Positions 1 through 64,000 of a stretch of DNA of 64,000 bases are shown here, in pieces (within the stretch, counting starts at the first letter, position 1; each line of letters begins with the position of its first letter). A program made the position numbers and the translations under genes. A model generated the notes under the pieces. The model was not told the origin of the DNA. It worked only from the letters and a program-made list of their open reading frames with translations, and did not search any database. The DNA comes from Rhodoferax sp. (GTDB lineage Bacteria; Pseudomonadota; Gammaproteobacteria; Burkholderiales; Burkholderiaceae_C). Location: assembly GCA_031291305.1 (NCBI GenBank), contig JARLJH010000014.1, positions 62,001-126,000 of the forward strand, given 5' to 3'.

Positions 1-307
1 GCTCTTGCCCTTCGCGCCAGCCGCTCGCGCGCTTCCAGCAGGGCCTGGTGCTGCTGCGGCTCCAGTTCAATTGTTGTGACAGTGTCGCGACAATCTCAGG
101 CTCGGCGAAGACTTGGGCAAACTGCACCATGCGTCGCAGGTTTTTGGCCTCAAAGCCACCGCCAAACTCTTGCGCCAATTGATCGCCCACGCGCTTGATG
201 AGCTGGTCGCCATACTTGGCGCGGTCAGCCCCACGCGCCATCGCGCCCGTGTCTGCGCCCGCGGCCGCAGCCGTCAACACACCTACTGAAGGAATGAGAG
301 TCGCCAT
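1..307 (-). pseudogene. DUF1016 (YhcG-type) N-terminal domain fragment, runs off window
   Basis: Read leftwards from an ATG at 307 this frame contains DUF1016_N hallmarks: a KYGDQLIKRVGDQLAQEFG-like segment, GFEAKNLRRMVQFAQVF and IVATLSQQLNW. In intact family members this helical region precedes a PD-(D/E)XK nuclease-like domain. After the LSQQLNW motif (about base 65) the expected SHFxxLL continuation is missing, and the frame changes to unrelated sequence. The segment before the motif block is also not typical for the family. I read it as a decayed or recombined fragment rather than a working gene. It could instead be the 5' part of a fused gene continuing outside the window. Confidence 0.55.
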
Positions 308-412
308 ACCCAAGTCACCGCCCTGTGTGAATTTTTTTGGTAACCGACATCATGCCTGCAAAAACCGCCGATTTCAGTCAGTGCGGCAGTTTTGCGAATA
401 CTTTATGCAAAA

Positions 413-468
413 AAGGCCTCTAGCCCAGGCAAAATATCCGCATATTGCTTCAGTAAATATAGCAATTA
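413..468 (-). repeat. Short palindromic repeat (AGCT/GGGCTA family), intergenic copy
   Basis: Reverse-strand copy of the dispersed ~50-bp element. The GGGCTAGAGGCC half is well kept; the GATAGCT half has drifted to TTGCTATA. It lies between psuG and the DUF1016 fragment. Confidence 0.5.
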
Positions 469-496
469 AACACCCCGCCAGGCGCTCAACACCCTG

Positions 497-1429
497 CTAC
501 CCCAACGCCAAGTGCTCCCGCGCAATGGCCGCCGCCAGCCGGGCGTTGTTCAACACCAGCTGGATATTCGAGGCCAGGCTGTCGCCGCCAGTCAGTTCAC
601 ACACACGCGCAAGCAGGAAGGGCGTGGACTCCTTGCCGGTGATGCGTTGCTGCTGCGCCTCTTGCAGGGCTTGTTCCACCGCCGCGTCAATGGCGGCGCG
701 CGGCATGGCAAAGGCTTCGGGAATCGGGTTGGCCACCACCAGACCACCCTGCAGGTTCATGGCCCACTTGGCGTGCATCACCTGGGCGATGGCCTGGGCG
801 CTGTCGAGTTGGTAGTCCACCTTGAAGGCGCTGTCGCGGGTGAAAAACGCCGGCAGCCAGGGGGTTTGGTAACCGATCACCGGCACGCCGTGGGTTTCCA
901 GGTATTCCAGCGTCAGACCCAGGTCGAGGATGGACTTGGCCCCGGCACACACCACGGCCACGGGCGTCTGCGCCAGCTCTTGCAAGTCGGCCGACACGTC
1001 AAAGCTCTGTTGCGCCCCACGGTGTACGCCGCCAATGCCGCCGGTGGCAAACACGCGGATGCCGGCCATGGCGGCAATGATCATGGTCGCGGCCACGGTG
1101 GTGGCTCCCGTTGCGCCGCTAGCCACGATGAACGGCAGGTCGCGTCGACTGACCTTGACCACGCTGCGCCCGCTTTGGCCCAGGGTTTCAATCTCTGCGG
1201 CCGTCAGCCCGGCCTTGAGCCTGCCGTTGATGATGGCGATGGTGGCGGGTACCGCCCCATGCGCTCGCACCTCGGCCTCCACCTGCAAGGCGGTGGCCAC
1301 GTTTTGCGGGTATGGCATGCCGTGCGAAATGATGGTGGACTCCAGCGCCACTACGGGGCGGCGCTGTGCCATGGCTTGTGCCACGTCGGGATGGATATCA
1401 AGGTAAGGAGGGGTCATGGTGACACTCAT
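497..1429 (-). CDS. psuG: Pseudouridine-5'-phosphate glycosidase
   Basis: Predicted to split pseudouridine 5'-phosphate reversibly into uracil and ribose 5-phosphate, the second step of pseudouridine breakdown in the cytoplasm. The 310-residue product matches the usual family length (about 310) and has the family block VALESTIISHGMPYPQN, with the active-site Glu at residue 30, followed by INGRLKAGLT and the Gly-rich FATGGIGGVHRG segment. The start is the ATG at 1429, which overlaps the psuK stop as ATGA. A longer in-frame extension upstream would lie inside psuK and is rejected. Gene order psuK-psuG is the standard catabolic pair. Confidence 0.93.
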   Translation of the reverse strand: MSVTMTPPYLDIHPDVAQAMAQRRPVVALESTIISHGMPYPQNVATALQVEAEVRAHGAVPATIAIINGRLKAGLTAAEIETLGQSGRSVVKVSRRDLPFIVASGATGATTVAATMIIAAMAGIRVFATGGIGGVHRGAQQSFDVSADLQELAQTPVAVVCAGAKSILDLGLTLEYLETHGVPVIGYQTPWLPAFFTRDSAFKVDYQLDSAQAIAQVMHAKWAMNLQGGLVVANPIPEAFAMPRAAIDAAVEQALQEAQQQRITGKESTPFLLARVCELTGGDSLASNIQLVLNNARLAAAIAREHLALG

Positions 1430-2361
1430 GGGGCTGCGCTGCGCAGCAGTTGCGAAACAGAAACGACGGACATGCTGGGGTGATTGGCCTGCTCGGCACT
1501 CAGCGTCAGGGCGGCACAGGCCAGCGCAAACGGGATGGATTCCTCCAGGCTTTGATGGCTCACAAAACCGTGCACCAGGCCCGCCATTAGCGCATCGCCA
1601 CCGCCGGTGACATTGACCACCGCAGCAGGCACGGTGCCCTGCCAGCCATGCGCGGCATCTTGGTCGCTCCAGTACACGCCGCGTGCGCCCAGGCTCAGCA
1701 CCAGCTGCTGTACGCCCTGGCCGTGCAGCCACTGCGCTGCACGTTCCACCTCGGCATCAGTTTGCACCGCGAAACCGCACAGCGCCTGGGCTTCCTGCCG
1801 GTTGAGCTTGAGGGTGTGCACCTGATCCAGCCAGGGCAGAACGCGCTGGCATTTGAAGGCCGACACGGCATCCACAAACACCGGCGTAGCGCCCCGGTTG
1901 GCAAACACCCAGGCCAGCGCGTCGGCGCTCAGGTTGCAGTCCACCACCAGCACGGCAGCGTGGCGCACGCGGTCGGCATGAGGGGTCAGGCGCTCGGGCG
2001 TGAGGCACTCCAGGATGCGCATGTCATTCACCGCCACGGCCAAGTCACCCGCGGGGCCGTGCAACGACACATAGGTCGAGGTGGTCTGGCCGGCGAGCAC
2101 CCAGCAACCCTGCACGTCCACACCGGCTTTCTGCGTGGCCTCCAGCAGGCTGCGACCATAGGCATCGTCGCCCACGACCGCCAGCAAGCGGGTATCCACA
2201 CCCAGGCGCGCCAGGTTCTCGGCCACGTTGCGCGCCACGCCGCCTGGGGCGCAGCGAATCACGCCGGGGTTGGAATCGGAGGGTACCACCGCGCGCTCGG
2301 TGGTGGCCGAGATGTCCATGTTGGCACCGCCCAGCACCAGCACAAAGCGCCGTTTAGTCAT
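1426..2361 (-). CDS. psuK: Pseudouridine kinase (PfkB family)
   Basis: Predicted to phosphorylate pseudouridine to the 5'-phosphate used by PsuG. The 311-residue protein has the PfkB layout: an N-terminal GGANMDI start, the glycine-rich PGGVARNVAENLARLG signature near residue 40, and the C-terminal VNVTGGGDALMAGL signature carrying the catalytic Asp. Its stop overlaps the psuG start (ATGA), so the two are translationally coupled. Its own start overlaps the end of the upstream diguanylate cyclase gene by 8 bases, placing three genes in one transcript. The pairing with psuG decides the substrate among PfkB sugar kinases. Confidence 0.9.
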   Translation of the reverse strand: MTKRRFVLVLGGANMDISATTERAVVPSDSNPGVIRCAPGGVARNVAENLARLGVDTRLLAVVGDDAYGRSLLEATQKAGVDVQGCWVLAGQTTSTYVSLHGPAGDLAVAVNDMRILECLTPERLTPHADRVRHAAVLVVDCNLSADALAWVFANRGATPVFVDAVSAFKCQRVLPWLDQVHTLKLNRQEAQALCGFAVQTDAEVERAAQWLHGQGVQQLVLSLGARGVYWSDQDAAHGWQGTVPAAVVNVTGGGDALMAGLVHGFVSHQSLEESIPFALACAALTLSAEQANHPSMSVVSVSQLLRSAAP

Positions 2362-4189
2362 AAAAAGAAGCAGGCGTTGCGCAAACCCGGTTTCGGCCAG
2401 CCGCCTTTGCCGCGTACATCATCTGATCTGCGCGCTGGAGCAAGGTGTCAATCCCCTTATCGCCATCGCCAATTTGGGTCACGCCAAAGCTGGCTGTGAA
2501 GCCGATGGTGTGCCCCTCATGGTCAAACACAAGATTGGCGATTTGTTCACGCAGACGCTCTGCGGTCATGATGGCTTGCCCCATTGATGCTTCGGGCAGC
2601 AGGATGGCGAACTCTTCGCCACCAATACGCCCCACCAGATCAAGTTCACGCACCGCATCCCTGGCGGCGTTGGCCACCCTTTTGATCACCTGGTCGCCAA
2701 CCGCGTGGCCGTAGGTGTCATTGATCAATTTGAAAAAATCAATATCAAACAGGATCATCGACAACGGGTGACGGTAACGCAGTGCCCAAGCAAATTCCTG
2801 TGTGCTCACCTCTTCAAAATGACGTCGGTTGGAAATACCCGTCAGCATGTCCATACGGGCCAGGTGCTCGGCTTCGTCCCTGGCTTTGGCAAGCTCTGCA
2901 GTGCGCTCCTGTACGGTGTGTTCCAGCTCATTCTTGGCCTTCTCCAGCCATGCATGGGTCAGCAATTTTTGTTCAATCACGCCCAACTCGGCGGCGTTTT
3001 TCTGTTCGCGCAGGACATTGATGCGGTCAGCCAAAGCCAGGGAAAGCAGGACGACGTCCACCAGGATGCCGAATTCAGCTGCATGAAAGCTTGAAAAGGA
3101 ATAGGGCAAGAAGCCGCTTACTGTCAGGGCTGTGATGAAGGAGCCGAGTAATGAGGCCATCGAGGCCAGCACAAAAAAACGTGCTGCCTTGTAGCCAGCC
3201 AGCCAGGCGGTTATGCCAGACATGGAAATCAGCGGAGACATGAAAAAGATGAAATAAACCGCAGAAGCGTTGTAAAGCAACTGGTTGCCGCTTGCCATCG
3301 TGAAAAACCAGGTGCCGAGCATGGCCGACAGAAAAACCTTCAGGACCTTGTGCATGCGGGGCAACCGCGTGCGGGACTCCAGGAAAGTCATGGCAAAAAG
3401 GATGGCCACGACCTGGAACAAAAAGATCCAGCTGGAGTAGCTCCAGTTCAACCACCGTGGTGAATCCGGCCACAGGTACTGAAAGGCAAAGCCGTTGTAT
3501 GAGAAATTCATGGCCACAAAGGCCAGCAGATACAGACAGTAGTAAAGGTGGTTGCGGTCTCGGGTGGAAAGGCCAATGAACCCGTTGTACAGCACCATGA
3601 CCAGCATGATGCCGTAGAACATGCCGAAATAAGCGCCCAACAAACGATCGCTTCGGTGAAAGGCTTCAGGCTCCCATAGCTCGATCGGTGTCATGAAAGC
3701 TTGCTGGCTGCTGATACGCAAATAGTAGATGTGTGTGCCGGGCTCCACCAGCAGGTCAATCAGGAACTGGGGGTGAACGTGTTCTCTTTGGCTGAACGGC
3801 AAGGTGTCGCCAAAGCGCCGTTGTGAGTAGTTGCCAACAGCCGTGGGCTGGTAAAAGTCAATGCTATCCAGCCAGGCCGCGCGCAGCACCAGTACCATCT
3901 GGCGCGCTTGGGGCGAAGGATTGCTGAGGCTGAAGCGAAACCAGTAGGCCGAGTTGGTGAACCCGAAACTTGACAATCCACCGCTGGACGCCTCGAAGGA
4001 ATGCTCGGCAACCGTTTTGGACTGAATATCCGCGAGGTTGAGCTTGCCACCGGGGTCTTCAAGCACCTCAATGACCGGGTTCAAATCGTAACGACCCGAT
4101 ACCGCATCCAGACTGATCGGCGCGCCCGCTGCTTGGGTCATCTGAGTGATGCCGAGCAAAAATAACAGGAATAGAAGTCGCCAGGGCAT
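2354..4189 (-). CDS. 7TM-DISM membrane diguanylate cyclase
   Basis: 611 residues from the ATG at 4189, which begins a clear signal peptide (MPWRLLFLLFLLGITQ). A longer start at 4267 is possible; neither has a strong ribosome site. The order is: periplasmic 7TMR-DISMED2-type beta domain (about 25-170), seven-helix DISM membrane region (about 195-400), a coiled-coil ending VQERTAELAKARDEAEHL, and a GGDEF domain. The active site is GGEEF, preceded five residues earlier by an RELD inhibitory site, so it should make cyclic di-GMP with product feedback. The outer domain is thought in this family to bind carbohydrate-like ligands. It overlaps psuK by 8 bases, so it may be co-expressed with pseudouridine breakdown. 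Confidence 0.88.
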   Translation of the reverse strand: MPWRLLFLLFLLGITQMTQAAGAPISLDAVSGRYDLNPVIEVLEDPGGKLNLADIQSKTVAEHSFEASSGGLSSFGFTNSAYWFRFSLSNPSPQARQMVLVLRAAWLDSIDFYQPTAVGNYSQRRFGDTLPFSQREHVHPQFLIDLLVEPGTHIYYLRISSQQAFMTPIELWEPEAFHRSDRLLGAYFGMFYGIMLVMVLYNGFIGLSTRDRNHLYYCLYLLAFVAMNFSYNGFAFQYLWPDSPRWLNWSYSSWIFLFQVVAILFAMTFLESRTRLPRMHKVLKVFLSAMLGTWFFTMASGNQLLYNASAVYFIFFMSPLISMSGITAWLAGYKAARFFVLASMASLLGSFITALTVSGFLPYSFSSFHAAEFGILVDVVLLSLALADRINVLREQKNAAELGVIEQKLLTHAWLEKAKNELEHTVQERTAELAKARDEAEHLARMDMLTGISNRRHFEEVSTQEFAWALRYRHPLSMILFDIDFFKLINDTYGHAVGDQVIKRVANAARDAVRELDLVGRIGGEEFAILLPEASMGQAIMTAERLREQIANLVFDHEGHTIGFTASFGVTQIGDGDKGIDTLLQRADQMMYAAKAAGRNRVCATPASFYD

Positions 4190-4293
4190 GGACGCGGGCT
4201 GCAGCAGAAGGGTGGAGGGATCGGATGGCACCTTCACTGCGGAGTGAAGAAAGGAGCGCCCTGTCATTCTAGAAGCTGCTGGCGGTCTGTCGA

Positions 4294-5427
4294 TCAGTCC
4301 AGCGTTTGCCGATAGCGCTTGAGCGCAATCACCCCGGCGACCAGCATGAAAGCCAGCATCGGCCACAACTCGGGCAGCAATTGCGCCGCGCCATTGCCCT
4401 TGAGCAGGATGCCGCGCACGATGCGCAAAAAGTGGGTCAGCGGCAGCACCTCGCCCACATACTGGGCCCACACCGGCATGGCGCGAAACGGAAACATGAA
4501 GCCTGACAGCAGTATGGACGGCAAAAAGAAGAAAAACGTCATCTGCATGGCCTGCAGCTGGTTGCGTGCGACGGTCGAAAAGGTGAAACCCACGCTCAGG
4601 TTGGCCACCATGAAGACGCCGATCATCGCCATCAGCAGCGCAAAGCTGCCCTCCATGGGCACCTCAAACAGCGTGAACGCCGCAACCATGATGACGCTAA
4701 GCTGCAGATAACCGAGCACCACATAGGGCAGGATTTTGCCCACCATCACCTCGGACGGACGTACCGGCGTGGCCAGCAGGTTTTCCATGGTGCCGCGCTC
4801 GCGCTCGCGGGTCATGCCCAGGCTGGTGAGCATCACCATCGTCATGGTCAGAATGGTGCCGATCAGTCCCGGCACGATGTTGTAGCGCGACAGGCCTTCG
4901 GGGTTGTAGCGGCGGTGAATGCGGATATCGAAAGGCAGCGGGCCTGGCTGCAACGCGCGCAGCGGGCCAACCAGATCGTGCTGTAGCGCTTGCGTGGCCA
5001 CCATGCTCAGGGCGGCAATGGCGTTGCCCGACGCGGAGGGGTCGGTGGCATCGACAGCCACCAGCAGTGCAGGGTGGTTGCCGCGCACCAGTTCCTTGGT
5101 GAAGTTGGTCGGGATGACAATCATGAATTGCACCTGGCCATCTTCCAGCAGCGTCTGTGCCTGGGATTCGCTCTCGCCGCTGTAAACCACCCGAAAATAA
5201 CCCGTGTGCTGCAAGGCGCTGGCAATGCTGCGTGACATCGTGCCCGAGTCTGTGCTGACGATGGCGGTGGGCAGGCCTTTGGGGTCGGTGTTGATGGCGT
5301 AGCCAAACAGCACCAGTTGCATGATCGGCACGCCCACCGCCATGGCAAAGGTCAGCCGGTCGCGCATCATCTGCTGGAATTCCTTGATGAACACCGCCAG
5401 CGCGCGCCGCCAGGAAAAACCGCTCAT
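4294..5427 (-). CDS. ABC-2 type exporter permease
   Basis: 377 residues. An N-terminal membrane anchor (LTFAMAVGVPIMQLVLFGYAI) is followed by a large periplasmic domain (about 45-165) and a cluster of membrane helices in the C-terminal half. This includes the ABC-2 permease block MTRERERGTMENLLATPVRP. It matches the YhhJ/YbhR class of drug or xenobiotic exporters. It overlaps the ATPase gene by 4 bases (ATGA), and the HlyD-type partner lies just upstream, so the three form one exporter operon. E. coli-type systems of this class often carry two permeases or a double ATPase; only one of each is here. The substrate cannot be read from sequence. Confidence 0.88.
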   Translation of the reverse strand: MSGFSWRRALAVFIKEFQQMMRDRLTFAMAVGVPIMQLVLFGYAINTDPKGLPTAIVSTDSGTMSRSIASALQHTGYFRVVYSGESESQAQTLLEDGQVQFMIVIPTNFTKELVRGNHPALLVAVDATDPSASGNAIAALSMVATQALQHDLVGPLRALQPGPLPFDIRIHRRYNPEGLSRYNIVPGLIGTILTMTMVMLTSLGMTRERERGTMENLLATPVRPSEVMVGKILPYVVLGYLQLSVIMVAAFTLFEVPMEGSFALLMAMIGVFMVANLSVGFTFSTVARNQLQAMQMTFFFFLPSILLSGFMFPFRAMPVWAQYVGEVLPLTHFLRIVRGILLKGNGAAQLLPELWPMLAFMLVAGVIALKRYRQTLD

Positions 5428-6374
5428 GGCTTGCCTCGCTTCGCCGGGGTATCGTCAAAATTGTCCTGCGCCGTGCTCATCAGGCTGATGAACACGTCTT
5501 CCAGATTGGGCGGCTCCGACACGATGTGCAGCTTGTCGGCGTGGCCCAGGCCGTGCAGCGCGCGCAGCACCGCGTCGCCATCGCGTCCGGCCACATGTGC
5601 AGCATTGCCAAAGGCCGCCACACTGAGCACGCCCGGGGCTTTTTTGAGCGGCTCAATGATGGCAGCCACATCCGGGCCGCGTACGCTCCAGACCAGCAAG
5701 TCTGACGCCTTGATGATGTCCTCAACCGTGCCGCGCGCCAGAATCTTGCCGTAGGCGATGTACACCAGTTCGTGGCAGCGCTCGGCCTCGTCCATGTAGT
5801 GGGTGGACACCAGCACGGTGATGCCCTCAAGGGCGAGTTGGTGAATCTGGTCCCAGAAGTCACGCCGCGCCGTCGGGTCCACGCCGGCGGTGGGTTCATC
5901 CAGCAGAAGCAGTCTGGGCTCGTGGATCAGGCAGGCGGCCAGCGCCAGACGCTGTTTCCAGCCGCCCGACAAGGTGCCGGCCAGTTGCCGCTGGCGCGCT
6001 TGCAGGCCCAGGCGTTCCAATGCCTGGTCGACCGCTTCACGGCGCTTGGGCAGCTCAAACAGGCGCGCCACAAAGTCGAGGTTTTCGCGGATCGACAGGT
6101 CGTCATACAGACCGAATTTTTGCGTCATGTAGCCAGCCTGGCGCTTGATCAGGGTGGACTGGGTGCGGATGTCCAGCCCCAGGCAGGTGCCGCTGCCAGC
6201 ATCAGGCTCCAGCAGCCCGCAAATCATGCGGATGGTGGTCGTCTTGCCACTGCCATTGGGGCCTAAAAAACCGCAAATTCGCCCCTGGCCCACCTGCAGG
6301 TCCACGTTGTCCACCACGGTTCGGTTGCCGTAGATTTTGGACAGGCCTTGGATGTTTATGGCCAGTTCTGACAT
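5424..6374 (-). CDS. ABC transporter ATP-binding protein
   Basis: 316 residues with a complete nucleotide-binding domain: Walker A GPNGSGKTTT (about 38-47), signature LSGGWKQRL, Walker B LLLLDEPTAGVDP and the switch His in LVSTHYMDEAERC. The C-terminal 90 residues form the extra regulatory segment common to ABC-2 exporter ATPases. It lies 6 bases after the HlyD-type gene and overlaps the permease gene by 4 bases. It powers the exporter formed by the neighbours. Confidence 0.9.
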   Translation of the reverse strand: MSELAINIQGLSKIYGNRTVVDNVDLQVGQGRICGFLGPNGSGKTTTIRMICGLLEPDAGSGTCLGLDIRTQSTLIKRQAGYMTQKFGLYDDLSIRENLDFVARLFELPKRREAVDQALERLGLQARQRQLAGTLSGGWKQRLALAACLIHEPRLLLLDEPTAGVDPTARRDFWDQIHQLALEGITVLVSTHYMDEAERCHELVYIAYGKILARGTVEDIIKASDLLVWSVRGPDVAAIIEPLKKAPGVLSVAAFGNAAHVAGRDGDAVLRALHGLGHADKLHIVSEPPNLEDVFISLMSTAQDNFDDTPAKRGKP

Positions 6375-6380
6375 GGCGGG

Positions 6381-7346
6381 TCAATGGCCGGACGTAGCTT
6401 GCACGTCCAGCGGCTGGCCCGGATGCAGGTGGCCTGGCTGGTCGGGCAGGGCTTCCACCATGAACATCATCTTGGCGCGCTGGGCATTCGAATAAATCAC
6501 CGGCGGCGTGAATTCGGCCTGTGTGGCCACGCGGGTGATGCGCGCTGCAAAAGGTGCCCCACAGCCGTCGCAACTGATGCGCACCGTTTGGCCCGCTGCC
6601 ACGCTGGGCAGTGCCGCTTCGGGGACAAAAAAGCGTGCCTTGACATTGCCTGGCGGCAGCAATGAGAGCACCGGCTGCCCCGCAGCGACAAATTCGCCCG
6701 GACGGTAAAACACCTCGGCGACGGTGGCGTCAGCAGGAGAGGTCTGCTGCTTTTGCCCGGTGCGCCATTGGGCTTGCTGCACGGCGGCACTGGCGGCGCT
6801 GGCGCTGGCCTGCGCCGCGAGGCGTTCATCCTCGCGAGCGGGCAGATGCGCTACGCGAAGAGAGGCTGTGGCCTGTGCCAACCCGGCTTGTGCCTGTTGC
6901 AACGAAGTTTGCGCGTCGGTCACCCGCGCCGGTGCCACGAAACCTTGGGTGGCGAGCTGTTGCTGGCGTGTCAGGTCGTTTTGCGCCAGGGTTACAGCGG
7001 CCTGTGCCTGCCGAACCTGGGCTTGGCTGACCGCCAGCTCGTCGGCACGGTGGCCTTTGGTAGCGTCCATGGCCTGGGCTTGCGCGGCGTTCTGCTGAGC
7101 CGTGGCCTGACGCTGGGCGTCGCGCTCGACTTCGTCGTCCAGCGCGAACAGCGGCGCATCTTTTTTCACGGATTGCCCCGCTTCGACCGCCAATGTGTCA
7201 AGTCGTCCGGCGATGGGCGCGGCGATATACAGATAGTCGCCCTCAGCGTATCCTGACCAAGCCGACGATGGTTTGTCGCTGCAGGACGCCAACAGGGTTG
7301 CCGTCAGCAGGATCAGAGACCGAATTAGGCGAGGCGGGGTAGGCAT
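6381..7346 (-). CDS. HlyD-family membrane fusion lipoprotein
   Basis: The start chosen at 7346 gives a 321-residue protein with a lipoprotein signal (LLTATLLASC, acylated Cys at residue 22), so it is likely anchored to the periplasmic face of the inner membrane. The biotinyl-lipoyl half-domain IAAPIAGRLDTLAVEAGQSV is followed by a long Gln/Ala-rich coiled-coil hairpin (about 70-190), then a barrel domain. It links the ABC-2 pump to an outer-membrane channel that is not encoded here. First gene of the exporter operon; a strong terminator separates it from ppiC. Confidence 0.88.
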   Translation of the reverse strand: MPTPPRLIRSLILLTATLLASCSDKPSSAWSGYAEGDYLYIAAPIAGRLDTLAVEAGQSVKKDAPLFALDDEVERDAQRQATAQQNAAQAQAMDATKGHRADELAVSQAQVRQAQAAVTLAQNDLTRQQQLATQGFVAPARVTDAQTSLQQAQAGLAQATASLRVAHLPAREDERLAAQASASAASAAVQQAQWRTGQKQQTSPADATVAEVFYRPGEFVAAGQPVLSLLPPGNVKARFFVPEAALPSVAAGQTVRISCDGCGAPFAARITRVATQAEFTPPVIYSNAQRAKMMFMVEALPDQPGHLHPGQPLDVQATSGH

Positions 7347-7360
7347 GGTTGGCACAATCC

Positions 7361-7392
7361 AAAAAAAACGCGGCTCTGAAGCCGCGTTTTTT
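7361..7392 (-). terminator. Rho-independent terminator
   Basis: A perfect CGCGGCT/AGCCGCG stem (7369-7375 and 7380-7386) has a 4-base loop, CTGA. It is flanked by an A-run on the left and T6 on the right, so it can work in both directions. On the minus strand it lies 20 bases after the ppiC stop and ends the selO-ppiC transcript before the exporter operon. Confidence 0.92.
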
Positions 7393-7412
7393 AACAACGG
7401 GGTGCCAAGGTT

Positions 7413-8198
7413 TTACTCGATCTTGGCCTTGCTGCGCAAGTCGCTTTGGTATTTGGCCAGTTTTTGTTGTTGCAACTGCTGGGCAATTTGTGCCTTGACG
7501 TCTTCAAGCTTGGGCAACTGGGCTTCGCGCACGTCGTCCAGACGGATGATGTGGTAGCCAAACTGGGATTTCACTGGAGTCTCGGTCATTTTGCCTTTGG
7601 TCAACTGGGTGAGTGCCTGGGCAAACTCGGCCACGTAATTGCTGGCAGGAGCCCAGTCCAGATCGCCGCCCTTGGCACCGGAGCCTGGGTCTTTGCTGAC
7701 TTTTTTGGCGATGTCTTCAAATTTGGCGCCCTTTTTGATTTGGGCAATGATGGCCTTGGCCTGGGCTTCGGTCTCTACCAGGATGTGACGAGCTTTGTAT
7801 TCCTTGCCGCTGTTGGCAGCGGCAAACTTGTCATACTCTGCCTTGACTTCGTCGTCGGTGACGGGGTTAGCCTTCTGGTAGTTGGTGAACAGGTCACGAA
7901 TCAGGATGGTCTGGCGCGCCAGTTCCATTTGCACCTTGTAGTCGTCAGTGGTGTCCAAGCCCTGCTTTTGGGCTTCCTGGATGAAAATTTCACGGGCGAT
8001 GACTTCGTCCTTGATTTGTTTTTCAATATCGGGGGTAACTTCACGGCCAGAACGGGCGATTTGCTGGCTCAAGGCCTGCACGCGTTCCATGGGCACGGCC
8101 TTGCCATTGACGATGGCGAGGTTTTGAGCGTTGACCATCGGGGACAGGCCAGCCACCAGGGCGGCCAGCGCTAAACTTTTGACAAGTTTGTTTTTCAT
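7413..8198 (-). CDS. Periplasmic peptidyl-prolyl isomerase, parvulin (PpiC/SurA-like) type
   Basis: 261 residues from the ATG at 8198, which follows an AGGA ribosome site and opens a signal peptide (MKNKLVKSLALAALVAGLSPMVNA). A helical chaperone region (about 25-125) precedes one parvulin domain, marked by KEYKARHILVETEAQAKAI, GGDLDWAPASNYVAEFA and FGYHIIRLDD. It is expected to assist folding of exported proteins in the periplasm. The layout (one parvulin domain between helical arms) is nearer to PrsA/Cbf2-type proteins than to SurA, which has two parvulin domains. Last gene of the selO operon. Confidence 0.9.
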   Translation of the reverse strand: MKNKLVKSLALAALVAGLSPMVNAQNLAIVNGKAVPMERVQALSQQIARSGREVTPDIEKQIKDEVIAREIFIQEAQKQGLDTTDDYKVQMELARQTILIRDLFTNYQKANPVTDDEVKAEYDKFAAANSGKEYKARHILVETEAQAKAIIAQIKKGAKFEDIAKKVSKDPGSGAKGGDLDWAPASNYVAEFAQALTQLTKGKMTETPVKSQFGYHIIRLDDVREAQLPKLEDVKAQIAQQLQQQKLAKYQSDLRSKAKIE

Positions 8199-8250
8199 GC
8201 GAATTTTCCTGAGTTTCAAAAAGTAACGAGTGTTGGGTGTTTGGATTGTT

Positions 8251-8541
8251 CTAGTTCGCGGGTGGAACTTTGGCTTCAATGGCCAGGGCATGCAAGCCCT
8301 GATCCAAGAAATCTTGCAGCGCATCATACACAAGCCGATGCCGCGCAACCGGCGCCTTGCCGGTAAATAAATGTGAAGTGACACGCACTCTGAAGTGAGT
8401 GCCCAAACCGCTGTCATTGGCTCCGGCATGGCCGCTGTGCAGGGCGCTTTCGTCAATGACCTCCAGCGCGCTGGGCTGCAGCACACTCTGCAGACGCTCT
8501 TGAAGCTGTGCTGCGGTGGGGGCAAGCGGGCTCTGGCTCAT
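8251..8541 (-). CDS. bolA: BolA family protein
   Basis: 96 residues, a full-length BolA domain. It has the conserved [19 protein letters not shown] stretch and the RHRLVYDAL segment with its invariant His. BolA proteins partner monothiol glutaredoxins in iron-sulfur cluster handling and affect morphology under stress. It overlaps yciB by 4 bases and is followed by ppiC after 52 bases. Confidence 0.92.
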
Positions 8542-9089
8542 GGTTCACTGGCCTTGGCGGGCTCTTCATCGGTCAGGTAGCGCGAGATGTAAAAACCCTG
8601 ACCCACCAGGAAGGCCAGCGGGAACACATAGCCCCAAATCTTGAAATTGACCCAGGCCTCGGTGCTGAAATAAGCCGCCACGTAGCCGTTGATAACGGCC
8701 ATGAAGACGCTGTAGCCGACCCAGATCACGTTCAGGCGCATCCATACTGGCTCAGGCAGGGTGAGTTGGCTGCCCAGCATGGCCTTTAAAAAGTTTTTCT
8801 TGTACACCCAGACGGCAACACCCAGGCCGATGGCCATGGCGGCGTACAGCACGGTGGGTTTCCATTTGATGAAACGCTCGTCATGCAGCACCAAGGTCAA
8901 GGTGCCAAAAATCAGGATCAGTGCCAGCGTGATCTTGTGCAGCGTGGTGAGCTTGCGGTCTATGGCATAGATCAGACTCATCTGCGCCACCGTGGCGACC
9001 ATCAGCACCGCCGTGCCGATATAGATGTCGTAAAACTTGTACGCGCCAAAGAACAGCAGGATGGGAAAGAAATCGATGAGTATTTTCAT
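8538..9089 (-). CDS. yciB: Inner-membrane septation protein A (YciB/IspZ)
   Basis: 183 residues, almost wholly hydrophobic with five or six helices. It opens with the family motif [14 protein letters not shown] and includes [14 protein letters not shown] and the loop [15 protein letters not shown]. YciB interacts with cell-elongation and division factors in enterobacteria. It is translationally coupled on both sides by 4-base overlaps (msrB and bolA), an arrangement I associate with Burkholderiales. Confidence 0.93.
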
Positions 9090-9493
9090 GTAGGCGTGAA
9101 TTTTAACGAAGCCGAGTTCATGCAGTAGCGCAGGCCGCTGGGGGTGGGGCCATCGTCAAACACATGACCCAGGTGTGCGCCGCATTGGGCACACACGGTT
9201 TCCACGCGCCGCATGCCGTGGCTGTGGTCGGTGATTTCGGTGATGGCACCGGGCACTGCCAGAGAAAAGCTTGGCCAGCCGCAGTGCGCATCAAACTTGG
9301 TGTCAGCGTCAAACAGCTTGTTGCCACAGCAGATGCAGTGGTAGCTGCCGTCGGCCCAGTGCTGGGCGTACTTGCCAGTGAACGGACGCTCTGTGGCCGC
9401 ATGGCGCGTGACCTGATAGGCCCCAGGTTCGGCGCCGTTTTCTTTGAGGATGGCTTGCCACTCGGGTTCTGACTTCTGGACAGGGTAAGGCAT
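9086..9493 (-). CDS. msrB: Peptide-methionine (R)-S-oxide reductase
   Basis: 135 residues from the ATG at 9493; a longer frame exists but adds non-family residues. Reduces methionine-R-sulfoxide in proteins. The zinc-binding pairs are Cys53/Cys56 (CICC) and Cys101/Cys104 (CAQC). The catalytic Cys124 sits in [11 protein letters not shown], and Cys71 in HCGWPSF may take part in regeneration. No signal peptide, so cytoplasmic. It is 23 bases downstream of selO and overlaps yciB by 4 bases. Confidence 0.95.
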
Positions 9494-9516
9494 GATTGAA
9501 AAGAACTCCTTGGGGT

Positions 9517-11034
9517 TCAGGAACTGCAACTGATCTCGATGTGGCTGGCCCACTCGGGTGGAAAACCGGCCAGCGTCTCAAACGCCGGATGTTCATCATA
9601 GGGGTGTTGCAAGACAGCCAACAAATGGGCCACCGCCGTGAAGTCTTTCTGCCGGGCAGACTCAATGGCTTGCTCTCCCAGGTAGTTGCGCAGGACAAAT
9701 TTGGGATTGACGTTAAGCATCAAATTGGCCTCTAGCCCTTGATCTGACTGCGCAACAAGCTCTGAATAACGCAGCAGCCAGGTGTCGAAATCCGGGCGAC
9801 TGATGAACAGGTCGCGCACCGGCTCATAGCGAGCACTGGCTCGGGCGTGGCTCAGGCGGCGCCAGAAGATGCTGTAGTCCACCCGGTCTTGCGTCAGCAG
9901 CGCCAGTGTGTCGCGGATGAAGTCAGTGAATACCGAATCAGCGGCGCCTGGCGCTGTTGCGTCATCGCTGCTGGTTGGCGGCAGTGTCAGCCCCAGCTTG
10001 GTGAGCATCAGATGCTGGTAGGTCTGGGTGAAACGGGGCTGAAAGGCCTCCAGGGCCTGCTCAGCGAGTGCCGGCCGTCCGATCAGCGGCAGCAGCGCAT
10101 GCGCCAGCGCAAACAGGTTCCAGTGCGCGATCTCGGGCTGCTGGTCAAACGCGTAGCGCCCGCTGCGGTCGGTGTGGTTGCAAATGTGGCCGGGGTCAAA
10201 CGCGTCCATGAAGGCAAACGGCCCGTAATCCATGGTCAGGCCCAGGATGCTCATGTTGTCAGTGTTCATCACGCCGTGGCAAAAGCCCACCGCCTGCCAG
10301 TGCGCCAGCATCACGGCGGTGCGCTCGCTCACTTGTTGCAGCAGGTGAGCGTAGGCATTGCCATCAAACTGCACCGTTTCCCGGCAGTCCGGGTAAAAGT
10401 TGTCGATGACAAAGTCGGCCAGCGTTTTCAGCTCGGCCTGCTGGCCCCGGCTGGCAAAGTGCTCGAAGTGACCAAAGCGAATGAAACTCGGTGCCAAGCG
10501 GGTCACCACGGCGGCGGTTTCCAGCGTCTCGCGTGCGATGGGCTCATCCGAGCCAGTGACGCACAGCGCCCGCGTGGTGGGAATGCCCAGTGCGTGCATG
10601 GCCTCACTGCACAAAAATTCGCGGATGCTGCTGCGCAACACCGCGCGGCCATCGCCCATGCGGGAGTAGGGTGTGAGGCCGGAGCCTTTGAGCTGGATTT
10701 CCCACCCCTGGGCTTCACCCAACAGAATGGCGCGGCCATCGCCCAACTGCCCGGCCCAGCTGCCAAACTGGTGTCCGCTGTAGACGCTGGCCAGTGGCTG
10801 GGTGCCCGAGATCGGCAGGTTGCCGGACAGCGCCTGTAGCAGATCGGGTGAGTCCATCCAGGACGCATCCAGCCCCAACAGCTCGGCCGCGCTCTGGCTG
10901 CGTCCCACCCAATACGGTGCAGGCAGCGGCTGCGGAGCCATTGATGTGTAAAAGCCCGGCCCCAGACGGTGAAAACGGTTGTTCCACGTCAGCGGCGTCT
11001 TGACCAATGGTATGGGGGTGAGTGGCGCATTCAT
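9517..11034 (-). CDS. selO: Protein adenylyltransferase SelO (YdiU)
   Basis: 505 residues from the ATG at 11034; the frame is open further upstream but not family-like. A pseudokinase-fold enzyme that transfers AMP to Ser/Thr/Tyr of target proteins and is linked to oxidative stress. Visible marks are [20 protein letters not shown], the nucleotide loop [20 protein letters not shown], the metal-binding NTDNM and DYGPF segments, and the C-terminal SCSS. In vertebrate SelO a selenocysteine takes the place of this Cys. It heads an operon with msrB, which suits a shared role in redox homeostasis. Confidence 0.94.
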
Positions 11035-11173
11035 GGGTAGCATTGTGGGCTGGCGGGTACAAACCCTGTGCGTGCAGGGGCATCCAACCATGGACCATGG
11101 CCTGCTGATGGCATGCATCGTGGGATGCGATTCAAAGTAAGTGCTTGCTGATAGAAAACCTCCTCTCCGCACG

Positions 11174-11304
11174 GCAGGGCGACAGGGCCAGGCGCATGCG
11201 GTTTTGGGACCAAATCACGCGCGAGGCAAAGTGGATCAGTACGCCAAACCCTGAGACGCGCGCCTTTGGCCCCAAAGCCCGGTCGCCTGGCCCAATCACC
11301 CTGC
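11174..11304. repeat. Palindromic module, copy 1
   Basis: Inverted arms about 11174-11225 and 11256-11304. The outer ends GCAGGGCGACAGGGCCAGGC and GCCTGGCCCAATCACCCTGC pair imperfectly. The inner parts differ: GCATGCGGTTTTGGGA on the left against GGCCCCAAAGCCCGGTC on the right. The right arm resembles the left arm of copy 2, and the left arm resembles the right arm of copy 2. Confidence 0.7.
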
Positions 11305-11336
11305 CTCACCGTGTTGGTCTTGATGAATTTTGTAGA

Positions 11337-11394
11337 GAAACGGCCTCAATCCCTTGTCTGTAAAGGACTAGCAGCTATCAAAAATGTGCATATC
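11337..11394 (-). repeat. Short palindromic repeat (AGCT/GGGCTA family), intergenic copy
   Basis: Reverse-strand copy with a well-kept TTTGATAGCTGCTAG half and a weaker AAGGGATTGAGGCC half. It is placed between the two larger palindromic modules. Confidence 0.65.
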
Positions 11395-11464
11395 TTGCCC
11401 GCATGGCCGAGGTTGTCCGGGTTTCTTCTGACCCGTGCGGCTTCACAAGCTCATAAGGTGTGGT

Positions 11465-11579
11465 GGCTGGGTCAGGTGACCGGGCTTTGGGGTGAAATGC
11501 GTGCGCCCTGGGCACTCGCACACGACAGCCTATCCCCGCGCGTGCTTTCACCCCAAAACCGCATGCACCTGACCCAGCC
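11465..11579. repeat. Palindromic module, copy 2
   Basis: Inverted arms 11465-11505 (begins GGCTGGGTCAGGTGACC) and 11537-11579 (ends GCACCTGACCCAGCC). They share the GGGTGAAA/TTTCACCCC core. Centre and loop lie around 11506-11536. Related to copy 1 with the two arm types exchanged. Confidence 0.75.
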
Positions 11580-11776
11580 GCCGCGCCGCGCGTCGATGCA
11601 GCTGGCTCAATGCCCTGGAATCACTTCCCATGAGCAACACAAGAGACAGCGTTGGCGCCCTGACGAGCACGATCACACTCACTTTGAATCGCACCGACGC
11701 CCGTGAGCCGTGGCTTTGGCAGCCTGGTTTCGCAGTACGATGAGCAGCTATTTCAACCATAAAGAGGAGCCGAGAC

Positions 11777-13420
11777 ATGTTGGGATTGATGCAAAACCAG
11801 GCGCTGTCGATTTCGTCGCTGATCGAATTTGCCAACCGCCACCATGGCGATGGCGAGATCGTCTCGCGCCGGGTGGAGGGCGACATCCACCGCTACACCT
11901 ACAAAGAAGCGACGCAGCGCTCGCGCCAGCTCGCCAACGTGCTGGACGCCTTGAAGATTCAGCCGGGTGATCGTGTGGCCTCCATCGCCTGGAATGGCTA
12001 CCGGCACATGGAGATGTACTTTGGCGTCAGCGGCTCAGGCCGTGTGCTGCACACCATCAACCCGCGCATGCACCCCGAGCAGATCGCCTGGGTGATGAGC
12101 CACGCCCAAGATCAGGCGGTGTTTTTTGACATGACGTTTTTGCCGATTGTCAAAGCCATCCACAGCAAAGCCCCCAGCGTGAAGCACTGGGTGGCGCTGT
12201 GCGATGCGGACAAGCTGCCGGTCGATTCGGGCATTCCGAATTTGCTGAGTTACGAAGCTCTGTTGGCTGCACAGCCCAGCACCTACGCCTGGCCTGATCT
12301 GGACGAAAACACGGCCTCCAGCATGTGCTACACGAGTGGCACGACCGGCAACCCCAAGGCGGCGCTCTACAGCCACCGCTCGACCGTGCTGCACGCCTAC
12401 GCGGCGGCGCTGCCCGATGTGATGTGCATCTCGGCACGCGACGCGATCTTGCCGGTAGTGCCGATGTTTCATGTCAACGCCTGGGGTATTCCGTATTCGG
12501 CCGCTCTCACCGGGTGCAAACTGGTGTTCCCGGGGCCGGGCATGGACGGCAAATCGGTCTATGACCTGATCGAAATGGAGCAAGTCACCTACGCGGCAGG
12601 CGTGCCCACTGTCTGGCAGATGCTGCTGAGTCACATGCAGGCCAACCAGTTGAAATTTTCCAGCCTGAGGCGCACGGTGATAGGCGGTGCGGCCTGTCCG
12701 CCAGCCATGATCACGGCGTTCAATGATGTGTATGGCGTGGAGGTGCTGCACGCCTGGGGCATGACCGAGATGAGCCCGCTGGGCACGGTTTGCACGCTCA
12801 AGAACAAGCATCTGACGATGTCGGAGACCGACAAGATGAAGGTGCGCCTGAAACAGGGCCGCGCGCTGTTTGGCATCGACATGAAAATCGTCGATGGCGA
12901 GGGGCGTGAACTCCCCTGGGACGGCAAAACCTATGGCGACCTGCTGGTCAAGGGCCCCTGGGTGATGCGCGAATATTTTCAGGGTTCAGGTGACACCCAG
13001 GCCGTGATGCCACTGATCGACGGCTGGTTTCCCACCGGCGATGTGGCCACCATCGACGCCGATGGCTACATGCAGATCACCGACCGCAGCAAGGACGTGA
13101 TCAAGTCCGGTGGCGAGTGGATCAGTTCCATCGACCTCGAAAATATCGCCGTCGCGCACCCGGCCATCGCCATGGCGGCGTGTATCGGCATGAAGCACCC
13201 CAAGTGGGACGAGCGCCCCATCGTCGTGGTGGCCAAAAAGCCTGGCATGGAGGTCACGCGCGAGGAGTTGCTGGCGTTTTACCAGGGCCGGGCCGCCAAG
13301 TGGCAGATTCCGGACGACGTGGTGTTTCTGGATGCCATCCCGATGGGCGCCACCGGCAAGATGCAAAAAAGCAAGCTGCGCGAGGTGCTCAAGGACTATG
13401 TGTTGCCGGACTTGCGTTAA
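11777..13420 (+). CDS. Medium/long-chain fatty acyl-CoA ligase
   Basis: 547 residues, after a GAGGAG ribosome site. ANL-superfamily adenylate-forming enzyme that activates a carboxylic acid to its CoA ester via an acyl-adenylate. Motifs in order: P-loop [19 protein letters not shown] (about 182-200), A5-type [10 protein letters not shown] (about 326-335), hinge region [12 protein letters not shown] and [13 protein letters not shown] (about 415-445), and C-terminal catalytic Lys in [13 protein letters not shown]. It precedes the LivHMGF genes in the same direction by 31 bases. It may therefore activate the acid that transporter brings in, or simply supply fatty acyl-CoA to the FadB/A/E set 5 kb on. 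Confidence 0.9.
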
Positions 13421-13451
13421 CTCCGACTTGGCACCTGTTGCATTCCCCTGA

Positions 13452-14351
13452 ATGGCGTTTTTCACCCTGTCTTTGCTCAACGGTCTGAGTTACGGCCTGT
13501 TGCTGTTCATGCTGAGCTCGGGACTGACGCTGATTTGGGGCATGATGGGCGTGCTCAATTTCGCCCATGCATCGTTTTACATGTTGGGCGCTTATCTGGC
13601 CTATAGCGTGACGGGCTGGTTGGGGTTTTGGCCCGCGCTGCTGCTGGCGCCGCTGGGTGTGGGGTTGGCGGGTGCGGCGTTTGAGCGCCTGGGTTTGCGA
13701 CGGGTGCGCCGCTTTGGTCACATGTCGGAGCTGCTGATTACCTTTGGCCTGTCGTACATTTTGGTTGAAGTGGTGCAACTCGTATGGGGCCGCAGTTCGG
13801 TCGATTACCGTGTGCCCCCTGCGCTGGACGGGCCGCTGTTCACGTTGTTTGACACGCAGTTTCCGTTGTACCGCGCCTTCATGATGGTCGTGACGCTGGC
13901 CGTGCTGGCGGCGCTGGCGCTGCTGGTGCGCACCCGCATCGGGTTGGTGGTGCGCGCGGCGCTCACCCATCCGGACATGGTGCAGGCCCTGGGGTACAAC
14001 GTACCACGTGTTTTCACCTGGGTGTTTGGCGCGGGGTGCGCGCTGGCCGGGCTGGCCGGGGTGCTGGGCGGCAACGCCTTTGTCACCGAGCCTGGCATGG
14101 CGCAGGCGCTGGGCGGTGTGGTGTTTGTCGTGGTGGTGGTGGGGGGCCTGGGGTCGTTAAAAGGGGCGTTTGCCGCCTCGCTGCTGATCGGGCTGCTACA
14201 GACTTTTGTCGTGGCACTGGATGTGCCGCTGCTGCCGTCGCTCAAGCTCAGCCAACTGGCGCCAGTGTTGCCCTACGCGGTGATGGTGCTGACGCTGATT
14301 CTGCGGCCCAACGGCCTGATGGGGAGCGCACAGCGTCATGGTGGGTATTGA
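13452..14351 (+). CDS. livH: Branched-chain amino acid-type ABC transporter permease LivH
   Basis: 299 residues with eight or so membrane helices. It opens with the LivH pattern [40 protein letters not shown]; the NFAHAS motif is diagnostic. A cytoplasmic loop carries the EAA-like segment [17 protein letters not shown], and [20 protein letters not shown] follows. It forms the membrane channel with LivM. In this family substrates include branched-chain amino acids, urea, amides and aromatic acids, so the name indicates the family only. Confidence 0.88.
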
Positions 14352-14467
14352 ACCGGGGCTCAAGCGTGAGCGCTCTTGAGTAACTTCAAAAATGCCCATA
14401 CAAATCAACGATCTAAATTTCAGTTTCTTCGGCGCGGAGTCTGGGCGCGGTCGGCTGGATCGCTAAC
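14352..14467 (+). other. Short livH-livM spacer
   Basis: 116 bases without a gene. A CTCAAG/CTTGAG hairpin (14359-14380) directly follows the livH stop but has no T-run, so I do not call it a terminator. It may stabilise the upstream message. Confidence 0.35.
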
Positions 14468-15721
14468 GTGGATCAAAACAGAGGTTTGTCGGTCACCCAA
14501 CCCGCGAACAGCTTGTCGCGCCTGCTGGTTTGGGGCGGCTACGCGTTGGTGCTGGTGCTGGCGCCGCTGCTGCTGACCAGCAGCCTGAGCCAGTCGCTTC
14601 TGAGCCAGATCGGCATCGCCATCATCGTCTGCCTGAGCTACAACCTGCTGCTGGGCCAGGGCGGCATGGTGAGCTTCGGTCACGCGGTGTATTCGGGCAT
14701 GGGCGCTTTTCTGGCCATGCATACGCTCAACCGGGTCAGCGGCGGCATGCCTTTGCCGGTGAGTCTGGTTCCGCTGGTGGGCGGGCTGGCCAGCGCGCTG
14801 CTGGCGCTGCTGCTGGGCTGGGTCACCACCCGGCGCGCGGGCACATCATTTGCCATGATCACCTTTGGCATGGGTGAGCTGATCTGGGCCGCGGCGTTGG
14901 TCTTGCCGGGCTTTTTTGGCGGCGAGGGTGGTGTCTCGGGCAACCGGGTGGCGGGTAGCGCACCGCTGGGGCTGAGCTTTGGCCCGCAAATCCAGCTTTA
15001 CTACCTGATCGCGGCATACACCTGGGTCTGCACCGCGCTGATGTATGCGCTGACCCGCACGCCGCTGGGGCGCATGCTCAATGCCGTGCGCGACAACCCC
15101 GAGCGTGTGGCTTTCATCGGCTACAACCCGCAGCGGGTGCGTTACATGGTGTTCGTCATTGCGGCCTTTTTTGCCGGGATCGCAGGTGGATTGTCGGCCT
15201 TGAACTATGAAATTGTGAGCAACGAGGTATTCAGCGGCAGTCGCTCCGGCGCTTACTTGCTGTTCACCTTTGTCGGTGGCTCGACCCTGTTTGTCGGACC
15301 CATCATTGGCGCCGTGTTGATGGTGTTGGCATTCGGGCTGCTGCCGGGGCTGACACCGGCCTGGCTGCTGTACCTGGGCGTGATCTTTGTGGGGATGGTG
15401 ATGCTGGCACCCGGTGGCGTGGCGGCGCTGGCGCTGGCTGCGTGGCGGATGGCCGGGCAGGGTACCTGGGCGCGGCAGTGGGCCCCGCGACTACTGATGC
15501 TTGCTGCACTTGTGATAGCTGCCAGCGCATTTGTGACGGGGGTTGAGATGGTTTATCACCTGCAACAAAGCGATGTGTCGGGCCCCATGCTGTCGATGAT
15601 GGGGTTGACGCTGGACACCCGCAGCCCGGTCAGCTGGATTGGCTGCGCCGTGGTGGGAATGTCGGGCCTGGCACTGTGGCTGGCTGGCCAGCGCTGGCTG
15701 GCGCAAGAGGGCCGAGTATGA
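14468..15721 (+). CDS. livM: Branched-chain amino acid-type ABC transporter permease LivM
   Basis: 417 residues. It has the LivM marks GIAIIVCLSYNLLLGQGGMVSFGHAVYSGMGAF, MLNAVRDNPERVAFIGYNPQRVRY and GGSTLFVGPIIGAVL. After the conserved membrane core a 60-residue tail carries one short palindromic repeat (about residues 345-361, VIAASAFVTGVE), so part of the tail may be repeat-derived. The start is a GTG at 14468. The stop overlaps the livG ATG (ATGA). Confidence 0.87.
   Translation: MDQNRGLSVTQPANSLSRLLVWGGYALVLVLAPLLLTSSLSQSLLSQIGIAIIVCLSYNLLLGQGGMVSFGHAVYSGMGAFLAMHTLNRVSGGMPLPVSLVPLVGGLASALLALLLGWVTTRRAGTSFAMITFGMGELIWAAALVLPGFFGGEGGVSGNRVAGSAPLGLSFGPQIQLYYLIAAYTWVCTALMYALTRTPLGRMLNAVRDNPERVAFIGYNPQRVRYMVFVIAAFFAGIAGGLSALNYEIVSNEVFSGSRSGAYLLFTFVGGSTLFVGPIIGAVLMVLAFGLLPGLTPAWLLYLGVIFVGMVMLAPGGVAALALAAWRMAGQGTWARQWAPRLLMLAALVIAASAFVTGVEMVYHLQQSDVSGPMLSMMGLTLDTRSPVSWIGCAVVGMSGLALWLAGQRWLAQEGRV
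15504..15550 (+). repeat. Short palindromic repeat within livM
   Basis: Forward copy inside the livM tail: GTGATAGCTGCCAGC half plus a drifted ACGGGGGTTGAG half. It is read with GCT as an Ala codon, like the other coding copies. The most diverged of the coding copies. Confidence 0.45.
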
Positions 15722-16536
15722 CCAGACCCGAGGCGCAACTGGACACGCCTGCCAAAGCGGCCTTCGCAGGTTCTCCCGCGTTGGAACTCAAAGGCGTACA
15801 CAAGCGTTTGGGCCAAGCCCACATCATCGGCGGCATCAGCCTGAGCGTGCAGCCAGGTGAGCGCCTGGGCCTCATCGGGCCCAATGGCGCGGGCAAGTCC
15901 ACACTGTTTGACCTGATCAGCGGCCGCCATGCACCTGACAGCGGCCAGATCTGGTTGCATGGCCAGCGCGTGGACGGCAAAAAGCCCTTCGAGATCAACC
16001 GCCTGGGCCTGGCGCGGAGTTTCCAGGTCAGCCAGTTGTTTCCCAGCTTGAGCGTCTTTGACAACCTGCGCTGTGCCATGCTGTGGAGCCAGGGGCTGCG
16101 CTACGGCTTCTGGCGCTTTTTGTCGGACCTGACCGACACCAACCAGCGCACTCATGCGCTGATGCAGTGCCTGCAACTTGACCACCGGCGCGACACCCCG
16201 GCCCTACACCTGAGCTACGCCGAACAGCGCGCGCTGGAGCTGGGCATCACCTTGGCAGGTAACGCCAGCGTGCTGCTGCTGGACGAGCCCACGGCGGGCA
16301 TGAGTCGCTCGGAAGCGTTGGCGTTCATGGCCTTGATCGATGCGGTAACGGTGGGTAAGACGCTATTGATCGTAGAGCACGATATGACCGTGGTATTTGG
16401 GCTAGCGAGCAAAATCGCTGTGATAGTTCAAGGTGAGCTGCTGGCTCTGGATACGCCCGATGCAGTGCGTGCTAACCCTCTGGTGCAACAAGCCTACCTG
16501 GGCCTGGCACAGCCCTTAAATGAAGCTATGACCTGA
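15718..16536 (+). CDS. livG: Branched-chain amino acid-type ABC transporter ATPase LivG
   Basis: 272 residues from the ATG at 15718. ATPase with Walker A GPNGAGKST, LivG-specific LARSFQVSQLFPSLSVFDN, signature LSYAEQRALELGI (first residues of the usual LSYGQQR) and Walker B LLLDEPTAGM, followed by the switch His in LLIVEHDM. Coupled to livM by a 4-base overlap and to livF by a 2-base gap. Confidence 0.9.
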   Translation: MTRPEAQLDTPAKAAFAGSPALELKGVHKRLGQAHIIGGISLSVQPGERLGLIGPNGAGKSTLFDLISGRHAPDSGQIWLHGQRVDGKKPFEINRLGLARSFQVSQLFPSLSVFDNLRCAMLWSQGLRYGFWRFLSDLTDTNQRTHALMQCLQLDHRRDTPALHLSYAEQRALELGITLAGNASVLLLDEPTAGMSRSEALAFMALIDAVTVGKTLLIVEHDMTVVFGLASKIAVIVQGELLALDTPDAVRANPLVQQAYLGLAQPLNEAMT

Positions 16537-16538
16537 GC

Positions 16539-17234
16539 ATGTTGACCATTCAGAATCTCAGTGCAGGCTATGGCAAAAGCCGGGTCTTGCAAGATGTGTC
16601 GCTGGCCGTGGCGCCGGGTGAGATCGTCGCGCTGCTGGGGCGCAATGGCTCGGGCCGTTCCACGCTGGCCAAAGCCATCATGGGGCTGGTCCCAGCGCAG
16701 GGCAGCGTGCGTTGGCGCGGCGACGAGTTGCTGGGCCTCAGAACCTATCAGATTGCCCGCCTGGGGCTGGGCTATGTTCCCGAGACGCGCGACGTTTTTC
16801 CGGACCTGACGGTGGCGCAAAACCTGCTGCTGGGTCAAAAGAGCGCGCATCCATCGGGCCGCTGGTCATGGGCGGACATGTTCGGGCTGTTTCCGCAACT
16901 GGAGGCCCGTCTGGCGGTGAAAGCCGGAGTGCTGTCGGGTGGCGAGCAGCAGATGCTGGCCCTGTGTCGCACGCTGCTGGGCGACCCGGATCTGCTGATT
17001 GTGGACGAACCCACTGAAGGGCTGGCACCGCAACTGATTCAACAAGTGGGCGAATTCCTGAAGACCGTCAAAGCCAAAGGCGTCTCGGTGCTGCTGATTG
17101 AGCAAAAGCTGACCATTGCGCTGGCCATCTCCGACCGCTGCGCCGTCATGGGCCACGGCAGCGTCGTGTTTGACGGCACGCCAGTGCAGTTGCTGGCCGA
17201 TGACCTTGTGCGCAGGGAGTGGCTGGCGGTGTGA
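16539..17234 (+). CDS. livF: Branched-chain amino acid-type ABC transporter ATPase LivF
   Basis: 231 residues, usual length. Walker A is LGRNGSGRST, with Arg in place of the usual Lys-Thr spacing (GRNGSGRST rather than GRNGAGKST). The signature is LSGGEQQMLAL and Walker B LLIVDEPTEGLAP. The Lys-to-Arg change in Walker A is seen in some LivF proteins and may lower ATPase activity. Last gene of the transporter operon. No periplasmic binding protein gene lies nearby. Confidence 0.9.
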   Translation: MLTIQNLSAGYGKSRVLQDVSLAVAPGEIVALLGRNGSGRSTLAKAIMGLVPAQGSVRWRGDELLGLRTYQIARLGLGYVPETRDVFPDLTVAQNLLLGQKSAHPSGRWSWADMFGLFPQLEARLAVKAGVLSGGEQQMLALCRTLLGDPDLLIVDEPTEGLAPQLIQQVGEFLKTVKAKGVSVLLIEQKLTIALAISDRCAVMGHGSVVFDGTPVQLLADDLVRREWLAV

Positions 17235-17246
17235 AACTGTTACCGT

Positions 17247-17714
17247 ATGCCTATGACACGATCTATTTATCGAATTTGCCTCTGTTTTTTCATCAGCTTG
17301 TGGCTGCCCTTGAGCAGTCATGCCCAGGCGCCAGAAAAATGCGTCTCGACGCTTGCAGACTTGAAACTATTGTTGGACGATCCCTCGTTCTCGTTGAACT
17401 GGGAAGAAACCACAATGGACGACGGCAAACCCCTGATGGTGTCCATTTCTGAGAAGAACGGGGCTCTCTCGGTGGCATTCGTCAAGCGAACCAAAGGGTT
17501 GTGGGCCGATATTTCTGGCGAAATCTGCCAGGCCGACAAGGATATGGAAATCAGATTTACTGCAGAGCAAATTCACTTCGGTCCGGCAGCCAGCTGGGTA
17601 CTGCGCTATGTGCTGGGGAACGGTGGCAAGTTCACGCTGACGAGAATTGGCGCCAAACAGTTGCGCGTGGCCACGACGGGCTGGAGCGGCATTTTTGTCC
17701 CGGTGGAAAAATAG
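17247..17714 (+). CDS. Predicted exported protein of unknown function
   Basis: 155 residues, possibly starting at the second ATG (17253). A clear signal peptide (RICLCFFISLWLPLSSHAQA) precedes a mature part of about 125 residues with two Cys that could form a disulfide (in EKCVSTLAD and GEICQADKD). I do not recognise the family; the mature region looks beta-rich. It follows livF by 12 bases in the same direction without a good ribosome site. Confidence 0.6.
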   Translation: MPMTRSIYRICLCFFISLWLPLSSHAQAPEKCVSTLADLKLLLDDPSFSLNWEETTMDDGKPLMVSISEKNGALSVAFVKRTKGLWADISGEICQADKDMEIRFTAEQIHFGPAASWVLRYVLGNGGKFTLTRIGAKQLRVATTGWSGIFVPVEK

Positions 17715-17782
17715 TGGCTGATCTGTGCAGGCAGCAGTAGGTTTGCTCAAGCGGGCGCAAGCTCATCCATTGAGGACACGAC

Positions 17783-18274
17783 ATGAACATTGAAAAAGAT
17801 ATTGCAGCCATCGCCAACCAAGAGGCCCGATTGCGTTTCAAGGCGTTTGACGAGGACACGGCCTGGGCCTTGGGCTCATGGCTTAGAACCAACATCAAGG
17901 CGCGGGGTGACGCCGTGGTCATCGAGATTCGCCTAGCGCGTGAAACAGTCTTTTTTCACGCCATGCCAGGCACCGCTGCAGCCAATGCCGACTGGGCGCG
18001 ACGCAAACGCAATACCGTCGAGCTTTTAAAGCGCAGCTCCTACGCCACAGGTCTTGCCCTGCAAAAGGACCAATCCTCCCTTGAGGTCAAAATGGGTTTG
18101 TCCACGCGCGACTACGCCAGCCACGGCGGCAGTTTCCCGATCATGGCGGAAGGTGTCGGGTTTATCGGCACGGTCACTGTGTCGGGCCTGCCCCAGCGCG
18201 AAGACCATGCCGTGGTGGTGCAGGCGTTGGCCGAGTTGTGCGGTGTGCCGATTCAGGAAATCGCTCTCGAATGA
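17783..18274 (+). CDS. UPF0303 / GlcG-HbpS-like family protein
   Basis: 163 residues. Matches the UPF0303 group of the DUF336/HbpS fold by RLRFKAFDEDTAWALG, TVFFHAMPGTAAANADWARRK and the glycine-rich ending HGGSFPIMAEGVGFIGTVTVSGLPQREDH. The fold is a profilin-like barrel; some relatives bind heme or flavin, but no reaction can be assigned. A ribosome site (GAGGACACGAC) precedes the ATG. It stands alone between livF's neighbour and fadB. Confidence 0.82.
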   Translation: MNIEKDIAAIANQEARLRFKAFDEDTAWALGSWLRTNIKARGDAVVIEIRLARETVFFHAMPGTAAANADWARRKRNTVELLKRSSYATGLALQKDQSSLEVKMGLSTRDYASHGGSFPIMAEGVGFIGTVTVSGLPQREDHAVVVQALAELCGVPIQEIALE

Positions 18275-18431
18275 TCTGGCAAGTCTGCTGCAAGCAGAAT
18301 ACGCTTGTTGGCAGCAGGGCAGTCCACGCCATCCAGAGCATTCAACCGGCGCATAGACAGGAGTTTGCTGCACTGATCAAACCAAGGGCTTACCCGTAGT
18401 CACGCTGTCATCAAGTCTTCCTACAATAAAA

Positions 18432-18445
18432 AGAACGACCGTTCT
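18432..18445. promoter_or_regulatory. Perfect palindrome AGAACGACCGTTCT, candidate operator for the fad genes
   Basis: Six-base arms AGAACG/CGTTCT with a 2-base centre, extended imperfectly by A/T runs. It ends 22 bases before the fadB start, close to the ribosome site AAAGGAG (18454-18460). The form suits TetR-family regulators, which control fatty-acid breakdown in many proteobacteria. The regulator is not in this window. Confidence 0.55.
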
Positions 18446-18467
18446 ATTTATTTAAAGGAGTCAGATC

Positions 18468-20564
18468 ATGACGACAGACTACGCTGTGCAGGGCCCCGTC
18501 GCCGTGCTCACGCTCAACAACCCGCCGGTCAATGGCATGGGGCTCGCCACTCGCGTGGCATTGACCGACGGTCTGGCCCGCGCGCTGGCCGATGAGACCG
18601 TCAAGGCCATCGTGATTACTGGTGCTGGCAAGGCATTCTCGGGTGGGGCCGATATCACCGAATTTGGTTCGCCCAAAGCCTTTGCCGAGCCGAATCTGCT
18701 CAGCGTGATTTTGGCCATTGAGGCATCGACCAAGCCGGTGATCGCCGCTGTTCACACGGTGTGCATGGGGGGCGGGCTGGAGCTGGCGCTGGGCTGTAAT
18801 TACCGCATTGCCGCCCCTGGCTGCAATGTGGCGTTGCCAGAGGTCAAACTCGGTCTGGTGCCCGGTGCCGGTGGCACGCAGCGCCTGCCACGCGCGCTGG
18901 GTGTGGAGCCCGCGCTGAACCTGATCGTTAGCGGCGAGCAGGTCAAGAGCGAACTGCTGGCTATGCTGCCGGGCCAGCAGCTGTTTCAGAAGATTGCAGC
19001 GTCACCCGAGACCCTGATGGCCGAGGCGCTGGTCTTTGCTGCAGAGGTAGCTGATGTGCGCCCATTGCCACAGGTGCGCAAGCTGCCCAGCCGCCACCCG
19101 CAGGGTGATGCTTACTTTCAGTTTGCCCGCAACATGGTCAAGGGCATGGCCAAGAATTTCCCCGCTCCGGTCAAGTGTGTTGACATGGTTGAGGCTTCGA
19201 CCAAAAACAAGTTTGACGACGGCATGGCCCTGGAGCGCGAAACCTTCTTGAACCTGATGTGGACGCCTGAGCACCGCGCACTCAGACACTTGTTTCTGGC
19301 CGAGCGTGCTGCGTCAAAAGTGCCTGATGTCCCCGTCGATACACCACTGCGAGATATCAAATCGGTAGCAATCATCGGCGCGGGAACCATGGGGGGCGGC
19401 ATTGCCATGAACTTCCTGAATGCCGGTGTGCCGGTGAAGATGCTGGAGATGAAGCAAGAGGCGCTGGACCGGGGACTCGCCACCATCCGCAAAAACTACG
19501 AAGCCCAAGTGGCCAAGAAAAAGCTCAAGCAAGACAAGTACGAGCAGCGCATGGCCCTGCTGTCCACCACGCTGAGCTATGACGACCTGACTGATGCCGA
19601 CCTGGTGATCGAGGCGGTGTTTGAAGACATCGGCGTGAAAGAAGCCGTGTTCAAAGAGCTGGACCGCGTGGTGAAACCCGGCGCGATTTTGGCTTCCAAC
19701 ACCTCCACGCTGGACCTGAACAAAATCGCCAGCTTCACCCAGCGTCCGCAAGACGTGGTGGGCCTGCACTTCTTCAGCCCGGCCAATGTGATGAAGCTGC
19801 TGGAAGTGGTGCGCGGCGAGAAAACCGCCAAAGACGTGCTGGCCACCGTGATGAGCCTGGCCAAAAAGATCAAGAAAACCGCCGTGGTGTCGGGCGTGTG
19901 TGACGGCTTCATCGGCAACCGCATGATCGAGCAATACGGCCGTCAAGGCGGTTTCCTGCTGGACGAAGGCTGCACCCCGGCGCAGGTGGACAAGGCCATG
20001 GAAAAATTTGGCATGGCCATGGGACCCTTCCGCATGAGCGACCTGGCTGGCAACGACATTGGCTGGGCCATCCGCAAGCGCCGCTACACCGAGCAGCCCG
20101 ACATGAAATACAGCAAAACCGCCGACCTGCTGTGTGAAAAAGGCCGCTTTGGCCAGAAGACAGGCGCGGGCTGGTATGACTACGTGCCCGGCAAGCGCGA
20201 TGCCATCCCGAATGCTGAAGTGGTCAAAATGATCGAAGACCACCGCGCCGCACTGGGCATCACGCCGCGCAAGATTTCGGACGAAGAAATCGTCCAGCGC
20301 CTGGTGTTCAGCCTGGTCAACGAAGCCGCCCACATTCTGGAAGAAGGCATTGCCAACAAGGCCAGCGACATCGACGTGGTCTACATCTTTGGCTACGGTT
20401 TCCCGGTGTACCGCGGTGGCCCGATGAACTACGCCAACGAAGTCGGCCTGTTCAACGTGGTGCAAGCCATGAAGCGTTTTGCCCAGAACCCGCTGGACGA
20501 TGCCAAGTTCTGGCAGCCTGCGCCGCTGTTGGTCAAGCTCGTGGCCGAGTCCGGTAATTTGTAA
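18468..20564 (+). CDS. fadB: Bifunctional enoyl-CoA hydratase / 3-hydroxyacyl-CoA dehydrogenase
   Basis: 698 residues, alpha subunit of the fatty-acid oxidation complex. An N-terminal crotonase domain (about 1-190) has [11 protein letters not shown] and the oxyanion region [10 protein letters not shown]. The NAD-binding domain starts at about 298 with [18 protein letters not shown] and continues with [10 protein letters not shown] and the catalytic-region [15 protein letters not shown]. Two C-terminal 3HCDH repeats follow ([27 protein letters not shown]). Hydrates trans-enoyl-CoA and oxidises the product. Followed by the thiolase gene. A TetR-like palindrome lies just upstream. Confidence 0.93.
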
Positions 20565-20569
20565 GAAAT

Positions 20570-20622
20570 CCGCTTTTAGCCCAGGTAAATTAAAGGCTAG
20601 TAGCTATCAATTTAATAATTTT
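20570..20622 (-). repeat. Short palindromic repeat between fadB and fadA
   Basis: Reverse-strand copy, both halves well kept: AAATTGATAGCTACTAGCCT and CTGGGCTAAAAGCGG. It lies in the 120-base fadB-fadA spacer. Confidence 0.7.
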
Positions 20623-20684
20623 GCAGGACAAGCCGCAGCCCGATGAAATGGGTCAGCGCTGTCCTCAATACTTTGGAGATCACC

Positions 20685-21860
20685 ATGACATCCGCAGTAA
20701 TCGTTTCCACCGCCCGCACCCCCTTGGCCAAAAGCTGGAAGGGCTCTTTCAACATGACCCACGGGGCCACGCTGGGCGGCCACGCGGTCGAGCACGCCAT
20801 CCAACGTGCAGGCATTGAGGCCGCCGAGGTGGAAGACGTGATCATGGGCTGTGCCCTGCCCGAAGGCGCGACCGGCTCCAACATCGCGCGTCAAATTGCC
20901 TTGCGCGCAGGCTGCCCGGTCAGTGTGTCGGGCATGACGGTCAATCGCTTCTGCTCTTCAGGACTGCAAGCCATTGCGCTGGCTTCCCAACGCATCATCG
21001 CCGGGGAGGGCGACACCTACGTGGCCGGTGGCGTGGAGAGCATCTCCTGCGTGCAGCAAGAACTCAACAAACACATGATCACCGACCCGTGGCTGCTCAA
21101 AAACAAACCAGGGATCTACTGGGACATGCTGCAAACCGCTGAAAACGTCGCTAAGCGCTACAACATCAGCCGCGAAGCCATGGACGAGTACGGCGCCGCC
21201 AGCCAGCAAAAAGCCACTGCGGCGCTGGAAGCCGGTCTGTTCACCGCCGAGATCGCCCCTATCACCGTCACCATGGGCGTGGCTGACAAGGTGATGGGTT
21301 TGACGACCAAAGAAGTGACCGTCAGCCAGGACGAAGGCATCCGCCCCGGCACCACTTACGACGGCATCAAGGGTCTGCGCTCGGCCATGCCCGGTGGCCT
21401 GGTCACTGCCGGCAACGCCAGCCAGTTCTCTGACGGTGCGGGTGCCATGGTGGTGATGGACGAGGTGGTGGCGCAGCGCAAGGGCTTGCAGCCGTTGGGT
21501 CGCTTTTTGGGCTTTGCCGTGGCGGGTTGCGAGCCGGATGAAATGGGCATTGGCCCGGTGTTTGCCATCCCCAAGGTGCTGGGCCGTCTGGGCCTGACGG
21601 TGAACGACATCGACCTGTGGGAACTCAACGAAGCCTTCGCCGTGCAGGTGATCTACTGCCGCGACAAGCTCGGCATTGACAACGCCCGCCTCAACGTCAA
21701 CGGCGGTGCCATCGCGGTGGGCCACCCCTACGGCGTGAGCGGCCAGCGCCTGACCGGCCATGCCCTGATCGAAGGCAAACGCCGCAGTGCCAAGCGCGTG
21801 GCGGTGACCATGTGCATCGGCGGCGGCATGGGGGCTTGCGGGGTGTTTGAAGTCTTGTAA
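20685..21860 (+). CDS. fadA: Acetyl-CoA acyltransferase (3-ketoacyl-CoA thiolase)
   Basis: 391 residues from the ATG at 20685, which follows TTGGAGATCACC. It carries the nucleophile Cys90 in [10 protein letters not shown], the second site [17 protein letters not shown] and the C-terminal catalytic Cys in [12 protein letters not shown]. Cleaves 3-ketoacyl-CoA with CoA, the last step of beta-oxidation. It partners the upstream FadB. Strictly, an acetyl-CoA acetyltransferase is also possible, since both share these motifs. Confidence 0.92.
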
Positions 21861-21861
21861 T

Positions 21862-21907
21862 TTGATAGCGCTTGGCCTATGTAAAACGTGGGCTGCGGGT
21901 GGATTTT
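21862..21907 (+). repeat. Short palindromic repeat, intergenic copy
   Basis: Forward copy starting right after the fadA stop: TTTGATAGCGCTTGGCC half and GTGGGCTGCGGGTGGA half. Confidence 0.55.
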
Positions 21908-21940
21908 GTGTGTACACCATTGGCACTGGGGCGAATGCTT

Positions 21941-21998
21941 CCGCGGCTGTCCCCCGCCCAAACGCTTGCGCATTTGGGCTCCTCCTTGATGCCGCTGC
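21941..21998 (+). repeat. CCGCGGCTG...GATGCCGCTGC element, copy 1
   Basis: CCGCGGCTGTCCCCCGCCC (21941-21959), then a small CCCAAA/TTTGGG hairpin, then GGGCTCCTCCTTGATGCCGC (from 21976). The same two blocks occur on the opposite strand at 22096-22140 with a shorter hairpin between them. Confidence 0.75.
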
Positions 21999-22069
21999 AC
22001 CATCCGCCCCAGCGCCAACGGTGTCGAGATTTGGGTGGTATTCGAGGCATGAAATCCAAAACAGCCTCA

Positions 22070-22167
22070 GGAATCAGGTCGGCGGTGCGCTCAGCGCAGC
22101 GGCATCAAGGAGGAGCCCGCAGGGCGGGGAACAGCCGCGGAGCTGAGTGCGCCGTCGGCCTGATTCC
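22070..22167 (-). repeat. Palindrome-bounded element, copy 2 of the CCGCGGCTG element
   Basis: The core 22096-22140 is the reverse complement of copy 1, apart from its centre (GCCCGCAGGGC hairpin). It is enclosed by 26-base inverted arms, 22070-22095 and 22142-22167 (GCTGAGTGCGCCGTCGGCC on the right), with about three mismatches. The arms suggest the unit is a small mobile or mobilisable element without a gene. Confidence 0.7.
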
Positions 22168-22235
22168 CACCACGCAAGGTGGCCGCACCTGAATGCCATC
22201 TGCAGCCATAACAGGATAGATGAATAGGTGACAAA

Positions 22236-24110
22236 ATGAACTTCAGAACCACCCTTGATTTCTTGCTGCACGACTGGCTCAACGTGAACACGCTCACCGA
22301 ACGCGAGCGTTTTGCCGACCACAGTTGCGACACCTTCGACGCGGTGCTCGACACCTGCGAACGCATCGCTCGCGACAAGTTTGCCCCGTTCAACCGCCTG
22401 GTGGACACTCAGGAGCCGCGCACCGAAACACTGCCCGACGGCAACCTGCGCGTGGTCTTGCCTCAAGCCACCGCAGATGCCTACCGCGCTTATGCCGACT
22501 CCGGCATGCTCAGCGCTGCGCAAAGTTACGAGCTGGGCGGCATGCAGCTGCCGTATGTGGTGGAGGCTGCGGCCAACGCCTTTTTTGGCAGGGCCTCGGT
22601 CAGCATTGGTTTTGGCCTGCTGACGGCGGGCAACGCCAACCTGCTGATGGCGCACGGCACACCGCTGCAACAGCAAGTGTTTGCCGCCAACGAATTTTCT
22701 GGCCGCTGGTCGGGCACCATGTGTTTGAGCGAGCCGCAAGCCGGCTCGTCCTTGAGCGACGTGGCCACCCGCGCCGTGCCCGATGGCGCGGATCATGCCG
22801 ACGACCCGCTGGGCCCACGCTACCGCCTCAAAGGCAACAAAATGTGGATTTCTGCCGGTGATCACGAGCTGACCGAGAACATCGTCCACCTGGTGCTGGC
22901 CAAAATCCCCGATGCGGATGGCAAGCTGCCCGCCGGGGTGAAGGGCATTTCGCTCTTCATCGTGCCCAAGTTCCTGGTGACCCCACAGGGTGAGGTCACA
23001 GCCACGCGCAACGACGTGGCCCTGGCCGGGCTCAACCACAAGCTCGGCTGGCGCGGCACCACCAACACGCTGCTCAACTTTGGCGAAGGCAAATACCCGG
23101 TCAACGGCCAGGCTGGTGCGGTCGGCTACCTGGTTGGCCAGCCTGGGCGCGGCTTGTCGTACATGTTCCACATGATGAACGAAGCCCGCATCGGTGTTGG
23201 CATGGCCGCCACCATGCTTGGCATGGCGGGCTATGAAGCCGCGCTGGACTACGCCAAAAACCGTCCCCAGGGTCGCCCGCTGGGGGCCAGTGGCAAAGAT
23301 GCGTCCGCGCCTCAGGTGCGCATCATCGAACACGCCGATGTCAAACGCATGCTGCTGGCGCAAAAAGCCTATTGCGAAGGCGCGCTGGCCTTGGAACTCT
23401 ATTGCGCCCGTCTGGTGGACGAGCAACACACCGCCGTGCCTGAAGCCGCCGACGAGGCCCGTCTGCTGCTGGAAGTGCTGACCCCCATCGCCAAAAGCTG
23501 GCCCAGCGAATGGTGTCTGGAAGCCAACAGCCTGGCCATCCAGGTGCACGGGGGCTACGGCTACACGCGCGACTTCCCGGTGGAACAATATTGGCGCGAC
23601 AACCGCCTGAACATGATCCACGAAGGCACCCACGGCATCCAGGCCATGGATTTGCTGGGCCGCAAGGTGCTGATGGAAGAGAGCAGGGGCCTGAAACTGC
23701 TGGCGGCGCGCATGCTGGCGACGGCACAAGCTGCAGATACCCTGGCTGCCGGGCTGGGTGCTGAGCAGGCTAAAGCCTTGCGCCAGCAAGCCGCCGCGCT
23801 GCGTGATGCCCTCCAACAAGTTGGTGAGGCCACCCAGGCCGCCTGGGCCAGCGGCAACCCGACCCAAGCGCTGGCCAATGCCGTGCCCTACCTGCAAGCC
23901 TTCGGTCACACCGTGTTGGCCTGGGTCTGGCTCGATGTGGCGCTGGCGGTGCTGCGTCTGGATGCTTCTGTTTTAGTAGCTACAAGTCGAGGTAAATTAA
24001 GGGCTACAGCCTATTTTTATCACTATGAATTGCCTAAGATCGGGGCCTGGCTGCAGGTGGTGAAGACCGCTGATTTGACCTGCGCGCAGATGGGGGAGGA
24101 TGAGTTTTGA
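22236..24110 (+). CDS. Acyl-CoA dehydrogenase with C-terminal extension
   Basis: 624 residues, the long AcdA/DmdC-like group rather than the ~380-residue short-chain type. FAD-dependent desaturation of acyl-CoA. Seen: an N-terminal helical domain, then the flavin-contact segment MCLSEPQAGSSLSDV (about 168-182), RYRLKGNKMWISAGDHEL, SYMFHMMNEARIGVGM, and the block VHGGYGYTRDFPVEQYWRD followed by IHEGTHGIQAMDLLGRKV, which contains the likely catalytic Glu. Residues about 578-595 are encoded by a short palindromic repeat. It follows fadBA in the same direction and supplies the first step of the cycle they complete. Confidence 0.9.
   Translation: MNFRTTLDFLLHDWLNVNTLTERERFADHSCDTFDAVLDTCERIARDKFAPFNRLVDTQEPRTETLPDGNLRVVLPQATADAYRAYADSGMLSAAQSYELGGMQLPYVVEAAANAFFGRASVSIGFGLLTAGNANLLMAHGTPLQQQVFAANEFSGRWSGTMCLSEPQAGSSLSDVATRAVPDGADHADDPLGPRYRLKGNKMWISAGDHELTENIVHLVLAKIPDADGKLPAGVKGISLFIVPKFLVTPQGEVTATRNDVALAGLNHKLGWRGTTNTLLNFGEGKYPVNGQAGAVGYLVGQPGRGLSYMFHMMNEARIGVGMAATMLGMAGYEAALDYAKNRPQGRPLGASGKDASAPQVRIIEHADVKRMLLAQKAYCEGALALELYCARLVDEQHTAVPEAADEARLLLEVLTPIAKSWPSEWCLEANSLAIQVHGGYGYTRDFPVEQYWRDNRLNMIHEGTHGIQAMDLLGRKVLMEESRGLKLLAARMLATAQAADTLAAGLGAEQAKALRQQAAALRDALQQVGEATQAAWASGNPTQALANAVPYLQAFGHTVLAWVWLDVALAVLRLDASVLVATSRGKLRATAYFYHYELPKIGAWLQVVKTADLTCAQMGEDEF
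23969..24020 (+). repeat. Short palindromic repeat within the acyl-CoA dehydrogenase gene
   Basis: Forward copy with halves TTTTAGTAGCTACAAG and AAGGGCTACAGCCTATTTTT. It encodes VATSRGKLRATAYF in the final helical region. Same codon phase as the other coding copies. Confidence 0.75.
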
Positions 24111-24242
24111 TCGATGCAACTACCGGCATTTAGCCTTCGGTGTAAGGCGTGCTTCACGACTTTCCCTTCACGTCGGTTGAATCCACGGCGGCACACACCG
24201 GCGCGATCACACCGGTTGATACCCATGTAGGCCGAAGTTAGT

Positions 24243-24398
24243 TCAGGAGATGCGCAGCGCCCCCAGTCCAAGCAGTCCGACCAACCCGACAGCGATCAAA
24301 TACATCGCCACGATGAAGTTCAAGAGTTTGGGCATCAGCAGAACCAGGATGCCAGCGATGAGGGAGATCAGGGGAGTCAGACCAAGGTGAATGTGCAT
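24243..24398 (-). CDS. DUF3096 small membrane protein, copy 1
   Basis: 51 residues from the ATG at 24398; a longer frame to 24500 adds a polar stretch not seen in the family. The two hydrophobic segments joined by the LLMPKLLNFIVAMYLIAVGLVGL pattern are typical of DUF3096, short two-helix inner-membrane proteins of unknown role. A close paralogue lies at 27875-28030. Convergent with the acyl-CoA dehydrogenase gene and divergent from yitT-like. Confidence 0.82.
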   Translation of the reverse strand: MHIHLGLTPLISLIAGILVLLMPKLLNFIVAMYLIAVGLVGLLGLGALRIS

Positions 24399-24559
24399 AA
24401 GAAGGTCAGTGTGCGAAAAGGTAAAAGGGGAGCGATTTTCGTCTTGAAATGTTCGATTTGCATCTGGATCGGTGGCGTTTCCCTGGAAAGCTTGCGTCAA
24501 AATGTGAGGTCGCAGTCCAGCGGCCCGTGTTTGGCATAGCCCGTGCTTACCAAAGTTTC

Positions 24560-25204
24560 ATGACTGACAAATCCACAGAAGCCTCCAGCCCCAATCCCGC
24601 TTTCCCAAGACTGATCGCCCACGGTTGGCTGGATGACGCACATGCCATGGTGATTGGTGTGCTGTTTGTGACCTTGGGCATGACCATGTTTGCCCATGTC
24701 GGCTTGTTAACCGGTGGCGTAGCGGGAGCGGCGTTTTTGCTGCATTACGCATTGGGCTGGAACTTGTCGCTGTGCTTTCTGGTCCTGAGCATGCCTTTTT
24801 TCTGGCTCAGCTGGAAGCGTCTGGGGCCGGAGTTCACCTTGAAGAGCATGCTGTCGGTGCTCATGGTGTCGGTGTGTACGGCTTTTGCGCCCAAAGTGGT
24901 GCGCTTTGAAGTGATTGACCCCTGGGTCGCCAGCGTTTTGGGCGGTTTTCTCATTGGCATGGGTTTGCTGGCCTTATTGCGCCACCATGCCAGCGTGGGT
25001 GGGGTGAATATCCTGGCGCAGTGGTTGCAGCAAACGCGGGGCATCAGCGCGGGCAAGGTGCAGATGGCGGTGGATGTGGTTGTTGTCGTCACGGCGCTGG
25101 CGGTGGTGAGTCCGATACGGTTGATCCAGTCCATTGTGTCGGCGGTCATCATCAGTGCCGTGCTGGTGCTTAACCACAAGCCCGGACGCTATTTGGGGGT
25201 ATAA
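24560..25204 (+). CDS. YitT family membrane protein
   Basis: 214 residues from the ATG at 24560; the open frame begins earlier but the extra residues are not family-like. Five or six membrane helices, with the YitT marks HVGLLTGGVAGAAFLLHY and LRHHASVGGVNILAQWLQQ. Bacterial YitT proteins are suspected membrane transporters, but no substrate is established. No strong ribosome site. Confidence 0.85.
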   Translation: MTDKSTEASSPNPAFPRLIAHGWLDDAHAMVIGVLFVTLGMTMFAHVGLLTGGVAGAAFLLHYALGWNLSLCFLVLSMPFFWLSWKRLGPEFTLKSMLSVLMVSVCTAFAPKVVRFEVIDPWVASVLGGFLIGMGLLALLRHHASVGGVNILAQWLQQTRGISAGKVQMAVDVVVVVTALAVVSPIRLIQSIVSAVIISAVLVLNHKPGRYLGV

Positions 25205-25479
25205 ATCAATAGGGCCAACTGTCTGGCCATCCATGTGCACGGCGGCTAAGGCGACACGGTTGCTGGCGATGGCAGCACCATGGCTAGCTGCTACATTCAA
25301 GGCCTTTAGGGCAAAAGCGCTGACGTTTGCAGCCTGGCTTGTCCAACTGACCCGACCACCCCCGTTTACAACCATGACGCCACGAGACATCATCGACAAA
25401 GTCGCTGCCAGCTTGGCGAATTCACAAATAACCGTGCGGGCGGTATTGAGCCCGACCAGGCGGAGCCCTTGGCCCCATC
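25205..25479. other. 275-base spacer with a possible acyl-CoA dehydrogenase gene remnant
   Basis: Bases 25217-25250 resemble part of the acyl-CoA dehydrogenase gene at 23523-23560: GCCAAC, CTGGCCATCCA, GTGCACGG and GGCTA blocks in the same order. In frame they give NCLAIHVHGG then a stop, against NSLAIQVHGGYGYTR. The match is too short to be sure. A short palindromic repeat follows at 25278-25325. A 39-codon frame from 25373 into the next gene is not recognisable. Confidence 0.35.
25278..25325 (+). repeat. Short palindromic repeat, intergenic copy
   Basis: Forward copy: ATGGCTAGCTGCTACATT half and TTTAGGGCAAAAGCGCTGA half. Confidence 0.55.
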
Positions 25480-26166
25480 ATGATTTCTGAAGTTGGTGTT
25501 CCAAGCTACTGGTACCTGATCACGCGTTTTGGTGAGGCCCAAAACCTGCTGCCTGCGGCCTTGTGGGTTTGCCTGGCGCTGGTACGCGCAGAGGCGACGC
25601 GGCCATTGGGCTACAGGTGGTTGCTGGGGCTGGCGCTGGTTGCGTTGCTGGATACGGCCTCCAAGGTGGCTTTTATCGGCTGGGGCATGGGGGTGGCGCG
25701 CTGGAACTTCACTGGTTTCTCGGGGCACGCGATGTTCTCGGCGGCCGTTTATCCGCTGCTGATGACCACGTTGACAGCCAGACTGGCGCCGGTCTGGCAA
25801 AGGGTTGCGCTCGGCTGTGGGTTTGCGTTGGCCGCATTGGTGGGGGTGTCGCGGGTGATGGTGGACGCTCATTCAGTCTCTGAGGTGGTTCTGGGCTTGC
25901 TGCTAGGCAGTGCGGTGACGCTGCTGGCGATCTTGCAAGCGGGTCTGCCGCAGGTGGTGTGGCGTCTGTATGTGCCGGTGCTGCTGGGTGTCTGGATGGT
26001 GGTGGCCCCGCTGGTGGCGCCACCCTTGCCGACGCACTGGATGGTGACCCGACTGGCGCTGTTGCTGTCGGGACATGTCCGTCCCTATACCCGGCTTGAC
26101 ATGCTTCGCGGCGCGCGCCGAAAGACGCCGCCAGTTCATCAGCCTCAACCCATCGCGCCTGGCTGA
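25480..26166 (+). CDS. PAP2-family membrane phosphatase-like protein
   Basis: 228 residues with about six helices. It contains the PAP2 cores FTGFSGHAMFSAAVYP (the SGH motif) and GVSRVMVDAHSVSEVVLG (SR...H...S/D-E). These are the second and third phosphatase motifs, acting on lipid or soluble phosphates at the membrane. The first motif (KxxxxxxRP) is not clear, and the final Asp of motif three appears as Ser-Glu, as in a subgroup of PAP2-like proteins. The polar tail (after about 200) is rich in Arg and Pro. Confidence 0.75.
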   Translation: MISEVGVPSYWYLITRFGEAQNLLPAALWVCLALVRAEATRPLGYRWLLGLALVALLDTASKVAFIGWGMGVARWNFTGFSGHAMFSAAVYPLLMTTLTARLAPVWQRVALGCGFALAALVGVSRVMVDAHSVSEVVLGLLLGSAVTLLAILQAGLPQVVWRLYVPVLLGVWMVVAPLVAPPLPTHWMVTRLALLLSGHVRPYTRLDMLRGARRKTPPVHQPQPIAPG

Positions 26167-26224
26167 GCACAATCTGCGACCAACCGCAGCGTCGGCGCAG
26201 CCTTATGGATATATGATTATTTTT

Positions 26225-26542
26225 ATGCTGACACACATCGTTTTCTGGAAACTCAAGGACCACGCCGAAGGCGCGGACAAGGCCGTCAATATTGCCAAGG
26301 CCAGGGTGCTGTTGGAGTCCTGCGCCAAGCTCACGCCCGGTATTCACCGTTTCGAGGCGGCCATGGCGCAGCCAGGGCATGAGTGCACGTATGACCTGTT
26401 GCTCAATGCGGTGTTTGAAGACGCTGAGGCACTGCAGGCCTATCAAAACCACCCCGATCACGTGGCCATCAAGCCGTTCATGCGTGCCATCGTGCAGGAG
26501 CGCCAGTGCATGGACTACAGTTCTCCAGCGCCGCTGGTATGA
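26225..26542 (+). CDS. Dabb (stress-responsive A/B barrel) domain protein
   Basis: 105 residues from the ATG at 26225 (26213 is also possible). Single Dabb domain: MLTHIVFWKLKDHAEG start, TPGIHRFEAAMAQPG, YDLLLNAVFED and YQNHPDHVAIKPFM, which includes the conserved HPxH motif. Such ferredoxin-like dimers occur in stress proteins and some cyclases; no reaction is assigned. Its stop overlaps the next start (ATGA). Confidence 0.87.
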   Translation: MLTHIVFWKLKDHAEGADKAVNIAKARVLLESCAKLTPGIHRFEAAMAQPGHECTYDLLLNAVFEDAEALQAYQNHPDHVAIKPFMRAIVQERQCMDYSSPAPLV

Positions 26543-27198
26543 AGCAGGCATCGAATCCGCAGGTCACACCGGCACCTTATGCGCTGCGCGTGTTGCTGTC
26601 GCGCCCGGCGTTTTGGGGCAGTTTGCTGTTGGGCGTGGTGGTGGCGTGGATCGTGCCAGCGCAGGCAGCGCAACCCTGGCTGCCCAAGGTGATCATCGGC
26701 TGGAACCTTGGGGCAGGGGTATTCCTGGTGTTTTCCGCCTGGCATATTTTTAGCAAGCCACGCACCAGTGTCCAGGCGCTGGCCACGAAGCAGCAAGCTG
26801 GCAAGTGGCTGGTGTTGGGTATGGCTGTGGTGGCAGGGCTGCTGTGCCTGGGCGTGACCATGGCCGAGCTGTCGGTGGCCAGAGAGTTTCAGGGGCCTGC
26901 GCGCATGGCGCATACGATCCTGGCAGGCATGACCTTGGTCACCACCTGGGCCGTGACGCAGGTGGTCTTTGCACTGCACTATGCACAGGCCTATTTCTAC
27001 GAGCATGAGCAGGCTACCCATGATTACCGTGACTTTCTGGCCTTGTCCATCGGACTGGGAACGCTGGGTCGTTCTGGCAGGGACAGCCTGATCAGCCCCG
27101 AACTGCAGTGGGTGGGCAAGTTGCAGCGTGTGATGGCGGTAGCGTTCATCGTGACCTTGCTGGTGATGGCAGCCAATATCGTCTCTGTGCTGCCTTAA
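26539..27198 (+). CDS. DUF1345 membrane protein, divergent copy
   Basis: 219 residues from the ATG at 26539. Five or six helices. It shares RVLLSRPAFWGSLLLG, IIGWNLGAGVFLV, TMAELSVAREF and WAVTQVVFALHYAQAYF with the next gene, so the two are tandem duplicates. The C-terminal part differs: the family FPGT...PDYxDFLYFAxVIGTS stretch is replaced by THDYRDFLALSIGLGTLGRS. It starts within the Dabb stop codon and ends directly before the second copy. Function unknown. Confidence 0.8.
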   Translation: MKQASNPQVTPAPYALRVLLSRPAFWGSLLLGVVVAWIVPAQAAQPWLPKVIIGWNLGAGVFLVFSAWHIFSKPRTSVQALATKQQAGKWLVLGMAVVAGLLCLGVTMAELSVAREFQGPARMAHTILAGMTLVTTWAVTQVVFALHYAQAYFYEHEQATHDYRDFLALSIGLGTLGRSGRDSLISPELQWVGKLQRVMAVAFIVTLLVMAANIVSVLP

Positions 27199-27867
27199 AT
27201 GGAAAATTCGCCCTACGTCTTGCGTGTGTTGCTGGCGCGGCCCAGGTTGTGGAGTTGTCTGGTAACGGGATTTCTGACAGCTTTTTTTATTCCGCAGGAA
27301 TGGGTGCACCAGTGGGTGACACGCGCCATCATCGGCTGGAACGTGGGGGCATTGGTGTATTTGGTGCTGGCGGCCAAGATGATGTTCTGGTCATCACTGG
27401 AGCGGATGCATGCACGTGCGATGCAGGAAGACGACGGCAAGTTTCTGGTTCTGATGTTGGTGGTGACATCCGCCATGATGTGTGTCGGAGCCATTGTGGC
27501 CGAGTTGTCGGTCGTGAAAGACCTCACCGGTGATTTGCGTCACGCCCACGTGGCGCTGGCCGCGCTGACGCTGGCGACTTCCTGGACGTTCACGCAGGTG
27601 ATGTTTGCGCTGCACTACGCGCATGATTTTTATGTGTCAGAAAACCACGGCGAGACCGGCGGACTGAAGTTTCCGGGCACCGCGACGCCAGACTATGCAG
27701 ACTTTTTGTACTTTGCCATCGTGATTGGCACATCGGCGCAAACGGCCGATGTGAGCTTCAGCAGTCGCAAGATGCGCCGCACCGGCATCTTGCACTGTGT
27801 GCTGGCTTTCTTTTTCAACACCACGCTGCTGGCGTTGACAATCAATATTGCCTCCAGCCTGTTTTGA
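27199..27867 (+). CDS. DUF1345 membrane protein, canonical copy
   Basis: 222 residues, six helices, with the full family pattern: IIGWNVGALVYLVLAA, AELSVVKDLTG, TFTQVMFALHYAHDFY, TPDYADFLYFAIVIGTSAQTADVSF and the closing NTTLLALTINIASSLF. Its ATG follows the stop of the first copy without a gap. Function unknown in the family. Convergent with the second DUF3096 gene, 7 bases away. Confidence 0.87.
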   Translation: MENSPYVLRVLLARPRLWSCLVTGFLTAFFIPQEWVHQWVTRAIIGWNVGALVYLVLAAKMMFWSSLERMHARAMQEDDGKFLVLMLVVTSAMMCVGAIVAELSVVKDLTGDLRHAHVALAALTLATSWTFTQVMFALHYAHDFYVSENHGETGGLKFPGTATPDYADFLYFAIVIGTSAQTADVSFSSRKMRRTGILHCVLAFFFNTTLLALTINIASSLF

Positions 27868-27874
27868 GTGCGCT

Positions 27875-28030
27875 TTAGTTGAAGCGCATCGCGCCAACGC
27901 CGAACAGGCCGACGAGCCCGATGATGATCAGGTACACCGCCACGATGAAGTTCAGTAGCTTGGGCATGACCAGGATCAATATCCCGGCCAGCAGCGAGAT
28001 CAGTGGCGTCAGGCTGAGGTGAGCGTACAT
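27875..28030 (-). CDS. DUF3096 small membrane protein, copy 2
   Basis: 51 codons, found by reading the strand directly. The product starts MYAHLSLTPLISLLAGIL and continues with VMPKLLNFIVAVYLIIIGLV, ending RFN. It aligns without gaps along its whole length to the copy at 24243-24398 (same 51-residue length), so it is a true paralogue. Its ATG at 28030 lies 4 bases past the rcnB-like stop, so it is probably translated from the same transcript. Confidence 0.85.
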   Translation of the reverse strand: MYAHLSLTPLISLLAGILILVMPKLLNFIVAVYLIIIGLVGLFGVGAMRFN

Positions 28031-28034
28031 GGCG

Positions 28035-28490
28035 TCAATTGCTCAGCAAGAGCTGCATGATGATGCCCGTGGTGATGGCCACCAGCAGGTAGTCGCCGCC
28101 ATTTTGGACCCAGTGGTAACCACGCGGTGGCGCTGACAGGTGGTGGCCACGCCAATCATCCACCACGTATTGCCGCCCGCGGTACTCGGGTGGCAGACGT
28201 CCACCCTGGCGAAACTCGTGATTCGGCCCGGCGCCGCGTTCGTCGCGTGCGGCACGGTGGTATTGGTTTTGCCAGTCGTTGCGTGTCTGTTGCTGTGGGG
28301 GAGAGGGGCGGCGGGCGTTCTGGTTGGGGCGCTGATGTTGGTCGGGGCCCGCGCAGTTGCCTTGTCCGTTACGGCAGTCGCCGTTGTCCCGGAGGGCTCG
28401 CTGGTCCGGGCCGTGGCTTTGGGCAAAGGCACAGCCGGTCGAGGCAAGAGCCAGGGCCAGTGCGATGTTTAGAACAGTTTTTTGACTCAT
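28035..28490 (-). CDS. RcnB family periplasmic protein
   Basis: 151 residues from the ATG at 28490, after GGAGATCACG. Signal peptide (ALALALASTGCAFAQ); the Gly-Cys could also be read as a weak lipobox. A charged, Asn/Gln/Arg-rich spacer is followed by the RcnB ending YVVDDWRGHHLSAPPRGYHW, then VQNGGDYLLVAITTGII. E. coli RcnB tunes nickel and cobalt efflux in the periplasm. Here there is no RcnA, so metal handling is suggested only by family and by the Nramp gene 1 kb on. Confidence 0.83.
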   Translation of the reverse strand: MSQKTVLNIALALALASTGCAFAQSHGPDQRALRDNGDCRNGQGNCAGPDQHQRPNQNARRPSPPQQQTRNDWQNQYHRAARDERGAGPNHEFRQGGRLPPEYRGRQYVVDDWRGHHLSAPPRGYHWVQNGGDYLLVAITTGIIMQLLLSN

Positions 28491-28533
28491 CGTGATCTCC
28501 ATTGGGTGGAATGAACGGGGGGATTGTCGCGCG

Positions 28534-29358
28534 CTATTCACGCGGCTCGCCGCGCTGATTGACGGTGACGCTGGGGCCTGGGGGGGCGGTTAGCTGGACT
28601 TGGTGGTCCAGACCGCGAAAGTTGTAAGTCACATCCCAGAACTCCGGACGAGCTTGGCTGGGAATGTCTCGGCAGCGCTGCACATCTTGGGTTTGCGCGG
28701 ATTGAGGCTCGTTGTTGCGCCCGACCTGATTGCCAATGGCTGCACCGGCCACAGCACCACCGACGGTGGCTAGGTCTTTGCCTGCGCCACCTCCCACCTG
28801 ATGCCCGAGCACGCCGCCGATCAGGGCTCCCACAACGGCACCGGGCACGTTGGAGTTGCGTTGTTCTGGCGCTACTTGTTCGCGTTCCACCCAGCAGCGG
28901 TGTTCAGGTGGCCCGACAACAGCGTGTACCGAGGTCACACGAGCCTCAAAAAGCCGCTCGTTGTTGCGCCGGCGAAAGTCGGGAGCACGAACAGGTTCAG
29001 GTGGCGGCGCAGGCGCATAGCGCTGGTCGTCAATGCGTGCGTCGCGACTGACTAAGCGTACCGATGACACCCGATCGTTCAAACCCATGGTGACCAGCGA
29101 CGGGTAGCGACCTTCGCGCAATATGACACAGTGACCATGAAAGCGGCTGTCTTCACATACTTCCCACCGCCCGGTTGTCACCTCGGCGGACGAGGCGCGG
29201 TCATTGAAACCGTAGCGTGAGAAATCACCAATTTGTCGTTGCGTGCTGAACGACTGGCCGCCAAAGTTTTCCCGCTCATAAAAAGTGACCTGTGCTACTG
29301 CCTGGGCGGCGATGGCGACCCCCGCGATCGCAAAGAGGTTTCTGATCAACGCATGCAT
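28534..29358 (-). CDS. Exported beta/gamma-crystallin and glycine-zipper protein
   Basis: 274 residues. Signal peptide (AIAGVAIAAQAVAQ), then a beta/gamma-crystallin double Greek-key domain (about 23-105: VTFYERENFGGQSFS, FNDRASSAEV, GLNDRVSSVRL). A Pro/Arg-rich linker is followed by a glycine-zipper hairpin (about 170-215: GAVVGALIGGVLGHQVGGGAGKDLATVGGAVAGAAIGNQVG in spaced GxxxG steps) and a short tail with one Cys. The crystallin part may bind calcium or polysaccharide; the zipper would insert in or pack against a membrane. Confidence 0.8.
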   Translation of the reverse strand: MHALIRNLFAIAGVAIAAQAVAQVTFYERENFGGQSFSTQRQIGDFSRYGFNDRASSAEVTTGRWEVCEDSRFHGHCVILREGRYPSLVTMGLNDRVSSVRLVSRDARIDDQRYAPAPPPEPVRAPDFRRRNNERLFEARVTSVHAVVGPPEHRCWVEREQVAPEQRNSNVPGAVVGALIGGVLGHQVGGGAGKDLATVGGAVAGAAIGNQVGRNNEPQSAQTQDVQRCRDIPSQARPEFWDVTYNFRGLDHQVQLTAPPGPSVTVNQRGEPRE

Positions 29359-29576
29359 GGAAGGCTCCAGTGGAAAATGGTGGCAGGTGGCCTGTCCTCA
29401 CCGTTGCCGGTCCGCCGCTGCGGCAGGCCGGGACTGGAGCTAACTATGGCATCGCCACGCGCGTTCGTCTGTACGGTTGCGAACACAGAATGCCTGACGC
29501 CCAGCAGTGGCGTCGGTACCACGTCTCAATGCGGGCAACATAAGGGCTCTTGCGTTCATTTGCCTCATCAGAAAAT

Positions 29577-30842
29577 TCAGACAAATGGCGCCAATCCACC
29601 CCACAAGCCGATGCCTGAGACCAGTACTGCCAACATCACCAAAACCCACAGATACCAGCCGCGAAGCCGATACTCAGTCGGCAGAACGGTTTGCGCCAGC
29701 AGCAGTAGAACGGCAATCAATATCGGGAAAATGCCTGTATTCACCACCTGTGTCGCTACATCCAGCCCGATCAGATTGGCCTGCGATCCCACCATCCAGG
29801 CGCTGCCAACGATGCACAACGCATAAACGGCATAGAACCACGGTGACTCTGAGCCTGGGCTGTGCTTGGCGCGCACATAGCCAGCCGCTTCACTGATGCC
29901 CCAAGCGAGCGCCAGTGACGACACAATCGCTGCCACCATGGCTGCTCCCATGACACCGGCACTGAAGACCAGATGTGCGCCTGAACCACCCAGCAGTGGG
30001 ATCAGCGCATCACTGACATCGCCAATGCTATGGATAACGCGGGTGGAGCCTTTGGTGTCAAAAGTAGCTGCAGTGGCGATCACCACGGCAGCGGTGATGC
30101 ATTGTGTCAACACGGCACCGCTGGCGGTGTCCCAACGGGCGGAAGCGTAGTTGTCAGGAGTTAGGCCCTTGTCGGCCACGGCCGACTGCTGATAAAAAAT
30201 CATCCATGGGTTGAACACGGAACCGATCAGAGCCGACGCCAGGAACATGAACTGGTGATTCTTGAACAGGAAATCTGTGGATTGCCGGGTGATCACCGAG
30301 ACATCAGGATGGGCCATCCAGGCGACACCAAAAAAAGCCAGTTCAAAAAGACCAAACACCAGCGCAATTTTTTCAATCCGGCGGTAAGAGCCCAAAAACA
30401 CGACCGAAAACAGGGCCGTCGAGGCCAGAGATAGAGACACCGTGCGCGAGACACCATAAAGCTCACCAACGGCAGCAACGCCGGTGAACTCAGTGATCAG
30501 CGAACCGATGGTCGCCACAGCCAGAACCCCGACAGACAGCCGCGACCAGAGTTTGCCGTACCGCGCCAGAATGAGTTCCGCCAAGCCCATGCCCGTGAAA
30601 ATGCCCAGCCGGACGGTGAGTTCCTGCACCATGTAGAGCATCGGAATCAGCGCCAGTACCAGCAGCAGAAGTCGGTAGCCCCACTGCGCACCACCTTGTG
30701 CTGCGGTCACGATATTGCCGACATCCGTATCGGCCAAGGTTACCAGCAGTCCCGGCCCCCAGACCATCAAGAACTGCCAATGCGTCCGACGCGACGCGAC
30801 TGCGGCCAGGCGGGGCTGACGGGGGGCCTGGAAGGCTTTCAT
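29577..30842 (-). CDS. Nramp-family divalent metal transporter, divergent metal site
   Basis: 421 residues, eleven helices. Helix 1 holds LADTDVGNIVTAAQGGAQWG: the metal-binding Asp40 and Asn43 of DPGN are kept but Pro is Val. Helix 6 reads IGSVFNPWMIFYQQSA, where classical Mn/Fe transporters have a Met-Pro-His core (the Met ligand favours transition metals). The lost Met suggests another substrate such as Mg2+ or a broader ion range. It starts 6 bases after the TerC gene, with AAGGTCTG as ribosome site. Confidence 0.82.
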   Translation of the reverse strand: MKAFQAPRQPRLAAVASRRTHWQFLMVWGPGLLVTLADTDVGNIVTAAQGGAQWGYRLLLLVLALIPMLYMVQELTVRLGIFTGMGLAELILARYGKLWSRLSVGVLAVATIGSLITEFTGVAAVGELYGVSRTVSLSLASTALFSVVFLGSYRRIEKIALVFGLFELAFFGVAWMAHPDVSVITRQSTDFLFKNHQFMFLASALIGSVFNPWMIFYQQSAVADKGLTPDNYASARWDTASGAVLTQCITAAVVIATAATFDTKGSTRVIHSIGDVSDALIPLLGGSGAHLVFSAGVMGAAMVAAIVSSLALAWGISEAAGYVRAKHSPGSESPWFYAVYALCIVGSAWMVGSQANLIGLDVATQVVNTGIFPILIAVLLLLAQTVLPTEYRLRGWYLWVLVMLAVLVSGIGLWGGLAPFV

Positions 30843-30848
30843 CAGACC

Positions 30849-32186
30849 TTATTTGCCCACAGCAAGGCACTCGGCGTTTTCAAATGCACCACCGTCGACG
30901 ACCAGTTTGGTCGCACCTGCCGAGACGATCTTGACCGGCGGCGTCACGCCAAGGGCAAAGCCGGCGACCTGATAGTTTTTCCAGTTGATGCGACCATCGA
31001 CCGCCGTGACAGGGGTGCGCACCACGCCTTTGGCAGACGTCAATCGCATTTCAGAGGCCCCAGGGTAATAACTGATCACCAGATCCGGGCTTTTGCATTG
31101 GTATTTGACCCAATGTTCTGGTTCGGGCATCACTGGAGCCCTGCTAAAAAAGTGCACGATCCAGCCGATAAAAAACGCGCCGGAAATCGCAAAAACCAGA
31201 CCAATATAGATTCTTTGTGACATGCCGCGTTCGATGGCAGGCGCAGCTTGCTTATCGGACACTGTCTTGATCAACGGTACAGCCTTAGTGCCAGGGGGCT
31301 CTGGCAACACGCTGGATACCTGCTCCAGATCCTGCGTCAATCCAACGGTTTCGGTTGATGTGCTCAAAGCGTCCGCTAAATTGCCTTGAGCGGCAACGTA
31401 TGCCTCGGGTGACGCCTTTTCGCGGGGTTGTTCGGCACTGGCGGTAGCCGGTCTGATAATTTTCCACAACGATGCGGGGGGTGTCCTATCGCCCAGAGAC
31501 TGCTGATTTCGTAGAATGATTTTGCTCTGCATCACTGTGTAGGCAGCCGCTAGAACGGGTACCACCAGACTGGCGAGACTGGATGGATTGACGATGGCGC
31601 CCCCCAAAATCGGATCATCGACCATCAGCCCACCCGACACGCCCCCCAGAATGGCCCCACCCACCCACAACAACTCTGGATACACATCCAGCAATCTGGC
31701 AATGTACAAACTGCCAAACATCAGGATGGGAATGCTCAGCAGTAAACCCGCCATGAGCATCTGGAAATTGTTTTGCGTGATGGCTGAGAGCGCTAGAACA
31801 TTGTCCAGACTCATCACCACATCCGCCAGCACAATGGTTCTGACGGCAGAAAAAATATCGCCTCTGGATGACAGGTGATCATCCAGTGCTGACGGGCCCT
31901 GGTCTGAGTTGTCAATGATCAGTCCAATGGAAATCTTTAACAGCAGGAATCCGCCGATCAGCTTGATCAACGGGATTTCCATGGCGAACGTGGCAATGCT
32001 GGTGAGAAACAGGCGCGCGGCAAAGGCCCCCAGTATGCCCAGCCAAAGCGCCTTCATCCGGTGCTTTTTGTCCAGCGTTCGCGTTACCAGCGCGATCACG
32101 ATGGCGTTGTCGCCGCTGAGCAAAATATCCACCAGCAACACGCCCAGCGCCACATTGAATGACCAGACCGACGCGTCAACTTCCAT
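30849..32186 (-). CDS. TerC/YjbE-type membrane protein with C-terminal exported domain
   Basis: 445 residues from the ATG at 32186. Residues 1-225 form the TerC domain with acidic pairs in membrane segments (LLSGDNAIVIAL with Asp20/Asp26; LADVVMSLDNVLA with Asp122/Asp128). They are thought to move manganese or other metals outward. A polar linker (about 230-320) leads to an extra helix (327-347) and a domain of about 95 residues (350-445) with Cys364 and Cys440. It begins WVKYQCKSPDLVISYY and recalls the lysozyme-inhibitor MliC fold. Such a tail is unusual for TerC. Between hflC and the Nramp gene, in one likely operon. Confidence 0.83.
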   Translation of the reverse strand: MEVDASVWSFNVALGVLLVDILLSGDNAIVIALVTRTLDKKHRMKALWLGILGAFAARLFLTSIATFAMEIPLIKLIGGFLLLKISIGLIIDNSDQGPSALDDHLSSRGDIFSAVRTIVLADVVMSLDNVLALSAITQNNFQMLMAGLLLSIPILMFGSLYIARLLDVYPELLWVGGAILGGVSGGLMVDDPILGGAIVNPSSLASLVVPVLAAAYTVMQSKIILRNQQSLGDRTPPASLWKIIRPATASAEQPREKASPEAYVAAQGNLADALSTSTETVGLTQDLEQVSSVLPEPPGTKAVPLIKTVSDKQAAPAIERGMSQRIYIGLVFAISGAFFIGWIVHFFSRAPVMPEPEHWVKYQCKSPDLVISYYPGASEMRLTSAKGVVRTPVTAVDGRINWKNYQVAGFALGVTPPVKIVSAGATKLVVDGGAFENAECLAVGK

Positions 32187-32245
32187 GATGTCCTTCTGCC
32201 TTTCCGAACCCGACAGATGTCTGGGCAACTACCAAGGGCGTCAAC

Positions 32246-33124
32246 TTATTTGCGGGGTGCACTGTCGGGTCCGGTTTTGAGATCACGCAAAAAAGCCGAG
32301 TCCGGCGACAGGAACAGAATCGGTGCAGACTCTGCAAGCGATTGGCGATAAGTTTGCAGCGAACGGTACAGCCGGTAAAACTTGGCATCGTGCCCAAACG
32401 CCTCGGACAGAATCTGATTGGCCGTGGCATCACCCTGGCCACGGGCAATCTTGGCGGTACGCTGTGCCTCAGAAATGATTGCCAGCTTGTCCTTATCCGC
32501 CTTGGATTGAATTTGCTGCGCCCACTCGGCACCCTGGGCGCGCAACTCCTTGGCCTCCCGATGCCGCTCTGATTGCATGCGCTCATAGATGGCCTGGCTG
32601 GTTTCCAGTGGCAAATTGGCCTTGAGAAAGCGCACCTCAGAAAACTCGACGCCCATTGATTTCCCTTTGGCGAGGACTTCAGCCTGGATTTTGTTGACGA
32701 CAGCAATGCGGTCTGACGACAGCAATGTGGGTAGATTGACTTGGCCCAGCTCCTTGCGCAAGGATGAGCTGATCAGTTGCCCTAGCTGCAGATTGGCCTG
32801 GTCCAGCGTTCGCAGTGACTGATAAAACCGCAGTGGATCGACGATGCGGTAACGCGCGTAGGTTTGTACTTCAAGGCGCTTTTGGTCGCCCAGAATGACT
32901 TGCTCGGACGGCGGTTGCAGCAAAAGCTCTCGGTTGTCGTAGTAGATGACGGTGTCCATCGTCGGCACCTTGAAATTCAGGCCGGGCTTTTGCACCACAC
33001 CAATGGGGGCACCCAGGCGGATGATCAGAACCTCGTCGGTTTCTGTTACCACATAGGCGGTGATAGACAGCAGCCAAAGCGTCAGAATCACCAGCAGGCT
33101 CACCACCACTACGGGGCGCTTCAT
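32246..33124 (-). CDS. hflC: SPFH/Band-7 protein HflC-like
   Basis: 292 residues. One N-terminal anchor helix (VVVVSLLVILTLWLLSITAYVV), then the SPFH domain starting ETDEVLIIRLGAP and the coiled EAKELRAQGAEWAQQIQSKADKD segment typical of HflC. With HflK it forms a cage around the membrane protease FtsH in E. coli. Overlaps hflK by 4 bases (ATGA). The TerC and Nramp partners downstream, instead of the usual hflX/hisZ setting, suggest a second HflKC pair in this genome. Confidence 0.86.
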   Translation of the reverse strand: MKRPVVVVSLLVILTLWLLSITAYVVTETDEVLIIRLGAPIGVVQKPGLNFKVPTMDTVIYYDNRELLLQPPSEQVILGDQKRLEVQTYARYRIVDPLRFYQSLRTLDQANLQLGQLISSSLRKELGQVNLPTLLSSDRIAVVNKIQAEVLAKGKSMGVEFSEVRFLKANLPLETSQAIYERMQSERHREAKELRAQGAEWAQQIQSKADKDKLAIISEAQRTAKIARGQGDATANQILSEAFGHDAKFYRLYRSLQTYRQSLAESAPILFLSPDSAFLRDLKTGPDSAPRK

Positions 33125-34146
33125 TTCGCACCTTCTTTCGGCTGCACTTTGTCGCTATTGATAGACATGTAGGGCATCACGGCTGAGGCCCCTTTGCCAG
33201 TGGTGTCAACAATGACCTTGGCGGCATGGCGCAACAACTCGTCGGTGCTTTCCATATACAGGCGCCAGGCTGTCACATCCTTGGATTTCGCATAACTGTT
33301 GTAGACGGCCATGAAACTTTTCGCGTCGCCATCGGCCAGTTTGATCACCTGAGCTTTGTAGGCTTCAGCATCCTGGGTGATTTTGGAGGCTTCACCACGG
33401 GCGCGGGGCAGGATGTCGTTGGTGTATGAATCGGCGTCGTTGCGGGCGCGTTCTTGGTCGGCACGGGCGCGCTGCACGTCGTTGAACGCATCAATTACAG
33501 CGGCTGGCGGATCGACACGCTGCAACTGCACTTGGGATACAAAGACACCGGCATTTTCTTTGTCGAGTAACTGCTGCATCAGTTCACGGGTTTCGTCGGC
33601 GATCTGCTGGCGTTTGTCAGACATGGCGGCCTGGATCGGCGTGCGTCCGATGACCTCGCGCAAAGCACTCTCGGCGGTCATGCTGACCGATACATCAGGG
33701 CGCTTGACCTTGAACAGAAAATCTTTCGCATCCTTGATTTTCCAGAACACGGTGCATTCGGCTTCCACAATGTTCTCGTCGCCGGTCAGCATCTGCCGGT
33801 CATGGGAGTCTTCGCCAGAGCGAGCCAAGCCTATCTGTATCTGGTTGATCTGCGTCACTTTGGGCGTGAATACCACTTCGACAGGGTATGGCCAGTGGTA
33901 ATGCAAACCAGGCTCCACGGTTTCCTGATACTTGCCAAACCGCAGTACCACACCCTGCTCATCGGGTTGCACCTTAAAAACCCCAGAGTTCACCCAGATC
34001 AGCAGCACGATGATGGCCACCAGCAGACCACCTCGACCTTTGAAACCCAGCAAGGCTGTGTAATATGAAAGCCAGTCTTTGAGCTGATCAGACCTGGTTG
34101 GTGTTCGGGGGGGAAGGGCGTTTTCCAGCGTGTTGACGGTGTCCAT
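33121..34146 (-). CDS. hflK: SPFH/Band-7 protein HflK-like
   Basis: 341 residues, a little shorter than standard HflK. It lacks the Gly/Pro-rich N-terminus of that protein and begins with a short cytoplasmic part and one helix (GGLLVAIIVLLIWVNSGVFKVQ). The SPFH core has QGVVLRFGKYQETVEPGLHYHWPYPVE and the late ERARNDADSYTNDILPRARGEASK coil. Heads the hflK-hflC-terC-nramp set. Divergent from the SDR gene. Confidence 0.86.
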   Translation of the reverse strand: MDTVNTLENALPPRTPTRSDQLKDWLSYYTALLGFKGRGGLLVAIIVLLIWVNSGVFKVQPDEQGVVLRFGKYQETVEPGLHYHWPYPVEVVFTPKVTQINQIQIGLARSGEDSHDRQMLTGDENIVEAECTVFWKIKDAKDFLFKVKRPDVSVSMTAESALREVIGRTPIQAAMSDKRQQIADETRELMQQLLDKENAGVFVSQVQLQRVDPPAAVIDAFNDVQRARADQERARNDADSYTNDILPRARGEASKITQDAEAYKAQVIKLADGDAKSFMAVYNSYAKSKDVTAWRLYMESTDELLRHAAKVIVDTTGKGASAVMPYMSINSDKVQPKEGAK

Positions 34147-34225
34147 GGGTCTGCTTTGCGTAGGCGGCGAGCGTTTGGCGTGATTGTGGGTGCAGGGCCT
34201 CGCTGAATTTTACCCGTCGGATTAA

Positions 34226-34244
34226 CTTTACATTGGCTTTACAT
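34226..34244. promoter_or_regulatory. Direct repeat CTTTACAT-N3-CTTTACAT
   Basis: Two identical 8-base units start 11 bases apart, one helical turn, in the hflK/SDR divergent spacer. This spacing is typical of OmpR/PhoB-type regulator sites. No regulator is known for it here. Confidence 0.4.
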
Positions 34245-34304
34245 GATGTGAAGGACGTGGGATTTACTGCAAAATGGGTCATCACTCTCATTTTTGACCA
34301 TGCC

Positions 34305-35093
34305 ATGCCACGCACTATCCATCAACTCTTCGACCTGAATGGCAGGACAGCACTCATTACAGGTGGCTCGCGCTTTCTGGGGCTGCAAATGGCGCACGCA
34401 CTTGGCGAGGCTGGCGCACGCATCATGCTGTGCGCCCGTAAGGCTGACGAGCTTGAAGCCGCCACCGCTGAACTGCAAGCGGCGGGTATCGATACGCGCT
34501 GGGTGGCGGCGGATTGCGCGGTGGAGGCAGACCTGCACAAGCTGGTCTCAGAGACACTGCAACGCATGGGCGACGTGGATATTCTGGTCAACAACGCCGG
34601 GGCCACCTGGGGCGCACCGGCGCAAGACCATCCGCTGGATGCCTGGGACAAGGTGATGAATCTGAATGTGCGCAGCATGTTTCTGCTCAGTCAGATGGTG
34701 GGCAAGCAGAGCATGCTGGCGCGCGGCGGGCGCATCATCAACATGGCCTCCATCGCCGGGTTGGGTGGCAACCCGCCGGGCATGACGAGCATTGCGTACA
34801 ACACCTCCAAGGCCGCGGTGATCAATTTCACCCGCACGCTGGCATGTGAGTGGGGCCGCTACGGCATCAACGTCAACGCCATCTGTCCGGGGTTTTTCCC
34901 GAGCAAGATGACTGCTGGCACCTTGGCCGTGCTCGGTGAAGATCACTTGGCTGCCAGCGCACCGCTGCATCGGCTGGGCGATGAAGAAGACCTCAAGGGC
35001 GTGACGGTGTTGTTAGCATCAGATGCGGGCAAGCACATCACTGGCCAATGCCTGGCGGTGGACGGTGGCATCAGCGCATATATGCGGAGTTGA
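34305..35093 (+). CDS. Short-chain dehydrogenase/reductase
   Basis: 262 residues from the ATG at 34305. Classical SDR: cofactor loop TGGSRFLGLQMA (about 17-28), NNAGATWG, catalytic Ser in NMASIAGLGG and Tyr-Lys in AYNTSKAAV, and the PG motif in NAICPGFFPSKM. An Arg two residues after the first cofactor helix region (CARK) points to NADP(H). Similar to gluconate 5-dehydrogenase and ketoreductase types; substrate not readable. Followed after 5 bases by a thioesterase gene. Confidence 0.88.
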   Translation: MPRTIHQLFDLNGRTALITGGSRFLGLQMAHALGEAGARIMLCARKADELEAATAELQAAGIDTRWVAADCAVEADLHKLVSETLQRMGDVDILVNNAGATWGAPAQDHPLDAWDKVMNLNVRSMFLLSQMVGKQSMLARGGRIINMASIAGLGGNPPGMTSIAYNTSKAAVINFTRTLACEWGRYGINVNAICPGFFPSKMTAGTLAVLGEDHLAASAPLHRLGDEEDLKGVTVLLASDAGKHITGQCLAVDGGISAYMRS

Positions 35094-35098
35094 ACTCG

Positions 35099-35566
35099 AT
35101 GGACAGTATGAGCATCACCCTACCCAGCACAGACTTTGGTGTCGCCATCCCGTTTGTGAAACACCTCGGTTTTGTGCTGACAGTGTTTTCCGACGGCCAG
35201 TCCGAGATTCGCTACATGGCGCGACCAGAGCATCTCAACTCTTACAGCGTGACTCACGGCGGTGCGGTCATGACGCTGCTGGATGTGACCATGGCGATGG
35301 CGGCGCGCGCAGCGCCGGGGCGTACCGGTGTGGTCACCGTGGAGATGAAAACCAGTTTCATGCGCCCCTCCATGGGTCCCTTGGTGGCGCGTGGCACCTT
35401 GAAGCACCATACGGCGACACTGGCGTTCACCGAGGCCACCGTGTTCGATGAACACGGCAAGGCCTGCGCACATGCCACGGGTACCTTCAAGTACATCAAA
35501 CGTTTACCGACGGGGAGCAAAAGTGTGAATAGTTTTAACCGCCTTCCAACGCAGGCGGATGCGTAA
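35099..35566 (+). CDS. PaaI-type hotdog thioesterase
   Basis: 155 residues from the ATG at 35099 (a second Met at 35108 is possible). Single hotdog domain with the core HGGAVMTLLDVTMAMAAR (about 58-75) and VTVEMKTSFMRPSMG. Expected to hydrolyse acyl- or aryl-CoA thioesters. The last 15 residues after FKYIKRLP are low-complexity. Five bases after the SDR gene; probably the same transcript. Confidence 0.85.
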   Translation: MDSMSITLPSTDFGVAIPFVKHLGFVLTVFSDGQSEIRYMARPEHLNSYSVTHGGAVMTLLDVTMAMAARAAPGRTGVVTVEMKTSFMRPSMGPLVARGTLKHHTATLAFTEATVFDEHGKACAHATGTFKYIKRLPTGSKSVNSFNRLPTQADA

Positions 35567-35602
35567 ACGTGCAGATGCAGATGTGTTAAAAAGATATATA
35601 AG

Positions 35603-35656
35603 AAAATCCCCTTCAGCCCTTATATATAAAGGGCAAGAAGCTATTGATTCAATAGT
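35603..35656 (-). repeat. Short palindromic repeat, intergenic copy with strong hairpin
   Basis: Reverse-strand copy with halves ATTGATAGCTTCTTGCCC and AAGGGCTGAAGGGGATTTTC. The centre GCCCTTATATATAAAGGGC (35616-35634) can form a near-perfect hairpin. Located between the thioesterase and the MDR gene. Confidence 0.75.
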
Positions 35657-35685
35657 TATTCGTCGTCACCTCAGGAAGTAAGAAC

Positions 35686-36702
35686 ATGACCATCAATCAA
35701 CAGATCCTGCTTGACAACCGGCCCACCGGTGAGGCCGTGGCTAGCAACTTCAAGCTGGTCAGCAGCCCGATCCCCGAACTGCGTGACGGCCAGGTCCTGG
35801 TGCGCCACCACTTTCTGAGCCTCGACCCCTACATGCGTGGCCGCATGAACGACAGCAAAAGCTACGCCGCCCCGCAACCTCTGGGTGCCGTGATGATTGG
35901 CGGGACGGTCGGCGAGGTCGCAGAGTCGCGCCACCCACAATTCGTGGTTGGCGACAAGGTGGTGGGCATGGGCGGCTGGCAGGAGTACAGCGTGGTCAAC
36001 GCCGATGAGCCTGGCGCGCTGCGCAAGGTGGACGCCACCCGCATTCCCCTGAGCGCCTACCTGGGTGCCGTGGGCATGCCGGGTGTCACTGCTTGGTATG
36101 GGCTGGTGAAGATCATTGCGCCTGAAGCGGGCGATACGCTGGTGGTGAGTGCCGCCGCCGGTGCCGTGGGAAGTGCATTTGGGGCGCTGGCCAAGGCGCG
36201 CGGCTGTCGCGTGGTGGGTATTGCGGGCGGCCCCGAGAAAAGTGCCTACATCGTCAACGAACTGGGGTTTGATGCCGCCATCGATTACAAGATGCATGGG
36301 GATGCGAGATCGCTGTCGAACGCGATCAAAGAGGCCTGTCCGGATGGTGTGGATGGTTACTTCGAGAATGTGGGCGGTGGGGTGCTCGATGCGGTGATGG
36401 CGCGCATGAACGCATTTGGTCGCATCGCTGTGTGCGGCATGATTGCTGGCTACGACGGAGCACCTCTACCCATGGCAAACCCGGCGCTGATCCTGATCAA
36501 TCGTTTGAAAGTGCAGGGCTTTATCGTCAGCGAGCACATGGACATCTGGCCCGAGGCGCTGAACGAATTGGGCACGCTGGTAGCCACGGGCAAACTGCAC
36601 CCGCGTGAGTCCATCGCACAGGGTATCGCGGCCGCTCCCGAGGCATTTTTGGGGCTGCTCAAAGGCAAGAACTTTGGCAAACAGTTGGTAAAACTATGCT
36701 GA
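35686..36702 (+). CDS. NADP-dependent MDR oxidoreductase (CurA/leukotriene B4 dehydrogenase group)
   Basis: 338 residues, zinc-free medium-chain reductase. Family marks: LSLDPYMRGRMND (about 44-56), the VVGMGGWQEY loop, GMPGVTAWYGL, nucleotide loop VSAAAGAVGSAFGALAK and GYFENVGGGVLDAV. It reduces activated alkenes or ketones with NADPH. Its stop overlaps the GST start by 7 bases. Confidence 0.9.
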   Translation: MTINQQILLDNRPTGEAVASNFKLVSSPIPELRDGQVLVRHHFLSLDPYMRGRMNDSKSYAAPQPLGAVMIGGTVGEVAESRHPQFVVGDKVVGMGGWQEYSVVNADEPGALRKVDATRIPLSAYLGAVGMPGVTAWYGLVKIIAPEAGDTLVVSAAAGAVGSAFGALAKARGCRVVGIAGGPEKSAYIVNELGFDAAIDYKMHGDARSLSNAIKEACPDGVDGYFENVGGGVLDAVMARMNAFGRIAVCGMIAGYDGAPLPMANPALILINRLKVQGFIVSEHMDIWPEALNELGTLVATGKLHPRESIAQGIAAAPEAFLGLLKGKNFGKQLVKLC

Positions 36703-37634
36703 TCCTGCACCACTACCCGATGTCGCCGTTCTCGGAGAAAGTCCGGGCGGTTTTGGGTTTCAAACAACTGGCCTGGCAATCGGTGATCATTCCGACCATC
36801 ATGCCCAAGCCGGACATGCTGGCACTCACGGGCGGCTACCGGAATACGCCGGTGCTGCAAATCGGTGCCGACATCTACTGTGATACCTCGTTAATCTGCG
36901 ATGTGCTGGAGCGGCGTGCGCCCACGCCCAGTTTGTTCCCTGAGGGGGTGAACAGCGCATTGGCGACCATCGTGGCACAGTGGGCTGACAGTGCCCTGTT
37001 TTGGGCTGCCATGGGCTACAACCTGCAAAAGCCGGGGATGGATGAGCTTTTCAGCGGCCTGCCTGCGCAGATGGTCAAGGACTTTGCCGCCGACCGCTCG
37101 GCCATGGCCACTGGCCTGGCGCGTCCGCGCCCACGTGACGCCACGGTGGCCTACCGGGTCTATCTGCAACGTCTGGCATCCATGCTGGATGGTCAGGCTT
37201 TTCTTCTCGGTATGGCGCCTTGCGTGGCTGATTTTGCGGCTTATCACCCGCTGTGGTTCACCCGCAATCAGGTACCAGGCATGGCGTCGATTCTGAATAC
37301 TGTGCCTGTCGTACTGGGTTGGATGGCGCGTATGGAGGCCTTTGGGCATGGTGAAATGAGCCGCCTTAGTGCTTCTGAATCAATAGCTATATGTGCAAGC
37401 TCTGAAAGGGCTATCGGCCAAAATGACTCAGAGTTTCAGGATGATCATGGCATCCCGCTAGGCAGTTTGGTGAGCGTTGCCGCAGAGAGTTTTGGCAGCG
37501 AGCCAACGGTGGGTGTACTGGTGGAGGCGACGCACGACCATTACACGCTTCGCCGCGAGGACGCGCGCGCCGGTGTCGTGCGGGTGCACTTTCCACGCAT
37601 TGGTTATGCGCTCAAACAGGAGGCTTCATCATGA
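36696..37634 (+). CDS. Glutathione S-transferase-like protein with repeat-derived segment
   Basis: 312 residues. N-terminal thioredoxin-fold domain (HHYPMSPFSEKVRAVLGFK; cis-Pro in RNTPVLQIG; then DTSLICDVLE), then an all-helical domain (about 90-220). Residues about 226-243 come from a short palindromic repeat (SIAICASSERAIGQN). The last 70 residues resemble a small separate domain in a variant GST group. Overlaps the MDR gene by 7 and the ElaA gene by 4 bases. Confidence 0.82.
   Translation: MLILHHYPMSPFSEKVRAVLGFKQLAWQSVIIPTIMPKPDMLALTGGYRNTPVLQIGADIYCDTSLICDVLERRAPTPSLFPEGVNSALATIVAQWADSALFWAAMGYNLQKPGMDELFSGLPAQMVKDFAADRSAMATGLARPRPRDATVAYRVYLQRLASMLDGQAFLLGMAPCVADFAAYHPLWFTRNQVPGMASILNTVPVVLGWMARMEAFGHGEMSRLSASESIAICASSERAIGQNDSEFQDDHGIPLGSLVSVAAESFGSEPTVGVLVEATHDHYTLRREDARAGVVRVHFPRIGYALKQEASS
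37375..37426 (+). repeat. Short palindromic repeat within the GST-like gene
   Basis: Forward copy: GAATCAATAGCTATATG half and AAAGGGCTATCGGCCAAAA half. Same codon phase as the other coding copies (AGCT core gives Ala). Confidence 0.75.
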
Positions 37635-38134
37635 CTTTCAAGCTGTGGTCGATCGGAACAGGGCACGGGGCACAGGCGGCATCCTTGGCGCCTGTGTGGC
37701 GCCTGATGGCTTTTGAAGACTTGCGGGTGGCTGAGCTGTACGAGGCGCTACGCCTGCGCAGCGAAGTGTTTGTGGTGGAGCAACAGTGCCTCTTTCATGA
37801 TATGGACGGCGCTGACTCGAAGGCGATGCATTTGCTAGGGGTACAGCATGGCGAGCTGCAAGCCTATGCCCGTTGTTTCGAGGCTGGTGTCAAGTTTCCT
37901 GAAGCGAGTTTTGGCCGGGTGCTGACGCGTCAGAGCGCACGTGGGCATGGCCTGGGCCATGCACTGATTGATCAGGCCATCTCGGCTATCAGCCAGGTGT
38001 GGGGCCCGCAGGCGATTCGCATTGGTGCGCAGATGCAGTTGGCTGGGTTCTATGCGAAACACGGGTTTGAAGACACGGGAACTCACTTTTTGGAAGATGG
38101 CATACCGCATCTGGAGATGCTGCGCCCGGAATAA
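37631..38134 (+). CDS. ElaA-type GNAT acetyltransferase
   Basis: 167 residues. The ElaA block ALRLRSEVFVVEQQCLFHDM is followed by the acetyl-CoA loop RVLTRQSARGHGLGHALI (the usual RGxGxG reads RGHGLG) and the closing YAKHGFEDTGTHFLEDGIPH. Transfers acetyl to an unknown amine. The first 25 residues are longer than in E. coli ElaA, so a start at Met26 (37706) is also plausible. Last gene of a five-gene run; ends 6 bases from the convergent HDOD gene. Confidence 0.86.
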   Translation: MTFKLWSIGTGHGAQAASLAPVWRLMAFEDLRVAELYEALRLRSEVFVVEQQCLFHDMDGADSKAMHLLGVQHGELQAYARCFEAGVKFPEASFGRVLTRQSARGHGLGHALIDQAISAISQVWGPQAIRIGAQMQLAGFYAKHGFEDTGTHFLEDGIPHLEMLRPE

Positions 38135-38140
38135 GTTGCT

Positions 38141-40144
38141 TCAAACAGTCGGGTTTCTGGCACAGGGCAGCAAAATTTCGAACTTGGTGCCGGTGGCGCT
38201 GGCATTGAACTTCAGGTGCCCGTCCATCTTTTCCACCAGGTGGTTCACCATACTCAGTCCATAACGGTGCAGCTCGCTCTCGTCCCGTTCAGCAGTATGC
38301 ATCGGCTCATACAGCTGTGCCTGAACGGCTTCTTTGAGGCTCGGGCCGCTGTCCGAGACAGTCAGTGCGGTATAGACAGCACCTTCGCGCTGAACCAGGA
38401 CACCGCCATTGATCACGATTTGCCCGCCATCAGGCATGGATTCGCAGGCGTTCTTGATCAGGATCAGCAGGATCTGCTTGACCATACCCAGCGAACTCTG
38501 CACCCATGAGGCTCGGTTGGGCAATTCGGAGTTGATCTCGATGTTGCCCGGAATGAGTTGGCGATGCTGCAGCAGTTGCACGATGTCGCGCACCGCCAGG
38601 CTCAGTTCAACGGGCGCCATGACCACGGCTTGCGTGGTTTTGGACAAACTTTCGACCAGCAGATTGACGGCTTGCGCAACCCGCTTGAGTTCAAGTTGCT
38701 GCGCCTCCTTGGCCGAGATGTTTTGGACGGGACGCTTTTTCTCTGCCAATCGCCTGCGTGACAGCGCCAGACCGGCATACACCCCAAAGGCCTGCAGCGT
38801 CGGCAACTGGGTTTTGAGATGGTGGCTATATTCCGGGGCAACGACGGCGGCTAACACTCCCAAACAATGCTGGGCCGTAAGCAGAGGTAGCAGTACCACC
38901 TCGTCGGCATGCATGACATCAAGCAGAATGCTGGTGGACGCTCCCGTGCGCTTCGAAAAAACCACCTTGCGTTGAGAAACACATTGCAACATCGGCGCGT
39001 CTAGCGCCAAGTCAAACGACAGAGGTGTGGCATCCAGATGCCGCTCGTTCATCGACACTGGCACCAGCGTCTGCTGGTTGTCTCGGGCCAGCATCACCAT
39101 GGCATCCTCAAGCTGAAGCAAGGCGCTGGCATGTTGGCGTAAGGAAGTGAGTGCGGCATTGGTGCTGGTCATGTTGATCAGCGTCATGGCCATCTCGTTG
39201 AGGACGCTGCGGTTAAGCACCTCTTGCGCGAGCTGGGTTTGAGTTGCGTCCAGCGGCTGTGGCCGGGTGATCACCTGGCCCGCGGTGGGCGGGGAATCAG
39301 TGTCAGAAATGTCCACGCCCAAGTCGCGTGCGATCTGGGCTACCTGCAAGGCGGCTTTTTGCACCAGTGCTGCAATTTCGCTCAGGGTCAGATCCTGTTC
39401 AAGGATGTCAGGGGCGTTGTCAAAGGGTTTGTTCAGCGGCAGTGCCGCTAGGCGGTGTGCCAGATGGACACTGCGGGCCAGTGGCCGGGTGTCTTTGAGA
39501 GGGGGCACGTCGTCGTGGTGGGACAGTACTGCGTCCACCATGGCATCGTTCAGGTGCCAATGCTCCAGCAGCCAGGCTCCGGCTTGGGCATGGGACATAC
39601 CGAGCAAACGTTGTTCCTGGTTGCATAGACCAGCGTTGTCTGGTTGACCAAACAGCTCGGTATAGCGCTCCGGTATGGCTGCCAGCAACGCTAGGCGCCC
39701 TACGTCGTGCAGCAAACCTGCCAAGTAAGCCTCCTCGGAGCTGACACCGCTCTGGCGTTCTGCCATGGCGCGGGCCAGCACTGCTACCTTCAGGCTGTGT
39801 TTCCAGAAATATTGCAGGTTGACTCCACCTGCTTGCCGGAAAGCATTGAACGTTTGAAAAACCGACTCGCTGATGACCAGCACCTTGATCAGCCCCATGC
39901 CCAGCGTGCTGGTGGCTTGCAACAGGGTCAGGGTTTTGGCATTGGTGCGGTGGTAGGCGGCGCTGTGTGCAACCGACAGCACCTTGGATGCCAGGCCGGG
40001 GTCGCTGGCAATCAGCTCTGACAGCTCGGCCATGCCCACGTCGTCAGACTGGCATAGCGACATCAACCGAATTAGCGTCTGCGGTGGACTGGGTAGGCGC
40101 GCGACCAGCAGTCGCTCGAGGATATCTTCTGGCGGTTGACTCAC
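38141..40144 (-). CDS. HDOD-GAF protein with degenerate histidine-kinase module
   Basis: 667 residues; GTG start at 40144. HDOD domain (about 14-210: LLVARLPSPPQTLIRLM, KHSL, LLHDVGRL, SHH), a GAF-like middle (about 315-465) and a C-terminal kinase-like part. Compared with its paralogue at 42544-44649, the phospho-accepting His motif VHEVNNPL is VAQAVNLL. The N-box NACES is kept, the G1 box DNGPGM is DSGPSL and the G2 box GLGLS is RYGLS. It is likely a pseudokinase or ATP-binding receptor rather than an autokinase. A tiny frame (ATG at 40158, five codons) ends on the GTG start and could affect translation. Confidence 0.87.
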   Translation of the reverse strand: MSQPPEDILERLLVARLPSPPQTLIRLMSLCQSDDVGMAELSELIASDPGLASKVLSVAHSAAYHRTNAKTLTLLQATSTLGMGLIKVLVISESVFQTFNAFRQAGGVNLQYFWKHSLKVAVLARAMAERQSGVSSEEAYLAGLLHDVGRLALLAAIPERYTELFGQPDNAGLCNQEQRLLGMSHAQAGAWLLEHWHLNDAMVDAVLSHHDDVPPLKDTRPLARSVHLAHRLAALPLNKPFDNAPDILEQDLTLSEIAALVQKAALQVAQIARDLGVDISDTDSPPTAGQVITRPQPLDATQTQLAQEVLNRSVLNEMAMTLINMTSTNAALTSLRQHASALLQLEDAMVMLARDNQQTLVPVSMNERHLDATPLSFDLALDAPMLQCVSQRKVVFSKRTGASTSILLDVMHADEVVLLPLLTAQHCLGVLAAVVAPEYSHHLKTQLPTLQAFGVYAGLALSRRRLAEKKRPVQNISAKEAQQLELKRVAQAVNLLVESLSKTTQAVVMAPVELSLAVRDIVQLLQHRQLIPGNIEINSELPNRASWVQSSLGMVKQILLILIKNACESMPDGGQIVINGGVLVQREGAVYTALTVSDSGPSLKEAVQAQLYEPMHTAERDESELHRYGLSMVNHLVEKMDGHLKFNASATGTKFEILLPCARNPTV

Positions 40145-40351
40145 AAAGGACCCTTCATGAAGCGCAATGGTTGAGCCGAAGTGATTCCGGCACAGGATAC
40201 ACCTGGCTTGGCAGGGCAGCTTGTTCAGCTATTCTCGGCTCAAGCGATATGGTTCGCAGGAGCCACAGGCTAAAAATGGTAAGCGATTGTTAACTCTGTG
40301 ACAAGCCCAGTACCCAAGTCTTTTGCCGCACGGCATCAGAGAGAGGGCTTG

Positions 40352-42544
40352 TCAATGCATCTGGTTGGTGAGAACTTGCATCAGGGCGCTTTGTTGCATG
40401 GGACGGTGGTAGTAAAAGCCCTGAAAAGTCTGACAACCTGCGTTCTCCAGATAACGCTTTTGTACCTCCGTTTCAACCCCTTCGGCCACCAGCTTCAGTC
40501 CGAGTCCCTTGGCAATGGAGATGATGGCCAGCACCACCGGGAACTGCAGTGTGTCATCTTCGATGGGCATGACGAAGGAGCGGTCAATTTTTAGCACATG
40601 AATCGGGAATCGGTGCAGGTACGACAGCGATGAATAGCCTGTGCCAAAGTCATCAATGGCCACCCGCACGCCAAGCTGGCACAAGCGATTGAGTTGTTCA
40701 ATGACGGCCTGCGGGTTGCGGATGCAGATGTTCTCGGTGATTTCCACTTCAATCTGTGAAGGCGAAATCTGGAACCTTTCCATGGCATTCTTGAGCTTGT
40801 CGTAAAAGTCGCCCCGGTCCAGGTATTGCGGCGAGAGGTTGATGGACATGTATGGACGCTCATCACCCAGCGTGTTCCAGGCCAGCAGGTCGCGGCACAC
40901 CGCTTCGAGCATCCAGTCACTGATGGCGATGATCAGGCCGCTTTCCTCAGCAAATGGCAAGAATGCGCCAGCGCCCAGAAAGCCACGCATCGGGTGGTTC
41001 CAGCGCATCAGGGCTTCGGCCCCTATCACTCGCCCCGTGGTGACATCCACCTGGGGCTGGTAATACATTTCCAACTCGCCTGATGTCAGCGCTAGGTGCA
41101 GACCGCTTTCAAGAGTGATTTGCTCAAAGCTTTGATTGAGCATGGACAACTCAAAAAACTTGTAGCCGTTGCGCCCCTGCGCTTTCTTGGCATGCATGGC
41201 CAGGTCGGCGTTGCGAATCAGGTCGTCGATGCTTTCGCCGTCCTTGGGATACACCGAAACACCAATGCTGGCGGTGATGTGAACGACTTGACCGCCCAGT
41301 GAAAAAGGAGTGCGCAAAGCATCCAGAAAAGCTTGTGCGACGCGTGTCGGATCCTGAATGGAGTCGAGCTCGGGCAGCACCACATTGAACTCGTCGCTGC
41401 CAAAACGCGACAGGGTGTCACTGTGCCTCAAGCAGGCTTTCAGCCTAGTTGTGGCCTGCTGCAGCAACTCATCACCCAATTGGTGTCCAAGTGAGTCATT
41501 GATGACCTTGAAGCGATCCAGATCGACAAACATGACGGCCAGGCCGCCCTTTTTGCGTTTGGCCTGCAGCAGGGCCAGACTCAGGCGGTCTTTGAACAGC
41601 ACCCGATTGGGTAGGTCGGTCAGGATGTCGTAATAGGCCTGGTAGGCGATCTGCTCATCTGCCCGCTTGCGCTCGGTGATGTCACGCGCCACAGCGTAAA
41701 TACCCATTTGTTCCTGGTCGTGTGGCTGGCCATCGTCAGACAGCATCGGCACGCTAAAGGCGACGCTCATTAATTCCACACTGAAGACGCGGCCGTCATC
41801 GTCACTGTGATAAGACTTAAGGTGCAGCTCGATGTTACGTGACCAGTGCTGGTGCTGTAGGCCATCGCTGAAAACATAATTGGCACGTTCAAGATCCCCT
41901 GCGTGAACCAGGTCTGTGTAATGTTTGCCGATCAGGTCTTCGGGACTAAAGCCAAGCAGGGGCTGAATTCGGTCGTTGACAAAGGTCAGTCTGCCCTGGT
42001 GGTCCAGGGTAAAAATGATGTCTGGCGAACTGTCCACCAGGTGACGGTAAATGCGCTCAGAACTTTTCAGTTTGGTTGTAATTTGCTTGTTTTCAGCGGT
42101 CAGGCGACGCTGTTGCAAGGCATTTTGAACGGCCTTGAGCAGTTCCTCGCGCGGATAGGGCTTGCGCAGAAAATCATAAGCGCCGCGCCTGAGCGCGCCA
42201 ATGGCGGCCTCAATGCCGCTGTCGCCGCTGGTGATGATCACGTTGGCATCCATCTGGTGGACGTTCATGTAATCCATGATCTCATGCCCAGTGATGTCGG
42301 GCATGCGCAAATCCAGGATGACCAGATCAAACACATCACGACTCAGTTGTGCAATCGCCTCGGTTCCACTGCTGGCGGACACCAAAATTAAGCCACGGTT
42401 CGCCAGCAACTCGCCAAGGCTTTCAAGTAGTCTTGGTTCATCATCGACCAACAGAACCCGGGCGGGCTTTTGCAGAATTTGAGTAGTTTGCAGACCCCGT
42501 GAGGCCAGCGTGAAATCCCACTGCATCGGACTGAAATTGCTCAT
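40352..42544 (-). CDS. Response regulator with PAS, GGDEF and EAL domains
   Basis: 730 residues from the ATG at 42544. Receiver domain 28-145 (acidic VDDE at 34-35, phospho-Asp78 in LDLRMP, Thr105, Lys128), PAS (about 165-290), GGDEF (about 315-470) and EAL (about 485-725). The cyclase site reads GSDEF with the inhibitory RHSD five residues before; the first Gly-to-Ser change may weaken but need not abolish synthesis. The EAL site is intact (EALMRW, ITEN, DDFGTGYSSL, EGVETE). The ATG shares its A with the stop of the HDOD-kinase gene upstream (TAATG), so the pair is coupled. That kinase is the obvious phospho-donor. Confidence 0.92.
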   Translation of the reverse strand: MSNFSPMQWDFTLASRGLQTTQILQKPARVLLVDDEPRLLESLGELLANRGLILVSASSGTEAIAQLSRDVFDLVILDLRMPDITGHEIMDYMNVHQMDANVIITSGDSGIEAAIGALRRGAYDFLRKPYPREELLKAVQNALQQRRLTAENKQITTKLKSSERIYRHLVDSSPDIIFTLDHQGRLTFVNDRIQPLLGFSPEDLIGKHYTDLVHAGDLERANYVFSDGLQHQHWSRNIELHLKSYHSDDDGRVFSVELMSVAFSVPMLSDDGQPHDQEQMGIYAVARDITERKRADEQIAYQAYYDILTDLPNRVLFKDRLSLALLQAKRKKGGLAVMFVDLDRFKVINDSLGHQLGDELLQQATTRLKACLRHSDTLSRFGSDEFNVVLPELDSIQDPTRVAQAFLDALRTPFSLGGQVVHITASIGVSVYPKDGESIDDLIRNADLAMHAKKAQGRNGYKFFELSMLNQSFEQITLESGLHLALTSGELEMYYQPQVDVTTGRVIGAEALMRWNHPMRGFLGAGAFLPFAEESGLIIAISDWMLEAVCRDLLAWNTLGDERPYMSINLSPQYLDRGDFYDKLKNAMERFQISPSQIEVEITENICIRNPQAVIEQLNRLCQLGVRVAIDDFGTGYSSLSYLHRFPIHVLKIDRSFVMPIEDDTLQFPVVLAIISIAKGLGLKLVAEGVETEVQKRYLENAGCQTFQGFYYHRPMQQSALMQVLTNQMH

Positions 42545-44649
42545 TAAATCAGGGACTTGGCTCGTTTGGCAGGCAGCAGGATTTCGAAGGCTGTTCCCAG
42601 CTCTGAACTCTTGCACGAGATAGAGCCCTGCAATTTCTGTACCAGACCATGTACGATGCTCAGGCCCAACCCCCGGTTGTCACCTGCCTTGGTGCTGCGC
42701 ACCGGAGAGAACAGTTTGGCCATCACATCGTTGGGCATGCCAGGCCCGTTGTCTTTGACCAACAGCGAGAAATATTCGGCGCCACCGCGCAGTGTGATGC
42801 CGTTGTTGACAATCTCGATGCGACCGCCCTTGGACAAGGCCTCGACCGAGTTTTTGATGAGGTTGACAAAAATTTGTTTGACGATCCCGGTGGAACACGA
42901 AATTTCACTGGGTTCTTCGGGCAACAGCGCTGAAATCTGCACGGTGGGCGGCAAGAACCGGCTCTCACGAAACAGCCGCACAATGTCACTGACCACTTGG
43001 TTGATGTTGATCGTCGCGTCTGGTGCTGGTGGAGCCACGCGGGCAAATTCCTTGATGATGCTGCCTACGCGGTCAATTTCTTCGTTGAGGATCGTCAGCT
43101 CGGAGCCCAAGGGTTCCTTGCGGGCCAACTTGTCATCCAATACGCCAAGGTAATTCTTGATGATGGATAAGGGGTTGTTGACCTCGTGAACGATTTTGCG
43201 GGAACTCTTCAGGTGTTCTTCCTGCAGGGTGGCAATGCGCTGTTCTATCTCCGCGCGCCCTTTGGTTGCCGCCGCCATGGCATTGGCGGCCTGGGTGCCA
43301 AAGGCCAGCAAGAATTTCTCCTGGCTTTGCAGTTGCGTCACGCGCCAGGATTCAATCCCGGCGATCAGCAGACCCAGACTGCGCCCGTCGGCGACCAGAG
43401 GCAAACACAACAGGCAAGGGGTATTAAAGGCACGCAGCAATTGCTCCTCGGCCAGATTCAGGCTGCTGCGTCCGCGCTCCAGAAAAGCCAAGTTCTTCTT
43501 TGTCACTGCATCGGCGATGCCCCCGCCCGCTAGGCTGACGGAAAAATTGGCTAGCCGTTGCCGCTGTTCACCCACTGAGACGGCCATCAGCGAGCGGCCA
43601 TTGCCGCTGACCAAAAACAGGGCAGAGTCGTCCAGATCGAACAGGATGCGGGCGTTTTGTCGCACGCTGTCAAGCAACTGGGTGCCGTCGTTCTGGCGGG
43701 CGAAGACCTGGCCTAGCTCCGCAGCCAGAGTGCGATTGCGAATCTCTTCGGTCAGGCGTTGCTGCATCGGATTCGCCATCACCGGTGCTAGTGCTTGCGT
43801 CTCGTCCAGGCCCGCAAGGTCAATGGCAAGTTGCTCTGCAGCCAGCATGACTTGCGCTTCGCAGCCTTGGTGAATCTCCAGAACAGCAGCATCGCTGAGC
43901 TCGCAAACTGCCCCGATGCCGGCTGGCAATCGCGTGCCAGGCTGGTGCTCGCTGAGCAGATGCGAAAGATGAACTAGGCGGATCAACGGGTGCGCCGACA
44001 TGACTCGTGCGGGGGCTTCATGGTGGTAAAGCACGGCATCTGCCAAAAAGGAGTCCATCTCCCAGCGCTCAATCAGCCAGGCACCTGCCTCGGTGTGCGT
44101 GATGTGCATGTCTTGTTGCTCAGCGGCGCACAGATAGTCATCATCAGCGTTCTGGAAAGTGGTGCTGTAGATGTCTGGTGCGACTGCCAGCAGCGCCAGA
44201 CGGCCCACATCGTGTAGCAGGCCTGCCAGGTAAGCTTCTTCAACCTGCGGGTAGCGCGTGGCTTTGGCCAGATCACGCGCCAGTACGGCAGCTGTGAGGG
44301 AATGTTTCCAGAAGGGGCGCAGATCGGTGCTGCCGGTGTGTGGAAAGCCGCTGAATGTCTGGAAAACCGACTCGCTGATCAGGAGTGACTTCACCAGATC
44401 GGAGCCCAGTGTGGTCAATGCCTGTGGCAGACCCAACTGGCGTCCGCTGCGTTGATAGGCTGCACTGTTGGCGACACGCAGTACCCGGCTGGTCATGCCC
44501 GCGTCGTTTGAGATGAGCTTCGCCAGCTCCACCACCCCCGTTTCGTCAGACTGGCAAAGCTCGATCAGCTTGATCAAAATTTGCGGCATGGTGGGCAGGC
44601 GTGCCACCAGTAAGCGGTTCTTGATGTCTTCGGGGCGAGCGGAATTCAC
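42544..44649 (-). CDS. HDOD-GAF histidine kinase
   Basis: 701 residues; GTG start at 44649. HDOD domain (about 14-212: KHSL, LLHDVGRL, YHH), GAF-like region (about 310-465), coiled linker, then a complete kinase: His488 in IVHEVNNPLSIIKNY, N-box NLIKNSVEAL (Asn600), G1 DNGPGM (Asp633), F-like LFSPVRSTK and G2 GLGLSIV (660-666). No membrane segment, so a soluble sensor. HDOD domains commonly link signalling to cyclic di-GMP or motility control. Coupled to the response regulator downstream. Confidence 0.9.
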   Translation of the reverse strand: MNSARPEDIKNRLLVARLPTMPQILIKLIELCQSDETGVVELAKLISNDAGMTSRVLRVANSAAYQRSGRQLGLPQALTTLGSDLVKSLLISESVFQTFSGFPHTGSTDLRPFWKHSLTAAVLARDLAKATRYPQVEEAYLAGLLHDVGRLALLAVAPDIYSTTFQNADDDYLCAAEQQDMHITHTEAGAWLIERWEMDSFLADAVLYHHEAPARVMSAHPLIRLVHLSHLLSEHQPGTRLPAGIGAVCELSDAAVLEIHQGCEAQVMLAAEQLAIDLAGLDETQALAPVMANPMQQRLTEEIRNRTLAAELGQVFARQNDGTQLLDSVRQNARILFDLDDSALFLVSGNGRSLMAVSVGEQRQRLANFSVSLAGGGIADAVTKKNLAFLERGRSSLNLAEEQLLRAFNTPCLLCLPLVADGRSLGLLIAGIESWRVTQLQSQEKFLLAFGTQAANAMAAATKGRAEIEQRIATLQEEHLKSSRKIVHEVNNPLSIIKNYLGVLDDKLARKEPLGSELTILNEEIDRVGSIIKEFARVAPPAPDATININQVVSDIVRLFRESRFLPPTVQISALLPEEPSEISCSTGIVKQIFVNLIKNSVEALSKGGRIEIVNNGITLRGGAEYFSLLVKDNGPGMPNDVMAKLFSPVRSTKAGDNRGLGLSIVHGLVQKLQGSISCKSSELGTAFEILLPAKRAKSLI

Positions 44650-44964
44650 AAATAACTCTATAGGTAAGGCATCTCAGCGAGGCCTGGTTATGTTTGCGGA
44701 TACAACGATGCGGTCAATATAACAGTGATTTACGTGATTAAGTGTCGTTTGGGGGCAATTATTGGGTCAATATAATTGACTTGAATCAAACCTGCAAGCA
44801 ACGCGTAGTCTATATGACTCGCTATAAAAAAAAGACCAGCATTTGCGCAACACAATTGGTTCTGTCCGACTTCCGCCGGATACCCCCCGCGCTGACCAGT
44901 CTCAGCTGTTGCGCCTAAACTACGTCACAAGATAAAACTGGCAAGATATGACGTAGGGGGATCT
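44650..44964. other. 315-base divergent promoter region between HDOD kinase and bacteriohemerythrin
   Basis: A/T-richer than its surroundings and without a gene. Holds one FNR-like site (44776-44789), TATA-like stretches at 44811 and 44822, and an A-run (44827-44834). Both flanking genes must be transcribed from here. Confidence 0.65.
44776..44789 (+). promoter_or_regulatory. FNR/Anr-like box TTGACTTGAATCAA
   Basis: Matches the FNR consensus TTGAT-N4-ATCAA except for one base in the left half. If it acts at -41.5, transcription of the hemerythrin gene would start near 44824, with CTATAA or TATATG as -10 candidates. It could equally serve the divergent kinase gene. Confidence 0.5.
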
Positions 44965-45381
44965 ATGCCGATTCAATGGCGTGAACAGTTCAGTGTGGGC
45001 AATGATCTGATTGATTCGGATCATCGGTACCTGCTGGAAATTATCAACAAGGCTGAACTCTGCCTGAAGGCCAACCAAGCCACACTTTTGCCGCCGCTGC
45101 TCGATGAGTTGGGGCATTATGGCCAGATGCATTTCCAGCGCGAGGAACAGGTGGCCAAGGCGGTGGGTTACCCGAAATCAGAGCAGCTGCACATCTCCCA
45201 TGACGCGCTGGTCGAGAAACTTAAAGTCGTGCGCAGTCAGATTGGCGATGCATGGACCAAGGAGAGCGTCACCCATTTCACCGCCTTTTTGCGCGATTGG
45301 CTGCTCAACCATGTCATCAAGGAAGACATGTTGATGAAGCCGTGGTTGCAGAAGTATTCCCCTCGCTTCGACCCGCGCTAG
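44965..45381 (+). CDS. Bacteriohemerythrin
   Basis: 138 residues, single four-helix hemerythrin domain that reversibly binds O2 at a di-iron site. Iron ligands can be read in order: His20 (IDSDHRYL), His51 or His56 with Glu60 (HYGQMHFQREEQ), His76/His79 (HISHDALV), His116 and Asp121 (LNHVIKEDM). It is a single-domain form, used for O2 storage, delivery or sensing. The ATG follows TAGGGGGA. The FNR-like box upstream would fit low-oxygen induction. Confidence 0.93.
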   Translation: MPIQWREQFSVGNDLIDSDHRYLLEIINKAELCLKANQATLLPPLLDELGHYGQMHFQREEQVAKAVGYPKSEQLHISHDALVEKLKVVRSQIGDAWTKESVTHFTAFLRDWLLNHVIKEDMLMKPWLQKYSPRFDPR

Positions 45382-45466
45382 CGCTGCCATGGCTGCCACG
45401 GCCTTGTGGCACACTCGCGCACCTGTTTGTTTGGGGACAGCCGTTCGGCTGGTTTGTGGGTAAGTT

Positions 45467-47938
45467 ATGCAGAAAATCATCGCGCAAATTGCGCAGGAAA
45501 TTCGTGTTCAGGATCGGCAAGTGGCTGCGGCCGTGGAATTGCTCGACGGTGGTGCCACCGTACCGTTTATTGCCCGTTACAGAAAAGAGGCCACCGGTGG
45601 GCTTGATGACATCCAGCTGCGCGAGTTGGAAAGCCGCCTGAGTTATCTGCGCGACTTGCGCGACCGGCTGGCGGCGATCATCAAAAGCATTGAGGAGCAG
45701 GGCAAGATGACCCCGGCGCTGCTCGCCGCCTTGGTGGCCGCGCCGACCAAGCAGGAGTTGGAAGACCTGTACCTGCCCTACAAGCAAAAACGCCGCACCA
45801 AGGGCCAGATCGCCCGCGAGGCGGGCATCGAGCCGCTGGCCGACAAACTGTTTGCCGACCCGGCGCTGGACCCCATGGTCGAGGCCCAAGCCTTCGTCAA
45901 GCCAGAGAAAAATGAGGCTGGTGATGACTTCACCACCGTGCAGGCGGTGCTCGACGGTGTGCGCGACATTCTGAGCGAACGCTGGGCTGAAGACGCCGCA
46001 CTGGTGCAAGACCTGCGCGAATGGCTGTGGGCCGAGGGCTTGTTTCGCAGCAAGTTGATGGACGGCAAGGATGAAAACAATGCCGATGTCGCCAAATTTC
46101 GCGACTATTTTGATTACGATGAACCGATTGGCCGCGTGCCCTCACACCGCGCGCTGGCGGTGTTTCGGGGACGCAGCCTGGAGATTCTGGACGCCAAATT
46201 GGTGCTGCCGGAGCCACCCGAAGCCTTGGCTGGAAAATTTATGCCAAATGGGGCTCTAACCCAAGAAACAACTGGACAATCCGCTACAAAAGGAAGAGCG
46301 ACTCCGGTGGTGACGCTGGCTGAAGGCCGTATCGCCCTCAAGCTCGGCTGGAGCCACAAGGCTCGCCCAGCCGACGACCTGATCCGCAAATGTGTCGCCT
46401 GGACCTGGCGCGTCAAGCTCAGCCTCTCCACCGAGCGCGACCTGTTTGCCCGCCTGCGCGAGGCGTCTGAAGCCGTCGCCATCAAGGTGTTCGCCGACAA
46501 CTTGCGCGACCTGCTGCTGGCGGCCCCTGCCGGGCCGCGCGTGGTGCTGGGGCTGGACCCCGGCATCCGCACCGGCGTGAAAGTGGCGGTGGTCGATGCC
46601 ACCGGCAAGCTGGTTGACACCAGCACCGTTTACCCGCATGAGCCGCGCAAAGACTGGGACGGCTCGCTGCACATTCTGGGCGCGCTGTGCCTCAAGCACG
46701 GCGTGAACCTGATCGCCATCGGCAACGGCACCGCCAGCCGCGAGACCGACAAGCTCGCCGCTGACCTCATTAAATTGATGTCAAAACAGGCCGCAGCCCA
46801 GGAAGGAAGGGGGCAAGTAGCTATTGAAAAGGTAGTCGTGTCGGAAGCTGGTGCCTCCGTCTATTCGGCCAGCGAATTTGCCAGCCAAGAGATGCCCGAC
46901 GTGGACGTGAGCCTGCGCGGTGCCGCCAGCATTGCCCGCCGTCTGCAAGACCCGCTGGCCGAGCTGGTCAAGATCGACCCCAAGAGCATCGGTGTCGGCC
47001 AGTACCAGCATGACGTGAACCAGAGCGAGCTGGCCAAGACGCTGGAAGCCGTGGTGGAAGATTGCGTAAATTCCGTGGGCGTGGACCTGAACATGGCCAG
47101 TGTGCCGCTGTTGAGCCGCGTGTCGGGCCTGAGCAGCAACGTGGCCAAAGCAGTGGTGCGCTGGCGTGAGGCCAACGGCGCTTTTGCCAGCCGCCAGGAT
47201 TTGCTCAAGGTCACCGGCCTGGGGCCAAAGGCCTTTGAACAATGCGCCGGTTTTCTGCGCATTCGTGGCGGCAGCAACCCGCTGGACATGACCGGCGTGC
47301 ATCCCGAAACCTACCCGGTGGTGGAGCAGATCATCGCCAAGACCGGCAAGCCGGTAGCTGAGATCATGGGTCGTGCCGACATGCTCAAAACCCTGCGCCC
47401 GGAGCTGTTTGCCAATGACAAATTCGGGGTCATCACCGTCAAGGATATTTTGGGCGAGCTGGAAAAGCCTGGCCGTGACCCGCGTCCGGACTTCAAGGTG
47501 GCGCGTTTCAACGACGGTGTGGACGACATCCGTGATCTGAAAGAGGGCATGGTGCTCGAAGGCACGGTCAGTAACGTGGCCGCCTTCGGCGCGTTTGTCG
47601 ATCTGGGTGTGCATCAGGACGGCCTGGTGCATGTGAGTCAGTTGGCGCACAAGTTTGTCAACGATGCGCGTGAGGTGGTCAAGACCGGCGATATCGTCAA
47701 GGTGCAGGTGGTGGAGGTGGACGTGGCGCGCAAACGGATCGCGCTGACCATGAAGCTGGGAGCCGCACCGGCGCGCAGCGGCGGAGTGGGTGACAACCGG
47801 TTCCAGGGCGCCAACCCGCAGCAACGCGGGCGCGGCGGTAACTACGGCTCTGGCAGCAACGCCGGGCAGGGGGCGCATGCGCCACAATCGACCGCCATGT
47901 CATCTGCATTTGCCAAGCTCAAAAACATTGGAAACTAG
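45467..47938 (+). CDS. tex: Tex family RNA-binding transcription accessory protein
   Basis: 823 residues, longer than the usual 770-790. N-terminal Tex helices; YqgF/RNase H-like domain from about 358 (VVLGLDPGIRTGVKVAVVDATG); helix-hairpin-helix region from about 535 (NSVGVDLNMASVPLLSRVSGL); S1 RNA-binding domain about 694-765 (GMVLEGTVSNVAAFGAFVDLG); and a Gly/Arg/Asn-rich tail. Two short palindromic repeats add segments at about 257-278 and 435-455 and partly account for the extra length. The second lies inside the YqgF domain. Tex binds nucleic acid and affects transcription. Confidence 0.93.
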   Translation: MQKIIAQIAQEIRVQDRQVAAAVELLDGGATVPFIARYRKEATGGLDDIQLRELESRLSYLRDLRDRLAAIIKSIEEQGKMTPALLAALVAAPTKQELEDLYLPYKQKRRTKGQIAREAGIEPLADKLFADPALDPMVEAQAFVKPEKNEAGDDFTTVQAVLDGVRDILSERWAEDAALVQDLREWLWAEGLFRSKLMDGKDENNADVAKFRDYFDYDEPIGRVPSHRALAVFRGRSLEILDAKLVLPEPPEALAGKFMPNGALTQETTGQSATKGRATPVVTLAEGRIALKLGWSHKARPADDLIRKCVAWTWRVKLSLSTERDLFARLREASEAVAIKVFADNLRDLLLAAPAGPRVVLGLDPGIRTGVKVAVVDATGKLVDTSTVYPHEPRKDWDGSLHILGALCLKHGVNLIAIGNGTASRETDKLAADLIKLMSKQAAAQEGRGQVAIEKVVVSEAGASVYSASEFASQEMPDVDVSLRGAASIARRLQDPLAELVKIDPKSIGVGQYQHDVNQSELAKTLEAVVEDCVNSVGVDLNMASVPLLSRVSGLSSNVAKAVVRWREANGAFASRQDLLKVTGLGPKAFEQCAGFLRIRGGSNPLDMTGVHPETYPVVEQIIAKTGKPVAEIMGRADMLKTLRPELFANDKFGVITVKDILGELEKPGRDPRPDFKVARFNDGVDDIRDLKEGMVLEGTVSNVAAFGAFVDLGVHQDGLVHVSQLAHKFVNDAREVVKTGDIVKVQVVEVDVARKRIALTMKLGAAPARSGGVGDNRFQGANPQQRGRGGNYGSGSNAGQGAHAPQSTAMSSAFAKLKNIGN
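46236..46300 (-). repeat. Short palindromic repeat within tex, first copy
   Basis: Reverse copy encoding GALTQETTGQSATK between PEALAGKF and TPVVTLAEG. Halves: TTTTGTAGCGGATTGTCC and TTGGGTTAGAGCCCCATTTG. Confidence 0.65.
46772..46831 (-). repeat. Short palindromic repeat within tex, second copy
   Basis: Reverse copy encoding QAAAQEGRGQVAIEK. Halves: TTTTCAATAGCTACTTGCCC and CTGGGCTGCGGCCTGTTTTG. Its peptide aligns with that of the first copy (QE-x-x-GQ-x-A), which is expected if both come from one element in one phase. Confidence 0.75.
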
Positions 47939-47943
47939 GCACC

Positions 47944-48765
47944 ATGGAGTCTCCAGCTCTGTTGTCGTCACGTTTTGTGATGCCCAGCCGCCCCAAGGTG
48001 GTGGCTTTGCTGTTGCTGGAGTTGTCTCGGCCTGAACCCGATTTGCGTCGTATTGATCAGTTGGCCAGCTCCGACCCGGCGCTGGCCATGCGGCTGTTGC
48101 AGGCAGCCAACGCGAATTATTTCAAGCTCGTCGGCCAGGTGCATGGCGTTAGCGAGGCGCTGGCCGTGTTGCGGCTTGGGCAGGTGCAGGCTATGGTGGC
48201 ATCGGCGGCGTCGGTGGTGTCATTTCAGAACGGGGCAGACTTTGACATCACCCAATTCTGGGCCTACAGCCTGGACTGCGCCAAGGTGGCTCGCTCACTG
48301 GCAGGGCTGGTGCGGCAAAACCAGCAGGCTGCCTTCACCTGCGGTCTGATTCATGCCGTGGGGGAATTGGCCATGCGCTCTGCGATGACGCAGGTTGTGG
48401 CGCTGGATGGTCGCGTCAAGCCGCTGGATATCAAACGCGGCCGTGCCGAATTCAAGACTTTTGGCTTTTGTTATACCGAGGTCAGTGCTTGGCTGGCCCG
48501 CCAATGGCATCTGCCGCCGTTGATCCACGAAGCCTTGCTGCACGCCCACGAACCGTTTGACCAAGAGGTCTCTGAGCCTTTGGCCGGCGTAGTGCATCTG
48601 GCCGTGTGGCGTGCCCGCGCCCGCCATGCCCGCCTGACTGAAAACGCCATGACGGTGAGCTTTCCGTCGCTTGTCGCCGAAGTGATGGGCCTGGACATCG
48701 ACTTGGTGCTGCAGCAAGACCCCATCGACTGGTCGCTGCAGGAACCTGGACGGTCACTGATTTGA
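47944..48765 (+). CDS. Stand-alone HDOD domain protein
   Basis: 273 residues, one HDOD domain (about 10-215). Family lines seen: PSRPKVVALLLLELSR, LASSDPALAMRLLQAANANYF, AVLRLGQVQAM and CGLIHAVGELA, where the usual HD is HA, so it is not a phosphohydrolase. It starts 5 bases after tex. Likely a signalling adaptor; partner unknown. Confidence 0.85.
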   Translation: MESPALLSSRFVMPSRPKVVALLLLELSRPEPDLRRIDQLASSDPALAMRLLQAANANYFKLVGQVHGVSEALAVLRLGQVQAMVASAASVVSFQNGADFDITQFWAYSLDCAKVARSLAGLVRQNQQAAFTCGLIHAVGELAMRSAMTQVVALDGRVKPLDIKRGRAEFKTFGFCYTEVSAWLARQWHLPPLIHEALLHAHEPFDQEVSEPLAGVVHLAVWRARARHARLTENAMTVSFPSLVAEVMGLDIDLVLQQDPIDWSLQEPGRSLI

Positions 48766-48808
48766 GCGCAGGCCTCAATCCGGTTGATTCACCCGCGGCC
48801 CGCCTGCC

Positions 48809-49984
48809 ATGAAGGCGTTGCGCCTCTACGCTGGTCCGAAGGCGCTCGCACATCTGTCGCGCCAGGGCTTGCACAGCCGCGACATTTCCACTATCCCCGC
48901 TGCAGCGGGCGGCCCCAAGGGCCTGATTTTGGGGCCGCTGGACCAGTTTATTTTTGGCCGGTGGTTGCCGCAATCGAACCAGCCTGTGCATTTGGTGGGT
49001 GCCTCCATTGGGGCTTGGCGCATGGCAACGGCCTGCTTGAATGACCCGGTGCAGGCGTTCATGCAATTGGAGCACGACTACATCCAGCAGAACTATGCCT
49101 TGCTGCCCGGAGAAAAACGCCCGGCAGCGGCGCGTGTCAGCGCCTTGTTTGGAGAAAACTTGCAAGCGTTTTATGGTGGCCGGGTGGCCGAGGTGCTGCA
49201 GCACCCGCGTTACCGGTTGCATGTGCTGACCTCGCATGGGCGCGGTCCACTGGCGCGCGAGCATGGCTGGCGCACCGCGCTGGGCTACGGCGGTGCTTTT
49301 TTGAGCAACCTGGTATCGCGCCAGGCGCTGGGCGCCTCGCTGGAGCGGGTGGTGTTTTCCAGCTCGGCACCCGCGTCAGATGGCTCTACCGGGCCAATAA
49401 CACCCTTGCCTTTTGACCCTGCGGACTACCCGACGCGGCAGGTTGGGTTGACTGAGGCGAATTTTCTGCCTGCCATGCAGGCCAGTTGCTCGATACCGTT
49501 TGTGCTGCAGGCGGTGCATGACATTGCCGGTGCGCCTGCGGGCGCTTATTGGGACGGCGGGGTGACCGACTACCACCTGCATCTGGATTGGTTGAAGACG
49601 TCAGATGCTGCACAAAATATAGCTACTATCCCTTTCCATATAAGGGCTACAAGCCAAAATCTCTTGCAAAATCAACCTGCAGTGGTGCTTTATCCGCATT
49701 TCCAGAAAAGTGTTGTGCCGGGTTGGCTCGATAAACACTTGCGCTGGCGTCACCATGCCACGCCGTTTTTGGACAATCTGTTGCTGCTGGCCCCCAGTCC
49801 CGATTGGGTCAAAACCCTGCCCAATGGCAAACTGCCCGATCGCACCGATTTCCTCCACTATGGCGCAGACTTGGCGGGTCGCGTCAACGCTTGGAAGACT
49901 GGTGTGGCAGCCAGTGAACAACTGGCCGCTGAGTTTGATGCCTGGTTGCAGCGACCGGATATGGGTCTTGTTCAGCCGCTGTGA
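48809..49984 (+). CDS. Patatin-like phospholipase-type protein
   Basis: 391 residues. Oxyanion loop AAAGGPKGL (about 32-40), nucleophile elbow VGASIGAWR (GxSxG, Ser about 66) and the Asp of DGGVTDYH (about 248) make up a patatin Ser-Asp dyad. The predicted activity is lipid acyl hydrolysis. Spacing and other regions depart from common patatins. Residues about 268-285 come from a short palindromic repeat (NIATIPFHIRATSQN), placed after the DGG motif. No signal peptide. Convergent with the large GGDEF-EAL gene. Confidence 0.78.
   Translation: MKALRLYAGPKALAHLSRQGLHSRDISTIPAAAGGPKGLILGPLDQFIFGRWLPQSNQPVHLVGASIGAWRMATACLNDPVQAFMQLEHDYIQQNYALLPGEKRPAAARVSALFGENLQAFYGGRVAEVLQHPRYRLHVLTSHGRGPLAREHGWRTALGYGGAFLSNLVSRQALGASLERVVFSSSAPASDGSTGPITPLPFDPADYPTRQVGLTEANFLPAMQASCSIPFVLQAVHDIAGAPAGAYWDGGVTDYHLHLDWLKTSDAAQNIATIPFHIRATSQNLLQNQPAVVLYPHFQKSVVPGWLDKHLRWRHHATPFLDNLLLLAPSPDWVKTLPNGKLPDRTDFLHYGADLAGRVNAWKTGVAASEQLAAEFDAWLQRPDMGLVQPL
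49612..49662 (+). repeat. Short palindromic repeat within the patatin-like gene
   Basis: Forward copy, among the best kept: AAAATATAGCTACTATCCC and ATAAGGGCTACAAGCCAAAA halves with CCCTT/AAGGG pairing. Encodes IATIPFHIRATSQ. Confidence 0.8.
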
Positions 49985-50091
49985 TTCCATTTCCAGCTCG
50001 TTTGTGGCGTTGTTATCTCGCCTTGTCTTGCCTCTGCAATGGCTGTGGCTCAATGCGCAGATGCAAATGAGTTGGAATTGGGATCAAGCAC

Positions 50092-53000
50092 TTACTCGCC
50101 AGTGCTCGACGCTGTGCCTGCGTGAGACTTCAACCCGGACCATGCATCATCGGGTTGCCAGACGGCAGCCCACACAGGAATATCCGCGCCAGGCATAGGC
50201 CGGGCGATGCCGTAACCCTGGGCCAATTCGCAGCCCAAGTTCAGTAGCGCGGTGCCATGTTCGATGGTTTCCACTCCCTCTGCGATAACCTGGCGCTTGA
50301 AAGCTGCTGCCAATCCGATCACGCCTTCCAGTATGGCCAGGTCGTCGGGGTCCTCAAGCATGTTGTGTACAAAGCTTTGGTCAATCTTGAGCAGTGCAAC
50401 GCGCAAGCGCTTCAAGTAGGTCAGTGACGAATAGCCCGTGCCAAAGTCATCCAGTGCAAACATCACGCCGATCTGGGCGCAGTCCTCGATGACTTGGGAG
50501 ACCAGCGCCATGTCTGACAAGGCGCTGGTCTCCAGCACTTCAATTTGTAGACTCGCCGGGTTGACTTTGGGGTGCCTGGCCAATATGGATTTCAGGCACT
50601 CGACAAAATTGCCCAGTTGCAACTGACGCGCTCCGACGTTGACGCTAACGGGCATGTTCAATCCTGCTGAATGCCATTGCTCGATTTGGACCAAAGCCGA
50701 GTCAATCACCCATTCGCCTACGGCAATAGCCAACTGGTGGTCTTCAATCACCGGCAAGAATTCGGCCGGGGCCAGAAGCCCCTTCTCGGGATGCTGCCAG
50801 CGGATCAATGCCTCCGCGCCAATGACTTTGCCGCTGCGCATGTTGACCTTGGGTTGGAAGTGAAGAACAAACTCATGGTTTTTCAGCGACAGATGAACGC
50901 TCTCCAGACTTTCATGGTGCCAGCGCAAATCAAGGTCATGTGCGGCATCGAAGATTTGATAGCGGTTCTTCCCGGCTACTTTGGCCTGGTACATGGCTTG
51001 ATCCGCCTGCCGCAGCAATTGATCAGCGTCGATATCTTGTGACTGCGGGTAAAAAGTGACCCCCAGGCTGGCGGAAACCTGCAGCGTCATGTCGCCCACG
51101 TGCACCGGCTGCGCCGCAGCGGCCAGCAGACGGTTGAGCATGGGCAGACTGACAGCTGTGTCCTCCAGGTCGATCAGCACCGCCACAAACTCATCCCCGC
51201 CCAAGCGTGCTAGCGTGTCGCCCTCGCGCAAGGCCTGTTTCATGCGCTGCGCCAGCGTGATCAGTACATGGTCACCTGCCTCATGACCATGGTGATCATT
51301 GATGGCCTTGAAGCCGTCCAGGTCCAGGTAGGTGACGGCCAACTGCTGTTGCCGGCGCTGCGCTTGCGCCATCGCCTGCTGCAGACGGTCAGCCAGCCGC
51401 ACTCTGTTGGGTAGACCGGTCAGCGCGTCAAAATGGGCGATGTGTTCGAGCTGGTTTTGGTGTTCCTTGATGCCCGTGATGTCTGAGAAAAGCGCGACAT
51501 ACTGCTGCGTTTTGCCTTGGGCGTCGCGAACCGCACTGATGGTCAGCAGTTCGGCAAACACCTCGCCATTCTTGCGCCGATTCCAGACTTCGCCGCTCCA
51601 GTGCCCTGGCCCGGTCAATTCCCGCCACATCTCTTCATAAAACGTCTTGTCATGGCGACTGGACTTGAAAACGCGTGGGCTCTGGCCGATGACGTCTTCG
51701 CGGCTATAACCGGTGATGCGGGTAAAGGCTTCGTTGATATCGACGATGAGGCCGTCGGCGTTGGTGATGGTGATGCCTTCGCGCGCATGGCTGAAGACGC
51801 TGGCGGCAAGACGCATCTTTTCTTCCTCGCGCTTGCGTTCCGTGATGTCCTGTACCAGTCCTGCCAGACGAACCACCCGCCCGCTGCCATCGCGTTCTGG
51901 AAAGCCTTTGACGAAGCAGGGCCGCTGCTCGCCGTCAGGCTGCACTGTCATCAATTCGAATTCATAAGGGATTGCGTCCGATACAGCCCGGTCAACGGCG
52001 TCAAAAAGCTGTTGCCTGGACTGTGGCGTGTACAACTCGGCCTGCTGCTGCAGGTTGGGAGTTCCCTGGGCCGGGTCGCGGCCGAAAATTCGAAACATCT
52101 CGGGCGACCAAGTCACGCTGTTGGCATTGACGTCCCACTCAAAACTGGCCAAACGCGCCATATGTTCCGTACGCTCCATCATGAGTTGGCTGCGTTGCAA
52201 GGATTTCTCGGCTTGCTTGAGTTGGGTAATGTCGGTAAAAGTCACCACCACCTGAAGAATCTTGCCCTCTTCATCGCGCATCGGATAGGCGTTGCACAGC
52301 ACCCAGGTCGGTTCGGAACAGTCTGGACGGCACACGCCACCGACCTGATTTTTCAGCGGCGCGTTTGACGCCAGCACACGGTTGGCAGGATAGTCGTCAG
52401 GAGACAGAGGGGTTCCATCGTCCCGAAGAAGGCACCAGCCCGGGTCGGTAGCTGTCTTGCCCAACAACTGATCTGTCAATCCCAGCAACGAAGCTGCCAT
52501 TGCGTTGGAGAGCATGATTGAGGTGTCTGGATAGTGAACTACCACGGCGGACGAGAGGCTTTCAAGCAGCGAGCGGTACTGTTTTTCGCTGTTCTTTAGC
52601 GCGCTTTCCCGTTGTGCCAAGGTCTGCAGCAACCGGTTGAATCCCCCAATCAACTCGCCGATTTCGTCCTGGCGTTCAACCATCAAAGTTCGTGCAGGAT
52701 AGTCACTGGCGGCCTGCTTGCTTAGTGCGCGGCTGGCCGACAGCATCGGGGCGAGTTGACGCTGCAACAGGCGGCTCACCAGCCACCAGGTCAGTGCCCC
52801 GGCCAACAGGGTCAGCACGATGGTGCTGATCAATATGCGCTGGAGCATGGCATCAATCGGCGCAAAGGCTTCGTCGGTGGGCAAGGTCGCCACGACAAAC
52901 CAGTCCGCCATAGGAATCGACTTGGCCGCCGACAATTCCTGCACGCCGCGAGAACTGACGGCCACGCCAAAGCCATCAAAGCCCTGCATGTAGCGGTCGT

Positions 53001-53712
53001 GCATGGTGTTGCGTCCGGGTGCAGGCGCTGGCTGCATGATGCGGCTGGTGTCGGAAGACGTGACAATCAGATTGTGTTGCCGTGAGATCAGCAAATAGCC
53101 GCCGGTCTTGCCATAGCGGGTTTGCGCAATGCGGTCCAGAAAATTGGGTTTACCCAGGTTGACTGTGGCCACCATGGCCCCGAGGACTTTGCCCGAGCCA
53201 TCGAGGATGGGTGCGGTGATGCTGAATATCGGTGCCCCCAGTTTTTTCCCCATGGCGGGGCGTCCAATCACCGTCTTGCCCTCTTTAAGTGGTGTGGACA
53301 CAGACTTTCGGTCCATATAGTTGGTACCCATGCGCCCGGCTGAAAGCGGTACATCGGCTATCGCCGTGCCATCCGCATCAGTGACGAAAACACCGCCGTT
53401 GAACAGGAGTTGCAGCAAGGGGCGCTGTTCAAGCAAGGTTTGCAATGTTTTTTTGTTAGCCAGAATGGTGGGGGTGACCTCTTTGGCAATGGTTTCCAAT
53501 GCCTGCTTGCGATCACTCAGATGGTCATTGATTTCACGGGCCATCCCGGATACGTCGGAGAATTGCTGTTCACCCAACATGCGTTGCATGTCTGCACGCA
53601 GCATTTGACTGGCATAGAACACCAGGGACCAGATGCTGAAGACAAAGATGACCAGGGTAAGCAGGGTTACCCGAGTCTTGAGCGAGTGCCACAGAGAAAA
53701 ATTCAGGGCCAT
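50092..53712 (-). CDS. Membrane sensor with Cache, HAMP, PAS, GGDEF and EAL domains
   Basis: 1206 residues from the ATG at 53712 (a TTG six codons upstream is less likely). Helix 15-35, large periplasmic double-Cache sensor (about 36-285: NGGVFVTDADGTAIAD, MVATVNLGKPNFLD, GKTGGYLLISRQ), helix 2 (about 292-312) and HAMP (about 313-370). Three PAS repeats (about 385-770) are each followed by PAC-type strands. The GGDEF domain has intact GGDEF with REGD inhibitory site, and the EAL domain is intact (EALIRW, DDFGTGYSSL, EGVETI). Senses a small extracellular molecule and makes or degrades cyclic di-GMP. Confidence 0.93.
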   Translation of the reverse strand: MALNFSLWHSLKTRVTLLTLVIFVFSIWSLVFYASQMLRADMQRMLGEQQFSDVSGMAREINDHLSDRKQALETIAKEVTPTILANKKTLQTLLEQRPLLQLLFNGGVFVTDADGTAIADVPLSAGRMGTNYMDRKSVSTPLKEGKTVIGRPAMGKKLGAPIFSITAPILDGSGKVLGAMVATVNLGKPNFLDRIAQTRYGKTGGYLLISRQHNLIVTSSDTSRIMQPAPAPGRNTMHDRYMQGFDGFGVAVSSRGVQELSAAKSIPMADWFVVATLPTDEAFAPIDAMLQRILISTIVLTLLAGALTWWLVSRLLQRQLAPMLSASRALSKQAASDYPARTLMVERQDEIGELIGGFNRLLQTLAQRESALKNSEKQYRSLLESLSSAVVVHYPDTSIMLSNAMAASLLGLTDQLLGKTATDPGWCLLRDDGTPLSPDDYPANRVLASNAPLKNQVGGVCRPDCSEPTWVLCNAYPMRDEEGKILQVVVTFTDITQLKQAEKSLQRSQLMMERTEHMARLASFEWDVNANSVTWSPEMFRIFGRDPAQGTPNLQQQAELYTPQSRQQLFDAVDRAVSDAIPYEFELMTVQPDGEQRPCFVKGFPERDGSGRVVRLAGLVQDITERKREEEKMRLAASVFSHAREGITITNADGLIVDINEAFTRITGYSREDVIGQSPRVFKSSRHDKTFYEEMWRELTGPGHWSGEVWNRRKNGEVFAELLTISAVRDAQGKTQQYVALFSDITGIKEHQNQLEHIAHFDALTGLPNRVRLADRLQQAMAQAQRRQQQLAVTYLDLDGFKAINDHHGHEAGDHVLITLAQRMKQALREGDTLARLGGDEFVAVLIDLEDTAVSLPMLNRLLAAAAQPVHVGDMTLQVSASLGVTFYPQSQDIDADQLLRQADQAMYQAKVAGKNRYQIFDAAHDLDLRWHHESLESVHLSLKNHEFVLHFQPKVNMRSGKVIGAEALIRWQHPEKGLLAPAEFLPVIEDHQLAIAVGEWVIDSALVQIEQWHSAGLNMPVSVNVGARQLQLGNFVECLKSILARHPKVNPASLQIEVLETSALSDMALVSQVIEDCAQIGVMFALDDFGTGYSSLTYLKRLRVALLKIDQSFVHNMLEDPDDLAILEGVIGLAAAFKRQVIAEGVETIEHGTALLNLGCELAQGYGIARPMPGADIPVWAAVWQPDDAWSGLKSHAGTASSTGE

Positions 53713-53792
53713 GTCGGTAGCCTGGGTCAAAGGGCAGGTATGACTACCAGGTCACCTGAACAGGCCAAGAGTCCACTGCGATTGCGCTGGGC

Positions 53793-54413
53793 TCAGGGCA
53801 CTGGCTTGTAAGTTGCGCTTTGCACCACAACGTAGGTGACTGCACCACGAATTTCGGAATCGCTGAGGCTGGCCATACCACCGCGTGATGGCATACCTTT
53901 GTGGCCGGAGATGGCGGACTGCACCAAGACCTCGATCCCTTTTGCCAGGCGCGGCTTCCAGGCCGGGAAGTCTCCCAGGCGCGGTGCACCAGTCTTGGCA
54001 TTTTCGTGGCATACGACACAACGTGTCCTGACCAGTTGCTCAGCCGTTATGGAGGTGGGTGAGGCGTAAGGCTTGGTAGGGTCAACCGCCTTGCCAGCAC
54101 TCACCATGAAAGCCACAGCGCGGCTCATTTCGAGGTCAGACAGGTTGGGCTGCCCACCGTGGGCTGGCATTTTGTTAAAGCCCTCAATCGCATGTTCAGT
54201 GAGTTTGGCAAGACCATTCGTTTCACGTGGCAGCCAAGCAGCGGTGTCACCGATGATGGGCGCACCATCTTTGCCGGTCATGTGGCAAGCTGCACAAACC
54301 TCCTGCACCACCGCTTGTCCAGTCTTGCCTGCAGCGTGCGCCGATGCCAGAAAAAATGAAGAAAAGCCCAGAATCAGCAGACTCAGTTTGCTTTTTTTTG
54401 AAAAGTTGATCAT
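53793..54413 (-). CDS. Diheme cytochrome c (c4/c5-like tandem)
   Basis: 206 residues from the ATG at 54413, preceded by TTTGGAGATTAG. Signal peptide (KLSLLILGFSSFFLASAHA), then two class I cytochrome c domains: heme site CAACH with axial Met in NKMPAHGG, and CVVCH with Met in KGMPSRGG. Each has the c5-type MPxxGG-x-xxLSD/E pattern. A periplasmic electron carrier; partner oxidase or dehydrogenase not in the window. Divergent from comEC. Confidence 0.9.
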   Translation of the reverse strand: MINFSKKSKLSLLILGFSSFFLASAHAAGKTGQAVVQEVCAACHMTGKDGAPIIGDTAAWLPRETNGLAKLTEHAIEGFNKMPAHGGQPNLSDLEMSRAVAFMVSAGKAVDPTKPYASPTSITAEQLVRTRCVVCHENAKTGAPRLGDFPAWKPRLAKGIEVLVQSAISGHKGMPSRGGMASLSDSEIRGAVTYVVVQSATYKPVP

Positions 54414-54540
54414 GTTTGCTAATCTCCAAAGAAAGAGTGGTTGATCCGATTTTGGCTGAGTCTTGTCGTGGCTTGGAGGCAGTCGTACCTCGCTTGCCAA
54501 ACGAATAGTATCGGCTTGGCGTGATCTCTTCCATGAGTAG

Positions 54541-54562
54541 TTACCTGAGAGCTGCCAGGTAA
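54541..54562. promoter_or_regulatory. Inverted repeat TTACCTG-N8-CAGGTAA
   Basis: Perfect 7-base arms in the cytochrome c/comEC divergent spacer, 58 bases before comEC. It could be an operator or an RNA hairpin; no matching known consensus comes to mind. A related palindrome CAGGTCACCTG occurs at 53748-53758, past the other end of the cytochrome gene. Confidence 0.45.
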
Positions 54563-54619
54563 TCAACTTAAGTCGAGGCGACCTCATCCATCTGCCGAGC
54601 CGGGCGTTAGCATGGTGAC

Positions 54620-57088
54620 ATGCCCGAGCTTCACCGCTTTCATACCCACACGTCTGCGCTGCGACTGCTCACCCTGACGCCTGCCCTGCTTGGGGTGTTG
54701 GCGGGTAGTGCTCTGCAGCTATATCAGTCGGCTTTGTGGTCAGTCAATTTCTATATGCTTTTTGTGCTTCTAGCCCTTATTTTGTATGGGCTGATAGCTT
54801 CATTCTTTAGAGCATCTGAACGGGCGATGGCAATGGCCAGTCTGCTGGCGTTTACGATGCTGGCGTTTGCTGTTACAGGTTTGCGGGCCAGCGTTTTTGC
54901 CAGCACGGCCTTGAGTCCTGCGCTGGAAGGGCAGAACGTGGTCGTCAGCGGTGTGGTGGCAGGTTTGCCACAACGTTTTGAGGGCGGTGTGCGTTTTCAT
55001 TTTGAGCAGGACTCGGCGTTTCTGAAAGGGCAGGCGGTAACGTTGCCCCACAGGTTGGAACTGGCCTGGTACGCTGGTGTGTTTGGGCAGAGTGATGCTG
55101 ACGGCGATCCGACAGGTGAACTGCAGCGCACGCCAGCGCCGGTGCAGGCCGACGAGCGCTGGCAGTTCACGGTGCGCCTGAAGGCGCCGCACGGTGGCAT
55201 CAACCCCCATGGCTTTGACTATGAGTTGATGCAGTGGGAGCAGGGCGTGCAAGCGGGTGGCTATGTGCGCGCGGGTCGCCAGGACCCGCCGCCGCAACGT
55301 CTGGACATCACCTGGCAGCACCCGGTCGATGGAGCACGCCAGCAGGTGCGCGAGCGCATTTTTGCCAGTGTGGCAGACCCACACGCTGCCGGGCTGATTG
55401 CCGCCCTGGTCACCGGCGACCAGGGCGCCATCGAACGCGCTGACTGGGATGTGTTTCGGGCCACAGGCGTGGCCCACCTGATGAGCATCTCGGGCTTACA
55501 TATCACGATGTTTGCTTGGTTGGCCGCTGGGTTGGTGGGGTGGCTTTGGCGGCGCTCGCAACGCTTATGTCTGTGGTTACCAGCGCCCAGCGCGGCATTG
55601 ATCGGCGGTGTGCTGCTGGCGGCGGCCTATGCCCTGTTCAGCGGCTGGGGCGTGCCAGCGCAGCGCACCGTGCTGATGCTGCTGACCGTGGGCGCGCTGC
55701 GGCTGGCGGGAGTGCGCTGGCCCTGGCCGCAGGTGTGGTTGCTGGCCTGCGCGGTGGTGGTGGCGCTGGACCCGTGGGCGTTGCTGCAGGCCGGGTTCTG
55801 GCTGAGCTTTGTCGCGGTGGGGGTTTTGTTTGCTTCAGATTCAGGAGCTGTCAGCCAAGACGATAAAAGGGCCAGAGCCAGATTCGTTCATATGTTTCGG
55901 GAGCAGTGGGTGATCACGCTGGCGCTCACACCCTTGACCCTGTTGTTGTTTGGCCAAGTCTCGTTGGTGGGCTTACTGGCCAATGCGCTGGCGATTCCCA
56001 CGGTGACGCTGGTGGTGACACCGCTGGCCATGCTGGGGACGGTGCTGCCGGGTTTGTGGACGCTGGCCACCTGGGTGATTGGCCTGCTGAGCGCCGTGTT
56101 GCAGTGGTTGGCCGCCTGGCCGTGGGCGGTATGGTGGGTAGCGCAGGCGCCCTGGTGGGCCGGTGCTGTGGGTGTGCTCGGCGGTGTGTTGTTGGCCATG
56201 CGCTTGCCATGGAGCCTGCGTTTGACCGGTGTACCGATGCTGTTGCCGGTGCTGCTGTGGCAGGTGCCTCAGCCGCCAGAGGGTCAGTTTGAACTGCTGG
56301 CGGCCGACATCGGGCAAGGCAACGCGGTGTTGGTGCGAACCCGGCACCATGCGTTGCAGTACGACGCGGGTCCACGTTTTAGCAGCGAGAGTGACGCCGG
56401 TCAGCGCGTGCTGGTGCCGCTGCTGCGTGCGCTGGGCGTGCGGCTCGATACCGTTGTACTAAGTCACCGCGACAGCGATCATGTCGGTGGCGCGCCAGCG
56501 GTGTTGATGATGCAGCCGCAGGCACAGTTGATCAGCTCTATCGAGCGCGACAACACCTTGCAGATGTTGCGCCCGGCGATGCGCTGCATGGCGGGCCAGC
56601 GCTGGCGCTGGGATGGCGTGGACTTCGAGATGCTGCACCCGCAAGCTGGGGACTATGAGCAGATCAAGAAAACCAACGCCATGAGCTGTGTGCTGCGTAT
56701 CTCCAATGGCCAGCAGACGGCCTTGCTGGTGGGTGACATCGAGCAGCTGCAAGAAGCTCAACTGGTGCAGGCGCTAGCCCCGGCCGTGCTGCGCGCCGAC
56801 GTGTTGCTGGTGCCGCACCATGGCAGCAAGTCATCAAGCAGCGCGCTGTTCCTGGATGCGGTGCAGCCGCGTATCGCGCTGATCCAGGCGGGCTATCGAA
56901 ACCGCTACGGGCATCCGTATGGCCCTGTTTTGGTGCGTTATCAGGTGAGCGGTGCCAGGGTGGTGGATTCGCCCCATTGCGGGGCGGAAACCTGGCAATC
57001 CTGGGACTCTGGCTCGGTGCAATGCCAAAGGGTGCTTGATCTGCGGTATTGGCACCATCAGATGGCGGATGTTGCCGCAACACCTTAG
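54620..57088 (+). CDS. comEC: DNA internalization-related competence protein ComEC/Rec2
   Basis: 822 residues. N-terminal helices and OB-like DUF4131 region (about 1-200), Competence channel domain (about 225-510: LVTGDQGAIERADWDVFRATGVAHLMSISGLHITMFA in pieces) and a C-terminal metallo-beta-lactamase domain (about 555-800) with DIGQGNAVLVR, SHRDSDHVGG and VPHHGSKSSSS. Carries single-stranded DNA across the inner membrane during transformation. Two short palindromic repeats lie inside (about residues 44-63 and 403-423), the first within a membrane helix. Confidence 0.92.
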   Translation: MPELHRFHTHTSALRLLTLTPALLGVLAGSALQLYQSALWSVNFYMLFVLLALILYGLIASFFRASERAMAMASLLAFTMLAFAVTGLRASVFASTALSPALEGQNVVVSGVVAGLPQRFEGGVRFHFEQDSAFLKGQAVTLPHRLELAWYAGVFGQSDADGDPTGELQRTPAPVQADERWQFTVRLKAPHGGINPHGFDYELMQWEQGVQAGGYVRAGRQDPPPQRLDITWQHPVDGARQQVRERIFASVADPHAAGLIAALVTGDQGAIERADWDVFRATGVAHLMSISGLHITMFAWLAAGLVGWLWRRSQRLCLWLPAPSAALIGGVLLAAAYALFSGWGVPAQRTVLMLLTVGALRLAGVRWPWPQVWLLACAVVVALDPWALLQAGFWLSFVAVGVLFASDSGAVSQDDKRARARFVHMFREQWVITLALTPLTLLLFGQVSLVGLLANALAIPTVTLVVTPLAMLGTVLPGLWTLATWVIGLLSAVLQWLAAWPWAVWWVAQAPWWAGAVGVLGGVLLAMRLPWSLRLTGVPMLLPVLLWQVPQPPEGQFELLAADIGQGNAVLVRTRHHALQYDAGPRFSSESDAGQRVLVPLLRALGVRLDTVVLSHRDSDHVGGAPAVLMMQPQAQLISSIERDNTLQMLRPAMRCMAGQRWRWDGVDFEMLHPQAGDYEQIKKTNAMSCVLRISNGQQTALLVGDIEQLQEAQLVQALAPAVLRADVLLVPHHGSKSSSSALFLDAVQPRIALIQAGYRNRYGHPYGPVLVRYQVSGARVVDSPHCGAETWQSWDSGSVQCQRVLDLRYWHHQMADVAATP
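54751..54810 (-). repeat. Short palindromic repeat within comEC, first copy
   Basis: Reverse copy encoding VLLALILYGLIASFF, which works as part of a membrane helix. Halves: GAATGAAGCTATCAGCCC and AATAAGGGCTAGAAGCACAA. Confidence 0.65.
55829..55888 (+). repeat. Short palindromic repeat within comEC, second copy
   Basis: Forward copy encoding DSGAVSQDDKRARARF in a loop of the Competence domain. Halves: TCAGGAGCTGTCAGCC and AAAAGGGCCAGAGCCAGATT. Confidence 0.65.
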
Positions 57089-57189
57089 ACCCTGGTTACC
57101 CATGGTGCACTTTCTTTTCCCTCACTCCATCTGCCACCTGCCGGTAATTGGCCCAAAGCTTGCTATCCTGTACCCAGGAGAAGATATTC

Positions 57190-58719
57190 ATGCAGAAATT
57201 TGACGAGATGTACACCAGCTTGCCCTATGAGTTCTTCACCCATGGCGCAAAGATTCGAGATCACTACAAAATTTACGACGAGTGGCTAGCCCGGCAACCG
57301 GGTGACATGATGGCCAAGCGGCGTGAAGAGGCTGAAATGATCTTTCGCCGCGTCGGCATCACCTTTGCGGTGTATGGTGACAAAGATGAGGATGGTGCCG
57401 GAACCGAGCGTTTGATTCCATTCGATCTGATTCCGCGCATTGTTCCGGCGCACGAGTGGCGCACGCTGGAAGCCGGTCTGGCGCAGCGTGTCAATGCCTT
57501 AAACCGTTTTCTGCATGACATTTACCACGATCAAGAGATTCTGAAAGCGGGTCACATCCCGCGTGATCAGATTGAGAAAAATGCCCAGTTCCGACCGGAA
57601 ATGATGGGCGTGGATGTGCCCAATCAGGTGTATTCGCAGATTTCGGGCATCGACATGGTGCGCGCGCCCGATGCCAAAGGCAAAGGCGAGTACTACGTGC
57701 TGGAAGACAACCTGCGCGTGCCCAGTGGTGTGAGCTATATGCTGGAAGACCGCAAGATGATGATGCGGCTGTTTCCCAACCTGTTCAACGCGCATCGCGT
57801 GGCGCCCATTGCCCATTACCCCGACTTGCTGCTGGAAACCTTGCGCGAAAGCAGCCCCCCGACCACCGCTGAACCCACGGTGGTGGTACTGACCCCTGGC
57901 ATGTACAACAGCGCGTATTTCGAGCACGCGTTCCTGGCGCAGCAGATGGGCGTGGAACTGGTTGAGGGCCAGGATTTGTTTGTCAAGGACGGTTTCTGCT
58001 ACATGCGCACCACCCGTGGCCCGCAGCGCGTGGACGTGATTTACCGCCGCGTGGATGACGATTTCCTGGATCCCAAGGTGTTCAGACCCACCTCAACGCT
58101 GGGTTGCGCTGGCCTGCTGGATGTGTACAAGGCCGGTCATGTAAGCATCTGTAACGGTGTGGGAACCGGTGTGGCCGATGACAAGTCGATTTACCCCTAT
58201 GTGCCTAAGATGATCGAGTTTTATCTGGGTGAAAAGCCAATCCTGAACAATGTGCCCACCTACATGTGCCGCAACAAGGACGATCTGGCCTATGTGTTGG
58301 CCAACATGAAGGATCTGGTGGTCAAAGAAGTGCACGGCGCTGGTGGCTACGGCATGCTGGTGGGGCCAGCTTCCACCAAGGCCGAGGTGGAAGATTTCAA
58401 GAAAGCCGTGCAGGCCAACCCCAGTGGCTACATTGCGCAGCCTACGCTCAGCCTGTCGAGTTGCCCGACGTTTGTCGAAAGCGGCATCGCGCCGCGCCAT
58501 ATCGACCTGCGTCCTTACGTGCTGTCCGGGAAAACGGTGCAAATGGTGCCGGGTGGCCTGACCCGGGTGGCGCTCAAGGAAGGTTCGCTTGTTGTCAACT
58601 CGTCGCAAGGCGGCGGCACCAAAGACACCTGGATACTGGAAGATGAGTTGACAACTGCCGTTGATGAGACCGTCACCGAGGTCATGGCCCAGGCCCAATC
58701 CATGGGTAGATCCCTTTGA
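57190..58719 (+). CDS. Circularly permuted ATP-grasp protein (DUF404/DUF407)
   Basis: 509 residues from the ATG at 57190, with AGGAGAAG as ribosome site. Family lines: FDEMYTSLPYEFFTHGAKIRDHY at the start, RDQIEKNAQFRPEMMGVDVP, YVLEDNLRVPSGVSYMLE, NVPTYMCRNKDDL and VVKEVHGAGGYGMLVGP, then HIDLRPYVLSG. ATP-grasp enzymes of this group are predicted amide or peptide ligases; the product is not known. Followed after 28 bases by its usual partner, the alpha-E protein. Confidence 0.9.
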   Translation: MQKFDEMYTSLPYEFFTHGAKIRDHYKIYDEWLARQPGDMMAKRREEAEMIFRRVGITFAVYGDKDEDGAGTERLIPFDLIPRIVPAHEWRTLEAGLAQRVNALNRFLHDIYHDQEILKAGHIPRDQIEKNAQFRPEMMGVDVPNQVYSQISGIDMVRAPDAKGKGEYYVLEDNLRVPSGVSYMLEDRKMMMRLFPNLFNAHRVAPIAHYPDLLLETLRESSPPTTAEPTVVVLTPGMYNSAYFEHAFLAQQMGVELVEGQDLFVKDGFCYMRTTRGPQRVDVIYRRVDDDFLDPKVFRPTSTLGCAGLLDVYKAGHVSICNGVGTGVADDKSIYPYVPKMIEFYLGEKPILNNVPTYMCRNKDDLAYVLANMKDLVVKEVHGAGGYGMLVGPASTKAEVEDFKKAVQANPSGYIAQPTLSLSSCPTFVESGIAPRHIDLRPYVLSGKTVQMVPGGLTRVALKEGSLVVNSSQGGGTKDTWILEDELTTAVDETVTEVMAQAQSMGRSL

Positions 58720-58747
58720 CCGCCACGAATTGACGAGGAAATTTTTT

Positions 58748-59707
58748 ATGTTGTCACGTACCGCAGACCATTTATTCTGGATGAACCGCTACACCGAGCG
58801 TGCTGAAAACACGGCGCGCCTGCTGGACGTCAATTACCAGACCTCGCTGTTGCCACAGTCTGAAGGGGTAGCGCTGGCGGGCTGGCAGGGCTTGCTGTCG
58901 ATCAGTGAGCTCATGTCCAGCTACCGAGAAAAACATGGTGACATTCGGGCTGAGAAGGTCATGGCATTCATGGTCAAGGATGAGAGCAACCCGTCTTCCA
59001 TCCTGTCGTGCCTGACGGCTGCGCGTGAAAACGCCCGCGCTGTGCGTGGCACGCTCACCACCGAAGTCTGGGAAACGCTCAACCAGACTTGGCTGGAAGT
59101 CAAACGCAAGGTCAAGGACGGTGAGTTCGAGGAAGACCCTGCGCAGTTTTTTGAATGGGTCAAGTTCCGCTCGCACCTGTCGCGCGGCGTCACGGTGGGC
59201 ACCATGCTGATGGACGAGGCGCTGCATTTCATGCGCTTGGGCACGTTTCTGGAGCGCGCTGACAACACGGCACGGCTGGTGGATGTGAAGTTCCACGCGG
59301 TGCAAAGTGATTTTTACGGCACCGCCAACGAGAAGGATCAGGAATACGACTTCTACCATTGGAGCGCCATCCTGCGCAGCGTCAGCGGGTTTGAGGTGTA
59401 TCGCAAGGTGTATCGCGATGTGATCAAGCCCGAGCGGGTCGCCGAACTGCTGATTCTGCGTGCCGACATGCCGCGCTCGCTGCATGCCAGCTTGAATGAA
59501 GTGGTGAGCAATTTGAAGATGGTTGCCAATGATCAGTCGAGCGAAACCCAGCGCCGCGCTGGCAAGCTGCGCAGTGAATTGGAGTATGGTTGCATTGACG
59601 AGATTTTGGCCACTGGCCTGCATGCTTATCTGACGCAATTCCTTGATCGGGTCAACGATCTCGGCGCCCATATCAGCCAGGACTTCCTGATACCAACGCC
59701 TGTGTAA
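58748..59707 (+). CDS. Alpha-E domain protein (DUF403)
   Basis: 319 residues from the ATG at 58748, with GAGGAAA as ribosome site. All-helical, opening MLSRTADHLFWMNRYTERAENTARLLD. A second ERADNTARLVDVKFH motif at about 180 repeats the first (E-R-A-x-N-T-A-R-L). It occurs almost always beside the circularly permuted ATP-grasp protein and often a transglutaminase-like protease; the latter is absent here. Role unknown, likely in the same peptide-bond-forming system. Confidence 0.88.
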   Translation: MLSRTADHLFWMNRYTERAENTARLLDVNYQTSLLPQSEGVALAGWQGLLSISELMSSYREKHGDIRAEKVMAFMVKDESNPSSILSCLTAARENARAVRGTLTTEVWETLNQTWLEVKRKVKDGEFEEDPAQFFEWVKFRSHLSRGVTVGTMLMDEALHFMRLGTFLERADNTARLVDVKFHAVQSDFYGTANEKDQEYDFYHWSAILRSVSGFEVYRKVYRDVIKPERVAELLILRADMPRSLHASLNEVVSNLKMVANDQSSETQRRAGKLRSELEYGCIDEILATGLHAYLTQFLDRVNDLGAHISQDFLIPTPV

Positions 59708-59724
59708 GTGGCTGGCGCCTATTG

Positions 59725-62700
59725 ATGTCTGCGCCGATTCGCCAGCTTTTCAACCCTGTTTCGGCTTGGCTGGGCCGTCTGAGTGTCAGCCGCAAGCTGA
59801 CGCTGATCTACCTGTTGGATTTGACGGCTGTCATCTTCATCTCCAGCATTCTGATCAACGAAAAATACCTGGCCATCGATTTCGCCCGCAAGGAAATCGT
59901 GGGCGTCACTTACACCGATACCGTTCGTGATGTGCTGATGCCTCGCATGGGCACCCCCAGTCTGACGCAGGTGCCAGAGGCGGCGTTGCGGCAGCGGCTG
60001 GAGTCGCAGCGTACCCTTGAAGACGGGATGCTCAAAGCGCAGGAGGACAGCCAGGCGTTTGTGGCCAGCTTGGACGCACCCGATACAGCCACGGGTGCCT
60101 CGCCAGCATCGCTTAAACCGCTGGTGGTTCATGCCCGCGCGCTGATCACGACGGTGGGCAATCAGTCCAATCTGATCCTAGACCCCGATCTGGACAGCTA
60201 CTACAGCATGTCGCTGGTGGTGCTGCGCTTTCCCGATTTGGTGGAGGTGCTGGTGGATGCTGCGCAGGCCGTGGCGCAGCAGAGACCTCAAACGCAAAGT
60301 GCGTCGGCGCTTCACAGCGCCAGGCTGCTGATTCTGGCCGGGCGACTCGATGCCATCCGCCAAGGCATTGCGTCTGACTATGCTCAGGCCGTTGCTGCAG
60401 GCGACTTGGCCCTCAAAGCTGAGCTGAAGCCGCAACAGCAGGCGCTTGATGAGCAATTGGGCCAGGTGCTGACGCTGGTTCAAATGTTTTCTGAGAAGGG
60501 AATCACCGCGACTGATCGGCAGGCATTTGCTACGACCTACGGCCAGTCACTTGATGCGCTGAATAAGGCCTGGGGTGCGTCATCACAGGCTCTGGGCAAG
60601 TTGTTGGAGCTTCGGGTCAAGGGTTTGTTCCACAAAATGTGGCTGCATCTGGGCACGGCGCTGGCCTTGCTGTTTGCCATTCTTGGGTTGGTATTTACCG
60701 TGGCACGGTTAATCGCGCGGCCGCTTAAGCAACTCGCCATTGTGGCCAATGACGTTCGCCAAAGTGGCAACTACAACCTGCGCGCCCAATGGGACAGTCA
60801 GGATGAAATTGGCCATCTGGTGAAGACCTTCAACGGTATGCTGGCGCAATTGGATCAGGACCGACTGACGCGTCAGGAAATGGCCGCCAGTGCCCGTGCA
60901 GCGTTGGCTCAGGCCCAGTTGCTGGAGTCGATACCGATTGCCATGTTGGTGACCTCGGTGCCGCAGCATGAGGTGCTGCATGCCAATGAGCCCGCACAAC
61001 CGTGGCTGGCGGGTTGCCTCACTGACCCTTGGCACAAGGGGCTGGAACCCGGTGTGCGAGCGCGTTTCTTTCAGCAACTGTCTGACCGCGACCGTGTGGA
61101 CGAGTTTGAAGTACGCTGGCTGGGAGGCAGCGAGTCGTCCTGGGCCGTGCTGTCGGCGCGGCGCTTGAGTTTCCAGGGGCAGGACGCGGTGCTGACCACC
61201 TTTACGCCCATCAATGTGTTGAAGATCATGGAGCAGCGCATGGAGCTGTGGGCCAAGGTGTTTGAGGCTTCCAGTGAAGGCATCATCATCATGGACAGCC
61301 AGCAGAAAGTGCTGAGCGTCAACCGTGCCTACAGCCGGACCACTGCTTACGATTTTTATGAGGTGATGGGCGAGCATCTGGGGCGCTTGCTCGGTCACGG
61401 TGAAGGAAGCGATGCCAGTCTTGCCGATGCAGCCGTGCTGTCCGATATGACGCGCACCATTCAAAAGCGCAACGAGTGGCAGGGTGAGGTGATGCTGCGC
61501 AAACGCAACGGCGGCAGCTATCCTGCCTGGCTGATGATTTCGGCGGTGCGCGAGTCGTCGCGGCAGGAAGAGATTTCACATTACATCTGTATCGCTATCG
61601 ACATCACTGATCGCAAGCGGACCGAAGCGCGGGTCAAGTTTTTGGCACAGCACGACGTGTTGACCGAACTGCCCAATCGTGCGATGTGTGTCGAAACGCT
61701 CGATGCCGCCTTGCTACAGGCCAAAACCACCGGTGAATGCATGGCGGTGTTGTTCATTGACCTGGACCGTTTCAAGATCATCAATGACACGCTAGGGCAC
61801 CACATTGGCGACGGCTTGCTGCAGTCTGTGGCGCACAGGCTGCAGCAGTCGGTGCGCTCGGGCGATCTGGTCAGTCGTCTTGGCGGCGATGAATTTGTGG
61901 TGATTCTGCGTCATCTGCAAGACGGTGCACAGGCGCGCTGGCAGGCCGAGCACCGGCTGATTCCGCTGATCCGTGAACCACACCAGGTGCAGGGTCACGA
62001 GCTCAATGTGTCATGTAGCGTCGGCATTGCCATTTACCCATCCGATGGCCATGATCTGGTGGAATTGATGCGCCGCGCCGATGCCGCCATGTATGAGGCC
62101 AAGACCTCGGGGCGCGATGCGGCACGGGTATTTGATGCCTCGATTGACCTGGCGATACGTGAGCGCCAGTCGCTGGAGCAGCAATTGCGGCTGGCGTTGG
62201 AACGTAACGAGTTCACGTTGCATTACCAGCCCCAGGTGGATGCGGTCACGCTCAAGATGGTGGGTGTCGAGGCCTTGCTGCGCTGGAACAGCGCAGAGCT
62301 TGGTTCGGTATCACCCGGGCGTTTCATTCCGGTGGCCGAAGAATGCGGGCTGATTCAGTCAATTGGGCGATGGGTGATTGACGAGGCGTTCAGGCAAATA
62401 GCCGCATGGCAAACCCACGGATTTGATCAGATGGACATATCCATTAACTTATCTGCAGCGCAATTGGCCGACCTTGACCTGGTGGGCATGGTGGGCGGCG
62501 CCATTGAACGCCATGGCTGTGACCCAACCCACGTGGTGCTGGAAATCACGGAGTCTCACCTGATGACAGATGCTCAGGCCGCAAGCGACAAGCTTTACGC
62601 TCTCAAGGCCTTGGGGCTGCAATTGTCGATTGACGACTTTGGCACTGGTTACTCCAGCCTAGCGTATCTGAAGCGCTTTCCCATCGATGAGCTGAAAATC

Positions 62701-62958
62701 GACCAGTCCTTCGTGCAGAGCATGCAAGATGACCCGGCGGACCTGGCCATCGTGCGCTCCATCATCGCGCTGGGCCATGCCTTGGGTCTGCGTCTGGTTG
62801 CCGAAGGGGTGGAGACGGAAGTGCAGGCCGCACAGCTCAAGGCACTGGGTTGTGATGAGTTGCAGGGATACTATTTTTCACGCCCCTTGAGTGCTCAGGC
62901 GCTGGAGCATGGCCTGCTTTATGGTCAGAAGTTGACCGACGCCCGTCATAGTGTTTGA
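59725..62958 (+). CDS. Membrane sensor with HAMP, PAS, GGDEF and EAL domains
   Basis: 1077 residues from the ATG at 59725 (a TTG one codon earlier is possible). Helix about 27-48, periplasmic helical sensor about 50-300, helix 2 (LGTALALLFAILGLVFTVARLIA, about 312-334), HAMP (about 335-390), two PAS-like regions (about 395-640), GGDEF (intact GGDEF with RSGD inhibitory site) and EAL (EALLRW, ITESH, DDFGTGYSSL, EGVETE). Can in principle make and degrade cyclic di-GMP. It starts 17 bases after the alpha-E gene, so co-transcription is likely. Confidence 0.92.
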   Translation: MSAPIRQLFNPVSAWLGRLSVSRKLTLIYLLDLTAVIFISSILINEKYLAIDFARKEIVGVTYTDTVRDVLMPRMGTPSLTQVPEAALRQRLESQRTLEDGMLKAQEDSQAFVASLDAPDTATGASPASLKPLVVHARALITTVGNQSNLILDPDLDSYYSMSLVVLRFPDLVEVLVDAAQAVAQQRPQTQSASALHSARLLILAGRLDAIRQGIASDYAQAVAAGDLALKAELKPQQQALDEQLGQVLTLVQMFSEKGITATDRQAFATTYGQSLDALNKAWGASSQALGKLLELRVKGLFHKMWLHLGTALALLFAILGLVFTVARLIARPLKQLAIVANDVRQSGNYNLRAQWDSQDEIGHLVKTFNGMLAQLDQDRLTRQEMAASARAALAQAQLLESIPIAMLVTSVPQHEVLHANEPAQPWLAGCLTDPWHKGLEPGVRARFFQQLSDRDRVDEFEVRWLGGSESSWAVLSARRLSFQGQDAVLTTFTPINVLKIMEQRMELWAKVFEASSEGIIIMDSQQKVLSVNRAYSRTTAYDFYEVMGEHLGRLLGHGEGSDASLADAAVLSDMTRTIQKRNEWQGEVMLRKRNGGSYPAWLMISAVRESSRQEEISHYICIAIDITDRKRTEARVKFLAQHDVLTELPNRAMCVETLDAALLQAKTTGECMAVLFIDLDRFKIINDTLGHHIGDGLLQSVAHRLQQSVRSGDLVSRLGGDEFVVILRHLQDGAQARWQAEHRLIPLIREPHQVQGHELNVSCSVGIAIYPSDGHDLVELMRRADAAMYEAKTSGRDAARVFDASIDLAIRERQSLEQQLRLALERNEFTLHYQPQVDAVTLKMVGVEALLRWNSAELGSVSPGRFIPVAEECGLIQSIGRWVIDEAFRQIAAWQTHGFDQMDISINLSAAQLADLDLVGMVGGAIERHGCDPTHVVLEITESHLMTDAQAASDKLYALKALGLQLSIDDFGTGYSSLAYLKRFPIDELKIDQSFVQSMQDDPADLAIVRSIIALGHALGLRLVAEGVETEVQAAQLKALGCDELQGYYFSRPLSAQALEHGLLYGQKLTDARHSV

Positions 62959-63015
62959 TGTCGTAGCTCGGTTTACCTGATTTTCGTGGCAATAATAGGG
63001 GCTAGGAGTATGCAC

Positions 63016-63885
63016 ATGCTGACCCGAGACCTGAATCATGAATTGGATGCCGCGCGCGATGCGGGGCCCGTGAAAGACATTGTCATTCCACCCTGTCCGC
63101 AGTTGCTGGTGCAATTGCAGAACGAACTGGCCCAGGCTGACCCGAGTCCACAACGCGTGGCCGAAATCGCTGAAGGTGACGTGGCGATGACGGCGGCCCT
63201 GATCAAGATCGCCAACAGTTCGCTGTATGCGCGTCGTGAGCCGGTCAGCTCGGTGGTGCAGGCGATAGCCATGCTAGGTGTCAAGCCCACCGCGACTATT
63301 CTGACCGGATTTTTGTTACGCCATTCGATTCGCATTGATCCGACGCTGATCGAGCATTTCTGGGAGTCTTCCACACGTCGATCGCTGGCTATGGCGCATA
63401 TTGCCCGCCAGATGTACGGCGTCGATGTGGAGGTTGCCAAAACCTGTGGGCTGTTTTTTCACGTGGGCATTCCTGTGATGTTGCAGGGTGTGCGTGGCTA
63501 CAGTGGCACATTGGTGGAAGCCCTGGCGCGTCAGGACCGCAGCTTTGTTCAGACCGAAAACGCGGTGCATCGCACAGATCACGCGGTGGTGGGGGCTATC
63601 GTCTCCAAAACCTGGCGCTTGCCCCAGGTGATTACCCATGCGGTGCGGCTGCATCATGACTTTGCGGTCTTGTCGGACGATCACGTTGCCTTGCCGGTGC
63701 GTCAACTGGTGGCCATTGCCGCTATCGCTGATCACCTGGTGGCGCGTCACGAGGCGGTTAAGGATCAGCGCGAGTGGGAGAAATTTGGCGCCCTGTGCCT
63801 GGAGTTTTTGCAGATTAGCCCAGAGGAAGTGGAGAACTGGGTCGATCAGCTTTATCCGGTGTTTCAGCAAGTGGTGGTGGCCTGA
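63016..63885 (+). CDS. HDOD domain protein
   Basis: 289 residues from the ATG at 63016, set 7 bases after GGAG. One HDOD domain (about 15-215): IPPCPQLLVQLQNELAQ, AEGDVAMTAALIKIANSSLY, AIAMLGVKPTATIL. The HD motif is replaced by LFFHVGIPV, so no hydrolase activity is expected. A C-terminal helical tail ends WVDQLYPVFQQ. It follows the GGDEF-EAL gene by 57 bases in the same direction. Confidence 0.87.
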   Translation: MLTRDLNHELDAARDAGPVKDIVIPPCPQLLVQLQNELAQADPSPQRVAEIAEGDVAMTAALIKIANSSLYARREPVSSVVQAIAMLGVKPTATILTGFLLRHSIRIDPTLIEHFWESSTRRSLAMAHIARQMYGVDVEVAKTCGLFFHVGIPVMLQGVRGYSGTLVEALARQDRSFVQTENAVHRTDHAVVGAIVSKTWRLPQVITHAVRLHHDFAVLSDDHVALPVRQLVAIAAIADHLVARHEAVKDQREWEKFGALCLEFLQISPEEVENWVDQLYPVFQQVVVA

Positions 63886-63916
63886 TCCGCCACCCGAACA
63901 TAGCCGGTTGACGCCC

Positions 63917-64000
63917 ATGGATAACACCCAACTGGCGATCAGTTTTTCCGTGGCCATCGGGCTAGGTGCGCTTTTGGGCCTGGAGCGCGAGCGTACCAAG
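63917..64000 (+). CDS. MgtC/DUF4010-type membrane protein, 5' end only
   Basis: The first 28 codons are in the window. After MDNTQ comes a membrane helix ending VAIGLGALLGLERERTK. The GLERER motif is the conserved end of helix 1 in MgtC/YhiD and related DUF4010 proteins. The rest lies outside, so length and exact subgroup cannot be judged. Confidence 0.65.
   Translation, partial: MDNTQLAISFSVAIGLGALLGLERERTK

Follow-up and report, generated by a model that had tools for sequence, protein, structure and literature searches.

Introduction

DNA uptake sequences have a core of 9–12 bp, extending up to about 30 bp, and evolve in place; Rickettsia palindromic elements (RPEs) are insertions. As far as we know, only two families have well-established uptake sequences. 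The origin, dialect change, and loss of such motifs are an old question.

Among comamonads, Verminephrobacter is described, in the parts of the study available to us, as naturally competent with evidence for selective uptake, and the Acidovorax tested were not transformed by DNA from another Acidovorax species (PMC4212676). Among the papers listed by searches of the open-licence PMC literature, none reported uptake sequences for Comamonadaceae. A 2017 survey of motif pairs (PMC5217627), as far as its accessible portion goes, records ATAGCT(N)22CAAAAG in Polaromonas naphthalenivorans (125 copies, 101 of them intergenic and 34 between convergent genes) and GCTTAT(N)5AAGCG in Acidovorax ebreus (114, 107, and 44, respectively), the largest number of pairs in the survey (140) being that of Rhodoferax ferrireducens. 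Here we describe a repeated motif in a 64-kb stretch of Rhodoferax sp. DNA (64,000 nucleotides; hereafter, the window) and compare it with these systems.

Results

The motif is a dyad-symmetric DNA unit of ~70 bp, composed of a 46-bp core with conserved A/T-rich flanks on either side; the first-pass annotation rightly recognized a palindromic repeat, but its estimate of ~50 bp was too short. That the repeat is real was confirmed by half-site scans of the window (5 and 9 matches, where chance would give 0.77 and 1.14) and by a 71-column position matrix built from 80 intergenic copies of the host genome, none from the window, which found 14 sites at 8 bits or above, whereas the top score was only −2.2 bits in the reversed window and −6.2 bits in 20 local dinucleotide shuffles. 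A second scan with a retrained matrix gave 18 sites. An initial covariance model with a hairpin, used to score 150 candidates, was biased to hairpin-bearing copies and was replaced by a sequence-only model and the position matrix.

Intergenic copies lie at 397..467 (minus strand, 40.2 bits; 57.9 bits with the retrained matrix), 11324..11394 (minus, 49.6 bits), 20553..20623 (minus, 62.9 bits), 21849..21919 (plus, 17.4 bits; retrained, 34.3 bits), and 35590..35660 (minus, 78.8 bits). Of the 15 copies first listed, 14 places are covered by the matrix sites, representing 13 distinct sites: 413, 11337, 20570, 21862, 35603, and the eight coding copies in the livM-type gene, acyl-CoA dehydrogenase, GST, tex (two), patatin, and comEC (two). 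The positions 35603 and 35616 are a single element and its palindromic core; 25278 fell outside both the top 16 matrix matches and the 18 retrained-matrix sites in the window, and a coding copy in SelO had been overlooked. Two weak copies are in genes for conserved proteins. One, in an ABC-transporter ATPase gene (16358..16428, plus strand, at VEHDM), scores −10.0 bits (retrained, 19.7 bits), compared with −19.5 bits in G024, −46 to −56 bits in motif-poor genomes, and equally low values in the motif-rich G019 (−56 bits) and G032 (−52 bits). The other, at 19303..19373 (minus strand) in a 3-hydroxyacyl-CoA dehydrogenase/enoyl-CoA hydratase gene (18468–20564, plus strand), scores 0.6 bits (retrained, 24.8 bits); the protein aligns without gaps there, and the site scores −13.2, −23.4, and −36.7 bits in the motif-rich G032, G024, and G019 and −72.7 bits in the motif-poor G030.

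The abundance of the motif extends beyond the window. At scores of at least 0 bits, 72 sites were found in 400 kb of contig C12 of genome G000, with 15 more in 64 kb, and 60 in 280 kb of G010, corresponding to 16–23 per 100 kb (three regions, two motif-rich genomes), whereas the reversed controls of these regions contained none. The motif-poor G003 has 2 sites in 120 kb, and seven further motif-poor stretches have none in 160.6 kb. Extrapolated, genome totals would lie between several hundred and about a thousand copies. The largest motif-free gap in C12 carries a Mu-like prophage, as seen in 4 of the 6 proteins scanned there; the three other large gaps scanned hold core or metabolic genes that are not phage-like. 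In the three regions, 81 of 162 copies are inside genes, in both orientations. Intergenic copies peak 8–12 nt downstream of stop codons, and divergent gaps hold few. A single phase had been claimed for all coding copies; one phase does predominate among same-strand (28 of 41) and opposite-strand (33 of 40) copies of the three regions, but not as a rule, and the preferred phase in each orientation is the frame in which the core consensus is free of stops. As a raw count, seven genome-maintenance hosts (UvrD, PolA, RecB-like, RecC, LigA, SMC, and HolB-like) occur among the approximately 56 host genes of two regions, for which 58 of 60 references were scanned and two genes were split.

Comparison with orthologues showed that many coding copies lie in a protein segment that motif-less orthologues also have. 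From 114 coding sites, 53 comparisons with the closest motif-poor orthologue were obtained, the other 61 having no site-spanning orthologue in the motif-poor DNA compared. Net length was unchanged in 28 of the 53, and the motif-rich gene was longer by 4–28 aa (more than 3 aa) in 24; therefore, insertions or loop expansions also happen. One case of the former kind is SelO (ORF 9517–11172, minus strand; motif at 9709..9779, minus, 38.3 bits), in which the motif is at identical codons in 14 of 14 motif-rich genomes, the window included, and in 0 of 14 motif-poor ones, with zero net length difference in 27 of 27 orthologues; SelO in the PDB is merely 3 aa longer at the motif site. The rich set here comprises 14 of 18 genomes with at least 68 matches (G002 and G022 lack a close orthologue; G011 and G014 were left out), the poor set 14 of 16 genomes with 0–6 matches (G009 and G034 left out), and G026 and G029, with 13 and 21 matches, were in neither. 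The GST site (gene 36696–37634, plus strand; 37367..37437, plus, 35.5 bits) aligns without a net indel to 15 of 18 orthologues and scores 2.2 to 42.7 bits in six other rich genomes and −14.2 to −67.2 bits in 12 poor ones. The site in the livM-type branched-chain amino acid permease gene (14468–15721, plus strand; 15499..15569, plus, 8.0 bits; retrained, 34.6 bits) likewise has no net indel, and among seven relatives only G024 carries the motif there. The acyl-CoA dehydrogenase site (22236–24110, plus strand; 23960..24030, plus, 42.5 bits) differs by net 0–1 aa from the motif-poor G030 (−48.6 bits) and G012 (−58.0 bits) and by 1–4 aa from other genera, the rich G019 scoring 30.4 bits. Because orthologues lack a gap there, the SelO, GST, and acyl-CoA dehydrogenase matches were at first held to be chance, a view abandoned after the matrix controls and orthologue comparison. 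Motif-less orthologues also align without a net gap for HGSNAT and at one PurL site, and two entries of the initial coding list, RibD (L139) and MutS at its first site (L114), show no insertion relative to PDB homologues.

Other sites gain length. In tex (45467–47938, plus strand), the first copy (46233..46303, minus, 24.6 bits), in a length-variable linker, adds 15 aa relative to the motif-poor G003 and G021 and 11 aa relative to G030, and the second (46770..46840, minus, 24.0 bits; retrained, 37.4 bits), in a loop, adds 7 aa relative to all three and is absent from the rich G032 and G019. The patatin-like gene (48809–49984, plus strand; 49603..49673, plus, 69.0 bits) is 22 aa (66 nt) longer than empty sites, the loop being long in 9 of 9 motif-rich genomes of the same genus and 12–13 aa in 7 of 7 motif-poor ones, and also short in G012; since one patatin locus (L213) has a 39-aa loop without the motif, loop length varies independently. 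Another PurL site gains 7 or 8 aa in the motif-rich gene. In comEC (54620–57088, plus strand), a gene also present in motif-poor genomes, the first site (54747..54817, minus, 49.8 bits) differs by net 0–1 aa from four motif-poor orthologues, with the G024, G005, and G010 copies 4–6 aa longer than the poor ones; the second (55828..55898, plus, 24.5 bits; retrained, 44.7 bits) shows no indel against G003 and G021, while the motif-poor orthologues of G012 and G030 are 10 and 14 aa longer, a difference not reflected in the set of 53, which used the closest motif-poor orthologue only.

The SelO segment is constrained beyond its protein sequence. Where the consensus base would be synonymous, third positions agree with it in 158 of 214 codons of rich genomes (74%) against 73 of 211 of poor ones (35%). 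This difference is 0.39, and none of 77 shifted controls goes above 0.09. Moreover, the motif has species dialects, AAGGGCTA or AAGCGCTA: counts of AAGCGCTANAGG and AAGGGCTANAGG are 4:100 in G000 and 3:195 in G024, in contrast to 107:38 in G033, 102:51 in G023, and 81:35 in G010, with the reversed pattern at 4 or fewer per genome. Protein residues differ with dialect: SelO codon 479 is Gly in 10 of 10 GGG-dialect genomes and Ala (three) or Glu (one) in four GCG or mixed ones, and the patatin dialect base is G in 7 of 7 GGG-dialect genomes and C or T in two GCG ones; for these dialect and codon tests, kinship of the genomes reduces independence below what p values imply. Only the right half shows the dialect clearly (in G032 this half reads GGG, yet the left-half column is G in 10 of 13 sites), and the transposase flank of G020 is discordant with it by eye. 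Enrichment of k-mers on selected sets also made the dialects visible but turned up no substitute for the motif in motif-poor genomes; this test is weak, as the motif-rich G019 (58 kb) yielded no motif either; on about 40–180 kb per genus it was uninformative.

The motif is nearly absent in some lineages and patchy within one genus, and some motif-rich genomes lack it at several orthologous sites, in agreement with the first-pass expectation of variable presence among close relatives. In a SelO tree built without the motif segment, the motif-poor G003 and G021 are placed among rich genomes (0.95, protein tree), and the rich G019 is sister to the poor G016 (1.0). We infer erosion rather than repeated gain of the motif.

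Discussion

These observations fit a motif that is recognized in trans and either maintained or spread in situ, and we lean slightly towards such maintenance with biased DNA uptake as its most likely driver. A trans-acting factor would recognize the ~70-bp motif genome-wide. At tolerated positions, chiefly directly after stop codons and within permissive parts of genes, point substitutions would bring local sequence to the motif, with in-frame length gains in some loops, and in natural transformation better-matching DNA would enter and recombine more often. Where recognition is lost or altered in a lineage, the motif would erode at its loci or move to a new dialect, carrying protein residues along. 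The uptake function itself, drawn from likeness to the uptake sequences of Neisseriaceae (DUS) and Pasteurellaceae (USS), we regard as evenly poised.

The first-pass proposal of a parasitic palindrome inserted in frame and adding peptide to its hosts holds for patatin, Tex, and one PurL site. For many coding copies it is not borne out, because motif-less orthologues carry the same segment (SelO, GST, the livM-type permease, HGSNAT, and the other PurL site), an outcome that the first-pass annotation had itself named as refuting. An RPE- or REP-like mobile palindrome that inserted in frame, perhaps via a tyrosine (Y1) transposase, and was later substituted would explain the empty patatin sites of motif-poor relatives and the gains in Tex (+7 and up to +23 aa in the coding comparisons) and PurL; the motif also lies directly behind the stop of a Y1-transposase gene in 10 of 30 loci, all in motif-rich genomes (one match is weak, E = 0.02), and REPs inside repair genes are described in the available part of one report (PMC3733652). 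However, the no-indel sites are evidence against insertion as the general mechanism, as are dialect shifts at orthologous sites, and the Y1 gene is found in 34 of 36 genomes of the genus, motif-free ones included, and is flanked by a different conserved repeat (by eye). With no correlation between this gene and the motif, the transposase was rejected as its driver, and we judge the mobile element improbable overall.

A binding site of a chromosome-organizing, segregation, or recombination protein, kept by selection at tolerated positions, would accord with the dyad symmetry, the A/T tracts along 70 bp, and the signs of trans recognition, namely the dialects and near absence in some lineages. 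Yet complete G010 shows no significant replichore bias (exact cores split 58/58; 30 of 300 permutations reach the observed value), copy spacing looks random (CV 0.95–1.22) with motif-free intervals reaching 19 kb in the G010 region and 43 kb in C12, and it is not evident why, among many hundreds of copies, a single SelO or GST copy should be under selection, leaving this reading rather unlikely. A bidirectional transcription terminator or mRNA 3′-end stabilizer, suggested by the hairpin-capable core, the T tracts, and the peak behind stop codons, is hard to reconcile with half of the copies lying inside genes in both orientations. Compensatory changes are not conspicuous: the highest correlations link columns that are neighbors or near one another, none of the 40 strongest column pairs is a stem pair, and stem pairs are broken by one-sided changes, so that selection on hairpin structure is unsupported, and we consider this function very unlikely. 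Chance matches to a degenerate A/T-rich consensus, to which several coding copies overlapping residues common to orthologues might have pointed, deserve almost no credence as a general account; the reversed and shuffled controls, without a site at the counted scores, refute chance for the 14 listed sites, while it may account for the weakest retrained-matrix matches.

The chances are about equal that Comamonadaceae own a self-spreading DNA recognition system, with a 70-bp uptake-type motif in several hundred to ~1000 copies that has rewritten segments of conserved proteins in place, differs in dialect within a genus, and has disappeared almost completely on several occasions. We know of no other uptake-type motif as long as this one. 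With motif-rich, motif-poor, and differently tuned species together in one genus, the cognate gene can be searched for by presence and absence, and, if the uptake-type reading is true, gain, drift, and erasure of the motif could be watched between close relatives; if the function differs, an unknown chromosome-wide recognition factor would be acting. In both cases, a DNA motif that has nothing to do with the protein sets part of its sequence, which bears on annotation and evolutionary rates.

Several known systems are worth comparing. Like RPEs, the motif is a palindromic unit translated in frame within housekeeping genes; however, RPEs are insertions, whereas length is unchanged in about half of the coding comparisons made here, and the synonymous-site constraint and dialect shifts at orthologous positions speak against the RPE-like behavior first proposed and are more like uptake sequences. 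REP elements with GTAG/CGTC tags and RAYT transposases are also short palindromes behind genes, some in repair genes, as far as the source at hand describes them (PMC3733652), and the Y1 genes followed by a motif copy recall them, but the present motif is ~70 bp long and in place in genes, and the transposase gene occurs in motif-free genomes too. The Polaromonas and Acidovorax pairs, judged by their published words alone, probably belong to the same motif family, because ATAGCT is the left core of the motif, whereas a CRISPR array (PMC2755013) may underlie many of the R. ferrireducens pairs; the available portion of the survey (PMC5217627) deals with short-word pairs, gives no function, and does not treat orthologues, dialects, or in-place coding copies. 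DUS and USS differ in being 9–12 bp long, against a single dyad-symmetric ~70-bp unit with A/T-rich flanks, and in belonging to other families, the present motif being patchy within one genus. As portrayed in the accessible parts of two reports (PMC3630211, PMC2346458), they resemble the motif in having hundreds to thousands of copies per genome, copies both within genes and following stop codons, palindromes arranged like terminators, a reading-frame preference, and species dialects with protein consequences. Shared, too, are both orientations without replication-strand bias and in-place copies that constrain codons, though other sites here gain length. If the uptake function holds, such sequences would be new for Comamonadaceae.

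A conserved repeat with dyad symmetry

The window corresponds to positions 62001-126000 of contig C44 in a 4.98-Mb genome (G000), which the named neighbors of its Tex protein place probably in the Comamonadaceae, with a genus close to Rhodoferax. The exact core pattern of the repeat, a dyad-symmetric motif of about 70 bp with a 46-bp core, matched 12 times across this whole genome and never in the reversed control, and a hairpin model gave at least 149 matches at E ≤ 1 in the same genome. Among the 134 copies of standard length with full flanks, out of 146 curated, conservation extends from 11 bases to the left to about 12 bases to the right of the core, with the rough consensus AAATRCTAY..AATTnATAGCTACTAGCCCTTTATTTATAAGGGCTAGAGGCCAATTT..YATATAA. 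Because the strongest column correlations in the copy alignment lie between neighboring or near columns, with no stem pair among them, and because stem pairs are frequently broken on one side only, what is conserved in the motif is its dyad-symmetric sequence rather than a covarying structure. Recurrent partial matches of about 25–35 columns, confined to the left half, at four loci of Polaromonas and other Burkholderiales (L188, L189, L202, and L208) are possibly a shorter relative.

A 71-column matrix, built from 80 intergenic copies, none of them from the window, found 14 window sites of at least 8 bits, the maximum being −2.2 in the reversed window and −6.2 in 20 local shuffles. At 0 bits it found 72 sites in 400 kb of another contig of the same genome (C12, which holds some of the training copies), 15 in the 64-kb window, 60 in 280 kb of the relative G010 (which holds none), and 2 in 120 kb of the motif-poor G003, with no sites in the reversed controls; at 10 bits, the corresponding numbers were 63, 13, 54, and 0. 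The repeat described in the first-pass annotation is thus real and more extensive than was noted there. Other stretches from same-genus genomes with many copies (hereafter rich, as opposed to poor, with few or none) contain 8.6 (G019) to 30 (G024) sites per 100 kb, and extrapolation from C12 and G010 gives roughly 800–1,050 copies per genome.

Species variants and genomic context

The motif occurs in species variants (dialects) that differ in a right-half base, GGG or GCG. The ratio of AAGCGCTANAGG to AAGGGCTANAGG is 4:100 in G000, 2:122 in G004, 1:111 in G005, 3:195 in G024, and 3:130 in G031; it is 81:35 in G010, 102:51 in G023, 107:38 in G033, 29:7 in G002, 28:13 in G022, and 18:19 in G013; and counts are low in G025 (0:9), G019 (0:10), and G032 (1:9), where the reversed controls give 0–3. 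With both dialect columns masked, G000 has G at the right-half position in 94 of its 100 sites, and of the 68 sites in G010, 40 have C there and 19 have G; the left-half base is less uniform (54 C and 30 G in G000; G in 10 of 13 in G032). The coding copies in SelO and patatin follow the dialect: the right-half codon in SelO is glycine in all ten GGG-dialect genomes, and alanine (three) or glutamate (one) in the four others (Fisher 0.001, uncorrected for descent). In patatin, the base is G in 7/7 genomes of the GGG dialect; G010 has C and G023 has T.

A matrix retrained on C12 and window hits was used for the context, cross-genome, SelO codon, and coding-length analyses. With gene boundaries from a simple codon-score caller, sites at 10 bits fall within genes in 30 of 77 cases in C12, 12 of 18 in the window, and 39 of 67 in G010. 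Of the intergenic C12 sites, 34 lie in tandem, 10 in convergent, and 3 in divergent gaps, the last being avoided although such gaps hold twice the bases of convergent ones; among the 146 copies curated first, divergent gaps account for 8 of the 127 outside genes, and the distance from stop codon to core peaks at 8–12 nt. Coding copies mostly share one phase in each orientation (28 of 41 on the strand of the gene, 33 of 40 on the opposite strand), in which the core consensus has no stops. A motif-free stretch of 43 kb (L339–L342, G000:C12:218301-261182) carries genes of a Mu-like prophage (portal, protein F, transposase, and tail). Other repeats were also seen in the window: three overlapping long inverted repeats (44–59 nt, 70–82% complementary) at 11168-11592, between SelO and the next gene, and a 157-nt direct repeat pair, 72% alike and 3.6 kb apart, at 24242-24398 and 27874-28030.

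Distribution among relatives

The model matches 28 of 60 relatives: 27 of the 36 in the same genus and one of the 24 outside it, the latter at E = 0.003. Match counts within the genus are at least 83 in 17 genomes, 68 in one, 21 and 13 in two more, 2–6 in seven, and zero in nine. In midpoint-rooted SelO trees, from which the motif segment was removed, the poor G003 and G021 are placed among rich genomes (protein tree, 0.95), the rich G019 pairs with the poor G016 (1.0), and the rich G032 forms a group with two poor genomes, G006 and G015, whose inner branches are weakly supported. Several losses, or gains, are needed to account for this placement, and we favor losses, since the SelO segments of G006 and G015 score somewhat above most other poor ones. 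Among 250 family members, the exact cores AAGCGCTAGAGGC and AAGGGCTAGAGGC are found in 60 and 44, respectively; about half of the 60 have a single match, no evidence alone as one genome has 6 matches to the reversed pattern. Ten or more copies, however, are present in 14 genomes for the first core and 8 for the second, from scattered genera (79:0 in G282 and 0:38 in G263). Among 80 named Tex loci there are 24 matches at E ≤ 0.1, and these include Acidovorax, Polaromonas, and R. bucti contigs.

Insertion or change in place

The first-pass annotation had proposed a palindromic parasite or structural element inserted in frame, resembling the Rickettsia palindromic elements. Patatin is a true length gain: its loop is 35 aa in the window versus 12–13 aa in seven poor genomes (G007, G017, G018, G027, G028, G030, and G035), and 29–41 aa across nine rich same-genus genomes, window included. 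G012 has no anchor in this comparison, yet is short in the cross-genome one; the Polaromonas and R. bucti loops are likewise longer, and one locus (L213) has a long loop without the motif. Tex (at its two sites) and PurL (at one site) likewise gain length. SelO, however, has no net gap in any of 27 orthologues, with motif scores of 38.3 in the window, 13.2 to 55.4 in 13 rich genomes, and −26.3 to −60.6 in 14 poor ones. GST is gapless in 15 of 18 orthologues, the remaining three differing by 1–2 aa; its scores range from 2.2 to 42.7 in the six rich genomes and from −14.2 to −67.2 in the twelve poor ones. Of 114 coding sites, 53 had a poor orthologue across the site (closest taken, at least 50% identity), and the net length difference was 0 in 28, 1 aa in 1, and more than 3 aa in 24, the rich genome being the longer in all 25 changes. 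Against poor orthologues other than the closest, this does not always hold: for ComEC at its second site, G012 and G030 are longer than the window by 10 and 14 aa. The 53 comparisons may repeat loci, and 16 distinct ones were counted by eye: ten without a gap in any comparison (SelO, branched-chain permease, ABC ATPase, 3-hydroxyacyl-CoA dehydrogenase, acyl-CoA dehydrogenase, GST, the second and third ComEC sites, HGSNAT, and one PurL site), one mixed (the first ComEC site), and five that gain length (the two Tex sites, patatin, a different PurL site, and a U32 peptidase). Insertion of a parasite fails as a general explanation. Two of the gapless window sites are weak, ABC ATPase (−10.0 bits with the first matrix, 19.7 retrained) and 3-hydroxyacyl-CoA dehydrogenase (0.6 and 24.8). 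Because the protein is strongly conserved at both, the motif there is mostly codon choice, and at the former the scores of two rich relatives are no higher than those of poor ones.

The motif also constrains SelO at the level of DNA. Third positions at which the motif base is synonymous match it in 158 of 214 cases in rich and 73 of 211 in poor genomes, a difference of 0.39 versus a maximum of 0.09 across 77 shifts of the motif along SelO; at equal residues of the segment, codons are identical in 716/1063 cases for pairs of rich genomes and in 243/645 for pairs of poor ones, these counts treating related genomes as separate.

Candidate trans-acting factors and known systems

Of 30 loci of a Y1-transposase gene (L145, G000:C1:57111-57803 plus flanks), 10 have a motif copy just 3′ of the stop, one of these copies being weak, and all 10 belong to rich genomes. 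As a correlate of the motif the gene was rejected, since 34 of the 36 genomes of the genus have it, mostly as a single copy, whether or not they have the motif, and since it has its own conserved flanking repeats (GGGGTCAGA... / ...TCTGACCCC, by eye), similar to the TIR-flanked relatives in PMC3733652. An IS200-like Y1_Tnp gene (L043, 154 aa) has no significant motif match in its surrounding 3.4 kb. ComEC is found in rich and poor genomes alike.

A spaced-motif survey lists ATAGCT(N)22CAAAAG with 125 copies in Polaromonas naphthalenivorans, with no function given there (PMC5217627); the motif as such has therefore probably been seen before. The same survey has most motif pairs in Rhodoferax ferrireducens, which the CRISPR array of that species may explain (PMC2755013). 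The behavior analyzed here, with dialects and in-place coding copies, was not found in print among the matches listed. The motif is very probably recognized in trans and kept or spread in place, and DNA uptake has about an even chance of being the driver. Natural competence and evidence of selective uptake are reported for the comamonad Verminephrobacter eiseniae, and the Acidovorax tested were not transformed by DNA of another Acidovorax species (PMC4212676). Uptake sequences differ from the motif in length, but resemble it in copy number, position, and orientation, as well as in reading-frame preference, dialects, and the presence of coding copies (PMC3630211, PMC2346458).

Follow-up and report, generated by a model that had tools for sequence, protein, structure and literature searches.

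Rickettsia palindromic elements are palindromic repeats that are read in frame within housekeeping genes, where they lengthen the protein by insertion. Among uptake signals, the uptake signal sequence (USS) of Pasteurellaceae consists of a 9-bp core with flanks. PMC2397512 gives the DNA uptake sequence (DUS) of Neisseriaceae a length of about 10 nt and describes DUS and USS as having many genic and intergenic copies, permissive positions in core genes, strong conservation and gain by recombination; DUS dialects differ by clade, according to PMC3630211. REPs, as portrayed in PMC3733652, are 20-40 bp long, are extragenic by name, and mostly carry GTAG or CGTC at one end. The dispersed repeat BRE has been reported from Polaromonas, Rhodoferax, Acidovorax and Bordetella with some copies coding, and in Bordetella it is 75-91 bp long, has 69% GC, is often tandem and reaches at most 29 copies per genome (Hot et al. 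2011, PMC3110155).

The 64-kb window (the whole stretch of DNA that was analysed) contains a dispersed imperfect palindrome, at about one copy per 5 kb, whose frequency far exceeds chance. An ungapped matrix of 67 columns, trained on 36 copies from the same genome, found 14 copies scoring at least 21 bits, while random sequence totalling 300 kb (base composition kept, one strand) scored 9.2 at best and no score as high as 5 was reached in the reversed window. The repeat family of the original prediction is therefore real, and the motif is commoner in the window than base composition predicts. Aligned copies gave a unit of about 64-67 bp, in place of the ~50 bp estimated earlier, with a dyad core, 13-column arms and AT-rich ends that bear a TRCTAY box on the left and an ATTT box on the right. 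The mean GC content of the 36 copies was 38.6%. Conservation of the core is inflated, since the matrix and a covariance model were both trained on copies picked by their core. The 14 copies, with their scores, are:

400-466, minus strand: intergenic copy, score 35, with the stop end of ORF 497-1732 (minus strand) 31 bp away, left half degenerate
9712-9778, minus strand: copy in selO (ORF 9517-11172, minus strand), score 39, AGCT not in Ala phase, no residues added
11327-11393, minus strand: intergenic copy, score 56
15500-15566, plus strand: copy in a livM-like permease (ORF 14468-15721, PF02653), score 27
20556-20622, minus strand: copy across the stop codon of ORF 18468-20564, score 73
21850-21916, plus strand: weak copy across the stop codon of ORF 20643-21860, score 21
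23961-24027, plus strand: copy in an acyl-CoA dehydrogenase (ORF 22236-24110), score 47
35593-35659, minus strand: intergenic copy 27 bp past ORF 35048-35566, score 73, corresponding to the earlier 35603 and 35616
37368-37434, plus strand: copy in a GST-domain protein (ORF 36696-37634), score 33
46236-46302, minus strand: copy in tex, site 1 (tex-1), score 31, in a variable-length loop
46773-46839, minus strand: copy in tex, site 2 (tex-2), score 44, 21 nt gained, the remainder being conserved host codons
49604-49670, plus strand: copy in a patatin-like protein (ORF 48809-49984), score 71
54750-54816, minus strand: copy in comEC, site a (comEC-a), score 39
55829-55895, plus strand: copy in comEC, site b (comEC-b, Competence domain), score 25, no length gain

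Judged against a hand list of 48 ORFs in the window, nine of the 14 copies lie within ORFs (selO, livM, acyl-CoA dehydrogenase, GST, two in tex, patatin, two in comEC); two of the other five overlap a stop codon, and two sit 27 and 31 bp from one. Fifteen copies had been claimed before, eight genic and seven intergenic. The dispersed family and its many genic members stand; the numbers become nine in ORFs and five outside, with 35603 and 35616 being one copy, 25278 rejected for lack of a matrix match there, and the selO copy having been overlooked.

Genome-wide, ATAGCTRCTAGC with at most one mismatch matched 138 times (65 forward, 73 reverse), versus 30 matches for the pattern read backwards. 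The covariance model found at least 150 copies in the genome of the window (G000), 149 of the 150 listed having E values of at most 3e-5, and at least 150 copies in G010; the motif sites probably number about a thousand. In a genus sample of 60 genomes, 24 motif-rich and 36 others, the motif was patchy: it was near-absent in half of the sample (30/60 genomes with fewer than five matches) and several lineages were without it. Some of the scans, one of tex orthologues among them, break off on poor starts and may overlook weak copies. The variable presence between relatives that had been foreseen is supported. In its very many copies, genic and intergenic and on both strands, the motif resembles DUS and USS; unlike them it is ~67 bp long, far longer, has a dyad core and occurs in another bacterial family. 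It shares with BRE a dispersed and partly coding distribution and, going by PMC3110155, the report from Rhodoferax, whereas its GC content is much lower, its copies are far more numerous and they are read singly. Identity with BRE, known to us by description and not by sequence, was set aside on GC, copy number and arrangement.

A structured RNA element was rejected, with RNAalifold predicting no pair and no part of the window matching Rfam at the gathering score. Arm pair counts were weak (as high in 5 of 500 shuffles for paired cells, 18 of 500 for covariation and 249 of 500 for double changes), and an apparently strong arm covariation, with 77 observed versus 50.5 expected in two pooled genomes, proved to be a difference between the genomes.

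The coding copies had been taken for clean, whole, in-frame insertions that behave like Rickettsia palindromic elements. The motif is likewise palindromic and in frame within housekeeping genes; unlike those elements, it adds nothing or far less than its unit at most tested sites. At comEC-b, a span of 47 residues was found in 13/13 motif-bearing orthologues and 11/17 motif-less ones, the other six motif-less orthologues being longer; at comEC-a, most orthologues were equal in length with or without the motif. SelO has no extra residue at the motif relative to P. syringae SelO (alignment to 6eac), and in the GST protein motif-less relatives are nearly equal in length there, closer ones having similar residues. 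Motif alleles gain 21 nt at tex-2; tex-1 falls in a variable-length loop and likewise gains length. For both comEC and tex, the rows counted as filled in the length comparison were picked by the motif itself. At a further site, in an M20 peptidase, the gain was ~24 nt versus the commonest allele, in an alignment where 3 of 30 rows failed to cover the site. The acyl-CoA dehydrogenase exceeds the 14 relatives listed by 1-4 residues. The sole tested site with about a whole-unit gain is in the patatin-like protein, whose loop is ~19-24 residues longer than in short-loop relatives; the alignments of this protein, the acyl-CoA dehydrogenase and the GST protein kept relatives of at least 0.45 identity and at least 0.8 of the query length. 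A selfish insertion that adds peptide to its host would fit the in-frame coding copies with similar peptides and the longer loops at patatin and tex-1. It is very improbable in view of the zero gain at comEC-b, GST and SelO and the small gains at tex-2 and M20, and the claims of clean insertion and of Rickettsia-like behaviour were not upheld.

We then compared codon identity at these sites with that of other windows of the same genes, grouping genomes by their genome-wide motif count. In motif-rich genomes, identity at comEC-a and comEC-b topped all other gene windows (0/246 and 0/230 as high), and that at tex-1 was equalled or exceeded by one of 249; in motif-poor genomes, identity at all three sites was below that of the rest of the gene. 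Three of the four tex and comEC sites therefore show the motif kept at the DNA level, as DUS and USS are. Over all rich genomes, neither tex-2 (79/249 windows as high) nor the M20 site (151/153 as high) had raised synonymous conservation. Several rich genomes are without the motif at these two sites. Third-position A+T at the four tex and comEC sites was 0.59-0.72 in rich genomes, 0.26-0.38 in poor ones and 0.22-0.25 elsewhere in the genes. At tex-2, the first V of the conserved VV(V/I)SEAG was encoded by GTA in 12/15 longer alleles and 1/15 shorter ones. When synonymous codons were redrawn in 30 orthologues per site, p<0.001 was obtained in 20 genomes at tex-1, 15 at tex-2, 16 at comEC-a and 16 at comEC-b.

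The claim that every coding copy places AGCT in the Ala-codon phase holds for 21 of the 23 coding copies among 61 classified, by a criterion that overlooks the GST copy, itself in Ala phase; the two that differ lie in selO and L028. Of the six frames of the typed consensus, four meet stops in the core; the remaining two read through it, one of them with stops in the weakly conserved ends. Coding copies thus sit in an open phase, as had been proposed.

Two dialects of the motif, CTAGCCC and CTAGCGC, were distinguished genome-wide. The ratio of CCC to CGC was 41:4 in G070, 74:8 in G040 and 42:6 in G004, all CCC-type; 0:190 in G010 and 0:279 in G023, both CGC-type; and 40:21 in G000, 24:50 in G005 and 41:49 in G047, which are mixed. 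At the four tex and comEC sites, the distinguishing letter was C in 14/14 copies from CCC-majority genomes, while in other genomes it was G in 31/40 copies, C in six and another letter in three. This agreement comes mostly from one clade, so that its Fisher p value (3e-8) overstates independence. On the tex tree G000 is the sister of G041, and the two diverge at tex-2 in line with their own dialects. The amino acid at tex-2 follows as well, with Ala in CGC-type copies and Gly in CCC-type. Lineage dialects are a further resemblance to DUS. That orthologous copies go with the dialect of their genome suggests that the motif has a trans-acting reader and is maintained where it stands. Dead insertions are disfavoured because the orthologous coding-site copies vary with the genome dialect, and the motif looks less like an inserted parasite than a DNA signal kept in place. 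Of the first interpretation, the repeat family, the open phase and the patchy presence stand, and parasite-like clean insertion finds no support.

We propose, with a probability of roughly 0.4, that the motif is a DNA recognition site kept genome-wide via a putative trans-acting reader, likeliest through an uptake-type molecular drive. The ~67-bp dyad motif would be recognised sequence-specifically by the reader, competent cells would preferentially take up same-kind DNA bearing a good site, and this DNA would be recombined into the chromosome. Sites would pile up where they are tolerated, at gene ends, in intergenic DNA and in permissive protein loops, and a shift in reader specificity would make them change together. 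We infer the existence of the reader, its action in DNA uptake, and drive over ordinary selection. Dialects, together with replacement at constant length, would also be yielded by concerted evolution, in which an old, functionless repeat family is homogenised per genome by ectopic gene conversion. This would require short conversion tracts that spare the frame and conserved host residues, and would leave the near-absence of the motif from half of the sample unexplained; we regard the process as quite improbable.

The main rival is a RAYT-linked, REP-like system, in which a transposase, with RAYT as the candidate, moves or maintains a repeat of REP or MITE type, some copies being in frame and tolerated. 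The motif resembles such repeats in being a short, palindromic, high-copy sequence of patchy distribution. The Y1-transposase domain PF01797 was found in 24/24 motif-rich and 29/36 other genomes, and a RAYT-like gene, by length and score, in 23/24 motif-rich genomes (not G008); that of G010 passes the NCBIfam cut-off (84.3 vs 80). The motif lies across the RAYT stop codon, at the 3' end of the gene, in 13/15 rich genomes examined and 0/4 poor ones, and G062, the only genome with copies on both sides, has a second copy just upstream of RAYT. However, RAYT-like genes are present in many motif-poor genomes too, stop-codon overlap is usual for the motif (2/48 window ORFs), and at the opposite RAYT end no copy of at least 14 bits was found in 12/13 of the stop-overlap genomes. 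A different sequence, TGTCCC...TCTGACCCC, accompanies RAYT in 19/19 genomes; the exclusion that it offers is weak because it is not abundant, with one site in 269 kb of own DNA, and it is hence no proven REP. Set against the REPs of PMC3733652, the motif is 67 bp long and lies mostly in ORFs, not outside genes. At its left end, where the consensus is TRCTAY, 5/36 and 17/108 copies have CTAC, which reads GTAG on the opposite strand. Transposition would not predict insertion-free coding sites or dialect agreement between orthologues, and we find a RAYT-linked origin doubtful.

A nucleoid or chromosome-organising protein that binds the motif, with ordinary selection at each site, would account for the dialects, for a reader acting in trans and for conservation of the DNA itself. 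It is unlikely, given that it would have to act on the estimated thousand sites, some of which change amino acids in core proteins, as at tex-2 (Ala/Gly), that several lineages do without the motif, and that G010 has no orientation pattern. On this complete chromosome, the best 150 copies had no orientation skew (55/200 permutations as extreme), and a replication-polarised motif was therefore set aside.

The uptake reading was also compared with the occurrence of comEC, which was found in 58/60 genomes, rich or poor. In ComEC, residues 263-529 match PF03772 (profile 1-267). The motif-rich G062 is one of the two genomes without a comEC match, and G013 and G060, motif-rich as well, have a stop codon inside the match. 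Motif-rich genomes may thus lack a whole ComEC, unless the assembly is at fault, and these gaps count against the uptake reading. The length gains at patatin, tex-1 and M20 count against it too, and so does the size of the motif, whose 67 bp greatly exceed any known uptake sequence. More tentatively than the recognition site itself, we suggest that the family of the source genome has its own self-recognition by a long dyad DNA signal, that the mixed genomes are dialect switches under way, and that amino acids of core proteins have changed as a result, including some in ComEC, the channel for DNA uptake. A literature search, which covered few subscription papers, found nothing joining a palindromic element or uptake sequence to Comamonadaceae, and a search for DNA uptake sequences with Burkholderiales found only work on meningococcal mutants. 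Of five letter strings of the motif, only the two shortest occurred in the papers matched, and among the matches listed no title concerns a bacterial repeat.

The dispersed motif is perhaps a signal for recognising own-kind DNA. If the uptake reading is true, self-recognising DNA exchange extends to a further family outside Neisseriaceae and Pasteurellaceae, and genomes of mixed dialect could test selection versus molecular drive. Whatever the reader, it is unusual for conserved proteins to be shaped in many places by a DNA motif with one-letter differences between genomes, and odd peptide segments in such proteins should be viewed with caution, as they may reflect DNA and not protein function. 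The nearest named relatives of the source genome are Comamonadaceae, and its family is known here mostly through environmental genomes.

To delimit the motif, 40 copies were taken, some in the window and some in other stretches of its genome; their information content climbed at about -13 and stopped at about +50 relative to the core ATAGCT; as copies were chosen by this core, its conservation is inflated. Thirty-six copies were aligned without gaps over 67 columns, giving the rough consensus TRCTAY..AAT..ATAGCTRCTAGCCCTTT....ATAAGGGCTAGAGGCCAATTT..CATATAA and a mean GC of 38.6%, versus 59% for the window. A matrix scan detected 14 copies of at least 21 bits in the window; a random sequence of 300 kb peaked at 9.2, and the reversed window held no score of 5 or more. 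Nine of the 14 copies lie within ORFs, two of the other five overlap a stop codon, and two are 27 and 31 bp from one. Since ORFs (a hand list of 48) cover 92% of the window, the motif is over-represented outside genes, though most copies are in genes.

A search with R1, the covariance model of the motif, found at least 150 copies in the own genome; extrapolation from 14 per 64 kb would give approximately 1,100. High copy numbers given here are lower bounds, and each number comes from a single genome, some of them incomplete. In the genus sample (60 genomes, E up to 0.001, matches counted up to 86 and higher values taken as at least 86), 24 genomes had at least 30 matches (motif-rich), 6 had 5–16, and 30 had fewer than 5 (motif-poor), 13 of which had none. 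The motif was matched in 53 of 200 genomes of the family sample, in 42 of 141 genera (E up to 1e-4), and in 0 of 16 genomes from other families of the same order at 0.01. Around tex, 12 of 80 named loci had a matrix score of at least 18, including Polaromonas, Rhodoferax bucti, Comamonas, Extensimonas and an Acidovorax MAG; Comamonadaceae or Burkholderiales MAGs rank first among the named tex relatives, ahead of Hylemonella and others.

The original prediction was that the palindrome had been inserted whole and in frame into genes. For eight of the nine coding copies in the window (all but livM), and for a copy in an M20 peptidase gene outside it, lengths were set against those of orthologues or of relatives with a solved structure. 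The prediction fits the patatin loop, of 40 residues in the window protein versus 15–22 in short-loop relatives; longer loops bearing the motif also occur in Rhodoferax bucti, locus L062 and three Polaromonas loci. The gain is only part of a unit at the second tex site (tex-2), whose segment measures 84 nt in 15 genomes versus 63 nt in 15, and in the M20 peptidase, where the 8 of 30 rows with the motif have 44 residues (seven) or 47 (one), while 9 of the 19 rows without it have 36 and three are equally long (44, 47, 47); three rows do not span the site. The acyl-CoA dehydrogenase region is 1–4 residues longer than in the 14 relatives listed, and the loop at the first tex site (tex-1) has 32–47 residues with the motif and 27–39 without. 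At the first comEC site (comEC-a), 38 residues were found in 11/15 orthologues with the motif (others 40–47) and in 10/15 without (others 37–40). The prediction fails at the second comEC site (comEC-b), in GST and in SelO. At comEC-b the span is 47 residues in 13/13 orthologues with the motif and 11/17 without, the remaining six being longer; in GST, the region deviates by about -1 to +4 residues in 24 motif-free relatives, one being much shorter, and the closer relatives have similar residues at the site; SelO has no extra residue relative to P. syringae SelO, and actually three fewer. Since most compared sites gain nothing or far less than a whole unit, the unit is usually made partly or wholly of host codons.

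Next, codon identity was measured among equal residues, with genomes grouped by genome-wide motif count (at least 30 or fewer than 5). In motif-rich genomes it was 0.771 at tex-1 versus 0.603 elsewhere (1/249 windows as high), 0.667 at comEC-a versus 0.507 (0/246) and 0.674 at comEC-b versus 0.507 (0/230). At tex-2, a site that has no motif in some of the rich genomes, it was 0.634, with 79/249 windows as high, and the M20 site showed no raised conservation in the rich group (151/153). In poor genomes, each of the four tex and comEC sites had a lower codon identity than the remainder of its gene. When each orthologue's codons were redrawn synonymously from its own gene (30 genomes per site), the motif score exceeded 99.9% of redraws in 20, 15, 16 and 16 genomes at tex-1, tex-2, comEC-a and comEC-b, respectively; of the remainder, a few had p of 0.001–0.05 and others were scattered up to 0.85. 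Low-scoring motif-like sequence was seen at orthologous tex-1 (L151, L159) and comEC-b (L187, L196) loci, in genomes G053 (12 matches) and G052 (57), as expected for motif decay.

The motif also has dialects, CTAGCCC (CCC) and CTAGCGC (CGC). Arm pair 12–26 is C-G in 50/68 sampled copies of the window's own genome (G000), none of which has G-C; of 40 copies sampled in G010, 27 have G-C and none has C-G. Exact-pattern CCC:CGC counts range from CCC-majority (G070 41:4, G040 74:8, G004 42:6, G000 40:21) through G047 (41:49), G005 (24:50) and G041 (2:13) to G014 (4:124), G010 (0:190) and G023 (0:279), with 0–4 matches per strand in controls. Among the 54 copies detected at tex-1, tex-2, comEC-a and comEC-b, the four CCC-majority genomes carry C in 14/14; the 40 copies of all other genomes have G in 31, C in 6 and another letter in 3, the six C copies belonging to the mixed G047 (2) and G005 (1), G002 (2) and G008 (1). 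This agreement is phylogenetically clumped. The midpoint-rooted tex tree places G041 as the sister of G000, and G005 in a group with G004, G070 and G040; the tex-2 letter is G in G041 and G005 and C in the other four; thus C would have arisen twice or G returned twice, matching each genome's usage. The Tex codon is GCG (Ala) in CGC-type copies and GGG (Gly) in CCC-type copies. Fresh spread of a family in each lineage would not rewrite existing copies at orthologous sites.

Dialect agreement at orthologous sites and the several coding sites without insertion argue against plain transposition, and so bear on the main rival explanation, that the RAYT of these genomes reads or moves the motif. PF01797 was matched in 53/60 genomes, including 24/24 rich ones, 23 of which have a RAYT-like gene judged by length and score; one RAYT, from G010, is above the NCBIfam RAYT cut-off. 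The motif overlaps the RAYT stop codon in 13/15 rich versus 0/4 poor genomes, and G062 has a second copy upstream of the gene. In the RAYT regions (L267–L286), TGTCCC...TCTGACCCC lies 3' of the RAYT-like gene in 19/19 genomes, rich or poor, and GGGGTCAGA lies 5' in 4/19. TGTCCC...TCTGACCCC is rare elsewhere in the sampled own DNA and therefore cannot be called the RAYT's own REP, so the RAYT is a possible reader or mover of the motif.

Conservation and dialects suggest that a reader acts in trans and that some process maintains the sites where they are. Motif-poor genomes are scattered over several parts of the tex tree, as if upkeep had been lost more than once. Of the explanations considered, an uptake-signal-like drive is taken as the likeliest. 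Known DNA uptake sequences are described as occupying permissive places of the core genome, being conserved and arising by recombination (PMC2397512), and as having dialects (PMC3630211); the motif resembles them in permissive core positions, conservation and dialects. A predicted receptor in putatively competent cells would recognise the motif during presumed uptake. comEC was found in 58/60 genomes; the comEC search gave no match in motif-rich G062, and a stop codon interrupts the comEC match in motif-rich G013 (L185) and G060 (L180), which is a point against an uptake-like drive.

Tex site 1 also holds other repeat-like peptides (PELVEGGASTSSARTG in L036, SPSPSGGGPGWG... in L071), which looks like the use of one permissive place by several repeat families. 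Near the acyl-CoA dehydrogenase gene, window 25214–25258 has 87% identity to 23523–23567 within that gene, yet contains a stop codon; it looks like the remnant of a second copy, and the supposed palindrome at 25278 adjoins it. A direct repeat of 157 nt joins window 24242–24398 and 27874–28030 at 72% identity.
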